The translations under genes were made by a program, and so were the position numbers. Under the pieces are notes generated by a model. That model had not been told where the DNA came from and did not search any database. It saw nothing but the letters and a program-made list of their open reading frames with translations. Positions 1-64,000 of a DNA stretch of 64,000 bases are shown here, piece after piece. The stretch comes from Bryoerythrophyllum caledonicum (lineage: Eukaryota; Streptophyta; Bryopsida; Pottiales; Pottiaceae), in assembly GCA_963971425.1 (NCBI GenBank), contig OZ020517.1, positions 23,260,462 through 23,324,461 of the forward strand, written 5' to 3'. Position 1 is the stretch's first letter. Each line of letters starts with the position of its first letter.

Positions 1-1036
1 AGTGGAATGAAAGAGAGATGTGTGAAAGAGGTTGGTGATATATGTTTCAAAGTTATTTATGTTTTATAGATCCTCTATTATTAACCTTACTCAACGTGTT
101 TTGAAAGCAACCATATAGAAGAAATGTGAAGGGTACTAGAATGGGACATGGAAAAAATAGAAAACACTTGAAGAAGAGAAGATTGATAACATTTTTGCGC
201 AATAAAACTCTTCAAAAAAATATGCTATATTATGGTCTATATATATAAATTAGGCATTTGCTGCTTTACATTCGAATGTAGTACACAATTTGATTATTTT
301 CTTCAAAGGGCATTGAATAGGAAAATGTAGCTTCAAAAGTTTCAAAAGNNNNNNNNNNNNNNNNNNNNNNNNNNNNNNNNNNNNNNNNNNNNNNNNNNNN
401 NNNNNNNNNNNNNNNNNNNNNNNNNNNNNNNNNNNNNNNNNNNNNNNNNNNNNNNNNNNNNNNNNNNNNNNNNNNNNNNNNNNNNNNNNNNNNNNNNNNN
501 NNNNNNNNNNNNNNNNNNNNNNNNNNNNNNNNNNNNNNNNNNNNNNNNAGTTTGTATTGGTAGTTTTATTCATTTATTTGGTTTTTGATATTTGAATTCT
601 TTGAATGTAAGGCAATTTGGTTTTATAAAATAAAAAATGGTTGAAACCAAAAATTGTACAAAGAAATAGAACATAGTTCTATTTTCCTACTTGGACAATT
701 GGAGCCTTTTGCCCATGTTTTTATTTTTATTCGTAGTATAAAATGTTATATTTCATAATGTATTTTCTTAGACTTCAATACATGATTTCAAGAAGATGAA
801 GAAGAAAAAGAAGAACTCCGAACTCTCTTGGAGGCTGGCGTGATTAAAATGTTTGTTCGTCCCACCACTATGTTGATGCTCACCGGACAAAGAGTTATTA
901 CAGTGGAACGAATTTGTCTTCTCAAGGGAAGACACTATGAAATAGGAGACACAACAAACAGAGGTTTATAAGGAGGGGCACATCTTGTATATTGAATTAC
1001 ATTTGTTGGCAAGAGTCTTATGTCAAAAGACGTATT
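1..1036. other. AT-rich flank with 200-bp assembly gap
   Basis: No gene is recognisable. Positions 349-548 are exactly 200 N, the conventional size for a gap of unknown length, so any reading frame across it is an artefact. The right edge, 1023-1036 (TCAAAAGACGTATT), is the target-site copy left of the LINE insertion that follows. Confidence 0.85.
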
Positions 1037-1432
1037 ATGTGTTAGAGGACTTTCATACAAAGACCCCCCACCAAACCACATAGACCCTAGTCTCACTATT
1101 CAGTTTATTGAATTCACATATTGCAATGATAGATTCTCTCCGGACACTATTGTAAACAAAACAAACAAATACCAACCATTACTTGACGATATTCAAGCAC
1201 TAGGATGGAAAGTAGACCCCCTCATTGTCATCACCGCGGGTGCCAGAGCCACCACCTTCATTCCCTCAATGACAACCCTTGAAGATACATTTAAAATCCC
1301 CATAACTTCAATCAAAACCACCTTCTCAAATATTAACATTATTGCAATCTAACATGCTATGTCAATACTCCTGCATAAACGAAAACTTGAAAACAACCAA
1401 CCCCTTCCTGACACATCGAACCCCCCTTCATA
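1037..1432 (+). pseudogene. LINE ORF2 C-terminal fragment, restriction-endonuclease-like domain (inferred)
   Basis: The frame reads through 'CVRGLSYKDPPP', 'IQFIEFTYCNDRF', 'KTNKYQPLLDDI' and 'LGWKVDPLIVITAGARA', then meets TAA at 1350-1352. The same frame continues past it with 'HAMSILLHKRKLENNQ' to a stop near 1432. The fragment at 43327-43839 is the same domain with CAA (Gln) in place of the TAA, so this copy carries a nonsense change. The spacing of an acidic residue in a hydrophobic strand (IEFT), a K-x-x-K-Y helix and a later strand ending in TAG-A-RA resembles the PD-(D/E)xK endonuclease at the C-terminus of R2-type LINEs. That family assignment is inference. No reverse transcriptase survives in this copy. 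Confidence 0.6.
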
Positions 1433-2416
1433 GACCTGCACTTGTATTTCACCGCGCACGCCCTCCCTTTCTTAGAGACTTTTGAGACCTTGGGTCCCTT
1501 GATATTGGTCACTTGTTACTGGGTACATAGTGTCCAACCTCGAAAGGGGGAAGTAGTTCCACACTACTAACCCATGCCCGGTGGGCATGGACTTAGTGGT
1601 CGAATGAACGAACACTCTATCCACGCCGGCCTCCCTCCGGGGACCGGCCTTCTTCTTCTTCTTCTTCTTCTTCTTCTTCTTCTTCTTCTTCTTCTTCTTC
1701 TTCTTCTTCTTCTTCTTCTTCTTCTTCTTCTTCTTCTTCTTCTTCTTCTTCTTCTTCTTCTTCTTCTTTTCTTCTTCTTCTTCTTCTTCTTCTTCTTCTT
1801 CTTCTTCTTCTTCTTCTTCTTCTTCTTCTTCTTCTTCTTCTTCTTCTTCTTCTTCTTCTTCTTCTTCTTCTTCTTCTTCTTCTTCTTCTTCTTCTTCTTC
1901 TTCTTCTTCTTCTTCTTCTTCTTCTTCTTCTTCTTCTTCTTCTTCTTCTTCTTCTTCTTCTTCTTCTTCTTCTTCTTCTTCTTCTTCTTCTTCTTCTTCT
2001 TCTTCTTCTTCTTCTTCTTCTTCTTCTTCTTCTTCTTCTTCTTCTTCTTCTTCTTCTTCTTCTTCTTCTTCTTCTTCTTCTTCTTCTTCTTCTTCTTCTT
2101 CTTCTTCTTCTTCTTCTTCTTCTTCTTCTTCTTCTTCTTCTTCTTCCTTCTTCTTCTTCTTCTTCTTCTTCTTCTTCTTCTTCTTCTTCTTCTTCTTCTT
2201 CTTCTTCTTCTTCTTCTTCTTCTTCTTCTTCTTCTTCTTCTTCTTCTTCTTCTTCTTCTTCTTCTTCTTCTTCTTCTTCTTCTTCTTCTTCTTCTTCTTC
2301 TTCTTCTTCTTCTTCTTCTTCTTCTTCTTCTTCTTCTTCTTCTTCTTCTTCTTCTTCTTCTTCTTTCTTCTTCTTCTTCTTCTTCTTCTTCTTCTTCTTC
2401 TTCTTCTTCTTCTTCT
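1037..2416 (+). mobile_element. 5'-truncated non-LTR retrotransposon (LINE), copy 1
   Basis: The insertion is bounded by a 14-bp direct repeat, TCAAAAGACGTATT, at 1023-1036 and 2417-2430, which I read as the target-site duplication. Inside, in order: the C-terminal end of an ORF2-like protein (to about 1432), a 3' untranslated region, and a TTC microsatellite that runs right up to the duplicated target. The body matches a second copy at 43320-44143 in both protein and 3' UTR. 5' truncation plus target duplication is the standard outcome of target-primed reverse transcription. The first few codons before 1037 are therefore host flank and not part of the LINE protein. Confidence 0.85.
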
Positions 2417-2418
2417 TC
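1649..2418. repeat. (TTC)n microsatellite, about 770 bp
   Basis: A nearly pure TTC tract (GAA on the other strand) with only three visible one-base interruptions: near 1768 (TTTT), 2146 (TTCC) and 2365 (TTT). It abuts the LINE 3' UTR on the left and the duplicated target site on the right, so it is the expanded 3' tail of that LINE. The long poly-Leu/Phe/Ser and poly-Glu/Lys/Arg reading frames here are translations of the repeat, not genes. Confidence 0.95.
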
Positions 2419-2430
2419 AAAAGACGTATT

Positions 2431-5400
2431 TTCCGGATTTTGGGCTTGATTTTATCGGAGGTCACGTAGGTCGGATAGGAAGTAGTTATTTTCCAATCTT
2501 TGCTTATGGAAGAGAATAGGCATGGCATGTTGGATGGCAATGGTGTTTATGCTTTTTATTTAAGCAATTGATATTTTGGATGTATCTTGAATTGCTTTGA
2601 TTGAGGGGATATGGAGTGTAGCTTTAGCGCCACCCTTAATCACTATTAGAGGGTCAACCTTCCAACCGAGTGCGCTAATCTTCTTTAAGAGTGATTGATA
2701 TATATATATATATATATATATATAATTGCAATATGTAAATTCAATGAATTTGATGGTATTATTTGGGTTCTTAATATCTTGGGGGATTGTTGTATGTTAG
2801 TCCACAAACACATAGTATATTTGGTTTGAGTCTGACATTATAGTGGTATCTTTGAGTGTCACAAGTAGAAAAAAATAACGAAGATTATATTGTAACTTTG
2901 GGCAGGTTGTTATTGAACGTACTGGCATTATAGCATACATAAGAGTGAAACATCTAGATTTACTAGCCAACATAAGTAGTCTTCTAATTTACCATACTAT
3001 TTTGTTGTATCTTTTAACAATTAATGAGTGTACGTGTTGTTGTTGGTATTTGAGGAGTCTATGTAACTATGTGTCTGGGTTGGTAGAGTTGCAAATGCGA
3101 CATGTAATGGAGGAATATGGCTCTGCTCCAAAGAAGATGAAATATTGTATTTAGTTTAACATCTAGTATATTATTTGTATGTCGTACAAGTATTGGCATA
3201 TTTGTTTACTACGAGATAATTAAGATAGTATTTGTAGGCTTTCATATGTCGTATTTTACATGTATGATATATTATATGGTGAATATGAACTATTGTGTGG
3301 TCCTTGTTTACTAATTGAATGGTCATTAATCTTCAATCATTGGTATGGTCATATTACTTTATATCACTTGCAAAATTGCAAAGACAACCTCCATTGATCT
3401 TGCACGCTAAACAATTTATTCTTCAATTCTTTATTCTTCATATTTACATATTTTCTATTCACTTCATGTATCTTTTCGTTGTTATCTTCTAGAATCTCCA
3501 AGAAATTTTCCTTGATTGTGTTGTTGGATTTCTCTTGCATCTTGATAGTCTCCACAATATTAATTATAGTGGTGTTGATGTTTTATAACCTAAAATATTT
3601 TATTTACTTTTCAGAGAAAATATCAACTTCTTTTAAACTCTGCTGATGGGATGCAAAGTCCACATTATTGTCTCCAATAATATAAGTTTTATTCACGAAT
3701 TGTAAATAGACAATTGGATTGGTGCATCGGACACTGACACTTGTACTATGATGAGTATCGTTGTCGTTTTGAAACCGTATGGACTTTACGTTCAAATCTA
3801 TTATGATCTTATGAATCTTATTAATAATATGCAGAACACCTATGCAAATGGGAAGAGGGAATAGATTAAAGGTCACTACATCTTTCCTTGTTTTGGTCTA
3901 AAAAATATCTCTTGGTTCCTTTGTCTCAAAAGTTTGTCTAGCTTGCAAGGTTTCATGTTGCGTGATAACTCAATCAAGTTGAACATTCTCGGCTTGTTTT
4001 GGCGTAGTGACAATGATGAAGGCGTGGGAGTCTTCTATGGAGTTATGGACTTGGGTTACTTCAAACTCATGTCCATATTGGAAAATATTCCAAAGCACCT
4101 CTTTGAAGAACTCTCAGAGTAAATTTCCTTTCAATAAGTCACTTTTTATTTCTATCAAGAGGTTAGAACCTTTTGAGATACTTTGGTAAGACTTACAAAT
4201 TTTATATATTACATTTTCATCATCAATCCTAAATATAAGAGGTCTAAGACTCTTGAGCAACATAAGTCCATTAATTTCCTACTTAAACAAGTGTAATATT
4301 ATGATGCCCATCCACACTCAATTTTACCTTTATGTTTAATGCTTAAACATTGAATGTCTATGGGGTCTACTAGTTCTTTTTCTATCATGATGTCCATCTA
4401 ATTTGGTCCTTTGATTACAATATCTTTGACTTTGTCCTATATATAATTTCATAATTAATTCAATTAATGAAGCAACTTCTATAGACTCTCTCACTAACAA
4501 GGTTGTGTAGTGTCCACATGATCATTTCACAAACAAAAACATATTTCTCATATTCACTTCTTGATACATTATACTTCATAAGTCTTCGCCATAATACATT
4601 CATATCATCGATCAAGACTTTAAATACATATTTTTAAATGCAGCTTGCCTTTGTCCCGTACGGAAAACACAATACACGAATCTCAATTGAAATATTATTT
4701 AATACATTTTAAAAATATCAAAAAAACATATGAACCTCCATTTAATCATTTATATACTTTAAAATTTCTCTTTTTTACTTTGTAAATATTTTCTTTCAAA
4801 TCAAGTTTACACAATTATTTTCACTCTAGATTTTCAATTTATTGTAATTATAGAATTTATATGAAAATTAGAGTTACATGGCATTTTACATAATGTTCTA
4901 CTAACTTTGCAATATAAAAATGATAGAATTGATATACAAAGAACCTATCAATTTAAAAATGTTAAGAATGATTGATAGTATTACATGGGGATATCTGTTG
5001 ATGATAAGTGTAAGTGTTTATATCAACCAATGATTTATATTATTTGAAAATGGTTGAAAATCATCCACCAATAATATAAATTATAAATGATGAGGCAACA
5101 ATCCAAGCTTTTTGGTAGTATATTTCCAAGAATTTGAATTTTGAATGCTTTGACATATACTTCTGTTTATAACTGTATATGGTTGTACGTGTTTTTGACA
5201 ATGTTTAGAAGAATGTGTGACTAAACAAATATGCAAGATCGCTATGCGGCACACATGTTGGTTGAGAATAACACGTTGTTGAACGCATGAGATTGCACTG
5301 TCATATGGCACATGTCTTGGCATGAAGTGAATTGCAAATTGCTTAAAAAGGCACTTGTAAGATACTTGGCATCTCATCAAGTGATGTATAATAAGTGCAT

Positions 5401-8400
5401 TTAGAAAAGGACAATATTTTACTTCTAGTATTGTAAGCTTGCATTATTAGCAATTGTAGCCATATGTAGAAGAGGCATATCCTTCTCAAAATTCTTGCAA
5501 GTCCATAGAGACTTCACAGTTATGTATCAAGCACAAATACAATCAACAATCTCATTGCATAGTATAGCCATGCTTAGAACCTCCAACAAAAAAGACTTGA
5601 TATTTGAGGTTTTATTCACATTGTTCAATTTTTAGTGATAGTAATGGATGTTGGAAGAGTAACAGTTATGATACGTGTGGTCATGTTTGGCCAATGCTTT
5701 GAGGATTTCTTCATTGAGCAAATTATGTAGTGAGATGTCACTTCAACGCATATTATGTTGGTGCTTTAGAGGTTATCATTCTATTTTAACAGCAAGATTT
5801 TCAATTAGTTTTGACTCATTTTATAATATGGAAAATAACAGAAAAGTTTATCAAATTTTTCCATAAAATCTTTTATTTTTGGTGTACTAAAAAAAAATTA
5901 ACATATTTATACTAAATTGAATAAATTGTGTTTACAAAGTTTTGGTCATTGATCTCTTTTGAAACACGACTTGTGATATCAATCAATATAAGTTTGTATA
6001 ATAGTCATTATTACTTCCTAATCTTCATTATACTAAGCATCATAATATAAAGCCCAATATTTGTAAAGTAGTAACGGTTATTGTGTTTCTATAGTTGGAC
6101 ATGACAAATGAAGTTTTATTATTGTTAAAGACATACTCCACGAGACGTTCTGAAAGTCTCTTATAACAATTTAGAACAAGTGAAAGATCTTTAAGAAACT
6201 TTGTGTCAATAGAAATTGGTGGAAGTTGTTTAATAAGCTTCTTGGAGTTGCTTGTAAGACTTTCTATGCTAGATTTTGATAGAAGTAGGTGGAATTTGTT
6301 GAAGAAGTTTCCTAGACTAAAGTGTATAATATTATAATTTAAAATATACCCATATTTGTTACAACATTATAAACCATTTATGTAGATTAGAGGAAAAATA
6401 GAAGTGGAGAAAAATGAGAAAGGTGAAAGGAACTTGAAAGGTGCATGCATGTGGCAAGATCAAAGAAGTAAAACCAATTTACATGGCTTGTATGAGATTG
6501 GCAAGGACAAGAGCCAAACACAAGAGATTGTACCACTGTGTGATACACGTATTGAATGATAAAAGATACTTATGTGGACATATGAAATTAGACCGCCATG
6601 TGGCTATGTGTTGGCATTGAGTAATTTGCAAATTGTTTGAGATGTCACCAAATGGAAATAAAAGTGAATGCCTTCCAAAGAAGGAAATATTAAAGCATAA
6701 AGATATGTTTTTTAGAATTAAATTTGGTATGTAGTGCGAGTGAGGAATTTTATTGTTAACTAAGGTTTTGAAGCATATATAATATGATTCTTCATCAAAC
6801 AATGTATGTAATAAGATATCTGATTATCATATTTATTCATGGTAAAGCTATTTAGATCTTGTCATGGATATTATTTAACACCACAAGAATATGGTAATGA
6901 TCTGGTTGGTACTATCAAGTATGGATTGTATTGTTTATTGATTTCTTAATTATTATAAGTAAATTGCATTAACATTATCTTTAGGACTAATCTAAAATTT
7001 ATCTTGTTGGTATATGACGTAATCTAGTGCTTGTGGTGAGTTATTTTTTAAAAATCTTATAGATTATTTTAATTTTTTGACAATGACATATGGATTCTAT
7101 GAGATATTTAATAAATATGTCATTTTATTCAATAGATTTGAAAAACCTAAAAGGCCTATTTTTATTCATGAGTTTTTATATTTTAATTACTTTAAAAAAT
7201 TTACTTAAGATAATTTATTTAATTCAAACAATAATAGTTCAAACAATAATAGTTTAGTTTAGCCAATCATTTATTTTAAAGAATAATAGTTTAGCCAATC
7301 ATTTTGTAAAATTAAAATATATTTTTATTGTGATAAAATTAAACCTATTTTATTCCAATAAAATTTGAATTCATTTTATGTAGTTTTATTTATCAAAACT
7401 AGTTAAATTAATCCAATAACATTAAACCGGTCTATTGAATAAAATTAATGTAATAAATTTGATTAATCTAATTCATCTATAATCCAATGTATTCTATTCA
7501 ATCTAAGATAAATAATAAAATTAAATCAACTGATTTAAAATCCAATTCACTAACTTTAATATAATCTAATATATTTTAGCTATTTTGATTAATCTAAATA
7601 ATCTAATTAATTTTATCCAACATAATCTAATCTAATTTGGTTAATTAAATTCATTTTAGTAATCTCATGAATTTAGTCTAATCTAATATAATTATATGTT
7701 TATTTTATATAATTTAGTTTGGTTATTCCACTTTACTTTTGATAAAATAATTTAGTTCATTTGATATAATTTTAATGGTGTTATTCTTAAATTTGAATGG
7801 TCAATGTTGAATTCACGTTATAGTAGATTAGTTGCAAGTTGATAAATTGTAATTAACTAGAAATTGAATCCTTAGAAATCAATACAAAACTTTTTTGTAT
7901 TTATAGTCAATACAATAATATATATGAGTTTTGTGAATCATTAGTCAAGCCACCAAAATTTCAATCTATTATCTCTTCTATGGTATCTTTGTCTTTATTT
8001 ATCAACAACTTTATTAAATGAATTACATTTCTAACACTTTAAAATGCGTACAAGTTTTTACAAACAAGTTTTTTTTTGGACGCCACTACACAATCTTATC
8101 AAACCTTAAACCATAAACTTTATTCTTTTAACATATATTTTTCTCACCAACACCAACATTTCCCTCATCCCAACTCCAAATGATGCATATGAGTCTATTT
8201 GTATTTGTGTCAGTGCTCAACTAAGAAATATCCAATACTCATGATATCAAATCCTAAACTTGGTTTACATGGGGGCGGAGGTAGAGCTTGAGGATGTAGT
8301 ATGCAATTGGGAGTTGAGTTGATGGGCTTATGGAAGGCAGGGCCATTTCACTGGCACGTGAACCACTAAGGTTGAGATCCTCAACTATCATAGCCATTGG

Positions 8401-9540
8401 TGCCATAAGGGTCGTGATGTTCTAAGGTTGATTGCCTTTAAACCACCAATTCAAAGATCCTTACATGTGCATGTAAAGAAAATCTTTTGCTAGGTTTATT
8501 AAAGAATTACAATATAAAAAAATAAAAATAAAAAATGATAAAAGGCTTTAGAATATAAACTACTGAAAGACATTACACTATATGTTGCCTTCTTTATACT
8601 CAAACCTTGTGGTAGTATTAACCACCAAGGTTGAGATCCAAAAGCATGTCAAGAAAGTGTGAGATTGAGTGCCCCTATGCTTTGTATACTTCTCCAAAAT
8701 ATTGGCTTATGCATGGACAATTGTGCATGAAAGGCATATAAGCATACCTCCAAATTAAACCAGCTATAAGTGGAGCTTACCTTGATGAGACATAATCCCC
8801 AAGCAAATCAACAAGCTCAGCACCAAGCATCAAGTTCATCATACTTTATCAAAAAAATAACAAATAAAAAACTGCACTCTTTTAATAATTAAATCTCCAA
8901 TAGTGTTGTATATATATATATATATATGTATATATAATTTATTGTCTCATAAAATTCGAAATTATCATTGAACATTGATCTAATTTAACCTTTTAACATC
9001 GATAGAACCATAACGTGACCTCTAAAGGTGTTAATTCTCAATTTCCATGAAATATGTAAGGAATTAGAATGAGTAATGTTACGTAAGTAGTTACCCCTAC
9101 ATTACACATACACATTGAAAAATTCATATCACAATTTGGAGTTACGGAACTCATGGAAAAGCTAGGAATACATTGTATGATACATCAAATACACTAAAAT
9201 ACAATGAAAATCATACCACATACTATGTGTATTTCATACACATGCAAAATGATTTTGGTCTTAAACTTTGATTGGGATTTGTCTTAAGAGACTCTTCATT
9301 GTTTTTTGATTGTTGACCTCTCGTATCGCATACAAAACTTCCGTTTAAATTTGTATAAGTGTGAAACATTTTGTATACAATCAAGTGGACAAAAGTAAAA
9401 AATTCATCAATAATCATGAATAATAGTTTACTTCACATATGATATGTGAATGTGAAGCTATCAACCTAGTGCACATATAAACCTCTTTCACTCAAGGTAC
9501 AAAAATTCTTGTAAGAATCTATTGATGGATAATGTAGTAT
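2431..9540. other. AT-rich, gene-poor intergenic region
   Basis: I see no conserved coding region in these 7 kb. A (TA)n run lies at about 2699-2724 and another TA-rich run near 8909-8930. A minus-strand open stretch at 3364-3555 would encode a charged, coiled-coil-like peptide (NNEKIHEVNRKY, KNKELKNKLF). It faintly recalls the C-terminal helix of Myb-like proteins carried by Harbinger elements, but it is too short to assign. The part from 7000 to 7800 is almost entirely A/T with short repeated words of the type 'taatctaat'. Confidence 0.6.
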
Positions 9541-12086
9541 ACCTCCAAAATCCACAATTTTCACTGTGGGAATCCGTTCCCACACGGTTCCGGATATAGC
9601 CTTAAAATCCGGCTCGATATAAAGATTACAAAAAGATTAGTAAATAGAATATTATAGTAGGATGCAAATAGGTAGAAATAGGAAATGAGGAATCCAGGTC
9701 CAACCGGAATCCTTAAAGAGTGCTATTAGAGTATTTATGCGGAAAATAGACGTCCGGAGAAATCCGGACTATTCCAGGGGAGATCCGGAATCCGGAACTG
9801 TCATCATGAAACAGACCTCATCCGGCAGCCGTCTGTTCTTTGTGGCAACTATAAGAGGAGATCCTCATGCATGAAACCCCTTTAGTGTCCAACGCTCATC
9901 CACACCGCCATCAATTATTCTCCGGAAGTCAACTTCCCCGGCCTCGAGACAATGTTTCGAGGAAGCTGCCAATCCGACAAAGATCTAGTATTAGGAAATC
10001 CCTAGTCCCTTTTGAATTAGTAGCAAATAATGATGGGGCTCAGATTTACACCCACCTACTAACAAAGGAGACTAAGGGAAGTTTGCATCTGGAATGCCTA
10101 AGTCTAGAAAACTGTGAGTCTGGAAAGCTTTTCCGGAAACAATTGTAGAACGAGTGAGAATGAGGATCCGGTGGATTGGTGCTTAGTGTTTGTGGATTAC
10201 GTAGTGATTCTACAAGAAACGACAGGTCTTTGTGGAAACAAACTTGGAGCAGTTTACTTTAGAAGCATTTAATGACGATTGAGTGTCTTCCGGAGGAATA
10301 CTGACCCTACGACTTGCAACATTCACTACCAAGATTCAATGACTTTAAACACTATAATCTATTCCATCAATCTTTGGATGTTTTCCAAATTTTCTCCAAG
10401 TGTTAGGTCATGGGTTGAGTTCAATTTTATAGAGTTTGATACTAAAATTAGACATTGTATTTCCATCAAAGTTAGTTCAAAGATCAAAAACCAAGAGAAA
10501 TCTTGGTTATTTAGGAACATGCTTCTGGCACTAAAAAGTTAATGAAATTAGGAACTAAGGAAATTCTATGATTGAATTTTTTATAAAAAGAAATATAGAA
10601 ATATGAAGTTTGGCTTAAAAATTGTTCCAATTATAAGTATTAATGATATGTTTACATTCTTTGAGTCAAATTTTGATAATATTGCGCTACATAAGATGAA
10701 TTATAAATGTAAAAGAACCTTTTTTTATTCATCTATGTCAACTAGAATTATTAAAATTGTATTTAGCTTATTTAATTTAATCAGTTATTTTCTTTCCTAT
10801 TTAATTTCTCCTTCATTATAGTTGAATGGTCTTAATTGTTCTCATTGTGCTTTTCAATCTTCTACCGCTTACTGATTCCACCTGGTTGAAAACACATATT
10901 TAAAAGAAGAATTTCAACATGTAGGGTAGCCTCTATTCAAAAACACTATTGTCCTTTACAACACTATACAAATATTTTTTATTCTACACATAGAAGTCAT
11001 CCTAACAACGCTTCTAAAATACCAAATCCAATGTAAGATAAAAAATTCACTAACTTGAGAATTACTCATGGTGGATGTTGTAGTCTAGTGGTTCGTCATT
11101 CTCAAAGTTAACCAAAATTAACCTTAAGCAAGCCCACCTTACCAGATTGTTTCCAGGGATTTTTATCGTGCATCAAACTCTTTAAATCTTAACAACAATT
11201 CTCACATAAAACCTCGGCACATCCCGGAGGATGGCTTCCCCAGTACCTTAATAATCGATAACAAGTAACCACATGTGTTTCAGTTATACTCTGTTGAGCG
11301 TCAGAGTAGATTTCGGGTAAGTTTTTACAGTGCCCGGAAAGCCACTGCCCTCCGTTTTCGCAGTCCAGAGGTCACAATATCCACAATCTAACCCTACACC
11401 TTCAAAGAGTTAAAAAGGTCGCAGCCGATTTACCGGTCTTAACAATCTACCAGGAACTTGTCTCGGTAAACCGATCATGTAAGCCCGGGTTCCAACTACA
11501 ACCACACCCAATGAATCAAACCAAGAAGATACAAGACTCACAACAAGTTAGTACTAAGCAAATCATACAAGCAAGACAATCTTCCATGGGGATCGTCGGA
11601 ACTCATCCACTATAAGGGTAATAATTCCGGAATTCTCCACACTTAAGCTTAGCCGGGATGTCTCCTGGTGTACCGAGAGAAGGTGGATGTCACCCCCTAC
11701 TCCCCATTAATCCAAACACTTCCCACTTAAGAGAGACTATCATAAATAGTCGTGGGCTTCCAAGATCCCGTCCGGTAAAGCAACTCTTCCCGGTCCCACC
11801 GGTGAAGGGTCTAGAGCATAAGTCCCGGACCTCACTCTACCTATCTAACCGGGATATCCTAGCCCCTCGGGATGCCTCTATTTATACTCAGTCACATAAC
11901 ACACAAGAAGTCACAACCTTGCACTCCTAGCAAAGACACACTAGGAGGACTCAACTCTCTTCCGGTCTACTCACACAAGCTCAACAAAGACTCTAGACGC
12001 AAGCAATGAAGGCAAGACACGAGCACATCAACAAAGAGAAGAGTACTTCATACAAGAGCCCAAGGCTCTTAAGTACACAAAGGCTA

Positions 12087-12271
12087 CTAGCTACCCTCCA
12101 AAACTAAATCCCTAAAAGGTGGAAATGGCATCTAAAGAGTGCACCAAAGTCAATAGCTATCCTCCAAAACTAGACCCCAAAAGGACAAAACGGCATCTAG
12201 AGAGTGCACTAAAATCAATAGCTACTCTCCAAAAGTAAATCAACTAAAGGACAAAACGGCATCTAGATCCT
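12087..12271. repeat. Three tandem copies of a ~65-bp unit
   Basis: Units begin near 12087, 12154 and 12219. Each carries the words 'TAGCTA.CCTCCAAAACTA', 'AAAAGGACAAAACGGCATCTA' broken by small changes, and 'GAGTGCACYAAAATC'. The third copy is cut short after 'GGCATCTAGATCC'. No coding frame is kept through all three. Confidence 0.75.
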
Positions 12272-12523
12272 AAAATTAAAGGTAGCCTAGTCACCGGCGG
12301 ATTACCGGTAGACCGGTAAACCGGTAGACTCCCGATCCCGGGACCGGTGAACATTTCCCTAACAAAAGTAAGTAGTCGGAGAAACCACTCAAGTGGTAGT
12401 GAACGGGTGCGCAATGGGGCCCCATCGACATCACTACTCTCACTCTAGTGTTTAATTCTAGCAACTTAAAACAACATCCCACCAACCGGTGAGGTAAATC
12501 AACACATAACATATAACAAAGAC

Positions 12524-12940
12524 TCAACCGGAAGACTCTTCCGATTGAGACGTATAGGGATTGTCACTACGTCTGGAAGTACCCACATGGTCGAGAGAAT
12601 CCTTCGGGAGGTCAGATGTCTCAACCGGGAGGTCTACCAGTGGATTGGGAATATCCACCGGGAGATCTACTGGTGTAGTGGCGGTATCCACCGGAACGTT
12701 GAGTGTATCTGTAGATACATCCGGAGTCTCCTTAAGCTCAATCAATATGGCCACAAAAAATTCCACCAAGGACTCCGTGGTTGAGGAAGGGAGGTCTATC
12801 GGTTCCTTCCCAGTAGAAGTTATCGGGAGGCTTTTTTTTCTCTCATAGACCTTCAAGCCCCACTCCTTGGAAGATAGAGAATCCACCCGGCTCACCGGAG
12901 AGCCATGTTGTCTGGGGTGGACAAAATCCTCAAAATGCAT
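12524..12940 (-). CDS. Hypothetical Pro/Asp-rich protein, 138 aa
   Basis: I do not recognise this protein. It starts MHFEDFVHPRQHG and has a central low-complexity part made of short variants of 'PVD(L/I)P' and 'PVET' (about residues 75-115), then a polar tail ending SQSEESSG. It lies in the CCGG-rich block, so the frame may survive because the region is less AT-rich. The linker between integrase and reverse transcriptase in copia-type polyproteins is often similarly polar and repetitive, which is the only hint of origin. It may equally be a chance frame. Confidence 0.25.
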   Translation of the reverse strand: MHFEDFVHPRQHGSPVSRVDSLSSKEWGLKVYERKKSLPITSTGKEPIDLPSSTTESLVEFFVAILIELKETPDVSTDTLNVPVDTATTPVDLPVDIPNPLVDLPVETSDLPKDSLDHVGTSRRSDNPYTSQSEESSG

Positions 12941-14300
12941 GTACTTCCACCAATCTCCCTATTAACTTGTCACAAACTCCGGTCCGGCCCGGAAACACAA
13001 GTCTACCGGTCAACCGATGGACAACTCCGGAACACTTTGCTAGAATATGTAGATATAGGTATCTCACATATCTAGCAACATACTAACAACACAAAGTCAC
13101 AAAAATCATAACCAGGAGAGGACTTGGGAGATAAAAACTTAGAAAGACGTTTTCCCGGTTCACCGGGAAGACCAGGAAAAAGATAGGAAATGTGGGCAAG
13201 ACCTAAAAATGATAGGAGGATGGAGACAACTCAAATGAATGACTTGCCACAAGGGTAGGACAATCGACAACAACTAATATATACTACACATGTAAACAAC
13301 ACAATAAGGTCTAGATAGAGTCCCCAGGGGACTTTTTCTCTAGACCAGGGAGGGTGTTACCGGGGAGTCGCCCCGGTAGAAAAGATTCACAAACAAGAAA
13401 TTTGTACAAATACAAGAAACCTAACATGGGCAAGAGTCACATTTGTTGTTGCACCTGCAATCTCCTTTCTTTGTCTCTTTTATCTTCTCGCTTTGGCCAC
13501 TAATCTCCTCTACCTCTACAAACCCTAGAATTCTCCACCATCTCCAACAAATCTAGAACGTGCGCACCTCTTTCTCCAAACTCTAGCTTGCGCTACCTCC
13601 TCTTCAAATCCTAGCTTGCGCGCACCTCTTCCACTACCTTCAACACACTTGAAAAGCCTCCTCTTCTTTTTCTTTTTCTTTTGCCTTGTTGCACCACCTC
13701 TCCTTCACTTCTTTGACTACTTCTTCAAATCCCAACTCTAAAAAAAGACCAAATAGAGAGGGAGGGAGAGCTTATGAAATAGAAAGAACTAGACAGGGAG
13801 ATAGAGGAGAAAATTTGAGGGGGGAAGAAAAGATTTTAAAGAAGGAGGGGGAGAGATAAGAGTTCTGGAGGAGGGAAGAGTTTCTGGAGAGAAGAGGTCA
13901 AATTTCGGGGAGAGAGGGGTCGGCCACGATTGCTGGAGCTACCCGGGTACCTGCGTAATAGCCCATATCCGGGTTGGTACCCGGGCTAGTTCATACCCAC
14001 GTTGATACCCGGGTATGTATGTATGTATTTATTTTTAAATTTTTTAAATTTTTTTCTTTTCTTTTTCAGTTTCTTCATTTTTTTGTCTTTTCTTTTATTT
14101 TCTCTACCACTACTACTAACTCAAACTAGAATTAGCATCTCAACTACTTCTACCTACCTCCTAAACTTAACTAGTTAATTTAGGTTAAGTGGTGATTTTA
14201 GACTTACGTCCCAGGATCTCTCCCGGGACTCTTTTGAAATTGTTTCCCGGGACTTAAATTAGTGATTTTAAGACCCGGTTTTATCACCACTATAAACCTA

Positions 14301-15191
14301 ATAAACTACTTCAGCATTTCTCTATTTTCCCTATCCGCTATCTAATCTAATTCTACACAACAATAACTACTTTTCTATTTAATTAACACTAAAAATCCTA
14401 TTTTAACTAATTTTTTTGGTAGGGGCGGCCAAGTGGGAGTTTTAGACTCCCACAGTGGATTCAAGTCCATGCTATGAAATGCTTATAGAGATGGTGTTTG
14501 TCTAAGTGCAATCAGGAGTGATGTGTTGCATTTGAGCAATTTCACCTTTCCTTGTCAATTTGCCTTGCTTACAAATATATTTCTAGACAAATACTACCAC
14601 TTTAGGGATGCAAATTTCAATCTAAATTTTTAAATCGTACCCACTACTATCAAGTATCTTCTATTACTTGTAAAACCTACATACAATAAAATTCTATAAT
14701 TTTACATCCATTCAATTAAATAAACCATATGTATTTTGTTAATCTCAAGTTCCTAACACTTCCATTCAATGAATCATTTCAAAGTATTCAACATGGTCCT
14801 ATGGTTATTAATTCCATATAGTCCTTGTTGTCATGTAGCACATACTCAAGCCTTGACAAATTGTAAATTTGTCTAGTCTCCACATCAATTTTGGAGGGCC
14901 TTGTTCAATTTTGGTTGATTTAGTGGATGCAATCTAGATGATTTGAGGTCAACAATGGCACAAAAATAGCACAAGCCAAAGGTAGGACAATCCAAAACCG
15001 AGTGGCAATCCAATATCGCTCCCTTCTATACCCCTTCTTAGATTTTAGGGAGGAAATGTAGTTGGTCATCAAATCAGTTAAAAATGCATTGATTAATGCA
15101 TAAGTCATGTAAAGACATGCTCTATTTCCTCAATGGAATCTAGGAAGGGTATAGAAATGATTGTTATAGATCACTCGCCGATTTTGGATTG
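14301..15191. other. Intergenic spacer, no gene seen
   Basis: AT-rich DNA between the CCGG-rich block and the Tc1-like element. I find no conserved coding region, RNA gene or terminal repeat. The short minus-strand frame at 14920-15108 has no recognisable feature. Confidence 0.6.
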
Positions 15192-15193
15192 TA

Positions 15194-15771
15194 CAATAGG
15201 GTGACATTCAAATTGGCCGTTTAGTAGTTCCAGGGATAGTGTCCTACACTGCTGCCAACTTTGACACCCTCCCCAAAGCTGAAAAATTGTTATTTTACCA
15301 TGAAAATTTGGGGACAGCATCATCTTTATGTTGAAAACATGCATATTAAATTTCAAGTCCAGGAGACTTATACAAAAAAACTTATGCAAGATCTACCAAC
15401 ATGGGATAGCTGTGAGAAAAGTGTCACAGCTGCCAACTTTGACACCCTCCCAAGAATTGAGGAATTTTTTTTTGCCCATGAAATTTTTGGAGCAAAAACA
15501 TTTTTATGTTGTTTGCATGTGTGGAAAATTTCAAGTCCAAAAGACCCATAAAAAAAAAAAATCCAAATCTACCAACATGTGTAGTTTTGAGAAACAAAGG
15601 GGAAAACCATTTTACTACTTCCAACTTTGACGCCCTCCTTAGGATTGAATTTTTGTTGATACATAGTGAAATTTTTGGCACAAGATCATCTCTACGCTGG
15701 TAACATGTGAGATAAATTTCAAAGCCAAAAGATGTACACAAAAAAGTTATTCCATATCTACCAACGTGTAT
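15194..15771 (+). repeat. Left terminal inverted repeat of the Tc1-like element, with three ~185-bp subrepeats
   Basis: Within the inverted repeat the phrase 'CCAACTTTGACRCCCTCC' recurs at about 15253, 15433 and 15624, each followed by a 'CATGAAATTTTTGG'-like and 'TCTACCAACATG'-like word. So each arm is a tandem array of about three diverged ~185-bp units. Such internal repetition is typical of transposase-binding arrays in long-TIR elements, but binding here is inference. Confidence 0.85.
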
Positions 15772-16768
15772 GTCCTCCATTAGCGTCAATCACTGCTAGT
15801 AACCTAGAGGGCATAGAATGACATAGTTGAAGGAGCTTTGTACCATTGACTAACTTCCACTCTCTTTCAAGAACTACCTTCAACACATCTAAGCTTCTAG
15901 GGCATTGTTTGCCATGTTGCACAACATCTTTTAACATCCTCCAAACGTTCCCGATTGGATTGAGATCGGGAGAGTTTGTAGGTCAGTTGAGCTTTTCGAG
16001 AAGGTGGCTTTGTCTCCATTCTTCACATATTTTGCTCCTATGGACGGGTGCCCCATCTTCCATAAGCACTCCTTGTGGAATTTGACCCATGAAATGAACC
16101 AATTTGGCATCGTAAACCGCTTCTATAAAATCCTTAGCAGAACGTTGACCTTTAGGCATAAAGACAAGTTCTGACTTTTGTCCTCCGGCAAATGCGCCCC
16201 AAATCATTAAAGAAGTCCTTCCACTTTTAAAAGTACGAGCTAGACAACTTGATGAATAACGCTCATATGCACTTCTCCAAACATGAATTTGCCGAGAATT
16301 TTTTCCAATTTCAAAAGTAGATTCATCTGTCCAAACAACACGCTCCCACTCTTTTGCACTCCATCCACGGTACTTCTGAGCAAAAGCTAATCGTTGAGAC
16401 ATGTGACGAGGTGTCAAAAAAGGTTTTTTGACTGCAATTCGACTAAAAATGCCATTTTTATGTAAGACCCTTTGAATAGTACGTCTACACACTTGAGTAG
16501 GACATGCATTGGTAATCTCTGAGAGTGAAGAGCAACGATGAATTTTTGAGTAATGCACAATACTACGAACATCTCTATCACTAAGCTTTTTAGCCTGACT
16601 TCCACCGCAAGGTTTGCGCTTGTAGGTTCCATCTTCTCTAAATGTTTTTACTAACCTTGTAACTGTTCTAATAGGAACTCCAATAGTAGCTGCAATTTGA
16701 ACTCCTGTAAATCCTCCCTCACTCAAACCTATGATGCGAGCACGAATTTCATCTGAAATTGCCATCAT
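15758..16768 (-). pseudogene. Tc1-like DD34E transposase, nonsense mutation and catalytic E->G
   Basis: From ATG at 16768 the frame runs 336 codons to TAG at 15758-15760, a normal length for Tc1-like transposases, with one internal TGA (codon 262, 15983-15985) exactly where the conserved Trp of the 'WP..SPDLNP' block is expected. Residues ~1-110 form the paired helix-turn-helix DNA-binding part (GFTGVQIAATIGVPIRTV, then a second HTH) with a basic linker KRKPCGG. Catalytic residues: D148 in WTDES, D238 in EDGAPVH, and position 273, where the family has Glu in NPIEN, reads Gly (NPIGN, codon 15950-15952). D238 and position 273 have 34 residues between them, so the ancestor was DD34E. Both defects independently abolish activity. 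Confidence 0.92.
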
Positions 16769-17392
16769 AAACTTATAAAGTGCGTGATGCTAGCTACAGC
16801 AGTAGAGTAGGGGTTAGAGCAGAGCAAGGGGGAGAGAAGGGGGCCAAGGGGCTAGAGCAGAGCAAAGGCGGTTGCAGGATTGACACATGACTATTGGCAG
16901 AGGAAGGAGAACAGGGCTGGAGCAGAGCAAGGGGGAGAGAAGGGAGCCAAGGCGCTAGAGCAGAGAGGAGAGAGAAGGGTCGCCAAAACACAAGCCCATA
17001 TGCATACATGAAAAACCATTTTGCTCTTAATCACTCATTATGTATGCCCAATGTGAATCAACACTCATGCATCCCACAATACAACACTCTCTGTTTTAAG
17101 GATTGTCTCAACATTCAGTCTATCACAAATCACACACACCATTCCCTTTACATAGTGTTCAATACATATTTAGAAGAAAAAATTTGTCATGTGTCTAATG
17201 CACACTTTATGGCCAAGTGGATTCTTCTGCATGGAACACCTCTTCACTTCTTCATTTAGATGTTATTGATCTTTTTGAGAAGCATTTATGTTTGGTGGCT
17301 TACTCACATGATTGAGTTCAATGAAAAAGCATGAGGTGTCAAAGATATTTTGACATTTTCAATATGACCTTCAAATTGTTTATCATAGTTAC

Positions 17393-17971
17393 ACATGTTG
17401 ATAGATATGGAATAACTTTTTTTATGTATGTCTTTTGGCTTTGAAATTTATCCCACATGTTACCAGCGTAGAGATGATCTTGTGCCAAAAATTTCACTAT
17501 GTATCAACAAAAATTCAAACCTAAGGAGGGCGTCAAAGTTGGAAGTAGTAAAATGGTTTTCCCCTTTGTTTCTCAAAACTACACATGTTGGTAGATTTGG
17601 AATATTATTTTTTGTATGGGTCTTTTGGACTTGAAATTTTCCACACATGCAAACAACATAAAAATGTTTTTGCTCCAAAAATTTCATGGGCAAAAAAAAA
17701 TTCCTCAATTCTTGGGAGGGTGTCAAAGTTGGCAGCTGTGACACTTTTCTCACAGCTATCCCATGTTGGTAGATCTTTCATAAGTTTTTTTGTATAAGTC
17801 TCCTGGACTTGAAATTTAATATGCATGTTTTCAACATAAAGATGATGCTGTCCCCAAATTTTCATGGTAAAATAACAATTTCTCAGCTTTGGGGAGGGTG
17901 TCAAAGTTGGCAGCAGTGTAGGACACTATCCCTGGAACTACTAAACGGCCAATTTGAATGTCACCCTATTG
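17393..17971 (-). repeat. Right terminal inverted repeat of the Tc1-like element
   Basis: Reverse complement of 15194-15771 with few differences; the same three ~185-bp subrepeats are present in mirrored order. It ends in GTCACCCTATTG next to the right TA. Confidence 0.88.
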
Positions 17972-17973
17972 TA

Positions 17974-18309
17974 CAGTACATGTAGAATTGTAGAATATAT
18001 GTAGAACATCTAGAATATCTAAACCTTATCACGTTCACTATACATGTAGAATATTGTGGAATACAACACTATGTAGAATAATGTAGAATACATGTAGAAT
18101 AATGATAAGGTTTAGATATTGAAATGACCTCCAAATGATAGATGTTAGTTGAAGAATCTTCAATCCAAAGGTGTAAGTCTTGCTAAACTTCAATATACTT
18201 TCTGTATTCTATAGAGTAAAACACATGCCTGTATATATGGTTCTCGAGTGATGTTGAAGGGTTAAAGTTGTGTAAACTACACAATAAAGGACTCCATTCC
18301 AATATTATA
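17974..18309. repeat. Spacer with 18-bp inverted repeat and GTAGAAT-rich sequence
   Basis: AATATCTAAACCTTATCA (18014-18031) pairs with its reverse complement at 18103-18120 around a loop made of variations on 'ATGTAGAATA'. Related sequence in opposite orientation lies at about 30580-30740, so this is a dispersed repeat, not a local hairpin gene. No coding capacity. Confidence 0.7.
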
Positions 18310-19008
18310 GGCCGCTTTAGACTAAGGTGGAGAAGTTCACCAGCCAAGAATTCTAGGAAAATGGAGCAATATGATTGGAGTAAAACTTGTTCTTCACTGG
18401 ATTGGGTCTAGACTTGTCCGGTGGAGAACTTCAAGCATGGATGAAAAATGACATGGCCGTCCATGTGGCAGCATTTTAGTGACTAATCAACAATTTAATA
18501 CAAGGAGGTTCAGCGTTAAATGGATTTCTTGCAACTTTTCTTGCCATTGAGGTTCTTGAATTTTGATTCTTGTTGTGCTTTAGAGGTTGAATGCCATTTC
18601 CTATAGTCTAAATGTGTTTTGAATTGGATTTTACTTCATTCTTTTGCATAGGATACTATTTCATTATTTTTGCATAAACAAATGTATTGCCATTGAATTT
18701 CAAATTGTTTTTGAATTGTTAGTAACATGATTGTGGAGCTTGTGTTTTAGAAAGAAGTTCAATATTTGTTACTTTTTCTCCCTAAAGATGGTTAGTTTCT
18801 TGCAACTTCCGTTCACTTGCAGCCAAGAAGAAGAGTATGTCAGTAGTAAGAATTTTTCAATCCTCCAACTCAAAGAGAGGGTGCCTTCAGGTTCTACATT
18901 CAACATCCTTCTTCAATCAATAGTGCCTTGATTGGAGAAAGTGAACGGTATGAGAACCATTTGGATGTTGGAGGAAGGAAGTAGAGGAATATGGCGATTG
19001 TTAGATTG

Positions 19009-20171
19009 TTGAACCCACAAAGAAGGGAAGAGTTGGACCTACAAAGAAAAAGACTCCAATCAAGAAGAGAGCCAAAAAAGTGAAGGTTGAAGAGGAAGAC
19101 ATGGAGGAGAAGAAGAAGAATTGGCCGGATAGTGACGTTGAGCAACTTATTGCAATTTGAGGTGAAATGCACGCAAAGTTTGAGAGGAATGCTAAAAGCA
19201 AGGTATGCTCTTCATTCATTGTGGTTAAATTTTCTTTTGTTGAAAATTTTAGATTGCTCACAATGTTGAAGAACAATAATTTTTACATTGAGTGTTTAAA
19301 TTCACTAAAACTTGTTGGAAAACTTTGTTCTGTTTTCTAGTTTTTTTTAATTTATTTTAAAATGATTATTAATAATATTTCATTTTTGGAAATCATTTTA
19401 ATGCATGTAATTTTGTATTAATTTACCAATGTCCATTTTATGACTACAACTTCCATGACGTAATAAATGTTTTAGCATACGATAGTTCTATCATAACTAA
19501 GCTACTAAAATATATTTTAATCATGTATGTCTTTAATTTTGAACTCTTTACTATCATAAGTTTCATTCTTTACTTATGTAATTGTTGCCTACAATTCTTC
19601 AAAGTCCTTTCCAAAGGTTTAGGCATTTTTTTTGGCATTTCTATTTGGATTAACATATAGTAACAATTACTTTACTAATAGCATGCTACAATTTTTTGCA
19701 CGTGTTGATACATGGGTTCAACTTCAAGCACAAATGCTTGCTACAATTCCTAGATTTTCCCGCAATCGTGAAGCATGTCGGAAGAAGTTTGAGACCATTT
19801 TCAAGTCTTACAAAGAAGACAAACTTGCTAATTCAATCTTGGAGAATGTCAGACATGAATGTAAGTTCTATGACTCCTTAGATCAATGGTGGCATCAAGC
19901 AGGATCTGTTATGAAATATGTGAGTGCAACTAGAATGGACAATATAGATGGTGGTATACAAGATGATAGTGAAGATGTAACTCGTGGTGAATCTCAAGAT
20001 TTATCATATAAACATGCCTCCCAAAATCAAGCTCTACTTTATTTTGGGAAAATGGTAGACAATGGAGCAACAATGTTGGAGCATTTCAGTAGAAACAACC
20101 AAATGCCAAAGAAGGTAGATTACCAAACGGATTGTCTCATTGATAAGCTCTATTTTTCTTCTATGTCATAA
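19009..20171 (+). pseudogene. Harbinger Myb/SANT-like DNA-binding protein (two exons, nonsense codon)
   Basis: Exon 1 (about 19009-19200) encodes a Lys-rich leader, then NWPDSDVEQLIAI, a stop (TGA at a position where Arg, CGA, is expected) and GEMHAKFERNAKS before a GT donor (GTATGC). After a ~480-bp AT-rich intron, exon 2 (about 19683-20171) carries W-(Q/A)-rich 'MLATIPRFSRNREACRKKF', 'SYKEDKLANSI' and 'ECKFYDSLDQWWHQAG', the trihelix part, and a coiled-coil tail ending in YFGKMVDNGATMLEHF. In active elements this protein binds subterminal DNA and helps the nuclease enter the nucleus. Assignment rests on the three Trp/helix blocks and the linked nuclease. Confidence 0.8.
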
Positions 20172-20221
20172 CTAGAGTCCACAGGAAATGTTACAGTTTT
20201 TGCAAGACGGTCCATATAATA

Positions 20222-21420
20222 GCTTTTTGCCAACATCATGTGAGTTCAAGATTGTGGAGACATAAGCATATTGTAACAATATCCGGAATGTTTTGAAGCG
20301 GCATATGAATCCTCTTCAGTGTATCCTCCATCTTCCCTTCAAAATGCTAAAAGCAAGTTTAACAACCATACTAGTACCGGATTGAATAAAATCCCTATGA
20401 GCCTTTTCTCTATATGAACCTGCCTTTTCTTCCTTGAAAGATAAATAGAACCATAAACAAATTGCATATGCATCTTCAATTAATTTATATGGTAAAAAGA
20501 CTCATGACATGGATTTCTTTTCAACCTCTAATTTTTGAAATAATGTCCAATCATGTATACTTCCAGCCCAATCAAAGTCATAATCCCAAAATTTGCAATG
20601 ACAATCCACCATACCTTGCAATAATACCAAATAAATTCCTTTCTACAATAATATGAAGCAAGCTCTTTACTTGGAGCAATAACAAAAATGTGGCTACCAT
20701 TTATCACCCCGAGAATATAAGGAATCCCATGCAAACTCTTGAAGTCTGCACAAATTTGCTTCATCGAAGGTAATGTAGGTCTTTGGAAACTCAATGGTCT
20801 CAAAAGCCTTTTAATTTCCCTCACAAGTTTCTCTAACAATGATCGAAGAACTTGGTGTTGACATTCCATACAAATCGGCAAGTGTTTGCAAAGCATCATC
20901 GGAACCTAATCGATGCAAGGTCAAAGAAATTCTATCTTCTATTGGAGTGCAAAGTCTCCATCGTGTATCTTTTTTGCTCAAAATGGATGCAAGCAAATTG
21001 CACAAGTATGAAAACGTAGGTCTATTAATTTGAATACAATCTTTGAACATTTTTGCATTACATGATCCAAGAAGAAATTGTGAAGCATATCCACTTGGCT
21101 CATCAAATCTCCATACTATCTTCTCCTTGCTCCCAAATATGAAGAAGGCCATCAACACAATGCTTCATAAGCATTGTGTTGATGTATGATGACTTTTGAA
21201 CTGCCATAGTTGAAACAATAACATGCTTCATAACCATAAAAATTACAAGAACTAGTGAATTTTTTTCTCTTCTACAATCCATGATGCCAGACCAATATGT
21301 AAGAGAGGAACATTGGAGAGGAAGAACAAGAAGAACACATGTACTATATAGTGGAGAAGAGTAGTTCTTCATACAATGAATATGGGATTTCTCTTCTCCA
21401 TCCTTTACTATGTTTTTCAT
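20222..21420 (-). pseudogene. Harbinger DDE nuclease, frameshifted, catalytic D->N
   Basis: Three overlapping minus-strand frames together give a Harbinger transposase: 'TPIEDRISLTLHRLGSDDAL..LADLYGMST' (HTH region), 'GIPYILGVINGSHI' (first catalytic block, Asp replaced by Asn, codon 20699-20701), then, after a frameshift near 20640, 'VDCHCKFWDYDFDWAGSIHD' (second Asp kept), and lastly 'KEEKAGSYREKAHRDFI' and 'VVKLAFSILKGRWRI', where the usual Glu of 'VERAF' is not present. A stop at 20316-20318 is followed, in another frame, by the normal tail 'MPLQNIPDIVTICLCLHNL'. The nuclease is clearly dead. Confidence 0.85.
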
Positions 21421-21938
21421 ACAAGAACTAGAATTAAGCCCAGTGTACTACAATGAGTCCCAAAATTACATTCTACATTGAATTGATCTAAATTTTTTAC
21501 CATACAAACTAGACAAGTAGATCCATTTTTTCCAGCAAGTTTTACTAGATTTGGGCACCCGATGCAGAACTTATAGGTTTTTAAAGTTGACTGCAGCCCA
21601 AAAACGTTCATAATATCCATTAGGGATTATGGTTCCTATTGACCAGCCTAAATTCCCTTGGTGGTGAAGTTCACCGGTGGACTTCACCTTGTGAAGTTGG
21701 CCGAAAGATTTATCCAGTTGGTGTTTACACTTCAAACCCGTCAAGACTTCTTCACGCATTATTTTATTGTCTTTCCATCTTGTCCAACATCCCACCAATT
21801 GCCTCAAATAACCATGTCTTGGCCAAAAGTTCTTGACCGACCGGTGCACTTCTCAACCGTAGTCTAAAGTCGCCCTAAGATTCCAAAATATCCAGATCAT
21901 CATCTCCAGTTGATAGGATGTTGTATCTACTGAGGAAA

Positions 21939-22198
21939 GGCCAGGGCGAATTGACCCCCTCGCTGGGACGTACCCAAGGGGGCCACGAGGTGGTGGGGCC
22001 AAACCTCGTCCCTGTTTTATTTTTGGATGGGGCCCTATTTATAGCAAGGGAATCCTCTAGGATAAACAATCGCTGTAGGCCTCAAATTTGTCCTTAAAAA
22101 TCCAAAAAAAGCCTCTAAACCCCCCAAAATAAGAGGGCTAGAAAAATGACGGGCCACCTCAGGTAAGTCCCAGCGAGGGGGTCAATTCGCCCTGGCCT
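21939..22198. mobile_element. 260-bp MITE with ~33-bp perfect inverted repeats, family M, copy 1
   Basis: Starts GGCCAGGGCGAATTGACCCC and ends with its reverse complement; the repeat extends through GCTGGGAC. Flanks are TGAGGAAA (21931-21938) and TGAGCAAA (22199-22206), an 8-bp duplication with one mismatch. The middle is also partly palindromic. A sister copy lies at 57823-58100. Long TIR with a duplication of 8-10 bp suggests a Mutator-like or hAT-like short element; no coding capacity. Confidence 0.85.
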
Positions 22199-22605
22199 TG
22201 AGCAAAAGATTCATTGCATGATCCATGAGGAATGCAGTGAGCGAATGCCAAGGCACCGAGAAAGAAAAGCAGAGAGCCAGAAGAAACTCCACACATGCTG
22301 ACCAGATGAAGATTCTCAAGGTGCTCTTAAAATGTAGCTTTCGAGTCGGTGGTGGGATACAGTCTGCACAATGGTGCCTCAGGAACGCGCCACATGTACC
22401 TTCTCAAAATTAAACCCCTAATAATTACTACCTTTTCATGCATCCATATTCCCACCCATGATTCCAACGTTCCGCGTGCCATATAAAATTGAACACTTGG
22501 TTTAAAAATTAACATTCTTTAACCCTTTTAAGGACAAGAGGCCCATAGGTGGTGGATCTCAATATTGAGGTTGCACGAGGTATTTTGGGGAGGTGTGCCC
22601 TTATC

Positions 22606-23454
22606 TTAACCCCTGAAGTCGAAATCGACCAGAATGTGGTCGATCTGACTCTGGTCAGGCTCTCAGTTACTAAATTTAGATCGTATGAAGTTATTACCAT
22701 GGAAGATTGTAGAGTTTTCCCAGACCTTTAAAATGACACCATTCATGCTTCAAAATTCCTCATACTTTAGGAGATATTCACGGTCAAAGTTTGAAAACAC
22801 TGTTAGGGCATGCTGAAATCTGACCAGAACTGCGGTATATGCTCAATTATTCTCAAAATCTGCCCAAAATCAATTAGATCGCAGTAACTTCAAAAATTCA
22901 CCAAAAACTGAGATTTTTTTTTTTTTCGAATTTTGTTTTTCGTACATGTAAAAGAGGTAGTAAAGCATGATCTCACTGTTTGGATTTTCAATCGGATAAT
23001 TTTTTACATGCCTTTTTAATTGTTGAAAATGGGCATTTGTATTTGTATTTCAGCATACCTCCATGTGAAAAATGAAGCATTTCTTTAGGTTTTATAGGTC
23101 CTATGAGGGTACAAATTATATGGACATATTCCTTACTCACATAGGAACAAGAATTTGAAGAGCCTCATGTCAAATTTCCTTTCAAAATTGGTTTTTTTGG
23201 CCCCCAAAACATTAGTTTTCCATTCTACAGCAAGGAAAAAATCTTTTTTTTCAACTTTGAACATTATGATCTCCCAAATGGAGAGGAATTTGAATCTAAG
23301 ATTCGGTTTGCATGTACATGTACAAGTTAGGTACTAGATCTTACGGTTACATACTCAAAAATTTGTCAAAAGTTAAAAATTTTCACCTTTCATTGAAAGA
23401 GGGTAGTTTTGAGGGTTTTTGGCAGTTTTGAGGGCTTTCGACTTTAGGGGTTAA
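22606..23454. mobile_element. piggyBac-like short element, TTAA-flanked (849 bp)
   Basis: TTAA at 22606-22609 and 23451-23454 flank inverted ends CCCCTGAAGTCGAAA / CCCCTAAAGTCGAAA (one mismatch in 15). TTAA duplication and CCC termini are the piggyBac signature. No transposase frame is present, so it is non-autonomous. Sequence between 23480 and 23630 to its right resembles family M. Confidence 0.85.
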
Positions 23455-23921
23455 TGGCACTCTCTCATCTCTATGGTCCTCTCATTTTCGGGGTCTAGAA
23501 GGATTTTTTTGAAATTTTGGGGCAAAAATATAGCCTACGGCTCTAAAATTACTGCCAGAGGCCCCTATCATCTATTAATAGATACACATCCAAAAATAAA
23601 ATAGGGCCCAAGGTTTATCCCACCCCCCTCCTCCAATGGCTCATGCAACCTCAAATTGATATCCATAGGTGGTCACTTTTGGAATAATTTGCGAATTGGT
23701 GGACCTATACTTCATCTTTGTTTGATTGTTGCCTAGTTTAAGTTCCTTGGATCTTTGTGTTTTCATCGAATGCAATGAGGATGTGTCGGAGTATATGCAA
23801 TGGAGTATATGCAATGAAGATGTGTTGGAGTATTAGTGTTGGAGTATTATATGCAATGAGGATGTGTAGGAGTATATGGCAATTTAATGAATATTCGACA
23901 TTCTCCAATAGTGAAACAAAT

Positions 23922-25204
23922 AAGATAAGCCCCCCATGACCAACAAAAACCCATAGCCAACCCCTATAAAATTGGGGTATATCTAACACTCTCCAATCCC
24001 ACTACCACCAACTGAGCTCCAAATGGAGGTTTGCTATTAGTCAAAACCCTTACTTTGGGTTGTTGGTTATGGGGGTACCAACTGCTGGTCACCCACTAAA
24101 CATGGCTGCACAGTTTGAAAATTCATAACTAATTCTGTTTTCATCGAAAAAATATGAAATCACTTGGGTTGGAATTGTAATTCTATTGGCTATCACTGAA
24201 AAATAATATTATAATTATCTCCTCTCTCCACATATGCACATTCCTTAACCCCTAAAGGACCACGACCTAATTCGCTCTAAAACCAGTCCAAAACTACCAC
24301 TGTCAAAAAGAGACATGAAAATCATATTTAAAAGTGAATATTGGATTTTCAACCGTAAGATCTTAAAATAGACTTCCATATAAACATGCCATCAAATTTT
24401 AGTTGCAATCCACCGCACGGATTGATAGATTTTAGTGTTTAAAGTCAAAACAATGGTTCATTTTCATCCCTGCGTTGAGTAGATCAGCTGACTTTGACTT
24501 CATTTTGTATCAAATTTTTGCATTGTACAAGGTCTAAATCTTTTACCATTGTCTTAAGCATGATGTTGTTACCCTACACACCAATTTTTAGAGGTATCAA
24601 AGGGGTGTAGCATATTCAAAACAAGTGTGCAAAGAGTGGAGGTTCAAAAATTGCCATTTCACGTTTTATTTTTTTGTGAGCTACGTATGTATTCAAATGA
24701 TAATCCAAACGGTCAATAAGAAGGTTTTCACCATATATTGTTGTTGAAAAAAAAAAAAGTGAAAAATATGAAGATCTCTAGGTTTTATGTAGAAAAGATG
24801 AAGTTTTTTTCCCCCGTTGCCCGAAAATGTGTGAAAATGTTTGACTTGGAATAAAATGCCTTTTTACACTAAAGACAAGATTTTTTTTGGAAAATTTCTA
24901 AATAAGGAAATATTCTTTGCATGTGTGAAAAATCTCAATGTCAATAGAAACTTTTGTCAAAATTTTTGGAGGTGCCCGAAGTCCCACTTTTGGCTTTAAG
25001 TGGTACTAACTTTCAAACCACGAATCCAAAAAATAAAATAAAAATATGTCCACAAAGCTCTTATCAGATCCTATCTTGAAAAAAAAGTTGAATCAAAAAG
25101 GATTTTTTTTCGAATTGTAGGTACATGCCCAAAATCCAAAATGACCCCGAGGGGACGTTTGGTCCTTTAGGGGTTAACTTGTCGGGTTTAGGGGCTTACC
25201 TTAA
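23922..25204. mobile_element. Inverted-repeat element (family H) split by a nested piggyBac-like insertion
   Basis: Left end ATAAGCCCCCCATGACCAAC (from ~23924) and right end GGGTTTAGGGGCTTACC (to ~25200) are imperfect inverted repeats. The intact relative is at 58953-59306 in reverse orientation. Removing 24245-25177 and one TTAA restores the relative's order and length (about 350 bp). Confidence 0.82.
24245..25177 (+). mobile_element. piggyBac-like short element nested in family H (933 bp)
   Basis: TTAA (24245-24248) then CCCCTAAAGGACCAC; right end GGTCCTTTAGGGG then TTAA (25174-25177). At the equivalent point the related element near 58980 reads, on the other strand, CATTCCTCAACTTGTCGG with no insert, against CATTCC-TTAA...TTAA-CTTGTCGG here, so the TTAA duplication is confirmed up to one base. 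Internal sequence is shared with 54905-55843 and, reversed, with 59740-60931. No transposase. Confidence 0.92.
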
Positions 25205-25615
25205 AGTGACCCGCAAGTATCCAATGAAATGTTGGCTTGTTTCAGTCAACTTACTAAGATGCTCGAGAGTGGCTTGCCGTAAAAGTATCCCATCCTCCGA
25301 ACCCAGTGACGACATTTGGCAGCTCTAGGGAGCAAACGCTGACATGCTTGAGTTCCCTTCATTGCGGGTGGCACAACTACTCCCCTCTCATCCGTACAGC
25401 GTTTCCAGCTCCACTCAACCTCTTCCAAAGTTCCGCACCACTTGAAACGCACATGAATAGAGTAATGGGTGGAGCTCCAACTAGTAACTTTCTATTACAG
25501 TCTCGTGTTTCGACCTGATCGAACCATTGTTATATCATTGAGTCTTTCCATAATCTTCATTAAATATCACTTCTTCGTGTCTCGAGTTTCGTGTTTTTTT
25601 GCCTTGGTAGTTGCG
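25205..25615 (+). promoter_or_regulatory. 5' region of the dehydrin-like gene
   Basis: Non-repetitive DNA between the family H element and the ATG. It holds a moderately GC-rich block (25260-25450) and a pyrimidine-rich leader (CTTTCCATAATCTTC to TTGCCTTGGTAG) just before the start. I find no convincing TATA box or ABRE core, so the promoter is assigned by position only. Confidence 0.4.
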
Positions 25616-26494
25616 ATGGAGAGTCGGGAGGGAGTTATGCGCCCCGCGGTCGACGCGGAGGGGAGGACGACGGAGCAGCCGGAGCACGATTTGCAGCTGA
25701 CGGACGCCGCGATGGTGGGCGCAGCTCCGCCGGACGAGAAGAAGGGGATTGCGGGGAAGGTGAAGGATATGATGGGACGGGGCGGCCGGAAGAAGAAGCG
25801 CAACCAGGAGACATCGGTGGCGAAGGGCGGGATCCTCAACAAGATCAAGGCCAAGGCGAGCAGCAAGGCCGGCCATGGCGAGGACGGCAGTAAGTCTGGC
25901 CCCGCGCGCCTGCTGTCGTCGTCGAGCAGCAGCTCGATGTCGTCTTCCGACGAGGAGGACATCGGCACGGTGGGGTTCGCCATGGATCCCACGGGGCCCG
26001 TCGTTGCAGGCTCCACCTTGGGGCGGCAGGACTACTCCAACGCGCCCACCGGCCCTGGCGCCCAATTCAGCAACCTGGGCTTGCACGGTGACGTCGACGA
26101 CGACGCCCTGCGCCGGCATTCGGAGCGCGCCAAAGAGTACTCCAAGACTTCTAACCCCATGTACTCCAAGTCTGCCGAGTCCCGAACCCCGACCGAAGAC
26201 GGCGCCTCTCACACGAGAAATTCGCATCTGACCCCGAGTGATGACGCTCACGGCGATCGCTCTCATCCGCATCCGAGCGCAAGTGAAGCGCATGCCTCGA
26301 ATTCTGAGGAAGGCTCGGGTGTGGCGGGTGATCACCGTAGAAACGACCCCCGTGACGAGAGTGCGGAGGAAGGTTTTACGCATGTTTCTGAGGGAGGCTC
26401 GGGTGTGGCGGGCGAGCACCATGGAAACGACCCCCGTGGCGAGAGCGCGAAGGAGGAAGGTTTTATGCAGAAGATCTTGAACAAAGTTCACTAA
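25616..26494 (+). CDS. Dehydrin-like (LEA group 2) protein, 292 aa
   Basis: A hydrophilic, Gly/Ser/Asp/His-rich protein with dehydrin architecture. N-terminus VMRPAVDAEGR (7-17) recalls a worn Y-segment. Two Lys-rich amphipathic stretches resemble K-segments: DEKKGIAGKVKDMM (40-53) and GGILNKIKAKAS (71-82); a third, EEGFMQKILNKVH (280-292), closes the protein. Between them are a basic GRKKKR (57-62, possible nuclear signal) and a Ser tract followed by acids, SSSSSSSMSSSDEED (101-115), matching the phosphorylatable S-segment. Residues ~231-282 hold two ~27-aa tandem repeats (GSGVAG(D/E)H..NDPR.ESA). Dehydrins protect membranes and proteins during desiccation. Start chosen at the ATG (25616) after the leader; the open frame extends upstream without further conserved residues. 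GGCAGTAAGT at ~25887 looks like a splice donor but the frame reads through. No K-segment is canonical, so this is a divergent member. Confidence 0.75.
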   Translation: MESREGVMRPAVDAEGRTTEQPEHDLQLTDAAMVGAAPPDEKKGIAGKVKDMMGRGGRKKKRNQETSVAKGGILNKIKAKASSKAGHGEDGSKSGPARLLSSSSSSSMSSSDEEDIGTVGFAMDPTGPVVAGSTLGRQDYSNAPTGPGAQFSNLGLHGDVDDDALRRHSERAKEYSKTSNPMYSKSAESRTPTEDGASHTRNSHLTPSDDAHGDRSHPHPSASEAHASNSEEGSGVAGDHRRNDPRDESAEEGFTHVSEGGSGVAGEHHGNDPRGESAKEEGFMQKILNKVH

Positions 26495-27367
26495 GCTTCT
26501 GTGCACAAGTTTCTGTGCACATTGATTTTCTATCAATGCTCTAGTTTACTAAGCTTTTGTGCACAAGTCTCAAGTCTAGCCTCGACAGTACGGCATGCAT
26601 TCTAGAGGTCCATGATTTTCTGTCAATGCTGTAGGTTTTGAAGGAGGCATAGGATCTTAAACAAAACCTACTAAACTTTTGTGTGCAAGTTCAAGCCTGT
26701 CCGATAGTTCGGCGTTCTGGAGGTCCACGATTTTTCTTACTTGCTCTAGGTTTCATAACTACATTTCTTTTCAAGGACATTCTAGAGACCAATTCGGCCC
26801 TGCTTCACTGAACTGGCAGGTTAATTTCTATTCTTCCTTATGAATTTTGCTTTTCCTGGTAGATTTTCCATACTAGATGGACTTGCATTATAGGTTTACT
26901 TTGTATACGGTCGATACAGTGAACGGCATTGTTGTAACTTGCTACTTTTAGTTGCAGTCCATGTGTTGATGGACTGTGAGCGTAGGTTTTTCAGAGTGGA
27001 CGAATTTATTTTTTATTGAGAAGTTGTTGGAGAGGTGGAGGCTGCAATTGGAAATTTATTTCTAAAATATATTCTACAGATTAAGTAGTGTACAGATGAG
27101 GCAGTAAGTTGAATAACTGACCTGAGGTGATATAAACTCTTTCAGAATATCATGCTACTAGGTGTACACTACTATTCTAGTCTCAAAGTCGATCACCTGT
27201 TGTATTTGTACTTTTGTGTGGCTTTGAAAGTTGGAATTGCTTGATTTTCAGTTGCTTACATGTTTGCTTTGAATTTGGATTAATACGATGATTAATTTAG
27301 AACGGGGCATAGCTGTAGGAGCTTTCAATTTTTCTTTTTAAAGTTTTGTTTGTTTAAATTGAGATAT
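26495..27367. other. 3' flank of the dehydrin-like gene
   Basis: Right after the stop the words 'CTAAGCTTTTGTGCACAAGT' recur at about 26491, 26548 and (weaker) 26670, each followed within ~60 bp by a 'GATTTTCT.TCAATGCT' word: a diverged three-copy repeat in the 3' UTR. The rest is unremarkable. Confidence 0.55.
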
Positions 27368-27632
27368 TTAACCCGTTACAGCCCCAGTGTACCTGCGGGG
27401 TACAAAAATCTTCACTTTTATTCCAATTCTCTTTCACATAAGTACGGTCAAAATCCACAAAAATTTGACCACATCATCTCATGTAAGTTTAGAAGATCTT
27501 ATGGTTACATTCTCAAAAAGTCCATCTTGGAGTAGAGATTCATGTGAGTTTAGAAGATTTATGGTTACATTCTCAAAAAGTCCAACTTGAAGTAGAGATT
27601 CATCTAAGATGCCTTGGGCCTGTAGGGGTTAA
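27368..27632. mobile_element. piggyBac-like short element, 265 bp, with internal 61-bp tandem duplication
   Basis: TTAA at 27368-27371 and 27629-27632; ends CCCGTTACAGCCCC / CCCCTACAGGCCC. Inside, a ~61-bp unit (GTTTAGAAGAT.TTATGGTT ... AGTAGAGATTCAT) is present twice in tandem between 27480 and 27603. Non-coding. Confidence 0.75.
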
Positions 27633-28725
27633 TCTGTGAAGTCCTTTAGCAATTGATTGAGGTATATTCAAAATCACCAAGAGTTTGAATAAGATTTTCC
27701 TCACAATAATTTATAGTATTACACTAAAAATTGGATATAGTCATGACCAGTTCATATATGACACATATCTGGAGTAACATTGCATCTAAACCCCTAAGAG
27801 CCAAAGATATTTTCCCTCAAGAAACACTCCAAAACTACCACCTTCAATAAGTGGAAAGAAAATCTAATTTTGAAGAACAATTTTGGACTTTAATCGTAAG
27901 GTCTTCAAAAAAGACTCCTACGTGAGCATACCATATTTTTCTAGCTACAATCCACCACACGGATATGAAGATTATAGCATTTGAAGTGAAGAAAATAGTT
28001 TTGAAAATCAAATATCCCTATTTTTAAATATGTATTTATGATATTTTTATCGAGAATAGAAATTTTATAAACTTCATGGGGGTATTTTTTATTTCTCTCT
28101 TGGATTAATAAGGAAAACGTTATGACACTTTAAGCATCAAGAGTTAGGCTTCTAGGCAAGGTTATGTAGAGTTGAATAGTGTAATTTTTTAAGGCGGATA
28201 CCAATGATAGAATATTCTTGGCAATCCTCATCAATTTTACTTAAATTTTTGAAAAGAGCTTAGGGATTTCATATTTTTCAAATTTTATCTTTCCCTTAAA
28301 GAGAATAAGGCATGGTACTTTCATCTACCATTTGGATTTTAGATCAAGCAATTACTTGTTCAATTAAAATGCTATGCTAAGAAAATGGATGCGCTCTATA
28401 CCTCAAGTCATCGTATGACTGTTTTTCTTATCATAAATCCCTCATTTACTTGTGATTTTTGGCATGCAATGACCCAACACAAGGTAGAATATAGTATTAT
28501 GAAAAGTTTCCAATGTCTAGTGGAAAAAGGAGTCATTTTTGGGTAAAAGTTTGTTGACCCTCTCCACGCAAGAAAAAAAAACTCATTGCACATCTCAAAT
28601 GCATGTATCTTTTATTCCACGCATTCAAAGTTTACAAACATTTTGAGTGTCTTCTTGTGGTAGTTCAAGATCTTATGGTTGAAATTAGTTTAAAGATGTT
28701 TGAAAAAGTTTCAAAGCATCTCCTC

Positions 28726-29665
28726 TTAGAGCACCTCCACCGGGCCAACGCCCCGAAATTTGTGCTCGGGTTGCCGCATTGGGAAGGTTTGGGTGGCCCA
28801 GTGCGCCGCCCAAGCTTAGCATCCCGGTTGGGCAGGATTGTGTCGAGATATCTTTTGAACGCAAAATGAATGGAGGATGTCGGGGTAGTGATGACTCATG
28901 GTAGCGCAACATGCCCAATCATTGTATAACACGTAGTACACTTGCAGTTCCAAAATTCTCTCGCATTGTATATAGTATGGATGCATTAGTGATGTGAATG
29001 AAAATGATGTGGACGACATGGATTTTGGTTTTGGAACAAAATTATAGTGGACACAATTCAGCATGTGTCATGTCGCTCACTGCCACCTCACCTCCGCTCA
29101 CGGCCAAATTTCCATTACTTCACATAAATTTTGTATCAAGAGCTTTGAAACATCCTACACATTCTGAGATACATGATTTGATGTGGATTGCGAATTGAGG
29201 TGGACCACTCTAATTTGCGTTAATTGGCATTGGTGCAAGCATTTTGAAATATCCAATCCACACTATATACAAATGAATAGTGTAGCGGCAAGCTCTCCAA
29301 AGTATTTTTTGCTACCAGAGGGGTACACTAAAGATCACATTTAGTGTAATGCTCAATAAATGGCTTGTAAATGCGATAAGTTTTTACTCTTACTGCCAAT
29401 TTTTACAAAGAGCACAACTCTTTATAGTATTCAAATAAGAGGATCATTATAAACAAAGTTGGTAAAAATATTCACTTAAAGTAAAAACTTATCGCATTTA
29501 GAAGTCATTTACTGAGCATTACACTAAATGTGATCTTTAGTGTAGTGGGGTGAATAAAGCTACAGTGTGGATGTTATCTCGCCATGTGGGTGATGTTGGG
29601 CTCTCCCACTCAACCATCTCCAGGCACAGCGTAAGTGGAAAGGCAGTCGGATGTAGATGCTCTAA
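28726..29665. mobile_element. Inverted-repeat element with TTAGAGCAYCTMCA ends (~940 bp)
   Basis: TTAGAGCACCTCCACCG at 28726 and, on the other strand, TTAGAGCATCTACATCCG ending at 29665. 'AGAGCATCTCCA'-type ends are common in short plant DNA elements. A GC-rich block at 28735-28840 is followed by AT-rich sequence. I could not identify a target duplication or coding region. Confidence 0.55.
29324..29544. mobile_element. TA-flanked foldback MITE (family F), copy A, 221 bp
   Basis: Ends TA-CACTAAAGATCACATTTAG and its complement, with inverted arms of about 75 bp; flanked by TA. Copies B (37661-37892) and C (41530-41754) share ends and the word AAGTTTTTACTCTT. TA flank suggests Tc1/mariner mobilisation; the CACTA-like start leaves a CACTA origin open. 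Confidence 0.8.
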
Positions 29666-29716
29666 GTGTGGCAATTTAGAAGTGGGTTTTGAAAAACATA
29701 ATCACGGTCATGTAGG

Positions 29717-30775
29717 TCAATCTTTAACTCCTAATGGACCAATGTCCCCTTGGGAGACATATTGGGTTTAGGTAGGGTCCTACAATCTCAAATTTAGGCA
29801 TGGATTTATGAGATTTTTTCATTGAATGGGCAACTTTTTATTCGCTTTCCATTGACATGTTTTTTTGGGTAGAAATCTGACTTACAATTCAAAAGTTACA
29901 AACATTTTTCAATAACATATCCAAATAGTGCAGTGGTTTAGTGTGACATATAACAAATAGTGTAGCAAGACTTTAATTAATTCTAAATTCAATAGAAACT
30001 TGAGTTTCTGTCCATTTAAAAAAAAGAAACACTCCTCTTGGAAAGGGAATGGAAATCTTTCCATCTATCTGACAAATTCTTGAATTTCAAAAATATGAGA
30101 AGGATATGATATATGCAAAACTTGTTAGTATATTGTTGATTCTCAGCACCTAGTTGCATTGGAGGATTTATAAAGACATCTTCTATCCCTCTTCTTCTTC
30201 TAAAATTTGGTGCACCAGTGCCTAAGATGATATTTTTGAAGTCAAAATTAGAAAATCACGAACCCTCGTGCAAAAAGCTGCTACAAAAGGTGGTCAAAGT
30301 TTATTGAAGGTGTTTAGTATGACCTCAAGAAGAGTGTATGTCTCAATTCAAAGGCCGATATCTTTCAATCCGTGAGGTCAAACTAATCAAAAAAATTTAC
30401 CACACACACTTGTATAATCCTAGTATAAGATCCTACACTTAGATATGTAAGAACTATGTTTGTTTGCATTTTGTGTTGAATGCATCGGAGTTTGACAGTT
30501 ATCAATGAGTTTGGGTGCTAAAATGTTGTAGTCCTCTAGGGGATGACTGTCAGTCGGGCTTTCTATATTCAAGTTAGTATTCTACTCTACAGAATACAAT
30601 ATTCTGTTACAGTTTAGCAAGACTTACACCTTTGGATTGAAGATTCTTCGAGTAACATCTTTCATTTGAAGGTCGTTTCAAAATAAGACCTTATCATGTT
30701 CAAGTACGACACCATACATGTAGAATATTGTGGCCACCAGTGGCACCTTCTAACGTGGAAGGGGTTAATAAAACC
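29717..30775. other. Non-coding, probable further piggyBac-like sequence
   Basis: Begins TTTAACTCCTAATGGACC (29723) and ends GGAAGGGGTTAA (~30769), which look like worn TTAA/CCC termini but do not pair well. 30580-30740 is an inverted relative of 17980-18200. No gene seen. Confidence 0.35.
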
Positions 30776-30783
30776 TTCAACAC

Positions 30784-31121
30784 CATCCCTTATTTTTTTG
30801 TCGATCTGAAGCCATATTGCGATTATTTTTCCCGAAAAAGGTTATTCCCCAAAAAAGTGGAAAACTTATGATTTCATGTGGCGAAAACTTCATTGATGGC
30901 CGTTGCTACATCGCCATATTGCCACTAATGAACACCCGGGACTCCATCCTATCGCCAAAAAGGATGTACAATTCTATAATTCTGGAGATGAATTCTCCAA
31001 AATGGATATTTATGGAGAAAATTTGGTATTGTATGGTTTCAGGAGAAAGCCAAAAGTGCTACAGCTCCCTGGCCTCTATAGCCATTGTGGCTGTACCACC
31101 TACACAAAAAAATAAGGGCTG
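30784..31121. mobile_element. hAT-like MITE (family A), copy 1, 338 bp
   Basis: Perfect 8-bp duplication TTCAACAC at 30776-30783 and 31122-31129. Ends CATCCCTTATTTTTTTG and, on the other strand, CAGCCCTTATTTTTTTG. An 8-bp duplication with CA-G ends fits hAT. The reading frame 30817-31134 runs through the right end into the flank, so it is not a gene. Sister copy at 48654-48986. Confidence 0.9.
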
Positions 31122-31450
31122 TTCAACACAATGATTTTTAAACTAGCATAAATTTCACAGTAATTTAATGGATAAGAGACGAGTTTGACACAAATCTTCC
31201 AATTAAAAGTTTTGGGACGTGGACGGGTAAAAACTTTTTGAAAAGTCAGGCTTGATTGGAATGTTACACCTTCAAATGTTCGAAATCTTGAGGATTTGGT
31301 GGATATCTGAGACGATGAGGGATTTAGAACAAAGCCCAAAACGTTACTTTTAGGGTTTATTGCGCGAGTTGTTGTCGTAGTTGTTGCAGGACTTTGCGGA
31401 TCCCGTCCGCCATAGCCAAGGGATCGGTTGCGGGGAGCATCGCCGGCAAG

Positions 31451-32146
31451 ATGACGTTCTTCCACTTCTTCAACTGCGCGGCGCTGACATTCGGCCCGCA
31501 CGCTATCTTCTACAAGGCGACGCCGCTGTCGGAGTACGATACGTTCAACACCTGCGTGAAGGCCGCGATCGTGTACCTGACGACGGCGTTCCTGAAGCTG
31601 GTGTGCCTGGCGACGTTTGTGCAGGTCTCGGAGCACGACGCCGCGGGGTTCGACCTGCCGCAGGAGCTTCTTAAGGGGCTGATCGGGTTCCTGGACGTGG
31701 CGGGGCTGTACTACGCGCTCACGCAGGTGACGCACCGCAGCATCTCGCAGACGCACAAGTTCCAGGCCGTGGCGCTCGGCTGGGCGTTCGCGGACGCCGT
31801 GCTGCACCGCCTGGCGCCGCTCTGGGTGGGCGCCAAGGGCCTCGAGTTCACGTGGGAGTACCTGCTGCAGGGCGTCGAGGCCAACGCGCATCTCGTCTTC
31901 ACCGTCTCGCTGGCCGCGCTCGGGAGCCTCATGTGGCTGCGCAAGAACAAGCCCGCGGTGGTCGTGCCGTTCATCTACGCGAGCGCGGGCGTCGTGGCTG
32001 CAATGCCGTCCGTCGTGAGCTACCTGCGCAAGGGCTTGGCCTGGGACTTCGAGAAGGTGGTCAGCTTCGAGCTCTCCGCGTCGATCGTCATGGCAGTCGT
32101 CACCTGGCGCCTCTTCGCCGCTTGCCAGAGGCCGTCACAACAATAG
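31451..32146 (+). CDS. TMEM147: TMEM147 homologue, ER membrane protein, 231 aa, intronless
   Basis: Begins MTFFHFFNCAALTFGPH, matching the start of the TMEM147 family, and keeps its hallmarks: SEYDTFNTCVKA, 'ALGWAFADAVLHRL.PLWVGAKGLEFTWEY' (the most conserved block, residues ~115-145), and about seven hydrophobic segments. Length is close to the family's ~225 aa. In animals TMEM147 belongs to the back-of-Sec61 (BOS) complex that assists multipass protein insertion; the same role in plants is inference. I chose the ATG at 31451 because upstream in-frame residues (from 31394) lack family similarity. The gene is strongly GC-rich, unlike the AT-rich flanks, and has no intron. That could reflect a retrocopy or loss of introns; no poly(A) tract or flanking repeats were seen. 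It appears intact. Confidence 0.88.
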   Translation: MTFFHFFNCAALTFGPHAIFYKATPLSEYDTFNTCVKAAIVYLTTAFLKLVCLATFVQVSEHDAAGFDLPQELLKGLIGFLDVAGLYYALTQVTHRSISQTHKFQAVALGWAFADAVLHRLAPLWVGAKGLEFTWEYLLQGVEANAHLVFTVSLAALGSLMWLRKNKPAVVVPFIYASAGVVAAMPSVVSYLRKGLAWDFEKVVSFELSASIVMAVVTWRLFAACQRPSQQ

Positions 32147-32722
32147 TCTGTAAGAACAACCATACTCTGATCACATCTTTTTCTATTCTTCTCATTGTGT
32201 GCTAGATCGACTCCACCTTTAGGACCTTTGGTAGAAACTCAGTCCTGCTCATGCCTTCCTAGTTCGAGGCTTTATGGTTGAGGCCGAGGATTAGGTCACA
32301 GGTGGTTGTAATGTTACAGAGATTCGAAGCCCTTTCAAATATGATGATTCTTTGAACATGAAATTGAAGGATTCACTGGCTTCAATCATTGGTTTAGGAA
32401 TTCATCTCACGTGTCGTTTCATCGGGTTTTTGGTGAGATATCTTGGTCATGACTGCGGTCATTTCGTGCATACTGATATGACCATCTGCTGTTGAATATA
32501 AATGACCCGAGTGAAAGAGCTCAATTTCCATGTGTCTACAGTGCTTTGGTCGTTATAGTTTGACTGGTGTAGTAATAGAGGAATAATCACTCTTTTATCT
32601 CCAGGAGGTCCTCCAACAAAAAAATATGTGTAGTTATTTGAATTTAAATATCTGAATGTATACTTAAGCACTAGGCACGTACAGAAACTCAAAGAGAGCT
32701 ATTCTGATGGAGCCTGGATTTT
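32147..32722. other. Convergent intergenic region
   Basis: 3' flank shared by the TMEM147 homologue (plus) and the receptor-kinase pseudogene (minus). No repeat ends, coding frame or terminator is recognisable; polyadenylation signals of plants are too loose to place. Confidence 0.5.
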
Positions 32723-35700
32723 CTACCGGGCGGAGTGGAGTCCACTCTTGAGCTCCACAGTGGCGAGAGACTTGATTCGTTCGTGGACAATGCAGCAGCT
32801 CCGGAGATGCGGCCACATGACTGCAATCTCCAGCACTCGTTGCACCTCCAGGGCATCAGCCTCGGTCACATGGAGTCTGGAGCCCATGAGCTCTATCAGC
32901 CTGTCTTCCCTGAGGAGTTTCACAGCCTGTAACAATGAAGTGTATGAATGTCGTGCAATCTAACCAAGAGCAGAATTTATCCCCGATGACATCAACATAT
33001 ACAAATATTTGGAAAAAATAACTTGGTTCACCAGCTTGGGAAAAAAATCATTTTGTTTATCTTTTAGACTCCCTTCAGGCAGAAAGAGATCACAAAAAAT
33101 TGCTCCATTTCTGGATAAGAAGACTTACCCGATGAGGTAGATACACCTCGTCGTCAAGTTGAGTAGGGTCCTTATTTCTTGACCCACTCACAATTTCCGA
33201 AGCTGAAAACATCGGCTTTGTCACTCAAACCATAGAGCATGTACACTCATCCCTCCCATAAGTTATAGCCAAATCTAGCGCCGGTGGATGGAGGTGGTAA
33301 GAATGTAGTAGAGGTCAAAAGGTAATGGTAGCATTAGTAGAGGACTTGGTAACTTCAACACAATTTCATCTCCATCCACCTACTATCATTTCCTAAAATT
33401 GTCTTGCCATCAAGTGCCACGTCAGATGGCACGTGAGAATGTCATATTACCATGCCAACTTGAGTTGGCCCTCTTGTACCCTGTTTGTAGGCAAGTTGGA
33501 TGGTTGAAAAACTCAAAAAGTGTTTTAAAACCATTCAAACTAGTCTTAAAAGGAAGATGGCAGCACATGTAAGGATTGTGGCACTATTGTAATTGATTAG
33601 TGACATGTGAAGGAATAGTAGCATTGTTGAGTAATATAGTGATATAGTAATTGGTTGGTCTCAAAAACATTTAAAAACAACATCTACCAATTTTGTGCTT
33701 TAATTCTTAGACACGTCAGCATTAGTCACCTGGCAGCACTAGTTAGAACTTAATTGAGGTTATAGTTAGCTAAGGTTATAAGTTAGTGGCATTATAACTT
33801 AGCAGAGGAAAACTTGTGGGAGGGATGAGTGTACTCTGGTGCTAGGTAACCACTGCGAAAAATATCACTCACCCCATGTAAATAGCCTCGGAGAAAGAAA
33901 TGAAACAAAAACTTAGAAAAACGAAAGGACCTGCTCTGAACGATCAAGATTCTATTTCCAAGCAAGCAGTAGGAGAACCCAGAGTTACTTATGAACAAAG
34001 CGTGGTTAGGAAACGTACACTGTACCGGCTCGCTGCAGTGTCAGGATCCCACTTTTCTCATCTTGGATTGGCCTGGCCAGGCCGAAATCGGCAATCTTTG
34101 GATTGAGGTTCTTGTCCACCAAGACGTTGCTGGCCTTGATGTCACGCTGGATGATTTTGGTCTCAGATTGCGACGACGCATGCAGACAGTACAGACCTTG
34201 AGCAGTTCCTAGACAGATATGCATTCTTGCTGGCCAGGCCATCACTGGCCATACACTTTTTGAACCTGAATCACATGCGTAACCAATACGTCGTGGTAAT
34301 GACACATGACTAGAAATTTGAAAGTGAGTAGTTGGTGAGTACTAGTGCTTACCTTGAAGTAAAAGCTTATCCAAGCCACAGTAGTCAACGAACTCATAAA
34401 CCAACAGCATCTCCTTCCCATGGAGGCAATACCCTTTCAGAGCTACAAGGTTGCAGTGCTGGAGGTTGGAAATGAGGAGAACTTAATTGAGATAATCCTC
34501 GCTGCCCTCCAAGTAATACAGCACAAATTAATTGTGATCAAGATGACCTTCAAACTCTTCCTTGACGGCTCTGCAACAAGTACCAGAATTGAAGTTACAG
34601 CAACTGGATGGCATTTAAGGATAGTATCCGGTATCTGTTAGTACACAATATTCATTAAATTGAGACATTTCAGAGTCTCAAATGAGTGACTTTGAACTTG
34701 ACAATAGTAGGAATAGAAGTCTCAAACTTTGTGAAATGTCTCACTTTAACGAATATGGCCTAATACTGTTACCAACATGACATTACAATTTTTCAGCTGT
34801 CAGAAGACCATTGCAACACAATTATAGCATAGAAATTCAAATGCTGAATCAAAGGAGGAGGTTCGTTATGCTTTTAAGATTCTCGTGCTGAAATTATAGT
34901 TGCCAGGTGATATGGCACAATACTGCTCACAGATACACCTTCGTCCATCAGCATCTTTGGACTCTGCTGCGCAGAAAGGATTGCAGGCTGTACATACAAA
35001 ACTATGTCAACCTTCTTTTTATAACCAATAAAAAAGGTAAGTGTTCAACATCATTAAAAAATATACTGGTACAAGATAGAGACCCACAATAGCTTGATCT
35101 TCCCATCCTTCAAAAACTGCTTGACAAAGACCGCATCAGCGATGCCATTGTTCATCAAGCTCAGCACTTCCGTAGTTCTTGAAGCTGGCGCCAGCTTTAG
35201 CAAACTGGATTGCATGTTCTTGATGTCTAGAACTCCACTTACATTGATGTTGTTCACGTACCTAGACAGCGGAAAGAAAGCTCAAGTAGGCACTAGTTTA
35301 CAACATCTTACCCAAGACCAACTATTCCTATGAAGCGTGAGGCTCTATAAAGAATTTGCACTTACAGTTTCTCTAGAGATAAGAGATCTGGAGATAAGTT
35401 CCAATCAAATGGAAGACGACCTCCAATGTTGAGACCCGAAAGGTCTAGCACTCCAAGGCTTTTGGGCAGCCAGCCATTGAAAACTTGTGCGAGCTCCGGC
35501 AGGCCTGTGAACTTGTTATTACTGATATTTCTGCAGCAGAAAAGAGAGTGATGTTAATGTACGTCTGCACTTTCCTTTGAATTTTCCCTGCTAGGGAAAT
35601 TTCACCCCGAGTCAGCGAGTTTTGTACTCACAGATGAAACAGTTTGGAGTTGTCAACTGGGAACTTTGGTGATGGACCCGTTGAAATTATTTCCAGATAA

Positions 35701-37253
35701 ATCCCTGCATCAAAATAAGACCATCATGACATAGAATTTCACACACTTTTCTAATATGAGGAACACAGTGATTTCATCGCTCCAGTTCTAGACTCTAAGC
35801 TGATTGGTCGAAACCATTTACAAGTCTAAAGCATGGAGTCTTACAATATGAGAAGCTGTGTCATGCTTTCACAGGCGTTTGCCGGTACTTCGTCCTGAAG
35901 TAAGTTTTGTGCAATTTTGAACACTTGAAGCGTAGGTGTTGTGCTAAATTGGGAAGGAAATCCGTCTACAAACTGGTTCCCACTCAAGCCCCTGCCAATA
36001 CCATAGTGTACCACTTTTGTACCTTTCACAGCTCAATCCTCGTGTCGCTTATCTAATACAGTTATGATATCTTAATCGATTCTAAGCTTTGAGAAATCAA
36101 TTTCCTTAGTGGCCCCAAAGCAAATGTCGTAAAGAAGCATATGGAAACTTACAGCTCTAGAAGATTACCCAGGTTTGAAAGCTCTGCAGGAATGGTCCCA
36201 CTGAACCCATTGTCGTGAAGGTCCCTGCCAAAACTTGTGTGCACATGCTAAAGCTCATTGAAGAAAGAAAGATTCACTGAAATTAGCACGTTCCATGATT
36301 TCGTCATTCCAGTCCCTATACTACACTCCAAAGCTCCCAGCATACCGAGATTGAGGATAAACACTATAGTTCAAAGCAGAAAAAAAACAAAGTTGTGGAG
36401 CTTACAGGACGTTCAAAGGCAGATCAGCAAGCTGTCTAGGAAGACTGCCTGTTAAATTAGGGTTTCCTGTCAAGGCTCTGCACACATCGAACGTGTTAAT
36501 TCAAATGCAAAAATCTCCCAAGCCGACTTCAGGATACTCTCTGACCCTGAAAGATGCAGCATTTGAAGATACTCACAATGTGACCAGTTTGTTGATCAGG
36601 CTGATTCCGGGAGGTAAACTGCCTGCAATTGACGCATCATTCAACTGCCTGCAAGCAACATAGGATCAGAATCTTCAGCAGACTACAAGCTCAAACCCGA
36701 AGTGGAGCATGAAGACTGAGATATAATCAGTGCCTGCTATTGATGCATCAGTACTCGACTGCCTGCAAACAACATTGGATGAAGATCTCCAGCAGGTGAC
36801 AAGCTCAATGCAGAAGCGAGAGACATTGCTTTAATTCTTACAGGCCAACAACCCAGGTGTTCCACTGGGTGGCATCCAGCTCGTAACGCAGGCACGTGAC
36901 GCCTCGCCAGTTCTCGTCACTGTCGTAGCACGGCCATGTTAGTCTCGCCCGGAGCAGGTGTCTGCCAGTTCAGCAAGTTGAAGCGCGGGTCCGGAGCCGC
37001 CCACAGGCTCTGCAGTCCATCAACTAGCGCCACCAACTCAGGTTCGGCTAGCTCTACGGTTTCAAATCATGGTGCAGCTTCAAATTTGCAAGCATGCAAG
37101 AGTTTTCTAACAACGTTACGTACTGTCGCCGGAGGAGAAAATATGATACACTGTCGTCTGGGAGTCCACGCCTGGAAGAGAGCCGAGGTTGCTAAACAGC
37201 AACAGCAGCACCAGTCCCCCAACGTTACACATGCTGCAGATACCCATCTTCAT
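32723..37253 (-). pseudogene. Leucine-rich-repeat receptor-like kinase, disrupted
   Basis: Signal peptide exon from ATG at 37253 (MKMGICSMCNVGGLVLLLLF). Next exon: LRR N-terminal cap, 'ELVALVDGLQSLW..PRFNLLNWQ', then after a one-base shift 'PCYDSDENWRGVTC'. Small exons down to ~35360 each give an LRR ('DNGFSGTIPAELSNLGNL', 'GNPNLTGSLPRQLADLP', 'GNQFVDGFPSQF'). Kinase exons: 'ISNLQHCNLVALKGYC..LLVYEF' (to 34353); 34020-34265 with 'IIQRDIKASNVLV' and 'IADFGLARP' (HRD is QRD); 33852 down with GYLAPEY, interrupted at 33833-33242 by a MITE, then resuming 'LYGLSDKADVFSFG' to 33129; last exon 32926-32723, 'LLREDRLIEL', frame lost after 'VLEIAVM'. Introns have GT-AG ends. Family: LRR-RLKs sense extracellular ligands at the plasma membrane. 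Defects: two frameshifts, the MITE, and perhaps TAA at 34483-34485 (which could instead lie in an intron). Confidence 0.85.
33242..33833. mobile_element. MITE inserted in the kinase activation-segment exon (588 bp plus TA duplication)
   Basis: TA at 33242-33243 and 33832-33833 flank CACTCATCCCTCCCATAAGTT and its complement (one mismatch in ~21). On the minus strand the kinase reads ...CCAGAG-TA before the element and TA-CATGCTCTATGG after it. Taking out the element and one TA joins APEY to LYG in frame, as in other plant receptor kinases. No splice sites are at the edges, so it is an insertion and not an intron. Confidence 0.9.
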
Positions 37254-39583
37254 CTTCCCGCAAGGTGAGCTCCCACTTCAAGCTAGTCCGGCTCATCTGT
37301 GGAAGTGTGAGCTCATCAGTAGGAATATGGTGCCAGACAGGACGAAATTTTGAGAATAGTGTTTTCCTGACAGTGCTTCCCGAAGAGGCAAGCCAGGAGG
37401 AATATGGTGCCAGGGCGTGAGATTTTAAAACGGAAAGAAAGAGGGCATGAGGAATTTCAAATCTTTTTTTTTTGCTCCGTTGAAATGCTTGGTAATCAAT
37501 GCTCTTGGGCCCTACCATGCAAGCTAAAGCTCCCCCATAGTACCCTTAGGGCCTTACCACACGGGAGGGGGAGGAAGTTTCACAACTTCCTTCAACATGG
37601 CACTAGTGGCACGAAAAATATTCTTTTCCTCCAACATGGCACTAGTGCCTGTGGACTTCCAGGCACTACACTAAAGATGACATTTAGTGTAACACCCAGT
37701 AAATGACTTGTAAATGCAATAAGTTTTTACTCTTGATGCCAATTTTTACCAAGAGCCAATTCTCTGTAGTATTCAAATAAGAGGATCATTAGAAACATAG
37801 TTGGTAAAAATATTCACTTAAAGTAAAAACTTATAGCATTTACAAGTCATTTACTGGGTGTTACACTAAATGTCATCTTTAGTGTAGTGCCTAGTAGTTT
37901 TCAACGGCAATTATTGTGCCAAGTCATTGCCATGTAGATTCCAAAGCAACATCCAATGCAAATTCCAAAGCTACAAAGTTGTTCCATGTCATTCTTGCCA
38001 CTCCCCCTACTTCCTCTCATGTGGCAACCACTTGCTAATTTGAACCAATGTGAGTCATCCAACTCACTGCCTTTCCTCTCGTGTGGTTTGGCCCTAAGTT
38101 ATCAAAGAATTGAGTAATAGTTCCCCCACACCTTTCTCAAGCCAAGTCACCATGTGCATATGGTCCCAATTACTTACATAAGATCCTAAGATTTGGGGTG
38201 GCTATCCAGTGTATTTTGGTGACTTTCAAGAAAACTCTAATAGACTTCCAAAAACCTCATACTTTCTTTTTCTGCACGAATGAGATGCATGGCAGTCAAT
38301 GCTCTTGGGCCCTATCCTCTGTAAACTAAAGCTCCCCCATAGTACTCTAAGTTCCCAAAAAGTTGACATTTTCCAAGCCAAATCTCCATGTGCGTGTGGT
38401 TCAAGTTACCAACATAAGACCCTAAGCTTTGGGGGGAAAGATTCTTTACTTTCAGGAAAACTCTAGACTTTGTTTGTTTTATGCTAATTTTTTATTTATT
38501 AAAAATCAGACATTGAAACTATTTTTGGCACTGGTCGCCCCGATTTTTTTGGAAAAGATGTTGTGCCACGTTATACTACATAGTTCTTTAGAGAATCCCA
38601 GCAGTTCTCTCCACAACTTACTTGACAGTGGGTTTCCCATTTGAGGGCACAACTTTCTGATTTGAGGCCCCCCACTGACTTTCTCATACTCTAAATCTTT
38701 TCTATGGCTCCCTGAAAATATTTGGATGCTCGCAAAAAAGAGGCTTGTATTCAGTGTCCGCAAACTTGCCTTTGTTCATTCCAAAAGTCGCTTTGGTGTT
38801 TGTCTGAATGCACGGATGTTGGGTGGGCGTTTGTCTATTTGCATGAATGTAGTGCCGGTGTTTGTTTGTATATGTTGAACGCAGGGGTGGTATATTGTCT
38901 GTATGGTTGAACTAGGCATCCCGGGCTGGATGTATGGAGGGCTTCTAGGGCGACCACTGAGATTCCCTTCCATATACTACTTTTAGCCCGTGTAAACCAT
39001 CTATTCTATGTCACGTTCAAAATCATTGCTTGCGATGCTTTTATCTTGTTGGCCTCTTTAAAAGTGTGATATTGTCTATAAAATTGGCCGGGAAGTCCTC
39101 AGTCGCATGCCATTGCTAGAATGAACAATGGATACAGTGGGGTAAGAGGTTTTCAGTGCACACACTAGAAAGCCTCGTTTTTACATGTGATTCCATATTT
39201 TTAGTGTCTCCCTAGCTTGATACAATTGTTTTTTCTACTCTAGAGACCATTTCATGAGTTGTTGGTGATGTTCTAAAAATAGATTTTTCCTCAAAGTGAA
39301 AGGGGGTGACCTTGTATGTCCCTAACTTTTATTTAGTGCCATATCAATGGCCAAGAGCATGGATTGCCAAACATTTCATTGGTGCAGAAAAAGGGAGCAT
39401 GAAATTCCTCATGTTGTCTTTCTTTCCGTATTTTAACCTCACTCACCTTGCCTTTTCCATTTCTTTCTTCTTCAGCAAGGACTTTTATGAAAACTCTAAT
39501 GGTTGATGCCAGAAATCGTGGAGCGGTTTTCGGCACGCGTCTATTCCGGGAGAGGCGCGCACATGGAAACATCTGACAGGAAA
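37254..39583. other. Repeat-rich flank upstream of the kinase pseudogene
   Basis: 'GGAATATGGTGCCAG' occurs twice (37324, 37400). A ~90-bp stretch at 37418-37510 is an inverted match of 39345-39440 (ACGGAAAGAAAG, CATGAGGAATTTC, CCATGCTCTTGG-type words), and 'CAATGCTCTTGGGCCCTA' recurs at 37496 and 38299. These may be ends of a ~2-kb inverted-repeat element with family F copy B inside, but the tips are unclear. No gene seen. Confidence 0.5.
37661..37892. mobile_element. Family F foldback MITE, copy B, 232 bp
   Basis: AGGCACTACACTAAAGATGA and its complement at the ends; arms of ~75 bp are nearly identical, loop ~80 bp. The TA-CACTAAAG junction is at 37667 and 37885. Confidence 0.85.
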
Positions 39584-39593
39584 CTATATGACA

Positions 39594-39959
39594 CGTTAAG
39601 GCACCACGGCCTTGTTGTAGAGGTTTGAGTCATGGCACACTGGTGAGGTGGTTGTGAGTTCAAGTCCCGATACCGGCGTGGTTCCTACCACCATAGTCCA
39701 CCCAATCATTGTGGGGGGTCTTAAGACCTTGTTGTATGGGTACCCAAAAAACCCTTGGGAGAGATGACATGTCGGTTGTCTCTTAGGCACTTAGTGTAGG
39801 GAAGCATTTTGTGTCGAAAAGTGTTTCCCCTCGAAAGGGGGGAGTAGTTCTATTACGCTATCCTATATCCCGTGGTCATGAGCTTAGTGAAGAGAATGAA
39901 CAAACACCATATTCACGCCGGACCCCGATGGGAACCTGAGTTCTTCTTTTCTTCTTCTT
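39594..39959 (+). mobile_element. tRNA-derived SINE sharing its 3' end with the LINE
   Basis: Flanked by CTATATGACA at 39584-39593 and 39960-39969, a perfect 10-bp target duplication. The head contains a B-box-like GAGTTCAAGTCCC (~39657) and a weak A-box-like TGGCACACTGG (~39635); their spacing is shorter than in a tRNA. From about 39830 the sequence matches the LINE 3' UTR: CCTCGAAAGGGGG, GTAGTTC, GAATGAACAAACAC, TTCACGCCGG. It ends in a short TTCTTC tail. No coding capacity; such elements are copied by the partner LINE's enzyme. Confidence 0.87.
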
Positions 39960-39969
39960 CTATATGACA

Positions 39970-40201
39970 GGTAGAGATGTCGAGATAAACGAGATGGTAG
40001 TTACGCTGAACTTGACCTATGAGCTGTTTGAAACATCCTCATCTCTTTACCGAGCATGTGGGGTGGAGTGCCCTGTATTACTCTTGGAATGGTTATTCTA
40101 ATGTTTCTGTTTCACTTCTTGCTGCATAAAATACTCTGAGCATCAGCCTTACACAGCTCTAGTGTAACAATTCATCAGGCTGCTGCAATGGAGATATTCA
40201 A
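39970..40201. other. Short spacer
   Basis: Between SINE and the next TTAA element. Nothing recognisable. Confidence 0.6.
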
Positions 40202-40925
40202 TTAACCCTTAAACAACGGAGCCTATGACCGTGGCATGAATCTAAATTTCCAATCCACTGTGTGCTTTAGTTTCTCATCAAAATATAAGTGGAATTTTTG
40301 TTTTTTTATCTCTTAGACCTGAGATCACATGTCTCGATTATGTTACTCAAATCACAGACTTTTTTGTGAGAATTTGAAATTGTTGTGATTTTCTGAAGAA
40401 AAAGTGAAGAAAATTCATATTAAATTCAAATCATGCTAAAAAGATATGAAATTTTCATTAAAGGTAGACATTATAGTGTCAAAACTTGTGGTGTAACTGA
40501 AAGTTTTGTGTTTAGCTAAAATTAGAACCATTGTTATAGGCCCATGTTCAAATTGCTATAGCTTATTCAATTTTACGTATTTTTTTAATTTTCAAAATGG
40601 TATGGAAACTAGACATCATTAGCTTCATTTTAGTAGTTGGACTCAAATTCAAAAAGTATCCTTTTGATGGATCAAATTCAGATCTAGTGCTAAAGCTAGA
40701 AGTTTCTCAAATTCACAAAATATTGAGATTCATGTAACAAACATTTTCTTCTTTAGATGAAACATGATCACCTCAATGAGGCCAATTTCATCATCATCTA
40801 ACACTTATACATTCAATGAACTCTCCCAAAAAAAATTGGATGAGAAATGGTTGTTTACATTGATTATCATTCAATAATGTCACAAAAGAAGCCAATTTTT
40901 GGTTGCTCCGGCATTTAAGGGTTAA
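40202..40925. mobile_element. piggyBac-like short element, 724 bp
   Basis: TTAA at 40202-40205 and 40922-40925 with ends CCCTTAAACAACGGAGC / CCCTTAAATGCCGGAGC. No coding region. The ends differ from the CCCCTAAAGGACC group, so this is another subfamily. Confidence 0.82.
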
Positions 40926-41086
40926 AGCACCGGTGTAGAGTCCCAGTTGAGTAACGGACACCATGCTTGGATTGGGAAGTTCGTATGTCCCATGGTTGTG
41001 CGCAAGGACAAGGCAACGTCATGTCCATGTCGAAGCTGGTGAAAGAATCCCTTCATCAGCACGATCGTGGAGCAATCGAGAACATT

Positions 41087-41281
41087 GCACTGTGACACTA
41101 AGCAAATGCACATGAGTGCGGTAGGGGTGGCTTTCAACCATCTGGTCCCTAGAATCCCAGAATTGGCATCTGGGTAACTAGATGGGTTCAACCCGACAGA
41201 CTGAAGGGGTCCAGGTCCAGGCCTAGATGGGGGTAGTAAGCCACCCCCACCGCACTCATGTGCGTTTGCTTACTATGGTGC
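41087..41281. repeat. ~48-bp inverted repeat with ~100-bp loop
   Basis: GCACATGAGTGCGGTAGGGG (from ~41106) pairs with its near-complement CCCCCACCGCACTCATGTGC (~41240). Arms extend to about 41090 and 41280 with a few mismatches. A foldback MITE or a small hairpin precursor are both possible; I see no target duplication. Confidence 0.7.
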
Positions 41282-41529
41282 CACCACTCAAGGCACCCCG
41301 ACTATGAAAAATGCCTTGGCCAATTCGCCAAGCCATCGGTTGTCACCTTTCCCTCCAACGTGTGACACACACTCAACACAAATATGGTCCCAACTTGCTT
41401 GGTGGAGCTGTAAATTTTGCCTTCTTGATTTACAACTCTTGATATTTTGCCAAAACCTCAAGTTTGCACTAAAAACAAGTGTTGTTTGCGGTGTGCACTT
41501 GAGTGGAATACCAAACCGCTACTCCCAAC

Positions 41530-41754
41530 TACACTAAAGACGATATTTAGTGTTGACCACACTAATTTGTTTTCAAATGCTGTAAGTTTTTACTCTTGAT
41601 GAATATTTTTACCAACTACTTTTTCAATGATCCCCTCTTTAAGTAGTATAGATAATTGGGCTCTTAGTAAAAAAAAATCTTCAATAATAAAAAGATGTAG
41701 CATTTCCAAAACAATTAGTCTGGTTACATTGAATATCATCTTTAATATAGTGTA
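41530..41754. mobile_element. Family F foldback MITE, copy C (diverged), 225 bp
   Basis: TA-CACTAAAGACGATATTTAG at the left; right end, read on the other strand, TA-CACTATATTAAAGATG. Arms are more diverged than in copies A and B. Confidence 0.72.
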
Positions 41755-43319
41755 GTAGATACAACAACAGATAGGCAAGTTAGCAAGCATGACCAAAGTA
41801 CAATTGCACTAACCATTCACTATTGAAGAAAAGATGTAAAGGCTTCTATAATTTTTTTTACTTTTTACATAGGGATATTCTTCATTCCTTTAAAAATGAC
41901 GGGCGGCTATGGCCGGCGAAGAAAATTGCCAAATTGTTCACAGCCAAAAATCCATTTAGTCAGCATAAAATCATACCGGAAGAGGCAAATGTGGACACAC
42001 GAAGATTCGGGGTTGATTCGAACGGACATAGGGCAAGCCACTTGCTGCTACTCTCCAAAAAATAGCTATGGCCGTCTGAATTGGGTTGGTTGGTTGGTTA
42101 TGTTGCCAAGTCAAAACTGAAGCTTTTGCTCACAAGCCGTTTCATCCATGATTCTTAGGGATTATGGACCATTGAGTGCTCTAATTTCTACATGTACTAC
42201 CATCATATTGGCTATATCATCAACGTTGAATATATATCTATCTTTAGCTTTATAGACATGTCTTCAAATACATTTAGTTGCATGCCTTTACCTATATAGA
42301 AAATTGTTTCAATCAGCTAGATGTCAATAATTGGAACAAATGTTTGGATGGCTTAGCAAAATCATAACATGTGTCTATCTAAAATGAATAACAAGACATT
42401 TTTCATCAAAATATCAAAAGATATGGATATTTTTAGCGCAATGTCTATTAAAACGTACTTGTGTCTATAATTCAAAATATATTACAAAATGAATTGATGA
42501 TTTTCAAACTTTTGTATTGAATAATATTAGTTTTAAAAATTACCCTAAGTAGTATATACTTTTTGTGTTTGTATGATCAAATTATTGAAATGAATGTAAT
42601 AGATTTTTTGTATTAAAACGGTCTTAAGAGAATTTAAGACCGTTTAATGTGTCTTAAATTAAAACAATTTATTCATCAAAATTTTGTGAAAAAAATAAAA
42701 TAAAGATTGAGAACTATTTAAATTTTTACCATTTATAATAACTTCATATAAAAGCTTCATTGAACCTATTTCTATGTATTCTAAATTGATTAGTAAAGTG
42801 ATACATCTTCAAAATTCTACAATTCTTACCAATAATAAACAATGACTTCAAATACTATGATTAATTCTAACACCCTTTGGGTGTTCGATCATGAATTATC
42901 TTCAATTTTGTGATTTTGTATACTTTAAAAAGACATTCTATTTTCATTAAAATTAGACAAAACAAAACATTAGCAAAAATCTTTGTTTTGCAAAACAAGC
43001 CCTCACTATTAATGGCAACTATATTTTTCCTCTTCTAGTAAGACTTTCAAGATAACTCAAAAAACTTTGTATTATACGTATTTCATTTTAATTTATTCTT
43101 GAAAAAACTTGGTGTGAGTCAATATTGTTGAATGTCGTGAAGATAATATTTTCTCATGAACTCCACACGCACTCTTGTAGCATCATAGCATTGCGCACCA
43201 CCTCTAGTAGTAAGATGTTATGGATAGAATCGTTGAACTCATACGCATCGTCTGGAAGAAGATTTTAAACCGTCCTCCTTAAGACTCTCACAACATCTCA
43301 CTCATTTAATGTAAACAAT

Positions 43320-44143
43320 ACAACTCATGAATGTCGGCACCTTAAATAACAACTCACAAGAAAATACAGTTCCCCCTTGGCTACTCCCATGTACATGTGT
43401 AACTCAACGTTGTCACTGCAATGCTAGACTCAAACTAGACATACTTTGCGTTAGAGGCCTCCCATACAATGACCCCCCACCCGACCATAGAAACCAAGAC
43501 TATACCATTCAATTCATCAAATTCACATATTGTAATGATAGATTTTCCCTGAAAACAATTGAAAACAAAATGAATAACTACCAATCCCTTATTGATGATA
43601 TCATAGCCCTTGGATGGAAAGTGGACCCCCTTACTATAATCACAGCCGGCGCTTGTGCCACCACCTTTATCCCATCTATAAAAATCCTTGAAGATACCTT
43701 CAAAATCCCCATCGAAACAATTTCACACACTTTCAATAACATTAACACCATTGCCATTCAACATGCTATGCCCATCCTACTACACAAAGGCAAGATTGAA
43801 AACAACCAAGCCCTCCCCGACATACAAGACCCTCCATAACGTTACCCTTTAATTACTTGTCTTTTAAACAACAAAAACCTCCCACATTGAGAAACACACC
43901 CTCCACCCCCTCCCCCCACTGTCCCCCTCCTCTCTTTCCTCCCCTCCTCTCTTTTCCTCTCCTCCCTTTCATGTGGTACTCTTTGGATATGGTTGGTTAC
44001 TTGTGTTTTGGTTACTTGTTACATAGTGTCTACCCTCGAGAGGTGGAAGTAGTTCCATGCTACTAATTCCTTGTCTGGCGGTGGAACGAACAAACACTTT
44101 ATTCACGCCGATCCCTTCAAGGACCAGCGTTTATTTTTATTTT
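43320..44143 (+). mobile_element. 5'-truncated LINE, copy 2
   Basis: Flanked by TAAACAAT at 43312-43319 and 44144-44151. Contains the same C-terminal coding end and 3' UTR as copy 1 (TACATAGTGTCYA-CCTCGA, AGTAGTTCCA, GAACAAACAC, TTCACGCCG). Its tail is TTTATTTTTATTTTT, not TTC, so tail sequence varies between copies. Confidence 0.82.
43327..43839 (+). pseudogene. LINE ORF2 C-terminal fragment, 170 codons open
   Basis: Longest surviving piece of the LINE protein. A Cys/His cluster, CTCVTQRCHC (residues ~22-31), precedes LDILCVRGLPY, IQFIKFTYCNDRF, NNYQSLIDDI, LGWKVDPLTIITAGA and a final amphipathic tail to QDPP. In R2-type LINEs a CCHC zinc motif precedes the restriction-like endonuclease in the same order. 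The usual acidic residue (IEFT in copy 1) is Lys here, so this copy would be inactive even if full length. The fragment begins at the 5' truncation point; the ATG is incidental. Confidence 0.65.
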
Positions 44144-44144
44144 T

Positions 44145-44398
44145 AAACAATGCTAAATTGCCAAGCACAAGTAGTTTTTCTCCTATCAACCACAAGCTTT
44201 GCATTCAAACGAGCAACGTTTAAAACAACTTGTATCTTCACCATTATACCTACCCGAAGTACTTGCCTTATGGAACATTTCAATTGGGTGATCACATTAT
44301 CAAATGCCTCCATCTTAGCTTCAAATTCAAATCTTTGTGCCGCTAACTCAATCCTAAGAGCTACTATTTTGTTCTTTAGCTCCTCGTCTTGTGCATAA
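44145..44398 (-). pseudogene. Coiled-coil protein fragment, unit 2 (decayed copy in unit 3)
   Basis: The minus strand is open for ~82 codons: DEELKNKIVALRIELAAQRF, EAKMEAFDNVITQLK, then a basic, hydrophobic stretch. In unit 3 (45845-46060) the same protein is recognisable (EAQKFAFEANKEALGN) but has two stops. It starts abruptly, so it is probably one exon of a larger gene or a transposon-borne gene. No function is assigned. Confidence 0.4.
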
Positions 44399-46770
44399 AT
44401 ATAACAAATAAACGCACGTTAAAGAGGCTGAATATAAGCTTGACAATTTCATAAATATTTAGCAATAATATAGCTATACAAATATTATGTATAAATGTAT
44501 ATAAATACATATATAAAGATGTATAAATGTATGTATATATGTCTATATACCTACAAGAACATATCTAGATGTATTTAAATAATTATTTATATAGCTAAAA
44601 ATATTCAGTTAAATATATATATAAACAAATGTCTATATAGCTAGGTGTCTCTAGCTATATGTCTTGATACAATCTTATCAATAAAATTAATATATTTGAA
44701 AGTATCTTTAGCTATATATAACTATTATTCATTTTATAATCATATGTTTAAATACATTTAGCTATATGTCTTTACAAATTTAAACATTGTTTTAATTAAC
44801 TCAATGTCATTCATTAGTTCAAATGTTTAGATGTCTTAGCCAAATCAAAACATGTGTCTATGTGAAGATATTTCCCATTAAAACACATGAAGCTATAGAC
44901 AATTTTAGCACAATGCCTTTGAAAAAAAACATAGCTATATCATAAAATCTATTATAAAAGAGATTGATGACTTTCAAACTTCTATAATGAATCATATGTA
45001 TTCTAAAAATTTGCTTGAACAATAAATAGGTTTTATGTTTATGTGTAAGTAAATTGAAAATGATGTTTGATTCGTATTTGATCTACATTATGAAAATAAA
45101 TGTAGAGATTTTTTTTGTATGGTCTTAAATTCTTTTGTAATCAAATGTCTTAAAATTTTAATTTTAACTCATCAAATTGTGAAAAGACAAAAGTACAAAA
45201 TTGGATTTATTTAAATTTTCATCATTTAAAAATAACTTCAAACAAAAGTTACAGTGACCCTATTTATACGTATAATTCCATATTGATTAGAAAAGTGGTA
45301 TATCTTCTAAAATCTACAACACTTACTACTAGTACACATTGACTTTAAATCCTAAAATTTGTTTGAGCAACCTTTGGATGTTAGATTTTGATTCAGTTAA
45401 ATTTTATATAGTTAGATATTAAAATTAGACATTTTATTTCCATCAAAATTAGACAAAACAAAATATCAACAAAAATCTTAATTTTGTAAAACATCATCTC
45501 AACATTAATGAATTAACTTTCTTTTTCCTCTTTAATAAGACTTTCAATATAACTCAAGTACCTTAGTACTATACGTATTTTATTGTGTTATATTTTTAAC
45601 AAAAAATTGGTTTGAGACACAAATATGGAATGGCATGAAGAAAACATCTTCCCATGTACTTTATACGGACCCTTGTGGCATCACGGCAATGCCACCCACC
45701 ACTCCTAACAATAGGATGTTGTATATAGATTAACTAAACTCATACTTACCATGTGCAAGGAACTTTTTAACCATCTTCCCCGAGACACCCACAATATTCC
45801 ACTCATCAATGATAAACATTTCAAAAAATGCAAATCACAAGATTTTTGAAGTTTTTTTCTTCCCAACCTCAAGCTTTGTATTCAAACGGGTAATGTTTAA
45901 AGTAACTTGTTACTTCACCCTGTTACCTAGCTAAAGCCCTTCATGGAATACTTTAATTGGATTTCCAAGTGCTTCTTTATTAGCTTCAAATGCAAATTTT
46001 TGCGCTTCTTACTCAAACGTAAGCACCACTATCTTGTAAATTCTTAGTTCATTGCCCTCCTCATGAATCACAACAAATAAACGCTGCGCATGTTAAACAA
46101 GCTAGACATAAAAACTGGCATTTATATAAACTCTTTGCTTTATAGCTATATTTACATTTAAAATCTAAAGACATATAAATGTCTATACAAATGTTTATTT
46201 AACTACATACATATAACTAAATGTATTCAAATATGAGTATATATAGCTAAAATCGTCCAACTAAATGTATATAAACCAATGTTTGCATGGCTAGATGTCC
46301 TTAGGTTTATGTCCTAATACAATCTTATTGATTAAATGGATTTATTTTAAACCGTATTTAATTTTAGGTATATTTTTAGCTACATAGACATGTGTTCAAA
46401 TTCAAATAGTTGTATGTCTTCACCTATGTAGACATTTGTTTTAATAACTAAATGTCATCAATTGGAACAAATGCTTAGATGTTTTAACATAAGTAAGACA
46501 TGAATCTATTATATTACATTAATTGATGAAACACATAAAGCTATAGACATTTTTAGCACAATGTCTAATAAAACATATGTGTAGCTATATTCTAAAATGA
46601 ATCATAAAAGAAATTGTGATTTTCTTGTACAATAATTTTTAATAATTTTCTTGTATAGTAAATCATTTTTTTATTTATGTGTGATTAAATGAGAATGGTG
46701 TTGAATCCTTATTTGACGTGTTTTATTGAAATGAATTTAAAGAAAACAAAATTAAGCAACTGAAGGTTTC

Positions 46771-47340
46771 ATCCACAACTAGTTGAAAAATCCCTATAGA
46801 AAAATCTTTTTAGATAAGGTAGCAAAATTTCCATGTCCTAGGATCTATTCCCATTTTGCATCAATATAATTTTAATTTTCAAAACCTTCACTATTACCAT
46901 ATTGACCTTTAAAATCTACTTAATTTTCACTTAACAAACACTAAGCATAAATGGAAACACCCAATGATCTACATTCAAATGATAAATTTCATAACCATAT
47001 TGACAATACCTTGTAGCGTGAAAGCCCAAGGAACCTAAACTGTTTGGTAAGACCCAAGTCATTTTAAACTTTTAAAGGTGCTTATTTATGGGAAAATTCC
47101 TCCCTCACTTTCTTCAGACGTGGAGTCTAGTAGAAAAGACATTTTTGGTTTAATAAAATCAAGAAAATGGTCAAAATTCTCATTACATAAAAGATTCTAG
47201 CTCAAGCACCGGCGCATAAAAAATTCATGTATAGAAACCTAGGTGAAAATTTGAGTTAAAAACTCCAGATGAAATTTTTAGGTAAAGGAATTGGATAAAA
47301 ATTTGATGTGAAAGATTTCATGATAATAGAAGTTCTTGTT
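46771..47340. other. AT-rich spacer
   Basis: No coding region, terminal repeats or RNA genes seen. Confidence 0.55.
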
Positions 47341-48421
47341 TCAACCCCTAAATTTACCACCAAAAATACTTCAAAATTGTTGATTCTGGTGCAATTAGTA
47401 TTGAAGAAAACATAAAGTTTTATTTTGGATTTTAAGTGTAGGATCTCAATTAAGACTTACTTAGAAAAATACTCACAATTTTTTTAAAAATTTGACTGCA
47501 CAAGTTGAAAGATTATTGTGTTTGAAGTAGAGGATACGGTTCATTTTCTTCCCTACGTTGAGTGGATTGGTAGACTTTGTCTTCACTTGGTGTCAAAATT
47601 TTGCACTACGCAACATCTAAATTTATACCACCATGTTAAGCATGATATTAGTTTCTTGTACCAAGGTTATTGAGTGAGTACATGTACTCAAGGTACCCCT
47701 TGTAGTCCAAGTACACGGAGTACACGTATTCATACTCCAAGTACACCGAGTACATGTATTTGCACTCAGAGTACAAATACATGTACTTCATACTCAATAG
47801 CCCTGCCTTGTACACCAACTTTTAGAAGTAGAAAAGGGGTGTAGCATGCATATTCAAAACAATTGTGCAAGGAGTGGATCTTCAAAAATTGTCAATTCGC
47901 ATTTGATTTTTTGTAACTATACATGTTTTAGAATGAGAATTGAAATGGTCAATAGGGAAGTTACACCACGTCTTGCAGGAGGAAAATGAAAAAATAAAAA
48001 ACATAAAGATTCCTAGTTCTTATGTAGAAAAGAAGAAGTTTTTAGGTATCTTGCTAGACAATCTATGGCTATGTATGAAAATGTTTGACTTGGATTAATA
48101 TGCTATTTTCCACTAAAGACAAGGTTTTGTTTTACTGTAGGGGAGGAAATAATTTTAGTTCCCAGTTTTGAATATCTCACATTTAATAATTTGTCCTAGG
48201 AAAAGTTTTTGAAGTTGCGTGACATGCCCGTTCTCGAGGAGTTTTCCTTTGACATGACATAACTTTTGCATTAAATGTCTACTCTAGGAAGAAATTGCAC
48301 TCACACAAAGCTTTTGGTAATGTCCATCTACAATAACAATTCCTAAGAATAATGCTCTAAATTGATACCATAGAAACCTGCCCAAACCCACAAGAGTCCC
48401 TCGTGAAAATTTAGGAGTTAA
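47341..48421 (+). mobile_element. piggyBac-like element of the 24245/54905 family, with a hAT mini-insertion
   Basis: Left end TCAACCCCTAAATTTACCACC, right end ATTTAGGAGTTAA (TTAA 48418-48421). Internal sequence parallels 54905-55843 in order (GTGGAT...TTCACTAGGTGTC, TTAAGCATGAT, GGGGTGTAGCAT). The alignment is broken only by the 144-bp insertion at 47662-47805. Confidence 0.82.
47662..47805. mobile_element. 144-bp hAT-like mini-element nested in the piggyBac-like copy
   Basis: Flanked by TCTTGTAC (47654-47661) and CCTTGTAC (47806-47813), an 8-bp duplication with one mismatch. Ends CAAGGTTATTGAGT / CAGGGCTATTGAGT are hAT-like. The interior is built from repeats of AGTAC words (GTACATGTACT, AGTACACGGAGTACACG). 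The sister piggyBac-like copies lack it. Confidence 0.85.
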
Positions 48422-48653
48422 TCTAGTTGCTTAGATATTGTCAAGTTTTAAATATTTTAATGAAAAACATGTTCCACACCTCCGCAAAAGTTTGGGTTTC
48501 TATTGTTGTACATACCAAACTTCCGTGGAGAGGCCGACCTCTCGGCGCCAAAACCTTCAAAAAGTGATGCCATATAGGCACTCTAAATGCCCTCAATCAT
48601 CTCAACCCTTGGTCCGGGTGTGAAAGCCCAAGGCCAATTTTGAGGCACTACAC

Positions 48654-48986
48654 CAGCCCTTCTTTTTTTTGTCGATATGGAGCCAAATTGCAAAAATAAT
48701 TCCCCCCAAAAAAGAATATTTCCAAAAAAATGGAAAACTTATGATTTCATGTCGCCAAAACTTCATTGATGGCCGTTGCCATATCGCCATATTGCCACTA
48801 CTGAACAACCGGGACTCCATCCTATCGCCAAAAAGAATATACAGTTCAATGTTTATGGAGATGAATTCTTCAAATATGGATAGTTCTGGAGAAAATTTGG
48901 TATTGTATGGTTACAAAAGAGAGCCAGAAATGCTATAGCTCCCTAGCCTCTGCGGCTAACACACTCAAACGAAAAAATAAGGGCTG
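48654..48986. mobile_element. hAT-like MITE (family A), copy 2, 333 bp
   Basis: Duplication CACTACAC (48646-48653) / CTCTACAC (48987-48994), one mismatch. Ends CAGCCCTTCTTTTTTTTG and, on the other strand, CAGCCCTTATTTTTTCG. Strongly similar to 30784-31121 throughout. Confidence 0.88.
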
Positions 48987-48994
48987 CTCTACAC

Positions 48995-50244
48995 CAATCA
49001 ATTGCTAGTAGCACTCGGCATCTCAACTCTTGGTCCAAGTGTGAAACCCTCTTAGAAAAACAATTTCAAGTCGTTGATGATTACCTCGAAGTGGTCCCAG
49101 GCAACAGAATCGCACCGACTGCCCAACAGTCCCACGCGCACAACATCGTATAAATCATCAATTTTACCTGAGTCGCTTACGCTCAACGCCCACTGCAACC
49201 AACGATTCTCTCCAGACGAACCAGTCTCCCCTGTCCTCGTTGAGGTCGCTCCGTCCACTTTCCAACGATACCCGGATGATAACAGCGTTATGTACCCCTG
49301 ATGCCCGGCTATTACTCAGGTGGGCGACAGCGATTCTTGTGTTCGACGCCCACAAACCACTTCCATTCGTCACCGCTCTCCGTTGCCCGCGACGATCATC
49401 CAACGTCCACACGCAGTCGTCGTCGCTGAGGCGAAAACCTAGAAACACGCCATGAAGCTCTGTTTTCTCGTGGTTTTTTCTCGCGCGTTGCTGGTGCTGG
49501 GACGATCTCGTCCGCCATAGCCAGAGCTTGCCTGGCGTCCTGTTCAGAGAGAGCCTCACGCGCCGCCCTATCCGGGTACGATTTCGTTTCCTGCGCTCAT
49601 CTTGCTTACAGGAGATCATTCTATGATTACAGATGGGCTTCGTGAGGGAGTGAGTTCAGTAAGGTGTGGCGGTAATTTGAGGTTGGGGATTCTTCTCGTT
49701 TCTAGGCGTTGCAAATTTTCTGTCGTGAGGGAGTGATTCGTGTGTTGTGACGGGGAATTTGAGGTTTCTTTTCGTTTAGTTTTGGATGAATTTTCGTGTG
49801 TGAATGAAGGGAGCGTTGTGGTTTTTTTTTGTTTTCAAATTTTGTTTTCTGTTTTTCCCGGATGTCGGCGATGGATCGGTTTGGAGCTGCTTGCGTTTTT
49901 TTTGTTGATTGATGTGGAGTTTGGATGGGCGGCAGAACTAGATCGGAATTTTTTGCACTTTTACACTTGGAGGCGATTGTGAGATTCGTTTGTAGAAGTG
50001 TTTGTGTTAATTTTTGAGTTCAAAATTCAGAATGGTTAGAAATTCATTTTTGGTTACGTTTTTGGTTGTAGTGTTTGCTTTTGCGGCGAATTGCTTTGGA
50101 TTTGTGGTGTTGTGAGAGTTCTGCTTGAGTTAGGGATTGAGAGCTGATTGTGATGATGATGATGATGCTGGAATTGGTGGCAGTGCACTGAATGTTGAGG
50201 AGTGATTCTTGCAGAAGGGGGTTGAGGAAGCACGCGTGCTCACG
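48995..50244 (+). promoter_or_regulatory. UBC12 upstream region and 5' UTR
   Basis: 49080-49600 is relatively GC- and CpG-rich, as at promoters of widely expressed plant genes; from 49620 on the DNA is T/G-rich like a leader intron. GTCCGCCATAGCCA at ~49510 also occurs at ~31408, just upstream of the TMEM147 homologue. A (GAT)n run lies at ~50151-50167. Reading frames on both strands in 49164-49619 look like by-products of base composition. Confidence 0.5.
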
Positions 50245-51862
50245 ATGATTAAGCTATTTAGTGTGAAGCAGAAGCAAAAAGAAGATGCGAAGAACAACAA
50301 TGGCCGTCCCATCAAGAAGCAAAGTGCTGGTGAATTGCGGGTCCAGAAAGGTCCTGATTTATGCTTCCATTCTCTCAGTCCAGCTTAATAGTTTACGTTA
50401 CGAATGTGATTCGGCAGTTGGTTTGTTACTTGGCTTCGGGTTTGCAATTCTGCAGTGTGCAATAACAAAAATCCACTGTTTCTTTGGCCTTCTAGATTTT
50501 CTTGTGGTCCTTCTAGCCTTTGTTGTCTGTCCTGGTCTGGTTTAAGTTATTCTTGAGTGCAAACTGCTTTTGAGCTTTAGGCGCTTCTTCTTTTGCTTGA
50601 AAGCCGGTACCGATTGAAGTTTCAATATGATTCTGAGCAGGGTTAACAAGGGCCTGTTTATATTGCAGATATAAGTGAGTTGAATTTGGCCAAGACTATC
50701 GCTATACACTTCCCAAATGGCAAGGATAATCTCCTCAGCTTTGAGATCACCATCCGACCAGATGAAGGCTACTACCAGTGAGTGGCTATAAGCAACTTCC
50801 TTACTTATTTCCATGTTCGTATGGTTCGTCTAAACCTCTTTGGTCCTCGTAAGATTTCAGCCGCTTTCTGAGGTCAGGGGATATTGAATTTGAGGAACCT
50901 TCGCTGTTGCGTGTTTCTGGATGTCTCTTGGTATGAAATAATATACATTACCGGCACGGAGCTGACATTTCATCTTGTTGGATGCTACTCGTGTGCTTTT
51001 GCAGAGGTGGCACATTCATCTTCAGTTTCTCTATCTCACAGGTGTACCCGCATGAAGCACCGAAGGTGAAATGCAAGACCAAGGTGAGGGCAGTTTCGAA
51101 GGGATTCAGGTCCTTTCTGTCTGCGTGCGTTGGTTTCATTCTTTTGCTTCGGATGAGGACATTCTTAAGTTACTAGTGACCTGAAAATCCAGCCTCGTAA
51201 AACTGTTCATTTTCTTTGCATTTGTTTTTGGAAAACTTACTCGTGATCGATGGGAGCATCATTGGTGCAGGTATACCATCCTAATATAGATCTGGAGGGC
51301 AATGTCTGTTTGAATATTCTCCGTGAGGATTGGAAACCTGTTCTCAGTATCAACTCCATCATTTATGGCCTTCAATATCTTTTCTTGGTAAGGTCTCCTT
51401 CACATGTCAGTTGGCCGAAATTGACTCTTATCTCTCCGAAATTGATTCTTATATCTTATCGTGACAATGCTCACACCAAATATTGAACAAGTTTGCAGCA
51501 ATTCACGCGTAATAGATCTTCGACACTCGATTTTGTGCGTGAGAATTGAAATACTCCAATCACAACTTGCAACTTGTCAACTGTGCATTCTCCCTGTCTA
51601 CTTGGCACCCTAATTCAGCAAAACATAATATCGTATCAGATGTTACTTCTGGTTTTCTTTCATACGGGATGTTTAGTTTGAAAACTATTATGGTTGGTGG
51701 CTAATCATAGTTTTTCTTTTTCAGGATCCCAATCCAGATGATCCTCTCAATCACGAGGCTGCAGAGGTTTTGAGGGACAACCCGCGTCAGTTCGAGCAAA
51801 GTGTGCGAAGATCAATGGCTGGTGGTTATGTTGGCGGGACTCATTTTCCTCGATGCATTTAG
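50245..51862 (+). CDS. UBC12: NEDD8/RUB-conjugating enzyme E2 (UBC12), 182 aa, five exons
   Basis: Exons 50245-50350, 50669-50777, 51005-51083, 51271-51387, 51725-51862, all with GT-AG introns; lengths sum to 182 codons plus TAG. The N-terminal tail [16 protein letters not shown] has the hydrophobic Met-Ile/Leu-Phe anchor that docks on the NEDD8 E1, followed by [19 protein letters not shown]. The E2 core shows [54 protein letters not shown] with catalytic Cys111, and ends [15 protein letters not shown]...FPRCI. The enzyme receives NEDD8/RUB1 from AXR1-ECR1 and passes it to cullins, activating SCF-type ubiquitin ligases, in nucleus and cytosol. Length and every motif match the family (about 184 aa). 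The gene looks intact; a leader intron may lie upstream. Confidence 0.97.
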
Positions 51863-52640
51863 ATCACAATTAGTATGTGGCAATATTAAGGTTTGGAAGG
51901 TACGGTTCCTGAATGGTGAAAGTTAATTTCACTTGCGCTTACGTGCCATTAGAGTGTGAAAGTGTCTCAGGTTGCTATCTACCATGCAGAGAACCAATGA
52001 GACCCATTAATCTTGGGTCTTGAGAATGGCTCTTTTTTGCACAGGTAGTTGATACAACATTATTGTTTGCATTAACGTTCTTATGAGTGGAACTCCCGTG
52101 CACAATGGAGAGATCTACAGGCTGGATGGATGGTCAAGTATTTCACTGGTACGGTGAGGAAATTTCTCTCTCGAGTGTCTCGTGCCTGAATCGTGGTGTT
52201 AGAACAAGTGCCATGTCATGGAAGATATCAGCCGGTTTACAAACTGTGCATTTTTTTGCCATACGGGAAAGTTAAACTTGGTGATGCTGAGTATCTTCTG
52301 CAGAAAGAAACCCGCAAAAGATGTGTTGGCTAATGATGGAATGAGGGGATCAGAATACCAGGCGAAAAACTGTTTTTAGTGGCAGCGATATCACCATTTT
52401 GAAGAGGCAAAACCACACGCTTGTGAGTTATCTGGAGCAAGTAGAAAAAGCAAGCTGCTTCTGGTTGTAAATCCAGCTTCCACATTCCAAGCATGAGTGC
52501 ATCATTGTTGTATGTAAAGATCTGTTTGGGAGTGATGAGTCAAGTTGCTTACTTATGGTAGAGTTTCTGTTGGTTATGCTGCAGTAACCCTTCAGTGTCC
52601 AGAGTGGCTCGAAGCAAAGAGCTCTCAGTGAACCATAAGT
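51863..52640. other. 3' flank of UBC12
   Basis: Non-repetitive sequence after the stop; the 3' UTR lies here but its end cannot be placed. The frame 52087-52275 has no recognisable feature. Confidence 0.55.
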
Positions 52641-54303
52641 TAGCCCTGCTTTAGGGTACATTTTAAGTTTGGGCAGGTTTCTAAAAATCTAATTTTGGAA
52701 ACTTTACTGAGAAAAGGCATATTGGTTATCTTTGTGGGGTTTCTTTTTTCTTACGAACTTAAAGGGGAATAGTTATGGTGCTTTAAATGATTAAAGCTCG
52801 ACTCTAGGGCAACTAGGATATTGTAGAGTTGAATAGTACATTTTAAAAGTTGGGTTGCAATGAAGGAAAATTCTTGGCAGCCGTCATTTGTTTTTACTTT
52901 GGAATACATAGAAATTAAGGATTTCATTTTTTCCATAATCTATATTTTCCTTGATAGAAGGCATGATGATTTCTTTTGCCATTTATATCCAACTATTATT
53001 CATGCAATTAAATAATAAAATTTCCATGCTAAAGAAATGGCCATGTTCTATACCCCTCATACATAAAACATTTTTTTTCTTATCCTAAATCCATCAACTA
53101 TTTGTGATTATTGGTGTGTAATGACCTAACATAAGGTAGAACATATTCCAAAAAAATCATGGAATAGAGTTTTCCTCAAAGTCGTGTTTTGCCATGGTGG
53201 CTAGCCTAGGTTAGGCAAAAAGAGAGGGTGCGGTAGGATGTGCGGATATTGTGTCTTTTTCTAAACACAAACTCAATATGAGATCTATATGTGGAAGTTT
53301 TCGGGAGGTTTAGAAATCTCACCCTGCGTATTTCTTGGACCATAGGTTGGCATTCCTTGAATAGTACTACAGTGTCCACAAGCTCCACCTCGACTACTAA
53401 GGTAGTGGTTGATATTCCCGCCCGAATTTCAAGTTTTCATATTTAGACTTGTGAAAGAAAAAATTTATGATTTTTGGATGCTTCGCAAAGCTATTGCAAA
53501 GGCATCCCAAAAAAGAAAACATTTTTTGAGCATTTTTACAATTTTCTATGAATTTTTAAGAACGAAGGCTTAGAGTGGCCAATAACCGCTCATAGAATCA
53601 TGGTGTTCATGAGAGGTTGGATTATGAAAATAGAACACTTGTGCACCAATTCGAACCAATCAGAAGTTCTCAATTTTCCCAAGCATGGGCGGAATTAGAA
53701 CAAGCTTGGACACTTTCTGAAGCCATGCTGGTTGGTTTCTAACACACAACCCGGGAATGTAGGGTGCGGCAGTTGGAACTGCACGGAAATATCAACCACT
53801 ACCTTAAGCCTAGGCCCCACATGCACATGTGCACCATTCGTACAACCCTATATAGACTCCTGAATTCTTGAATGCACTCTAAATTCAACCCAACATCCCC
53901 TAGTCACTCAACCTTTTAGGTTCCTCAATTTTGCCACTCCACATTCATGGCAACCAATCAAATCCAAGATACAGTATCTAATTCCGAGTCACCATGCCTA
54001 GTGCTTTCAAGAAAACTCTACTATGTATTGGAAAATAATGTCATTATTTCAATCAAAGTATGCTTATCATGTCCATGCAAGGTAGAAAAATTATGTTACA
54101 CCCTTTAATTGCATGTATCTTTCAATCCACATAGTCAAAGTGCACAAAAAAATTTGAGTGTCTTCTTGAAATACTAAAATTCAAAATTCTATAGTAAAAA
54201 AATGGTAAAAAATGAATCTAGATTAATCTCATAATATCTGGTCTTTAAGAGGTCAATTTTAGGGTGGTTCTTGTGAAACATAGTCATGTTCCTCTACGGG
54301 TTG
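52641..54303. mobile_element. Diverged piggyBac-like element interrupted by another insertion
   Basis: Parts 52740-53160 and 54060-54303 match 28081-28720 in order (GTAGAGTTGAATAGT, ATTCTTGGCA, GCATGTATCTTT, TTGAGTGTCTTCTTG). The right end GTTCCTCTACGGGTTGA (~54286) is a worn TTAA/CCC terminus. Segment ~53160-54050 is foreign and includes the inverted-repeat element 53399-53806. Confidence 0.5.
53399..53806. mobile_element. Inverted-repeat element, ~408 bp
   Basis: AAGGTAGTGGTTGATATTCCCG at 53399 (one base longer than shown in its partner match) and the complement of AAGGTAGTGGTTGATATTTCC at the right, ending ~53805. Target duplication is not clear. No coding capacity. Confidence 0.6.
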
Positions 54304-54350
54304 ACAAGACTAGTGTTGCCATGAATATTAGTAGTGGATGAAAACTCATG

Positions 54351-54507
54351 CCACATCGGTCTAAGATGACTCTAAACTACTTGGATGATAGTGTGAGATA
54401 CCCAAAGACATGAGGTTGCGGGTTCAATCCCTCACTATGAAGTCTTTTCTTGCTAGACGGGAATCGCCCCTAGTTGACTACAACTCCTGAGTGCAAAAAA
54501 ACAAAAC
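54351..54507 (+). mobile_element. Second tRNA-derived SINE, 157 bp, A-rich tail
   Basis: Flanked by ACTCATG at 54344-54350 and 54508-54514. Contains GGTTGCGGGTTCAATCCC (~54414), an excellent T-arm/B-box, and ends CAAAAAAACAAAAC. Unlike the SINE at 39594 it has no LINE-derived 3' end, so it would depend on a poly(A)-type LINE. Confidence 0.72.
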
Positions 54508-54904
54508 ACTCATGGACGTCTGGTGGGCGTAGCTGACAGATGGATGCAAAAATAATGATATGATCTATGAAGTGCAAATGGAGGCAGCGACGTACTTGAA
54601 AGTGAGTTCATTATTACAGCACCAGCCTTAAAGCGTGGTCCCACAATCCCCACTGTTCTTATGGCTGCTCCACAGTCTACACACAGAGACCAAGTGCTCT
54701 GAATAAACAATGATGTGTCTATATGATCACAGCCTCAAAGTCACCACACAATATTCCTGCACAAACTTACACACCAAATTGGGAACTTGAATTACATTCA
54801 CCACCTAGAGACCTCAGATTGACATATGCATCATTTCAATCCATTATGGGAGCCCAGGTTATCCCTTACACGTCAGTCGGGAACCATACATTCAGGCATG
54901 GATT

Positions 54905-55843
54905 TTAACCCCTAAAGGCCACGGGCATTTTCACACCAGGAACACTTCAAAACTTGCTCATTCTAGTGCAATAAGTAAGGAGGAAAACAAAAACTATAAT
55001 TTCTACTTCTAACCAAAGGATCTCAATCAAAACTTATTAAGTGAGGTCTTCTCAAAGTATCATAAACTTTGACCGCAAGGATTGAAAGATTATAGTGTTT
55101 GAATTCATTTTCTTCCGTGCGTTCAGTGGATCAACGGATTTTGGCTTCACTAGGTGTCGAATTTTTGCACTACACAAGGTCTAAATCCATTACCATTGTG
55201 TTAAGCATGATGTTAGTTCCTTACACACCAAATTTTAGAGGTAGAGGAGGGGTGTAGCATATTCAAAACAAGTGTGTAAGGAGTGGAGATTCAAAAATTG
55301 CCAATTCAAGTTATATTTTTTTGTGAACTTGATATGTTTTAGATTGATGATCCAAATGGTTAATAAGAAGGTTTACACCACATGTTGTTATGGAGAAAAT
55401 AAAAAGTAAAAAACTTGAAGATATCTAAGTTTTATTTGGAAAGGAATAAGTTTTTTTGGTACATTACCTCACAATGTGTGATAATGTGTGAAAATGTTTG
55501 ACTTGGGTTAAAATGCTATTTTCCACTACAGACAAGAATATGTTTTTGACAATATGAAAGGAAATAATATTACTTACGAGGTTTGAAAATCTCACATTCA
55601 AAAGAATGTCCTAGCAAAAGTTTTGGAGGTGCCCGACTTGCCTATACTCCGCGTTTGAAATTCAAAACCTTATAACTTTTTCATTAAATGTAAGATTCAG
55701 GAAAAAATTGTTCTCCGACAGAGGTTTTAGCAATGCCCTTCAACAGTAAACATTTCAAAGAGGAATGTTACAAATTGACACCATAAGAACAAGGCCAAAC
55801 CTTCAACATGCCATTTAATGACACTTGGTCCTTTAGCGGTCAA
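54905..55843 (+). mobile_element. piggyBac-like short element, 939 bp
   Basis: TTAACCCCTAAAGGCCAC at the left; TTGGTCCTTTAGCGGTCAA at the right (TTAA worn to TCAA). Same family as 24245-25177 and 47341-48421. Confidence 0.88.
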
Positions 55844-56802
55844 TATGTAGAATACAAAATTGTATTAAAGTTTAGCAAGACTTAGGGTTTGTTTGCACTT
55901 GGTATTAGGAATGGTGTTAGCAAATGAATCTAGTCTAAAGTTGCACCTAAATTCATTATGCTTACACCACTCTAACATTAGGTGTGAACTAACCCTTGCA
56001 CCTTTGTATTGAGGACACTCCAACTAAAAGTATTCTACACCTAAAATACTGTGGTCACCAACGGGCCGTCACAACAACTAAGGGTTATATACTCTCCTAA
56101 CCTCACATAATAATGTCAGCCTAATCTGCACGGTGACTTACAATGCCTGTTCATAACTTGCAACTTTTTAGGTAATGAATGTGTCTCTCGCCAACACCAT
56201 GTAGAAAGAAATGTGTAACAAGACATGGATACTATTCAGTGCATAAGTGTGAAGACATGTCTTCTGTTAACTTTATCACAGTTTGTAAATACATTAGTAA
56301 ACTCAGATTTTATCTTGCTATGTTTCATATGTCAAGATCAAAAGCACCACTTGAAAGGTCTTACCTATCACATGAATACCTAACTCATACCTCCTTCGGA
56401 AACATAACATTCCGCACCTTTTGCAACTAAACCCTTTGAGGGATACATGCCTATAGGTGGTCACTTTTGTAGTAATCTATGAATGGCTTTACCGATAGTT
56501 CATTGCTACCCGATCCATGAACTTTGGATACTTTGCGTGGATCTTTGTGCTTTCCATAAATCCGGTGAGACACTGCGTTGCAATATGACAGATTCATTGG
56601 AAAAGAGATTTGGTTTGGACCTAGCGGTATTTCCACTCAGGAAGCGCTCTCTTGTTTTGTGGTAGTTGGCTTTCACAAGTGGGCCATCCACATGCGGTAT
56701 GTGTGGACGCAACCCACCAGAGGGCTTCTGCATTGGACCATCAATATTTTAAGGCGAAGGTGCAAACGAGCCAACAATTTGGATACAAATATGCCGTCAT
56801 CC
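55844..56802. other. Spacer between two family copies
   Basis: 56440-56560 resembles 23660-23760 (ATAGGTGGTCACTTTTG, GGATCTTTGTG.TTTTC), another dispersed repeat. 56424 (AAACCCTTTGAGGG) may be a lone worn terminus. No gene. Confidence 0.45.
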
Positions 56803-57676
56803 CTATCCCCTGAATTTCCAAGAGTCCCCTTGGGGGATTCTTGAAGGTTTGGGCAAGTTCCTATAGTGTCAATTTATAACATTCTTTTTTGACATTATTA
56901 TTGCAAATGGACATTACTAAAAGCTTTGTGTCAATCCATTTTTCTCCTAAATCCAACATTTAATGAAAAAGTTATAGGATTTTGAGTTTCAAATGGGGAG
57001 AGCAGGCATGTCGGGCAACTCCAACGTGAAATTGAGTGTGAAATTTTCAATATCAAGAAATTTTATTATTTACTTTCACATTGTCAAAAAAAGATCTCTT
57101 GTCTTTAGTGGAAAATAGCATAATGACTCAAGTCAAACGTTTTCACTTATTGTCACAAATCCTTCTTCTTTTCCACGTAATGATTAGAGATCTTAACTTT
57201 TTTTAACTTTTTTTTTTCCTATCACAAGATGTGGTGTGAACCTTCTTATCGACCGTTTGGATTATCATTCTAAAACATATTAAGTTCACAAAAAGGTAAA
57301 ATGTGCAATGGCGATTTTTGAATCTCCACTTCTTGCACAATTTTAAGAAATATGCTACACCCCTTCTCTACCTCTAAAAATTGATGTAAAAGCAACTAAT
57401 ATTCTGCTTGGCATGATGGTAATACATTTAGACTTTGTGTAGGGCAAGAATTCAACACCAAGTGATGTCAAAGTCTGCTGATCCACTAAACAAAACACTA
57501 AAATCTTTCAACCGGTGTGGTGAAAGTTTTTGAAAGTTTGTGAGTATCTTGCCTATTAAGTTGTAATTGAGATCCTATGATTAGAATTAGAAATAACAAT
57601 TTTTTATTTCTTTTTTACTCATTGCACTGAAACAAGTGTTTTTGATGTCAAATTATTAGAGAAATTTAGGGGTTAA
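56803..57676 (-). mobile_element. piggyBac-like short element, reverse orientation, 874 bp
   Basis: Right end ATTTAGGGGTTAA (TTAA 57673-57676); left end CTATCCCCTGAATTTCC. Internally the reverse complement of the 54905 copy (AGGATTTTGAGTTTC, AAAATAGCATAATG, TTGATGTAAAAGC). Confidence 0.8.
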
Positions 57677-57822
57677 AGGATTAGTAAGTGGAGGGTTAAT
57701 TTTTCTACTTAGGACCATCAAAATAATGCTGATGTGAAAAGCACCTATTTGAGTGAGACCATCCGAGCATGGGGCAAACTCGGAGCACATTTACTGACGA
57801 TGCAACTCCTACCCTTTTGGGG

Positions 57823-58100
57823 GGCCAGGGAGAATTGACCCCTCGCTCGTCCTTACCCAATGTGGGCCCCGTCTCAATTGCATGGGGTCATTTTTCTGGC
57901 CCTCTTATTTTGGGGGGTCTAGAGGCTTTTTTTGGATTGTTTTGGACAAATTTGGGACCTACGGCTGTTGTTCACCCTCGAGATCCCTCCCTTACTATAA
58001 ATAGGGCCCCATCCAAAAACAAAATAGGGGCCAGGTTTGGCCCCACCACCTTGTGGCCACCTCGGGTAAGGACGAGCAAGGGGTCAATTCTCCCCGGCCT
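57823..58100. mobile_element. MITE family M, copy 2, 278 bp, perfect 10-bp duplication
   Basis: CCTTTTGGGG at 57813-57822 and 58101-58110. Ends GGCCAGGGAGAATTGACCCC and the complement of GGCCGGGGAGAATTGACCCC. The 10-bp duplication favours the Mutator superfamily. Frames 57769-58293 and 58053-58421 run through the element and are not genes. Confidence 0.88.
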
Positions 58101-58110
58101 CCTTTTGGGG

Positions 58111-58952
58111 AAAACTCGGATGTGTTCATCCATGGCATTTGGCAGACGACATGTGCTGTTGCCAGTGTTGAGAGAAAGGCCAGGCTCCTACATACCGAGT
58201 CTTGTAATCACCTGTCAGCAGGCTTGCAATCTGACATTGCAGTGCTTGCCTCCGGGTTGTTTCTGGGGTGCCACCTGCGTCGCAGAGTCATAAATTGGCA
58301 TGATGGGTACGCCATAGCTACCTCAAACAACATGCTATCACCCACACTCATTTTCTTAACTTTTAACCATAAAAGTGAAGGTTCTGGAGGTAATTATTTT
58401 CACATGAGGAAGTTGACATAAAATCTGTAGCTCACAAGATTCCATGGGCCAATCAGTTGTTTCTTCTTCTTGTGCCAGCCTCTTGAACACATATCCAAAC
58501 AACAATTACACGTTGAAGATTTCTGGAAATGATTTCTCCATCAATCATTTACGGTATGATCTGAAGGGTTTCGAATATTTCATAGAAAAGATGAATGCAA
58601 GTGTTAGGCTTTAATCCCTAATTTGCACAAAAATAAAATAAAAATAAAATTCCATTCACTTCAAACATTGCAGTGGACAAACAATCTGTATTGTCCAATT
58701 CCAGGAAATTTGAAGAGCATGTTTTCAAATTGGTCTAAATATAGACCTTATGGTGAAAACTAAAGATTGAACCTTGATTTTTCTTTTCCTCTCTTTAGAT
58801 TAAAACAAGATAGTTTCAAGTGAACATTTCAATGAAATATAATCAAGAACCCCTGAGAGTAAAGAAAACCAGCTATCTTGCTACAAAATCTCCTGCATAT
58901 TCATTCTACTTCAAATTGTAGGAACAGAAACATAAACATCTTAAAGTCTAGT
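58111..58952. other. Spacer, no gene seen
   Basis: Ordinary AT-rich sequence; no terminal repeats, RNA gene or conserved frame recognised. Confidence 0.5.
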
Positions 58953-59306
58953 AAAGTAAGCCCCCTAAAACCGACAAGTTGAGGAATGTCAATATATGGA
59001 GAGAGGAGATAATTTTACTATTATTTTTCAGTGATAGCCAATAGAATTACAATTCCAACCCAAGCAGTTTCGTAATTTTCCGATGAAAATTGAGTTAGTT
59101 ATGAATTCTCAAAGTGTGAGGCCATGTTTACTAGGTGGCCAGCAATAGGTACCCCCATAACCAACGACCAAAAGTAAGGGTCTTGACTAATAGCAAACCT
59201 CCATTTGGAGCTGAGTTGGTGGTAATGGGATGGAAGAGGGTTGGATATACCCCAATTTTATAGGCGTTGGCTATGGGTTTTTGTTGGTTATGGGGGGCTT
59301 ACCTTA
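58953..59306 (-). mobile_element. Family H inverted-repeat element, unoccupied copy (~354 bp)
   Basis: AAGTAAGCCCCCTAAAACCG at the left and the complement of GGTAAGCCCCCCATAACCAA at the right. It is the reverse-oriented relative of the element at 23922-25204 and lacks the nested piggyBac-like insert, so it shows the empty target. Confidence 0.85.
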
Positions 59307-59739
59307 ATAACAGTGACGAGTTACTTACCATCATAAACTAGGAGTGTGGTGGAGAGAGTACTGTTATTTAGGAATGAAGCACAAGCAGTTGTCAGGAACT
59401 GCAATCAGGCTTGAGAAGAAATGTCTAGCACTCAGGGAAGTTGGATGCGGTACAAAATCAGAGCTCCCAAGGTACATTGTTTTAGATTGGAATTCCATGT
59501 AGGTCCATGCATGCAAAGGCTGATCCTTCTCCCCTTCAAGGAGCCATGCAATCTCTCTCTTCAACATCCTCTTGTGACAGAGGCTGTATTAATTATTTGA
59601 TTAGCTCAGGGGTGTTAATGTCATGAATCTTTCTCAGCACCAAAGAGGCTGAAGGTATTTGAGAATCAATCCAAGTATGATTACTGAGATGATGAGAATA
59701 GTTCAAGAGATGAACTTTATGCAACTTGGTGATGGTCTA
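59307..59739. other. Spacer, no gene seen
   Basis: The minus-strand frame 59364-59567 shows no recognisable motif. Ends with GGTGATGGTCTA, which recurs just right of the next element. Confidence 0.5.
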
Positions 59740-60931
59740 TTAACCCCTAAAGGACCAGAGTCTCCTTCGGGGGGATTTCAGATTTTGGGGTGGTTCCTTA
59801 AATTCAAAAAAAAATCCCTTTTTTTTGAAATTTTTATTCTAGATTGCCCCTGATAAGAGCTTCGTGGTGGTATTTAAATAAAATAAAAATTGGATTTACG
59901 ATTTGAAAGTTAGTACCACCTATTCTAAAAAAATGGGGACGTTGGGCAGCCTGGGCACCCCTGGGAACCAATGAAACACATGTGTGAAAGAGGGGCAGTA
60001 AGTAGGGGCATAGAGGGTGGAGGGAGGGTGGGGCAACCCAAATCAAGGGGAAGAATGGTGGAAGGGAAGACCCCACGAATTCCAAGAAAAGGGATAAATA
60101 GAAGTTTAAAAAAATAGCATAAAGTGCCTTGCGGCGGGCCCGGCAGCTCATGACAAGTGGCGCATGGGAGGGGCTATGGCGGGGCCCGGGTAATGAAAGA
60201 GATGGCACGTGTTGGGGAAAAAAAAACGCCATCCTGTAGTGGCGGGCCACCCCCGAGGAGCTACGCGGGTCCCGCACAGGGGAGTGGGTGAATGACGTGG
60301 CCCTTCATTTCTTGAAGGGTCCCCATTTTGAAGCCCTACCCTCACCTATAATATTTGAATAATTCAATAAATTCATTAAAATTAGAGATTTTACCCGTTT
60401 TAGAATTTTTTTTCTTCTCCAAAATAAGTAAAAATTGAAATTCCACATTTCAACCGTACGGATTTTCAAATTTGTGAATTTGTAGGTAGCAAATAATTTC
60501 TCACTTCATTTGTAGTCATTTGCATTGTTTTATACCCCATTTCACTAAAGTATATATTTGAGCATGATGTACCCCTCGAAATGACCTCAAATTTTGCACA
60601 CACTTAGCTAACATCACATTCTTTGCATTGGTAATGGTTTCCAACACAATGTAGTGTAAATACTAGAAGATATGCTTAGTCAAAGTGAGCTGACTTTGCC
60701 TGGCAAGCAGGAAAAAAAACTATTTCTTGCACTTCAAACACTATAATCTTCACATCCGTGCAGTGGATTGAAACCATAATTTTACAGGATTGTTATACAT
60801 GATTCTATTTTTAGATCTTATGGTTAGAAGTTGAGAATTCTTCTCAAAAATGTGATTATTGCGGCCATGTTTGACAATGGCAGTTTTGGACTAGTTTTTG
60901 ACAGAAATTGTCAAGGAACTTTAGGGGTTAA
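59740..60931 (-). mobile_element. piggyBac-like element with an internal GC-rich block (1192 bp)
   Basis: TTAA at 59740-59743 then CCCCTAAAGGACCAG; right end CTTTAGGGG then TTAA (60928-60931). The right ~550 bp is the reverse complement of the start of the 24245 copy. A GC-rich block (~59935-60350: GGCGGGCCCGG, GGGGCCCGGG) is absent from sister copies. The minus frame 59834-60277 through it has no known domain. Confidence 0.88.
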
Positions 60932-61597
60932 TGGTGATGGTCTAAGTCACCTATCAAAGTGCGCAACTTTAAAGATGACTAAGAATGAATGTAACCTATA
61001 AGGGCAATAGTCAACTAAGCTAGTATGAAAATTCTGTCATGAAGGGTGTAGGGACAAGTCACGAGCCTTTTTTTGCTGCCTAGTATCAATGTGGGTTTTA
61101 TTTTGGAATTCTTATGATGGAATGTGATTGCTAACTTCAATAGCAATATGAGAATTCTGATATTTTTGAATTCCGGCTCATGGATTGGCCAATAGAAGTA
61201 TATCTTTCATTTCTACATATGTGTCACATGTATCTCAAATTAGACCAATAAATTTCTTTTGAGAGTTTCAGGAGGTAAAAATTAAAATACTTTGAAAATT
61301 TTGGAAGAAATTCATACCATAATGTGCTCATGTACATTATAATTGTAAATTCTAGATTGGAAACTTAATTTGGCTTTTATTGGAAAAAAATCTTTTTTCA
61401 AGAAGCCCAAATAAGGAATTAATGTTGATTTTTGCTCCAAATTCTTATCTAACCTTTTTCAATATACAAGATTCTATCATGATATATAAAGTGTTTTAAA
61501 AAAAAAATCCATCCTTTTCTTCAAAACCTAGTTTTTGGTGCCTTGATTCAACATATCGTATATACTGCGTAGTATATTTTGGAATATTTTGAGCCTT
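60932..61597. other. Spacer, no gene seen
   Basis: AT-rich, no terminal repeats, conserved frame or RNA gene recognised. Confidence 0.5.
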
Positions 61598-61975
61598 TGT
61601 ACCGTAGGTGAACCTTTGGTTTGGCACCTTCATGCGGAATAATTAATTAAAGTGACAAAATGACATTAGGCATTCAAAATAACAATAACGTTATTTTCGG
61701 CAAAAAATCAAAGACTACAATATTTGGCTTGCTTTGGCACCCATGGGGATTGAACTCAAGACCTTGGAATTCCAAACCCAAGTGTTTATGCATGAAATGC
61801 CATGGATGAAGACTTTTCCAAGCCTTATTCCACTTTGATGTCTCTCCATGTGCCAATATCTGTAAATATACATTTTTTACAATTTCGGCATTTTCAAAAA
61901 AATATTTTCCACTTAATTCGGCATGGACTTTTCTAATTAGTTTATGCCGGACCGGAGGTTCACCTACAGTAGTAT
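61598..61975 (-). mobile_element. Inverted-repeat element with a tRNA-like promoter word
   Basis: GTAGGTGAACCTTTGGTTTGG (from ~61604) pairs with the complement of GTAGGTGAACCTCCGGTCCGG (to ~61967). The minus strand carries CTTGAGTTCAATCCCCATGG (~61745), a B-box-like word. A tRNA-like promoter inside TIRs is unusual; it may be a SINE captured by a DNA element. The frame 61674-62009 extends past the right end and is not a gene. Confidence 0.6.
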
Positions 61976-62234
61976 GCAATATACTCATCTTAAGAAAGGG
62001 TTGGGCCACTTATAGAACAACATTTGTTATAAGAACACAAAGTCCAAAAAAAGCACCATGTTCAAGATATTTTCTATTCACCTAACATTTTATTGGCCAT
62101 GATTTCTTTATACCTAATTAATGGACGGTTGGTATTCAACAACAATTCAAGTTTTAACAAAGGGCTCCAAAACAAATATACTATGGAATATATTTTTTTC
62201 CCCAAAAGTAAGTAACCTTAGTGAACTTCTATCC

Positions 62235-62476
62235 TTAACCCTTTAGTATCGGGATGGTCGTTTTTGGCAATAGTTCATAGGCTTCAAATGGAACAATTCT
62301 TAGGCGCATTGGTGGAAACATTGAAGAGCTACCATGCTTTCTATGAAGTGAGGTCAACATGAAATGTACCATGCGTGTAGATAGTGTCATGCATTGTCTA
62401 CTAGCTATTCTGCACAATCTATTATCCTTGTGGATTCTCCCGTATCTTTAGAAGACCTCCGTCGTTAAGGGGTTAA
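62235..62476. mobile_element. piggyBac-like short element, 242 bp
   Basis: TTAA at 62235-62238 and 62473-62476; ends CCCTTTAGTATCGGGATGG / CCCCTTAACGACGGAGG. Inverted similarity is short (first ~9 bases plus scattered), so the call rests mainly on TTAA and CCC termini. Confidence 0.65.
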
Positions 62477-63164
62477 TTTAGAGAACACTATTTTGGATGA
62501 GTCTGCTAGCACCCTCTACGAGGCCAAATTGTGAACTCTCATGTATGTCTTTGGGGCGAGAAGAGAAGCTTGACTTATCTATACACAATGAGCAATGTCT
62601 ATACAATGGTAAGTAAATTTTAATAATAGAGATAGGAAAAGATAGAGGGAGGTGTCGTTTGATTTCATTGTTGTTTATGTACCTTATAGGGAAAAATCTT
62701 ATGGATATGGATCCGAGTTTCTTTTTTGACTAGTGGCGCGATTGTTTGCGGCTATGTTTGAGAGGATTGATGCAACGTTAGCAGTTGTGGAAGATCAGGT
62801 GCTCAGTGTAAAGGAGGATGGAGTCAACGTTGGGTAGGTTAAATGTCTCGCTATTTTTTCATGCTTTGTAGGTCTTGTATGATTGGCAATAGAATTGTCT
62901 TCACGACACTCCAGGTTTAAAAGAGGTCAAGGCTCTAGTTTTAAGAGTTCTAGGTTTTAGAATTGATTGGGTGAGAGTAGCTGCTCTAAAATCTATGTAG
63001 TTTGTAGGGGTCCTTTCATAGGTATATTCTATTCATGGGAAGATTGCGAGCTACAAGTTAAAGGATATAAGGGTGCACAGCTCAAGAGCTTTTCAAATAA
63101 CCACAAGGTTGTGTAATACCTAGGGTTTAGAAGTTAGAGAGTCTAGGTTGAAAATTCCAATAGA
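62477..63164. other. Flank of the copia remnant
   Basis: On the minus strand this lies downstream of the polyprotein and could include LTR sequence; I could not identify an LTR end. No gene. Confidence 0.45.
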
Positions 63165-64000
63165 AATTTGGTGTTGTTTAAACTTTGTTTGAGAGAATGA
63201 CTTTGTAAGAATATATGTGGATTCTTCGGTCGGGGAGATGTAATGTACATTTATTACCCCCCGCAAAACACGCTTTGAAATGAAGTGATGATGCACTTCA
63301 ATGTGTGTAGTGGGCTAGTGGAAAACAAAGTTCTTTGCTTACTTGATGGTGGATTGATTGTCGCAGTGAATAGAAATAGCCTTGTTGTTATGTAGTTCTA
63401 TTTAGGGCACAACTGCATAACAACAAACAATTGTTTTGTTGTTATGCAGTTCTGGTGAGAGTGAGCTTCAATGCGGTTGGAGTCAAGAAAGGGTGATGAA
63501 GTTCACAAAAAAGACGGCAAAACCAGGAAGCTTCTAATGCTCCAATTGAGAGGCTCACATACTTACTTTCCGCTGAACTCTTGGCCACGGTTTGTTGACT
63601 TTGCTCTGCCACGTTAAGTTGTCAAGATAATAAGTTTACCAACTATTTGACAATATACGATAGTGTCAGTTGGTGGCAAGGACATGTCAAAGAGCAAGCA
63701 AAGACTTGGAGGGAGTGGGTTTACAAACGGCCATGCTATAGTCCTCGAGGAGTTGGAATGCATACTCCCTTTGATTAAGAAAGAGGCCATTTGGTAGCCG
63801 CCAAGATTCAACTCCAAGGTATCTTGTAATAAGGCCAAGATATGTAATATGGAATTCTTTGTTTAGTTGTTGCTTCACCCATTTGATGTATTGTTGATCC
63901 CCACAGTGAAAAATATATCATCAACATAGACTACTAGAAGTGTCTTGTTTTGTCAATATCCTTGTAATACATGTTGTGATTGTTTATGCAGCATGTAAAT
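63165..64000 (-). pseudogene. Ty1/copia polyprotein remnant: reverse transcriptase and RNase H, cut by the window edge
   Basis: Reading the minus strand in from 64000: TLLVVYVDDIFF with the YVDD catalytic box (63917-63928); 'KQQLNKEFHITYLGLITRYLGVE' and 'QREYAFQLLEDYSMAVCKP' (63690-63880); then a frameshift to 'YCQIVGKLIILT'; RNase H follows with SSAESKYVSLSIGALEASWF (~63560), HCDNQSTIK (~63370) and HTHIEVHHHFISKRVL (~63285), ending 'ILTKSFSQTKF'. The order is the standard end of a Ty1/copia pol. Several stops and at least two frameshifts make it inactive. The 5' part of the element lies beyond the window. Confidence 0.88.

Follow-up and report, generated by a model that had tools for sequence, protein, structure and literature searches.

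Non-autonomous piggyBac-type elements in a moss genomic region and related transposase-bearing elements in the same assembly

A stretch of 64,000 nucleotides from the moss Bryoerythrophyllum caledonicum (contig OZ020517.1), analysed here as the window, holds about a dozen gene-less copies and pieces of piggyBac type, and the question is which superfamily they belong to and what has moved them. One gene, at 93% to Ceratodon, also places the host among the mosses. With high confidence, we read these repeats as non-autonomous, mostly internally deleted moss piggyBac transposons mobilised in trans by transposases of full-length elements (4.2-5.6 kb) elsewhere in the genome, the cross-mobilisation being a prediction from sequence comparison. 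The original prediction had listed nine starts, and all nine were element ends when read in the window sequence. The exact TTAACCC was present at seven of them, the exceptions being 47341 (TCAACCC) and 56803 (CTATCCC), and the TTAA described as mostly intact was found at both ends of six elements (marked in Table 1). TTAACCC occurred 20 times in the window, compared with 9.6 ± 3.0 in 300 block shuffles (maximum 19), which alone is not extreme. TTAACCCNT ends numbered 17, compared with 3.0 in shuffles (maximum 8), and convergent TTAACCC/GGGTTAA pairs 100-1500 bp apart numbered seven, compared with 0.05 (maximum 1); one of these seven, 22519/23454, is redundant with 22606-23454. As in piggyBac, the elements start with CCC, finish with GGG and carry short terminal inverted repeats (TIRs).

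Seven of the nine listed elements, together with five copies or fragments that are new, formed one family, named F1. The first F1 profile was built from four copies (24245, 47341, 54905 and 57676) and also matched 22606 (E 7e-8), 27368 (E 3e-6) and 59740 (E 4e-29), so seven of the nine represent one lineage. The second profile contains window copies, whose matches are by construction, and returned nothing at E 0.5 when the window was reversed. The nine had been described as copies falling into subfamilies; this holds for the seven related as F1, but 40202 and 62235 stand apart, and no relatives of 40202-40925 or 62235-62476 were found among 29 loci fetched from the same assembly. The interval 54905-57676 was also considered as one 2.7-kb element; this reading was rejected, because the interval holds two copies, each about 0.9 kb long, in opposite orientation.

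Table 1. Elements, left-end (LE) palindromes and related empty sites in the window
Feature	Position	Strand	Details
F1-lineage non-autonomous element, 849 bp	22606..23454	+	TTAA both ends; palindrome-bearing LE at 22606
F1 element, 933 bp	24245..25177	-	TTAA both ends; 13-bp TIR CCCCTAAAGGACC; LE at 25177
Short F1-lineage element, 265 bp	27368..27632	+	TTAA both ends; 65-bp internal repeat
F1 fragment, right-end side	27787..28001	-	New; profile match
F1 fragment without either tip	28030..28708	+	New; profile match
Near-complete F1 element, 823 bp	29724..30546	+	New; TTAA at 29724, decayed TCAT at 30546
Separate TTAA element, 724 bp	40202..40925	.	TTAA both ends; ends TTAACCCTTAAACAACGGAGC / TTAACCCTTAAATGCCGGAGC
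F1 element, 1081 bp	47341..48421	-	Internal insertion; TCAA / TTAA
Degenerate or composite F1 copy	52650..54304	+	New; matches 54304-54053 and 52813-52650 only
F1 element, 939 bp	54905..55843	-	TTAA / TTGA; LE at 55843
F1 element, 874 bp	56803..57676	+	CTAT / TTAA
Weak F1 fragment	58650..58816	+	New; E 4e-8 and 5.7e-7
F1 element, 1192 bp	59740..60931	+	TTAA both ends; G+C-rich interior
Separate TTAA element, 242 bp	62235..62476	.	TTAA both ends; 62476 end resembles 40202 (ACGACGGAG)
LE palindrome	22624..22644	+	ATCGACCAGAATGTGGTCGAT; outer arms identical to LE palindrome of transposase-bearing L023/L024
LE palindrome of 24245-25177	25139..25160	-	
LE palindrome	27388..27404	+	TGTACCTGCGGGGTACA
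LE palindrome	29742..29760	+	ATGTCCCCTTGGGAGACAT
LE palindrome	55809..55823	-	TGTCATTAAATGGCA
LE palindrome	56819..56843	+	CAAGAGTCCCCTTGGGGGATTCTTG
Related empty site of 24245-25177	58952..59181	-	87% over 230 bp; TCAA vs element's TTAA
Related empty site of 54905-55843	18174..18265	-	81.5% over 92 bp; TTAC

As predicted, the window elements lack a transposase gene, and no remnant of one was detected in them. A profile from moss, environmental and insect proteins gave a best E of 0.49 in the window and 0.088 on the reversed window, and recovered the L027 gene at 2e-139 as a positive control; an insect-built profile likewise detected no piggyBac coding remnant in the window, with a best E of 0.23 compared with 0.15 in the reversed control. 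The unseen source that had been proposed lies outside the window. The suggested search for a piggyBac-type DDE transposase with matching ends gave at least 120 matches of PF13843 (piggyBac transposase domain, DDE_Tnp_1_7) in the 437-Mb assembly and none in 14 control genomes, and full-length transposase-bearing elements of 4.2-5.6 kb with corresponding TTAA/CCC ends were found elsewhere in the same assembly. PF13843 was present in all ten ORFs scanned, two of which are copies of one element. Residues D268, D346, D447 and D450, which we take to be the catalytic aspartates, and six C-terminal cysteines were invariant in the nine moss proteins aligned with P0122, a reference record 100% identical to Trichoplusia ni piggyBac over residues 130-487. 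A DDE_Tnp_1_7 transposase with these aspartates is thus a property of the related full-length elements and not of the window elements. When the T. ni transposase served as protein query, every named protein among the best 120 of 1779 matches came from insects, which is uninformative on plants; the moss transposase query matched 63 proteins, none bearing a plant name and most bearing no name.

F1 sequence was found at both ends, in one orientation, of the transposase-bearing elements L012 and L026, and at the left end of L020; at the right end of L020 the F1 match is strong if that end is placed at 8637 and weak (E 4e-4) if it is placed at 6213. F1 therefore reads as a set of putative deletion derivatives of transposase-bearing elements; exchange of ends is possible in place of deletion, because the two share only end regions. 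The reading frames of L012 and L026, as read, stop short of the cysteine-rich domain, and both elements may be defective themselves.

A palindrome was found in one end only, centred 24-25 bp inside the LE. The palindromes were spotted by eye in the window before testing, and the test of the transposase-bearing LEs at that position came later. The fixed-position score at bp 24-25 was 0.73 for eight window LEs and 0.44 for shuffled ones (0/5000), own and swapped halves scored 0.73 and 0.52 (10/40,320 permutations), and ten window right ends scored 0.34. Twelve transposase-bearing LEs scored 0.72 versus 0.44 (0/2000; halves 0/20,000 permutations), and eleven transposase-bearing right ends gave 0.40 at this position, which is not significant. 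The transposase-bearing set was used without L014 and L025 (copies of L009) and L024 (copy of L023), and without L001-L008, L011, L015, L019, L022, L027 and L029, which have no assigned end pair; for L010 and L018 the LE was picked from more than one option, for L018, L020 and L026 the right end entered is imperfect (L020 may end at 8637), and L016 contributed no right end. Weak LEs at the palindrome position (0.38-0.57) comprised 4/12 transposase-bearing ones (L010, L016, L017, L018) and 2/8 in the window (48421, 59740). Taken singly, most ends gave a weak generic palindrome score within bp 14-45, the fixed-position group test alone being decisive. The palindrome sequence differs between families while its halves co-vary.

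The different second halves of the ends, reported in the original prediction, are real, since the 24 bases around the LE palindrome match different transposase-bearing elements: 22606 matched L023 (19/24), 55843 matched L016 (18/24), 25177, 29724 and 56803 matched L012 (16-17/24), and 27368 matched L026 (14/24). The 40925 end matched L016 at 15/24, and in this comparison with transposase-bearing elements 59740, 40202, 62235 and the 62476 end gave no match above chance. The palindrome position and the six cysteines of all nine proteins point to the cysteine-rich domain and palindromic end site of piggyBac. A transposase dimer would cut at TTAA and reinsert at TTAA, and its C-terminal cysteine-rich domains would bind the LE palindrome at roughly bp 17-33, by analogy with Trichoplusia piggyBac. 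The match between palindrome and cysteine-rich domain would decide which transposase moves which derivative and so give several sub-families, and the window copies would come from several activity periods and now be decaying.

For the empty-site search 24 joined flanks were tried, and alignments spanning the junction by at least 20 bases were obtained for four of them (24245, 54905, L017, L028). Empty sites were obtained for 24245, 54905, L028 and L014. Four ungapped bases occupied the slot in 4/5 empty-site alignments (TCAA, TTAC, TCGA, TTAA), L017 being the exception with a one-base gap and AAGA. The empty sites within the window show that the targets are four-base and TTAA-like, and together with the six elements flanked by TTAA they indicate the TTAA target site duplication of piggyBac.

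TTAA target preference by itself cannot tell piggyBac, Kolobok and Sola3 apart, and would also fit an origin from another TTAA-targeting superfamily, Kolobok or Sola3. Such an origin is very unlikely for F1, a scope that covers neither 40202 nor 62235, since elements with F1-type ends carry PF13843 and the invariant aspartates, and the palindrome position agrees with piggyBac. Several copies lie close together, as expected if one old element had been locally duplicated in segments rather than transposed repeatedly; this is extremely unlikely, because matches between window copies stay within the element boundaries, copies occur on other contigs and empty sites exist. We give practically no chance to Tc1/mariner or PIF/Harbinger MITEs with TA or TWA targets, whose TTAA flanks would be mere appearance. 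A Tc1-like transposase ORF does lie in the window (15983-16789), but TTAA immediately precedes all six CCCCTAAAG tips present there, the four slot bases are kept ungapped in four of the five empty-site alignments, the TA target duplication of Tc1/mariner was not seen, and elements sharing the ends encode piggyBac.

The predicted piggyBac type, non-autonomous nature and TTAA targeting are thus borne out, but divergence lends no support to the proposed burst, the four best F1 copies differing by K2P 0.29-0.49 and the closest relatives being 72-95% identical. Among the 29 fetched loci the closest relative was 95% identical for 22606 (L029 7968-7082), 91% for 24245 (L028 6665-7599), 83% over full length for 59740 (L023 6337-7451), 80% for 54905, and 72-78% for 27368, 29724, 47341 and 56803, some of these identities covering part of the element length only. 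Sub-families of different ages are therefore mixed; closer copies may exist, because the fetched loci sample little of the genome. Ends not recurring elsewhere would have spoken against the prediction, and copies were found on other contigs. F1-type sequence apart from the transposase element was present in 12/20 nine-kb loci (hand count); the sample is biased by being centred on transposases, but the count favours a family spread through the genome over a local one. The transposase-bearing L023 and L024 were 99.86% identical, and therefore transposed recently; L009, L014 and L025 were about 97% alike, and homology within both groups breaks off 0-2 bp from the TTAA ends.

Research on piggyBac has dealt mainly with animals. 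In T. ni piggyBac (PDB 6x67/6x68), as given in excerpts of PMC7351741, the bound palindrome is at bp 17-33, with the minor groove centred near bp 25. The moss elements share with it the TTAA target, CCC ends, short TIR, catalytic-core aspartates, C-terminal cysteine-rich domain and LE palindrome at about bp 17-33. They differ in that the moss proteins are only 23-26% identical to it, the palindromes differ in sequence and vary between families, and the right ends have no comparable palindrome at bp 24-25, the piggyBac right end using a farther position. Like piggyBat of Myotis lucifugus, they carry a palindrome on the left end and none on the right, whereas the piggyBat LE has three motif-palindrome units (excerpts of PMC11707139) and the moss LE one demonstrated. 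For plants, PiggyBac MITEs are listed in angiosperms (PMC10004981), PiggyBac repeats in the fern Ceratopteris (PMC6890710), and PiggyBac among the superfamilies of all groups studied (PMC4438587). The likeness is one of annotation in plants, set beside the moss elements by description only, and the excerpts of these three sources are silent on transposases, end sequences and palindromes. A literature search of limited scope gave no account of piggyBac in mosses.

In conclusion, the moss elements are further members of the known piggyBac superfamily, as judged by target, ends, transposase, and the predicted pairing of cysteine-rich domain and palindrome. The chances appear even that diverse, recently active piggyBac lineages exist in this genome in which the cysteine-rich domain and the one-ended palindrome repeatedly switched specificity together at a fixed position, giving distinct lock-and-key pairs, with non-autonomous elements moved according to their palindrome. 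Near-identical copies that keep long open frames would demonstrate recent piggyBac transposition within a land plant, and the fixed-position LE palindromes, co-varying halves and conserved cysteine-rich domains would make end recognition by piggyBac transposases testable by comparison.

All nine starts named in the original prediction were borne out as element ends. The end motif TTAACCCNT and its reverse occurred at 17 ends in the window against 3.0 expected from block shuffles, with 7 convergent pairs (one redundant) against 0.05. Using BLAST and an nhmmer profile built from four copies, seven of the nine elements were assigned to one non-autonomous family, F1, which also takes in an overlooked near-complete copy (29724) and several fragments; its spans sum to ~8.3 kb in the window, and a wider F1 profile gave zero matches in the reversed window. 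The remaining two elements stood apart from F1 and resembled each other only near one tip.

Features of the window, with closest relatives among the 29 loci fetched from the assembly and nearest palindromes in transposase-bearing elements (element rows are named by start where one position is given; some identities cover part of the length only)
Position	Feature	Closest relative	Palindrome
1472-2546	Very long microsatellite, GAA/TTC or similar unit, open in several frames		
15983-16789 (-)	Reading frame of Tc1-like transposase in moss (HTH_Tnp_Tc3_2, DDE_3)		
19623-20171 (+)	Myb/SANT-like ORF (PF13837, E 7.5e-5, below its cut-off)		
20528-20905 (-)	Adjoining ORF, presumably resembling a PIF/Harbinger nuclease; zero Pfam matches		
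22606	F1	L029 7968-7082, 95%	Both outer arms common to L023
24245-25177	F1	L028, 91%	L012 (25177)
25466-26494 (+)	ORF between F1 copies, G+C-rich, hydrophilic, LEA-like in look; zero Pfam matches		
27368	F1	72-78%	L026
29324-29544, 37655-37898	Foldbacks, arms 86-98 nt, 88-90% complementary, loop ~48 nt		
29724-30546	F1	72-78%	L012
31454-32143	TMEM147 reading frame		
40202-40925	Outside F1	None	
47341	F1	72-78%	
47672-47810	GTACATGTACTC-like repeats inserted within the 47341 copy		
54905-55843	F1, orientation opposite to 56803	L029 or L003-L007, 80%	L016 (55843)
56803-57676	F1	72-78%	L012
59740-60931	F1, G+C-rich interior	L023, 83%	
62235-62476	Outside F1	None	

For the TMEM147 frame, identity was 93% with Ceratodon purpureus and 81% with Physcomitrium, while other named plants among the matches listed reached at most 77%. 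This one gene places the host among the mosses.

A single burst of elements, as had been proposed, was not supported by the mixed divergence. The four best-aligned F1 copies were 64-76% identical pairwise (K2P 0.29-0.49), and closest relatives ranged from 72% to 95%, values that are lower bounds because the 29 loci are a small share of the genome. From these sequences it looks as if several sub-families were active repeatedly. The interior of 59740-60931 seems to mark a sub-family and not a private insertion, since L023 6337-7451 holds a copy that matches this element along its full length, interior included.

Insertion occurred at TTAA. Element flanks were joined with one TTAA kept and searched for empty sites. 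Within the window itself, the joined flanks of 24245-25177 matched element-free sequence at 59181-58952 (87%, 230 bp; TCAA at the junction), and those of 54905-55843 matched 18265-18174 (81.5%, 92 bp; TTAC). For a full-length element in L028, the unfilled relative at window position 41528-41673 reads TTAA and a second, in L011, reads TCGA; the L017 alignment has a one-base gap (AAGA). In L014 a transposase-bearing piggyBac element (388-5329) is nested within an F1 copy, and its removal, leaving one TTAA, gave alignment across the junction to 54905 (73%, 929 bp). The joined L028 flanks also match parts of both foldbacks, which together with 41528-41673 seem to form one repeat family because all match these flanks.

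A candidate for the unseen source that had been postulated was found outside the window. At least 120 matches to PF13843, the piggyBac transposase domain, all exceeded the cut-off in the 437-Mb assembly containing the window (contig C4, 23260462-23324461), a few adjacent ones looking like fragments of single genes, against none in 14 control genomes. Among the fetched loci, transposase-bearing elements were 4.2-5.6 kb with TTAA|CCC ends, the same kind as in the window, and some were copied recently. L009, L014 and L025 shared ~97% identity, and L023 and L024 99.86% over 5.55 kb; homology ended 0-2 bp from the TTAA ends and the flanks were unlike, which marks them as separate, recent insertions. 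L012 and L026 carried F1-like sequence at both ends in one orientation, as an origin of F1 by internal deletion would predict; their reading frames, as read, stop short of the cysteine-rich domain. L020 has F1-like sequence at its left end, the right end being uncertain.

D268, D346, D447, D450 and six C-terminal cysteines were kept in all nine moss proteins aligned with P0122, a reference record 100% identical to Trichoplusia ni piggyBac across residues 130-487. In a tree built with FastTree from 79 of the 82 sequences, the 11 moss proteins formed several lineages within one group of 51 (support 0.991), its other 40 members being environmental and none from insects. The L029 protein had 63 relatives, only two of them named, both animal (30-32% identity). 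No account of piggyBac in mosses was found in the open-access literature searched; PMC6890710, PMC10004981 and PMC4438587 record PiggyBac for ferns, angiosperms and plants at large. The moss elements are an addition to this known superfamily.

Cysteine-rich domains of T. ni piggyBac bind as a dimer to a palindrome that spans bp 17-33, its minor groove centred near bp 25 (PMC7351741). At the corresponding place, bp 24-25, the eight window left ends showed pairing of 0.73 against 0.44 +/- 0.04 in shuffles (0/5000), the highest value among 230 centres. When halves were exchanged between copies, pairing fell to 0.52, and 10 of 40,320 permutations reached the observed value. Transposase-bearing elements, scored afterwards at the identical position, gave 0.72 at 12 left ends, the side upstream of the gene (0/2000 shuffles; 0/20,000 permutations). 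Right ends reached 0.34 (window, n=10) and 0.40 (transposase-bearing, n=11), a one-sidedness likewise described for piggyBat, whose palindrome, of unrelated sequence, lies on the left end only (PMC11707139). Scores were weak at 48421 and 59740 in the window and in L010, L016, L017 and L018.

The palindrome is thus one-ended and fixed in position, and its sequence varies from family to family. The predicted end sub-families stood in that palindromes differ and some window elements match particular transposase-bearing elements. The cysteine-rich domain would bind the left-end palindrome, F1 may have been moved in trans, and matching between palindrome and domain may underlie the sub-families. 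Repeated change of the palindrome at a fixed place is the most unusual feature of these elements.
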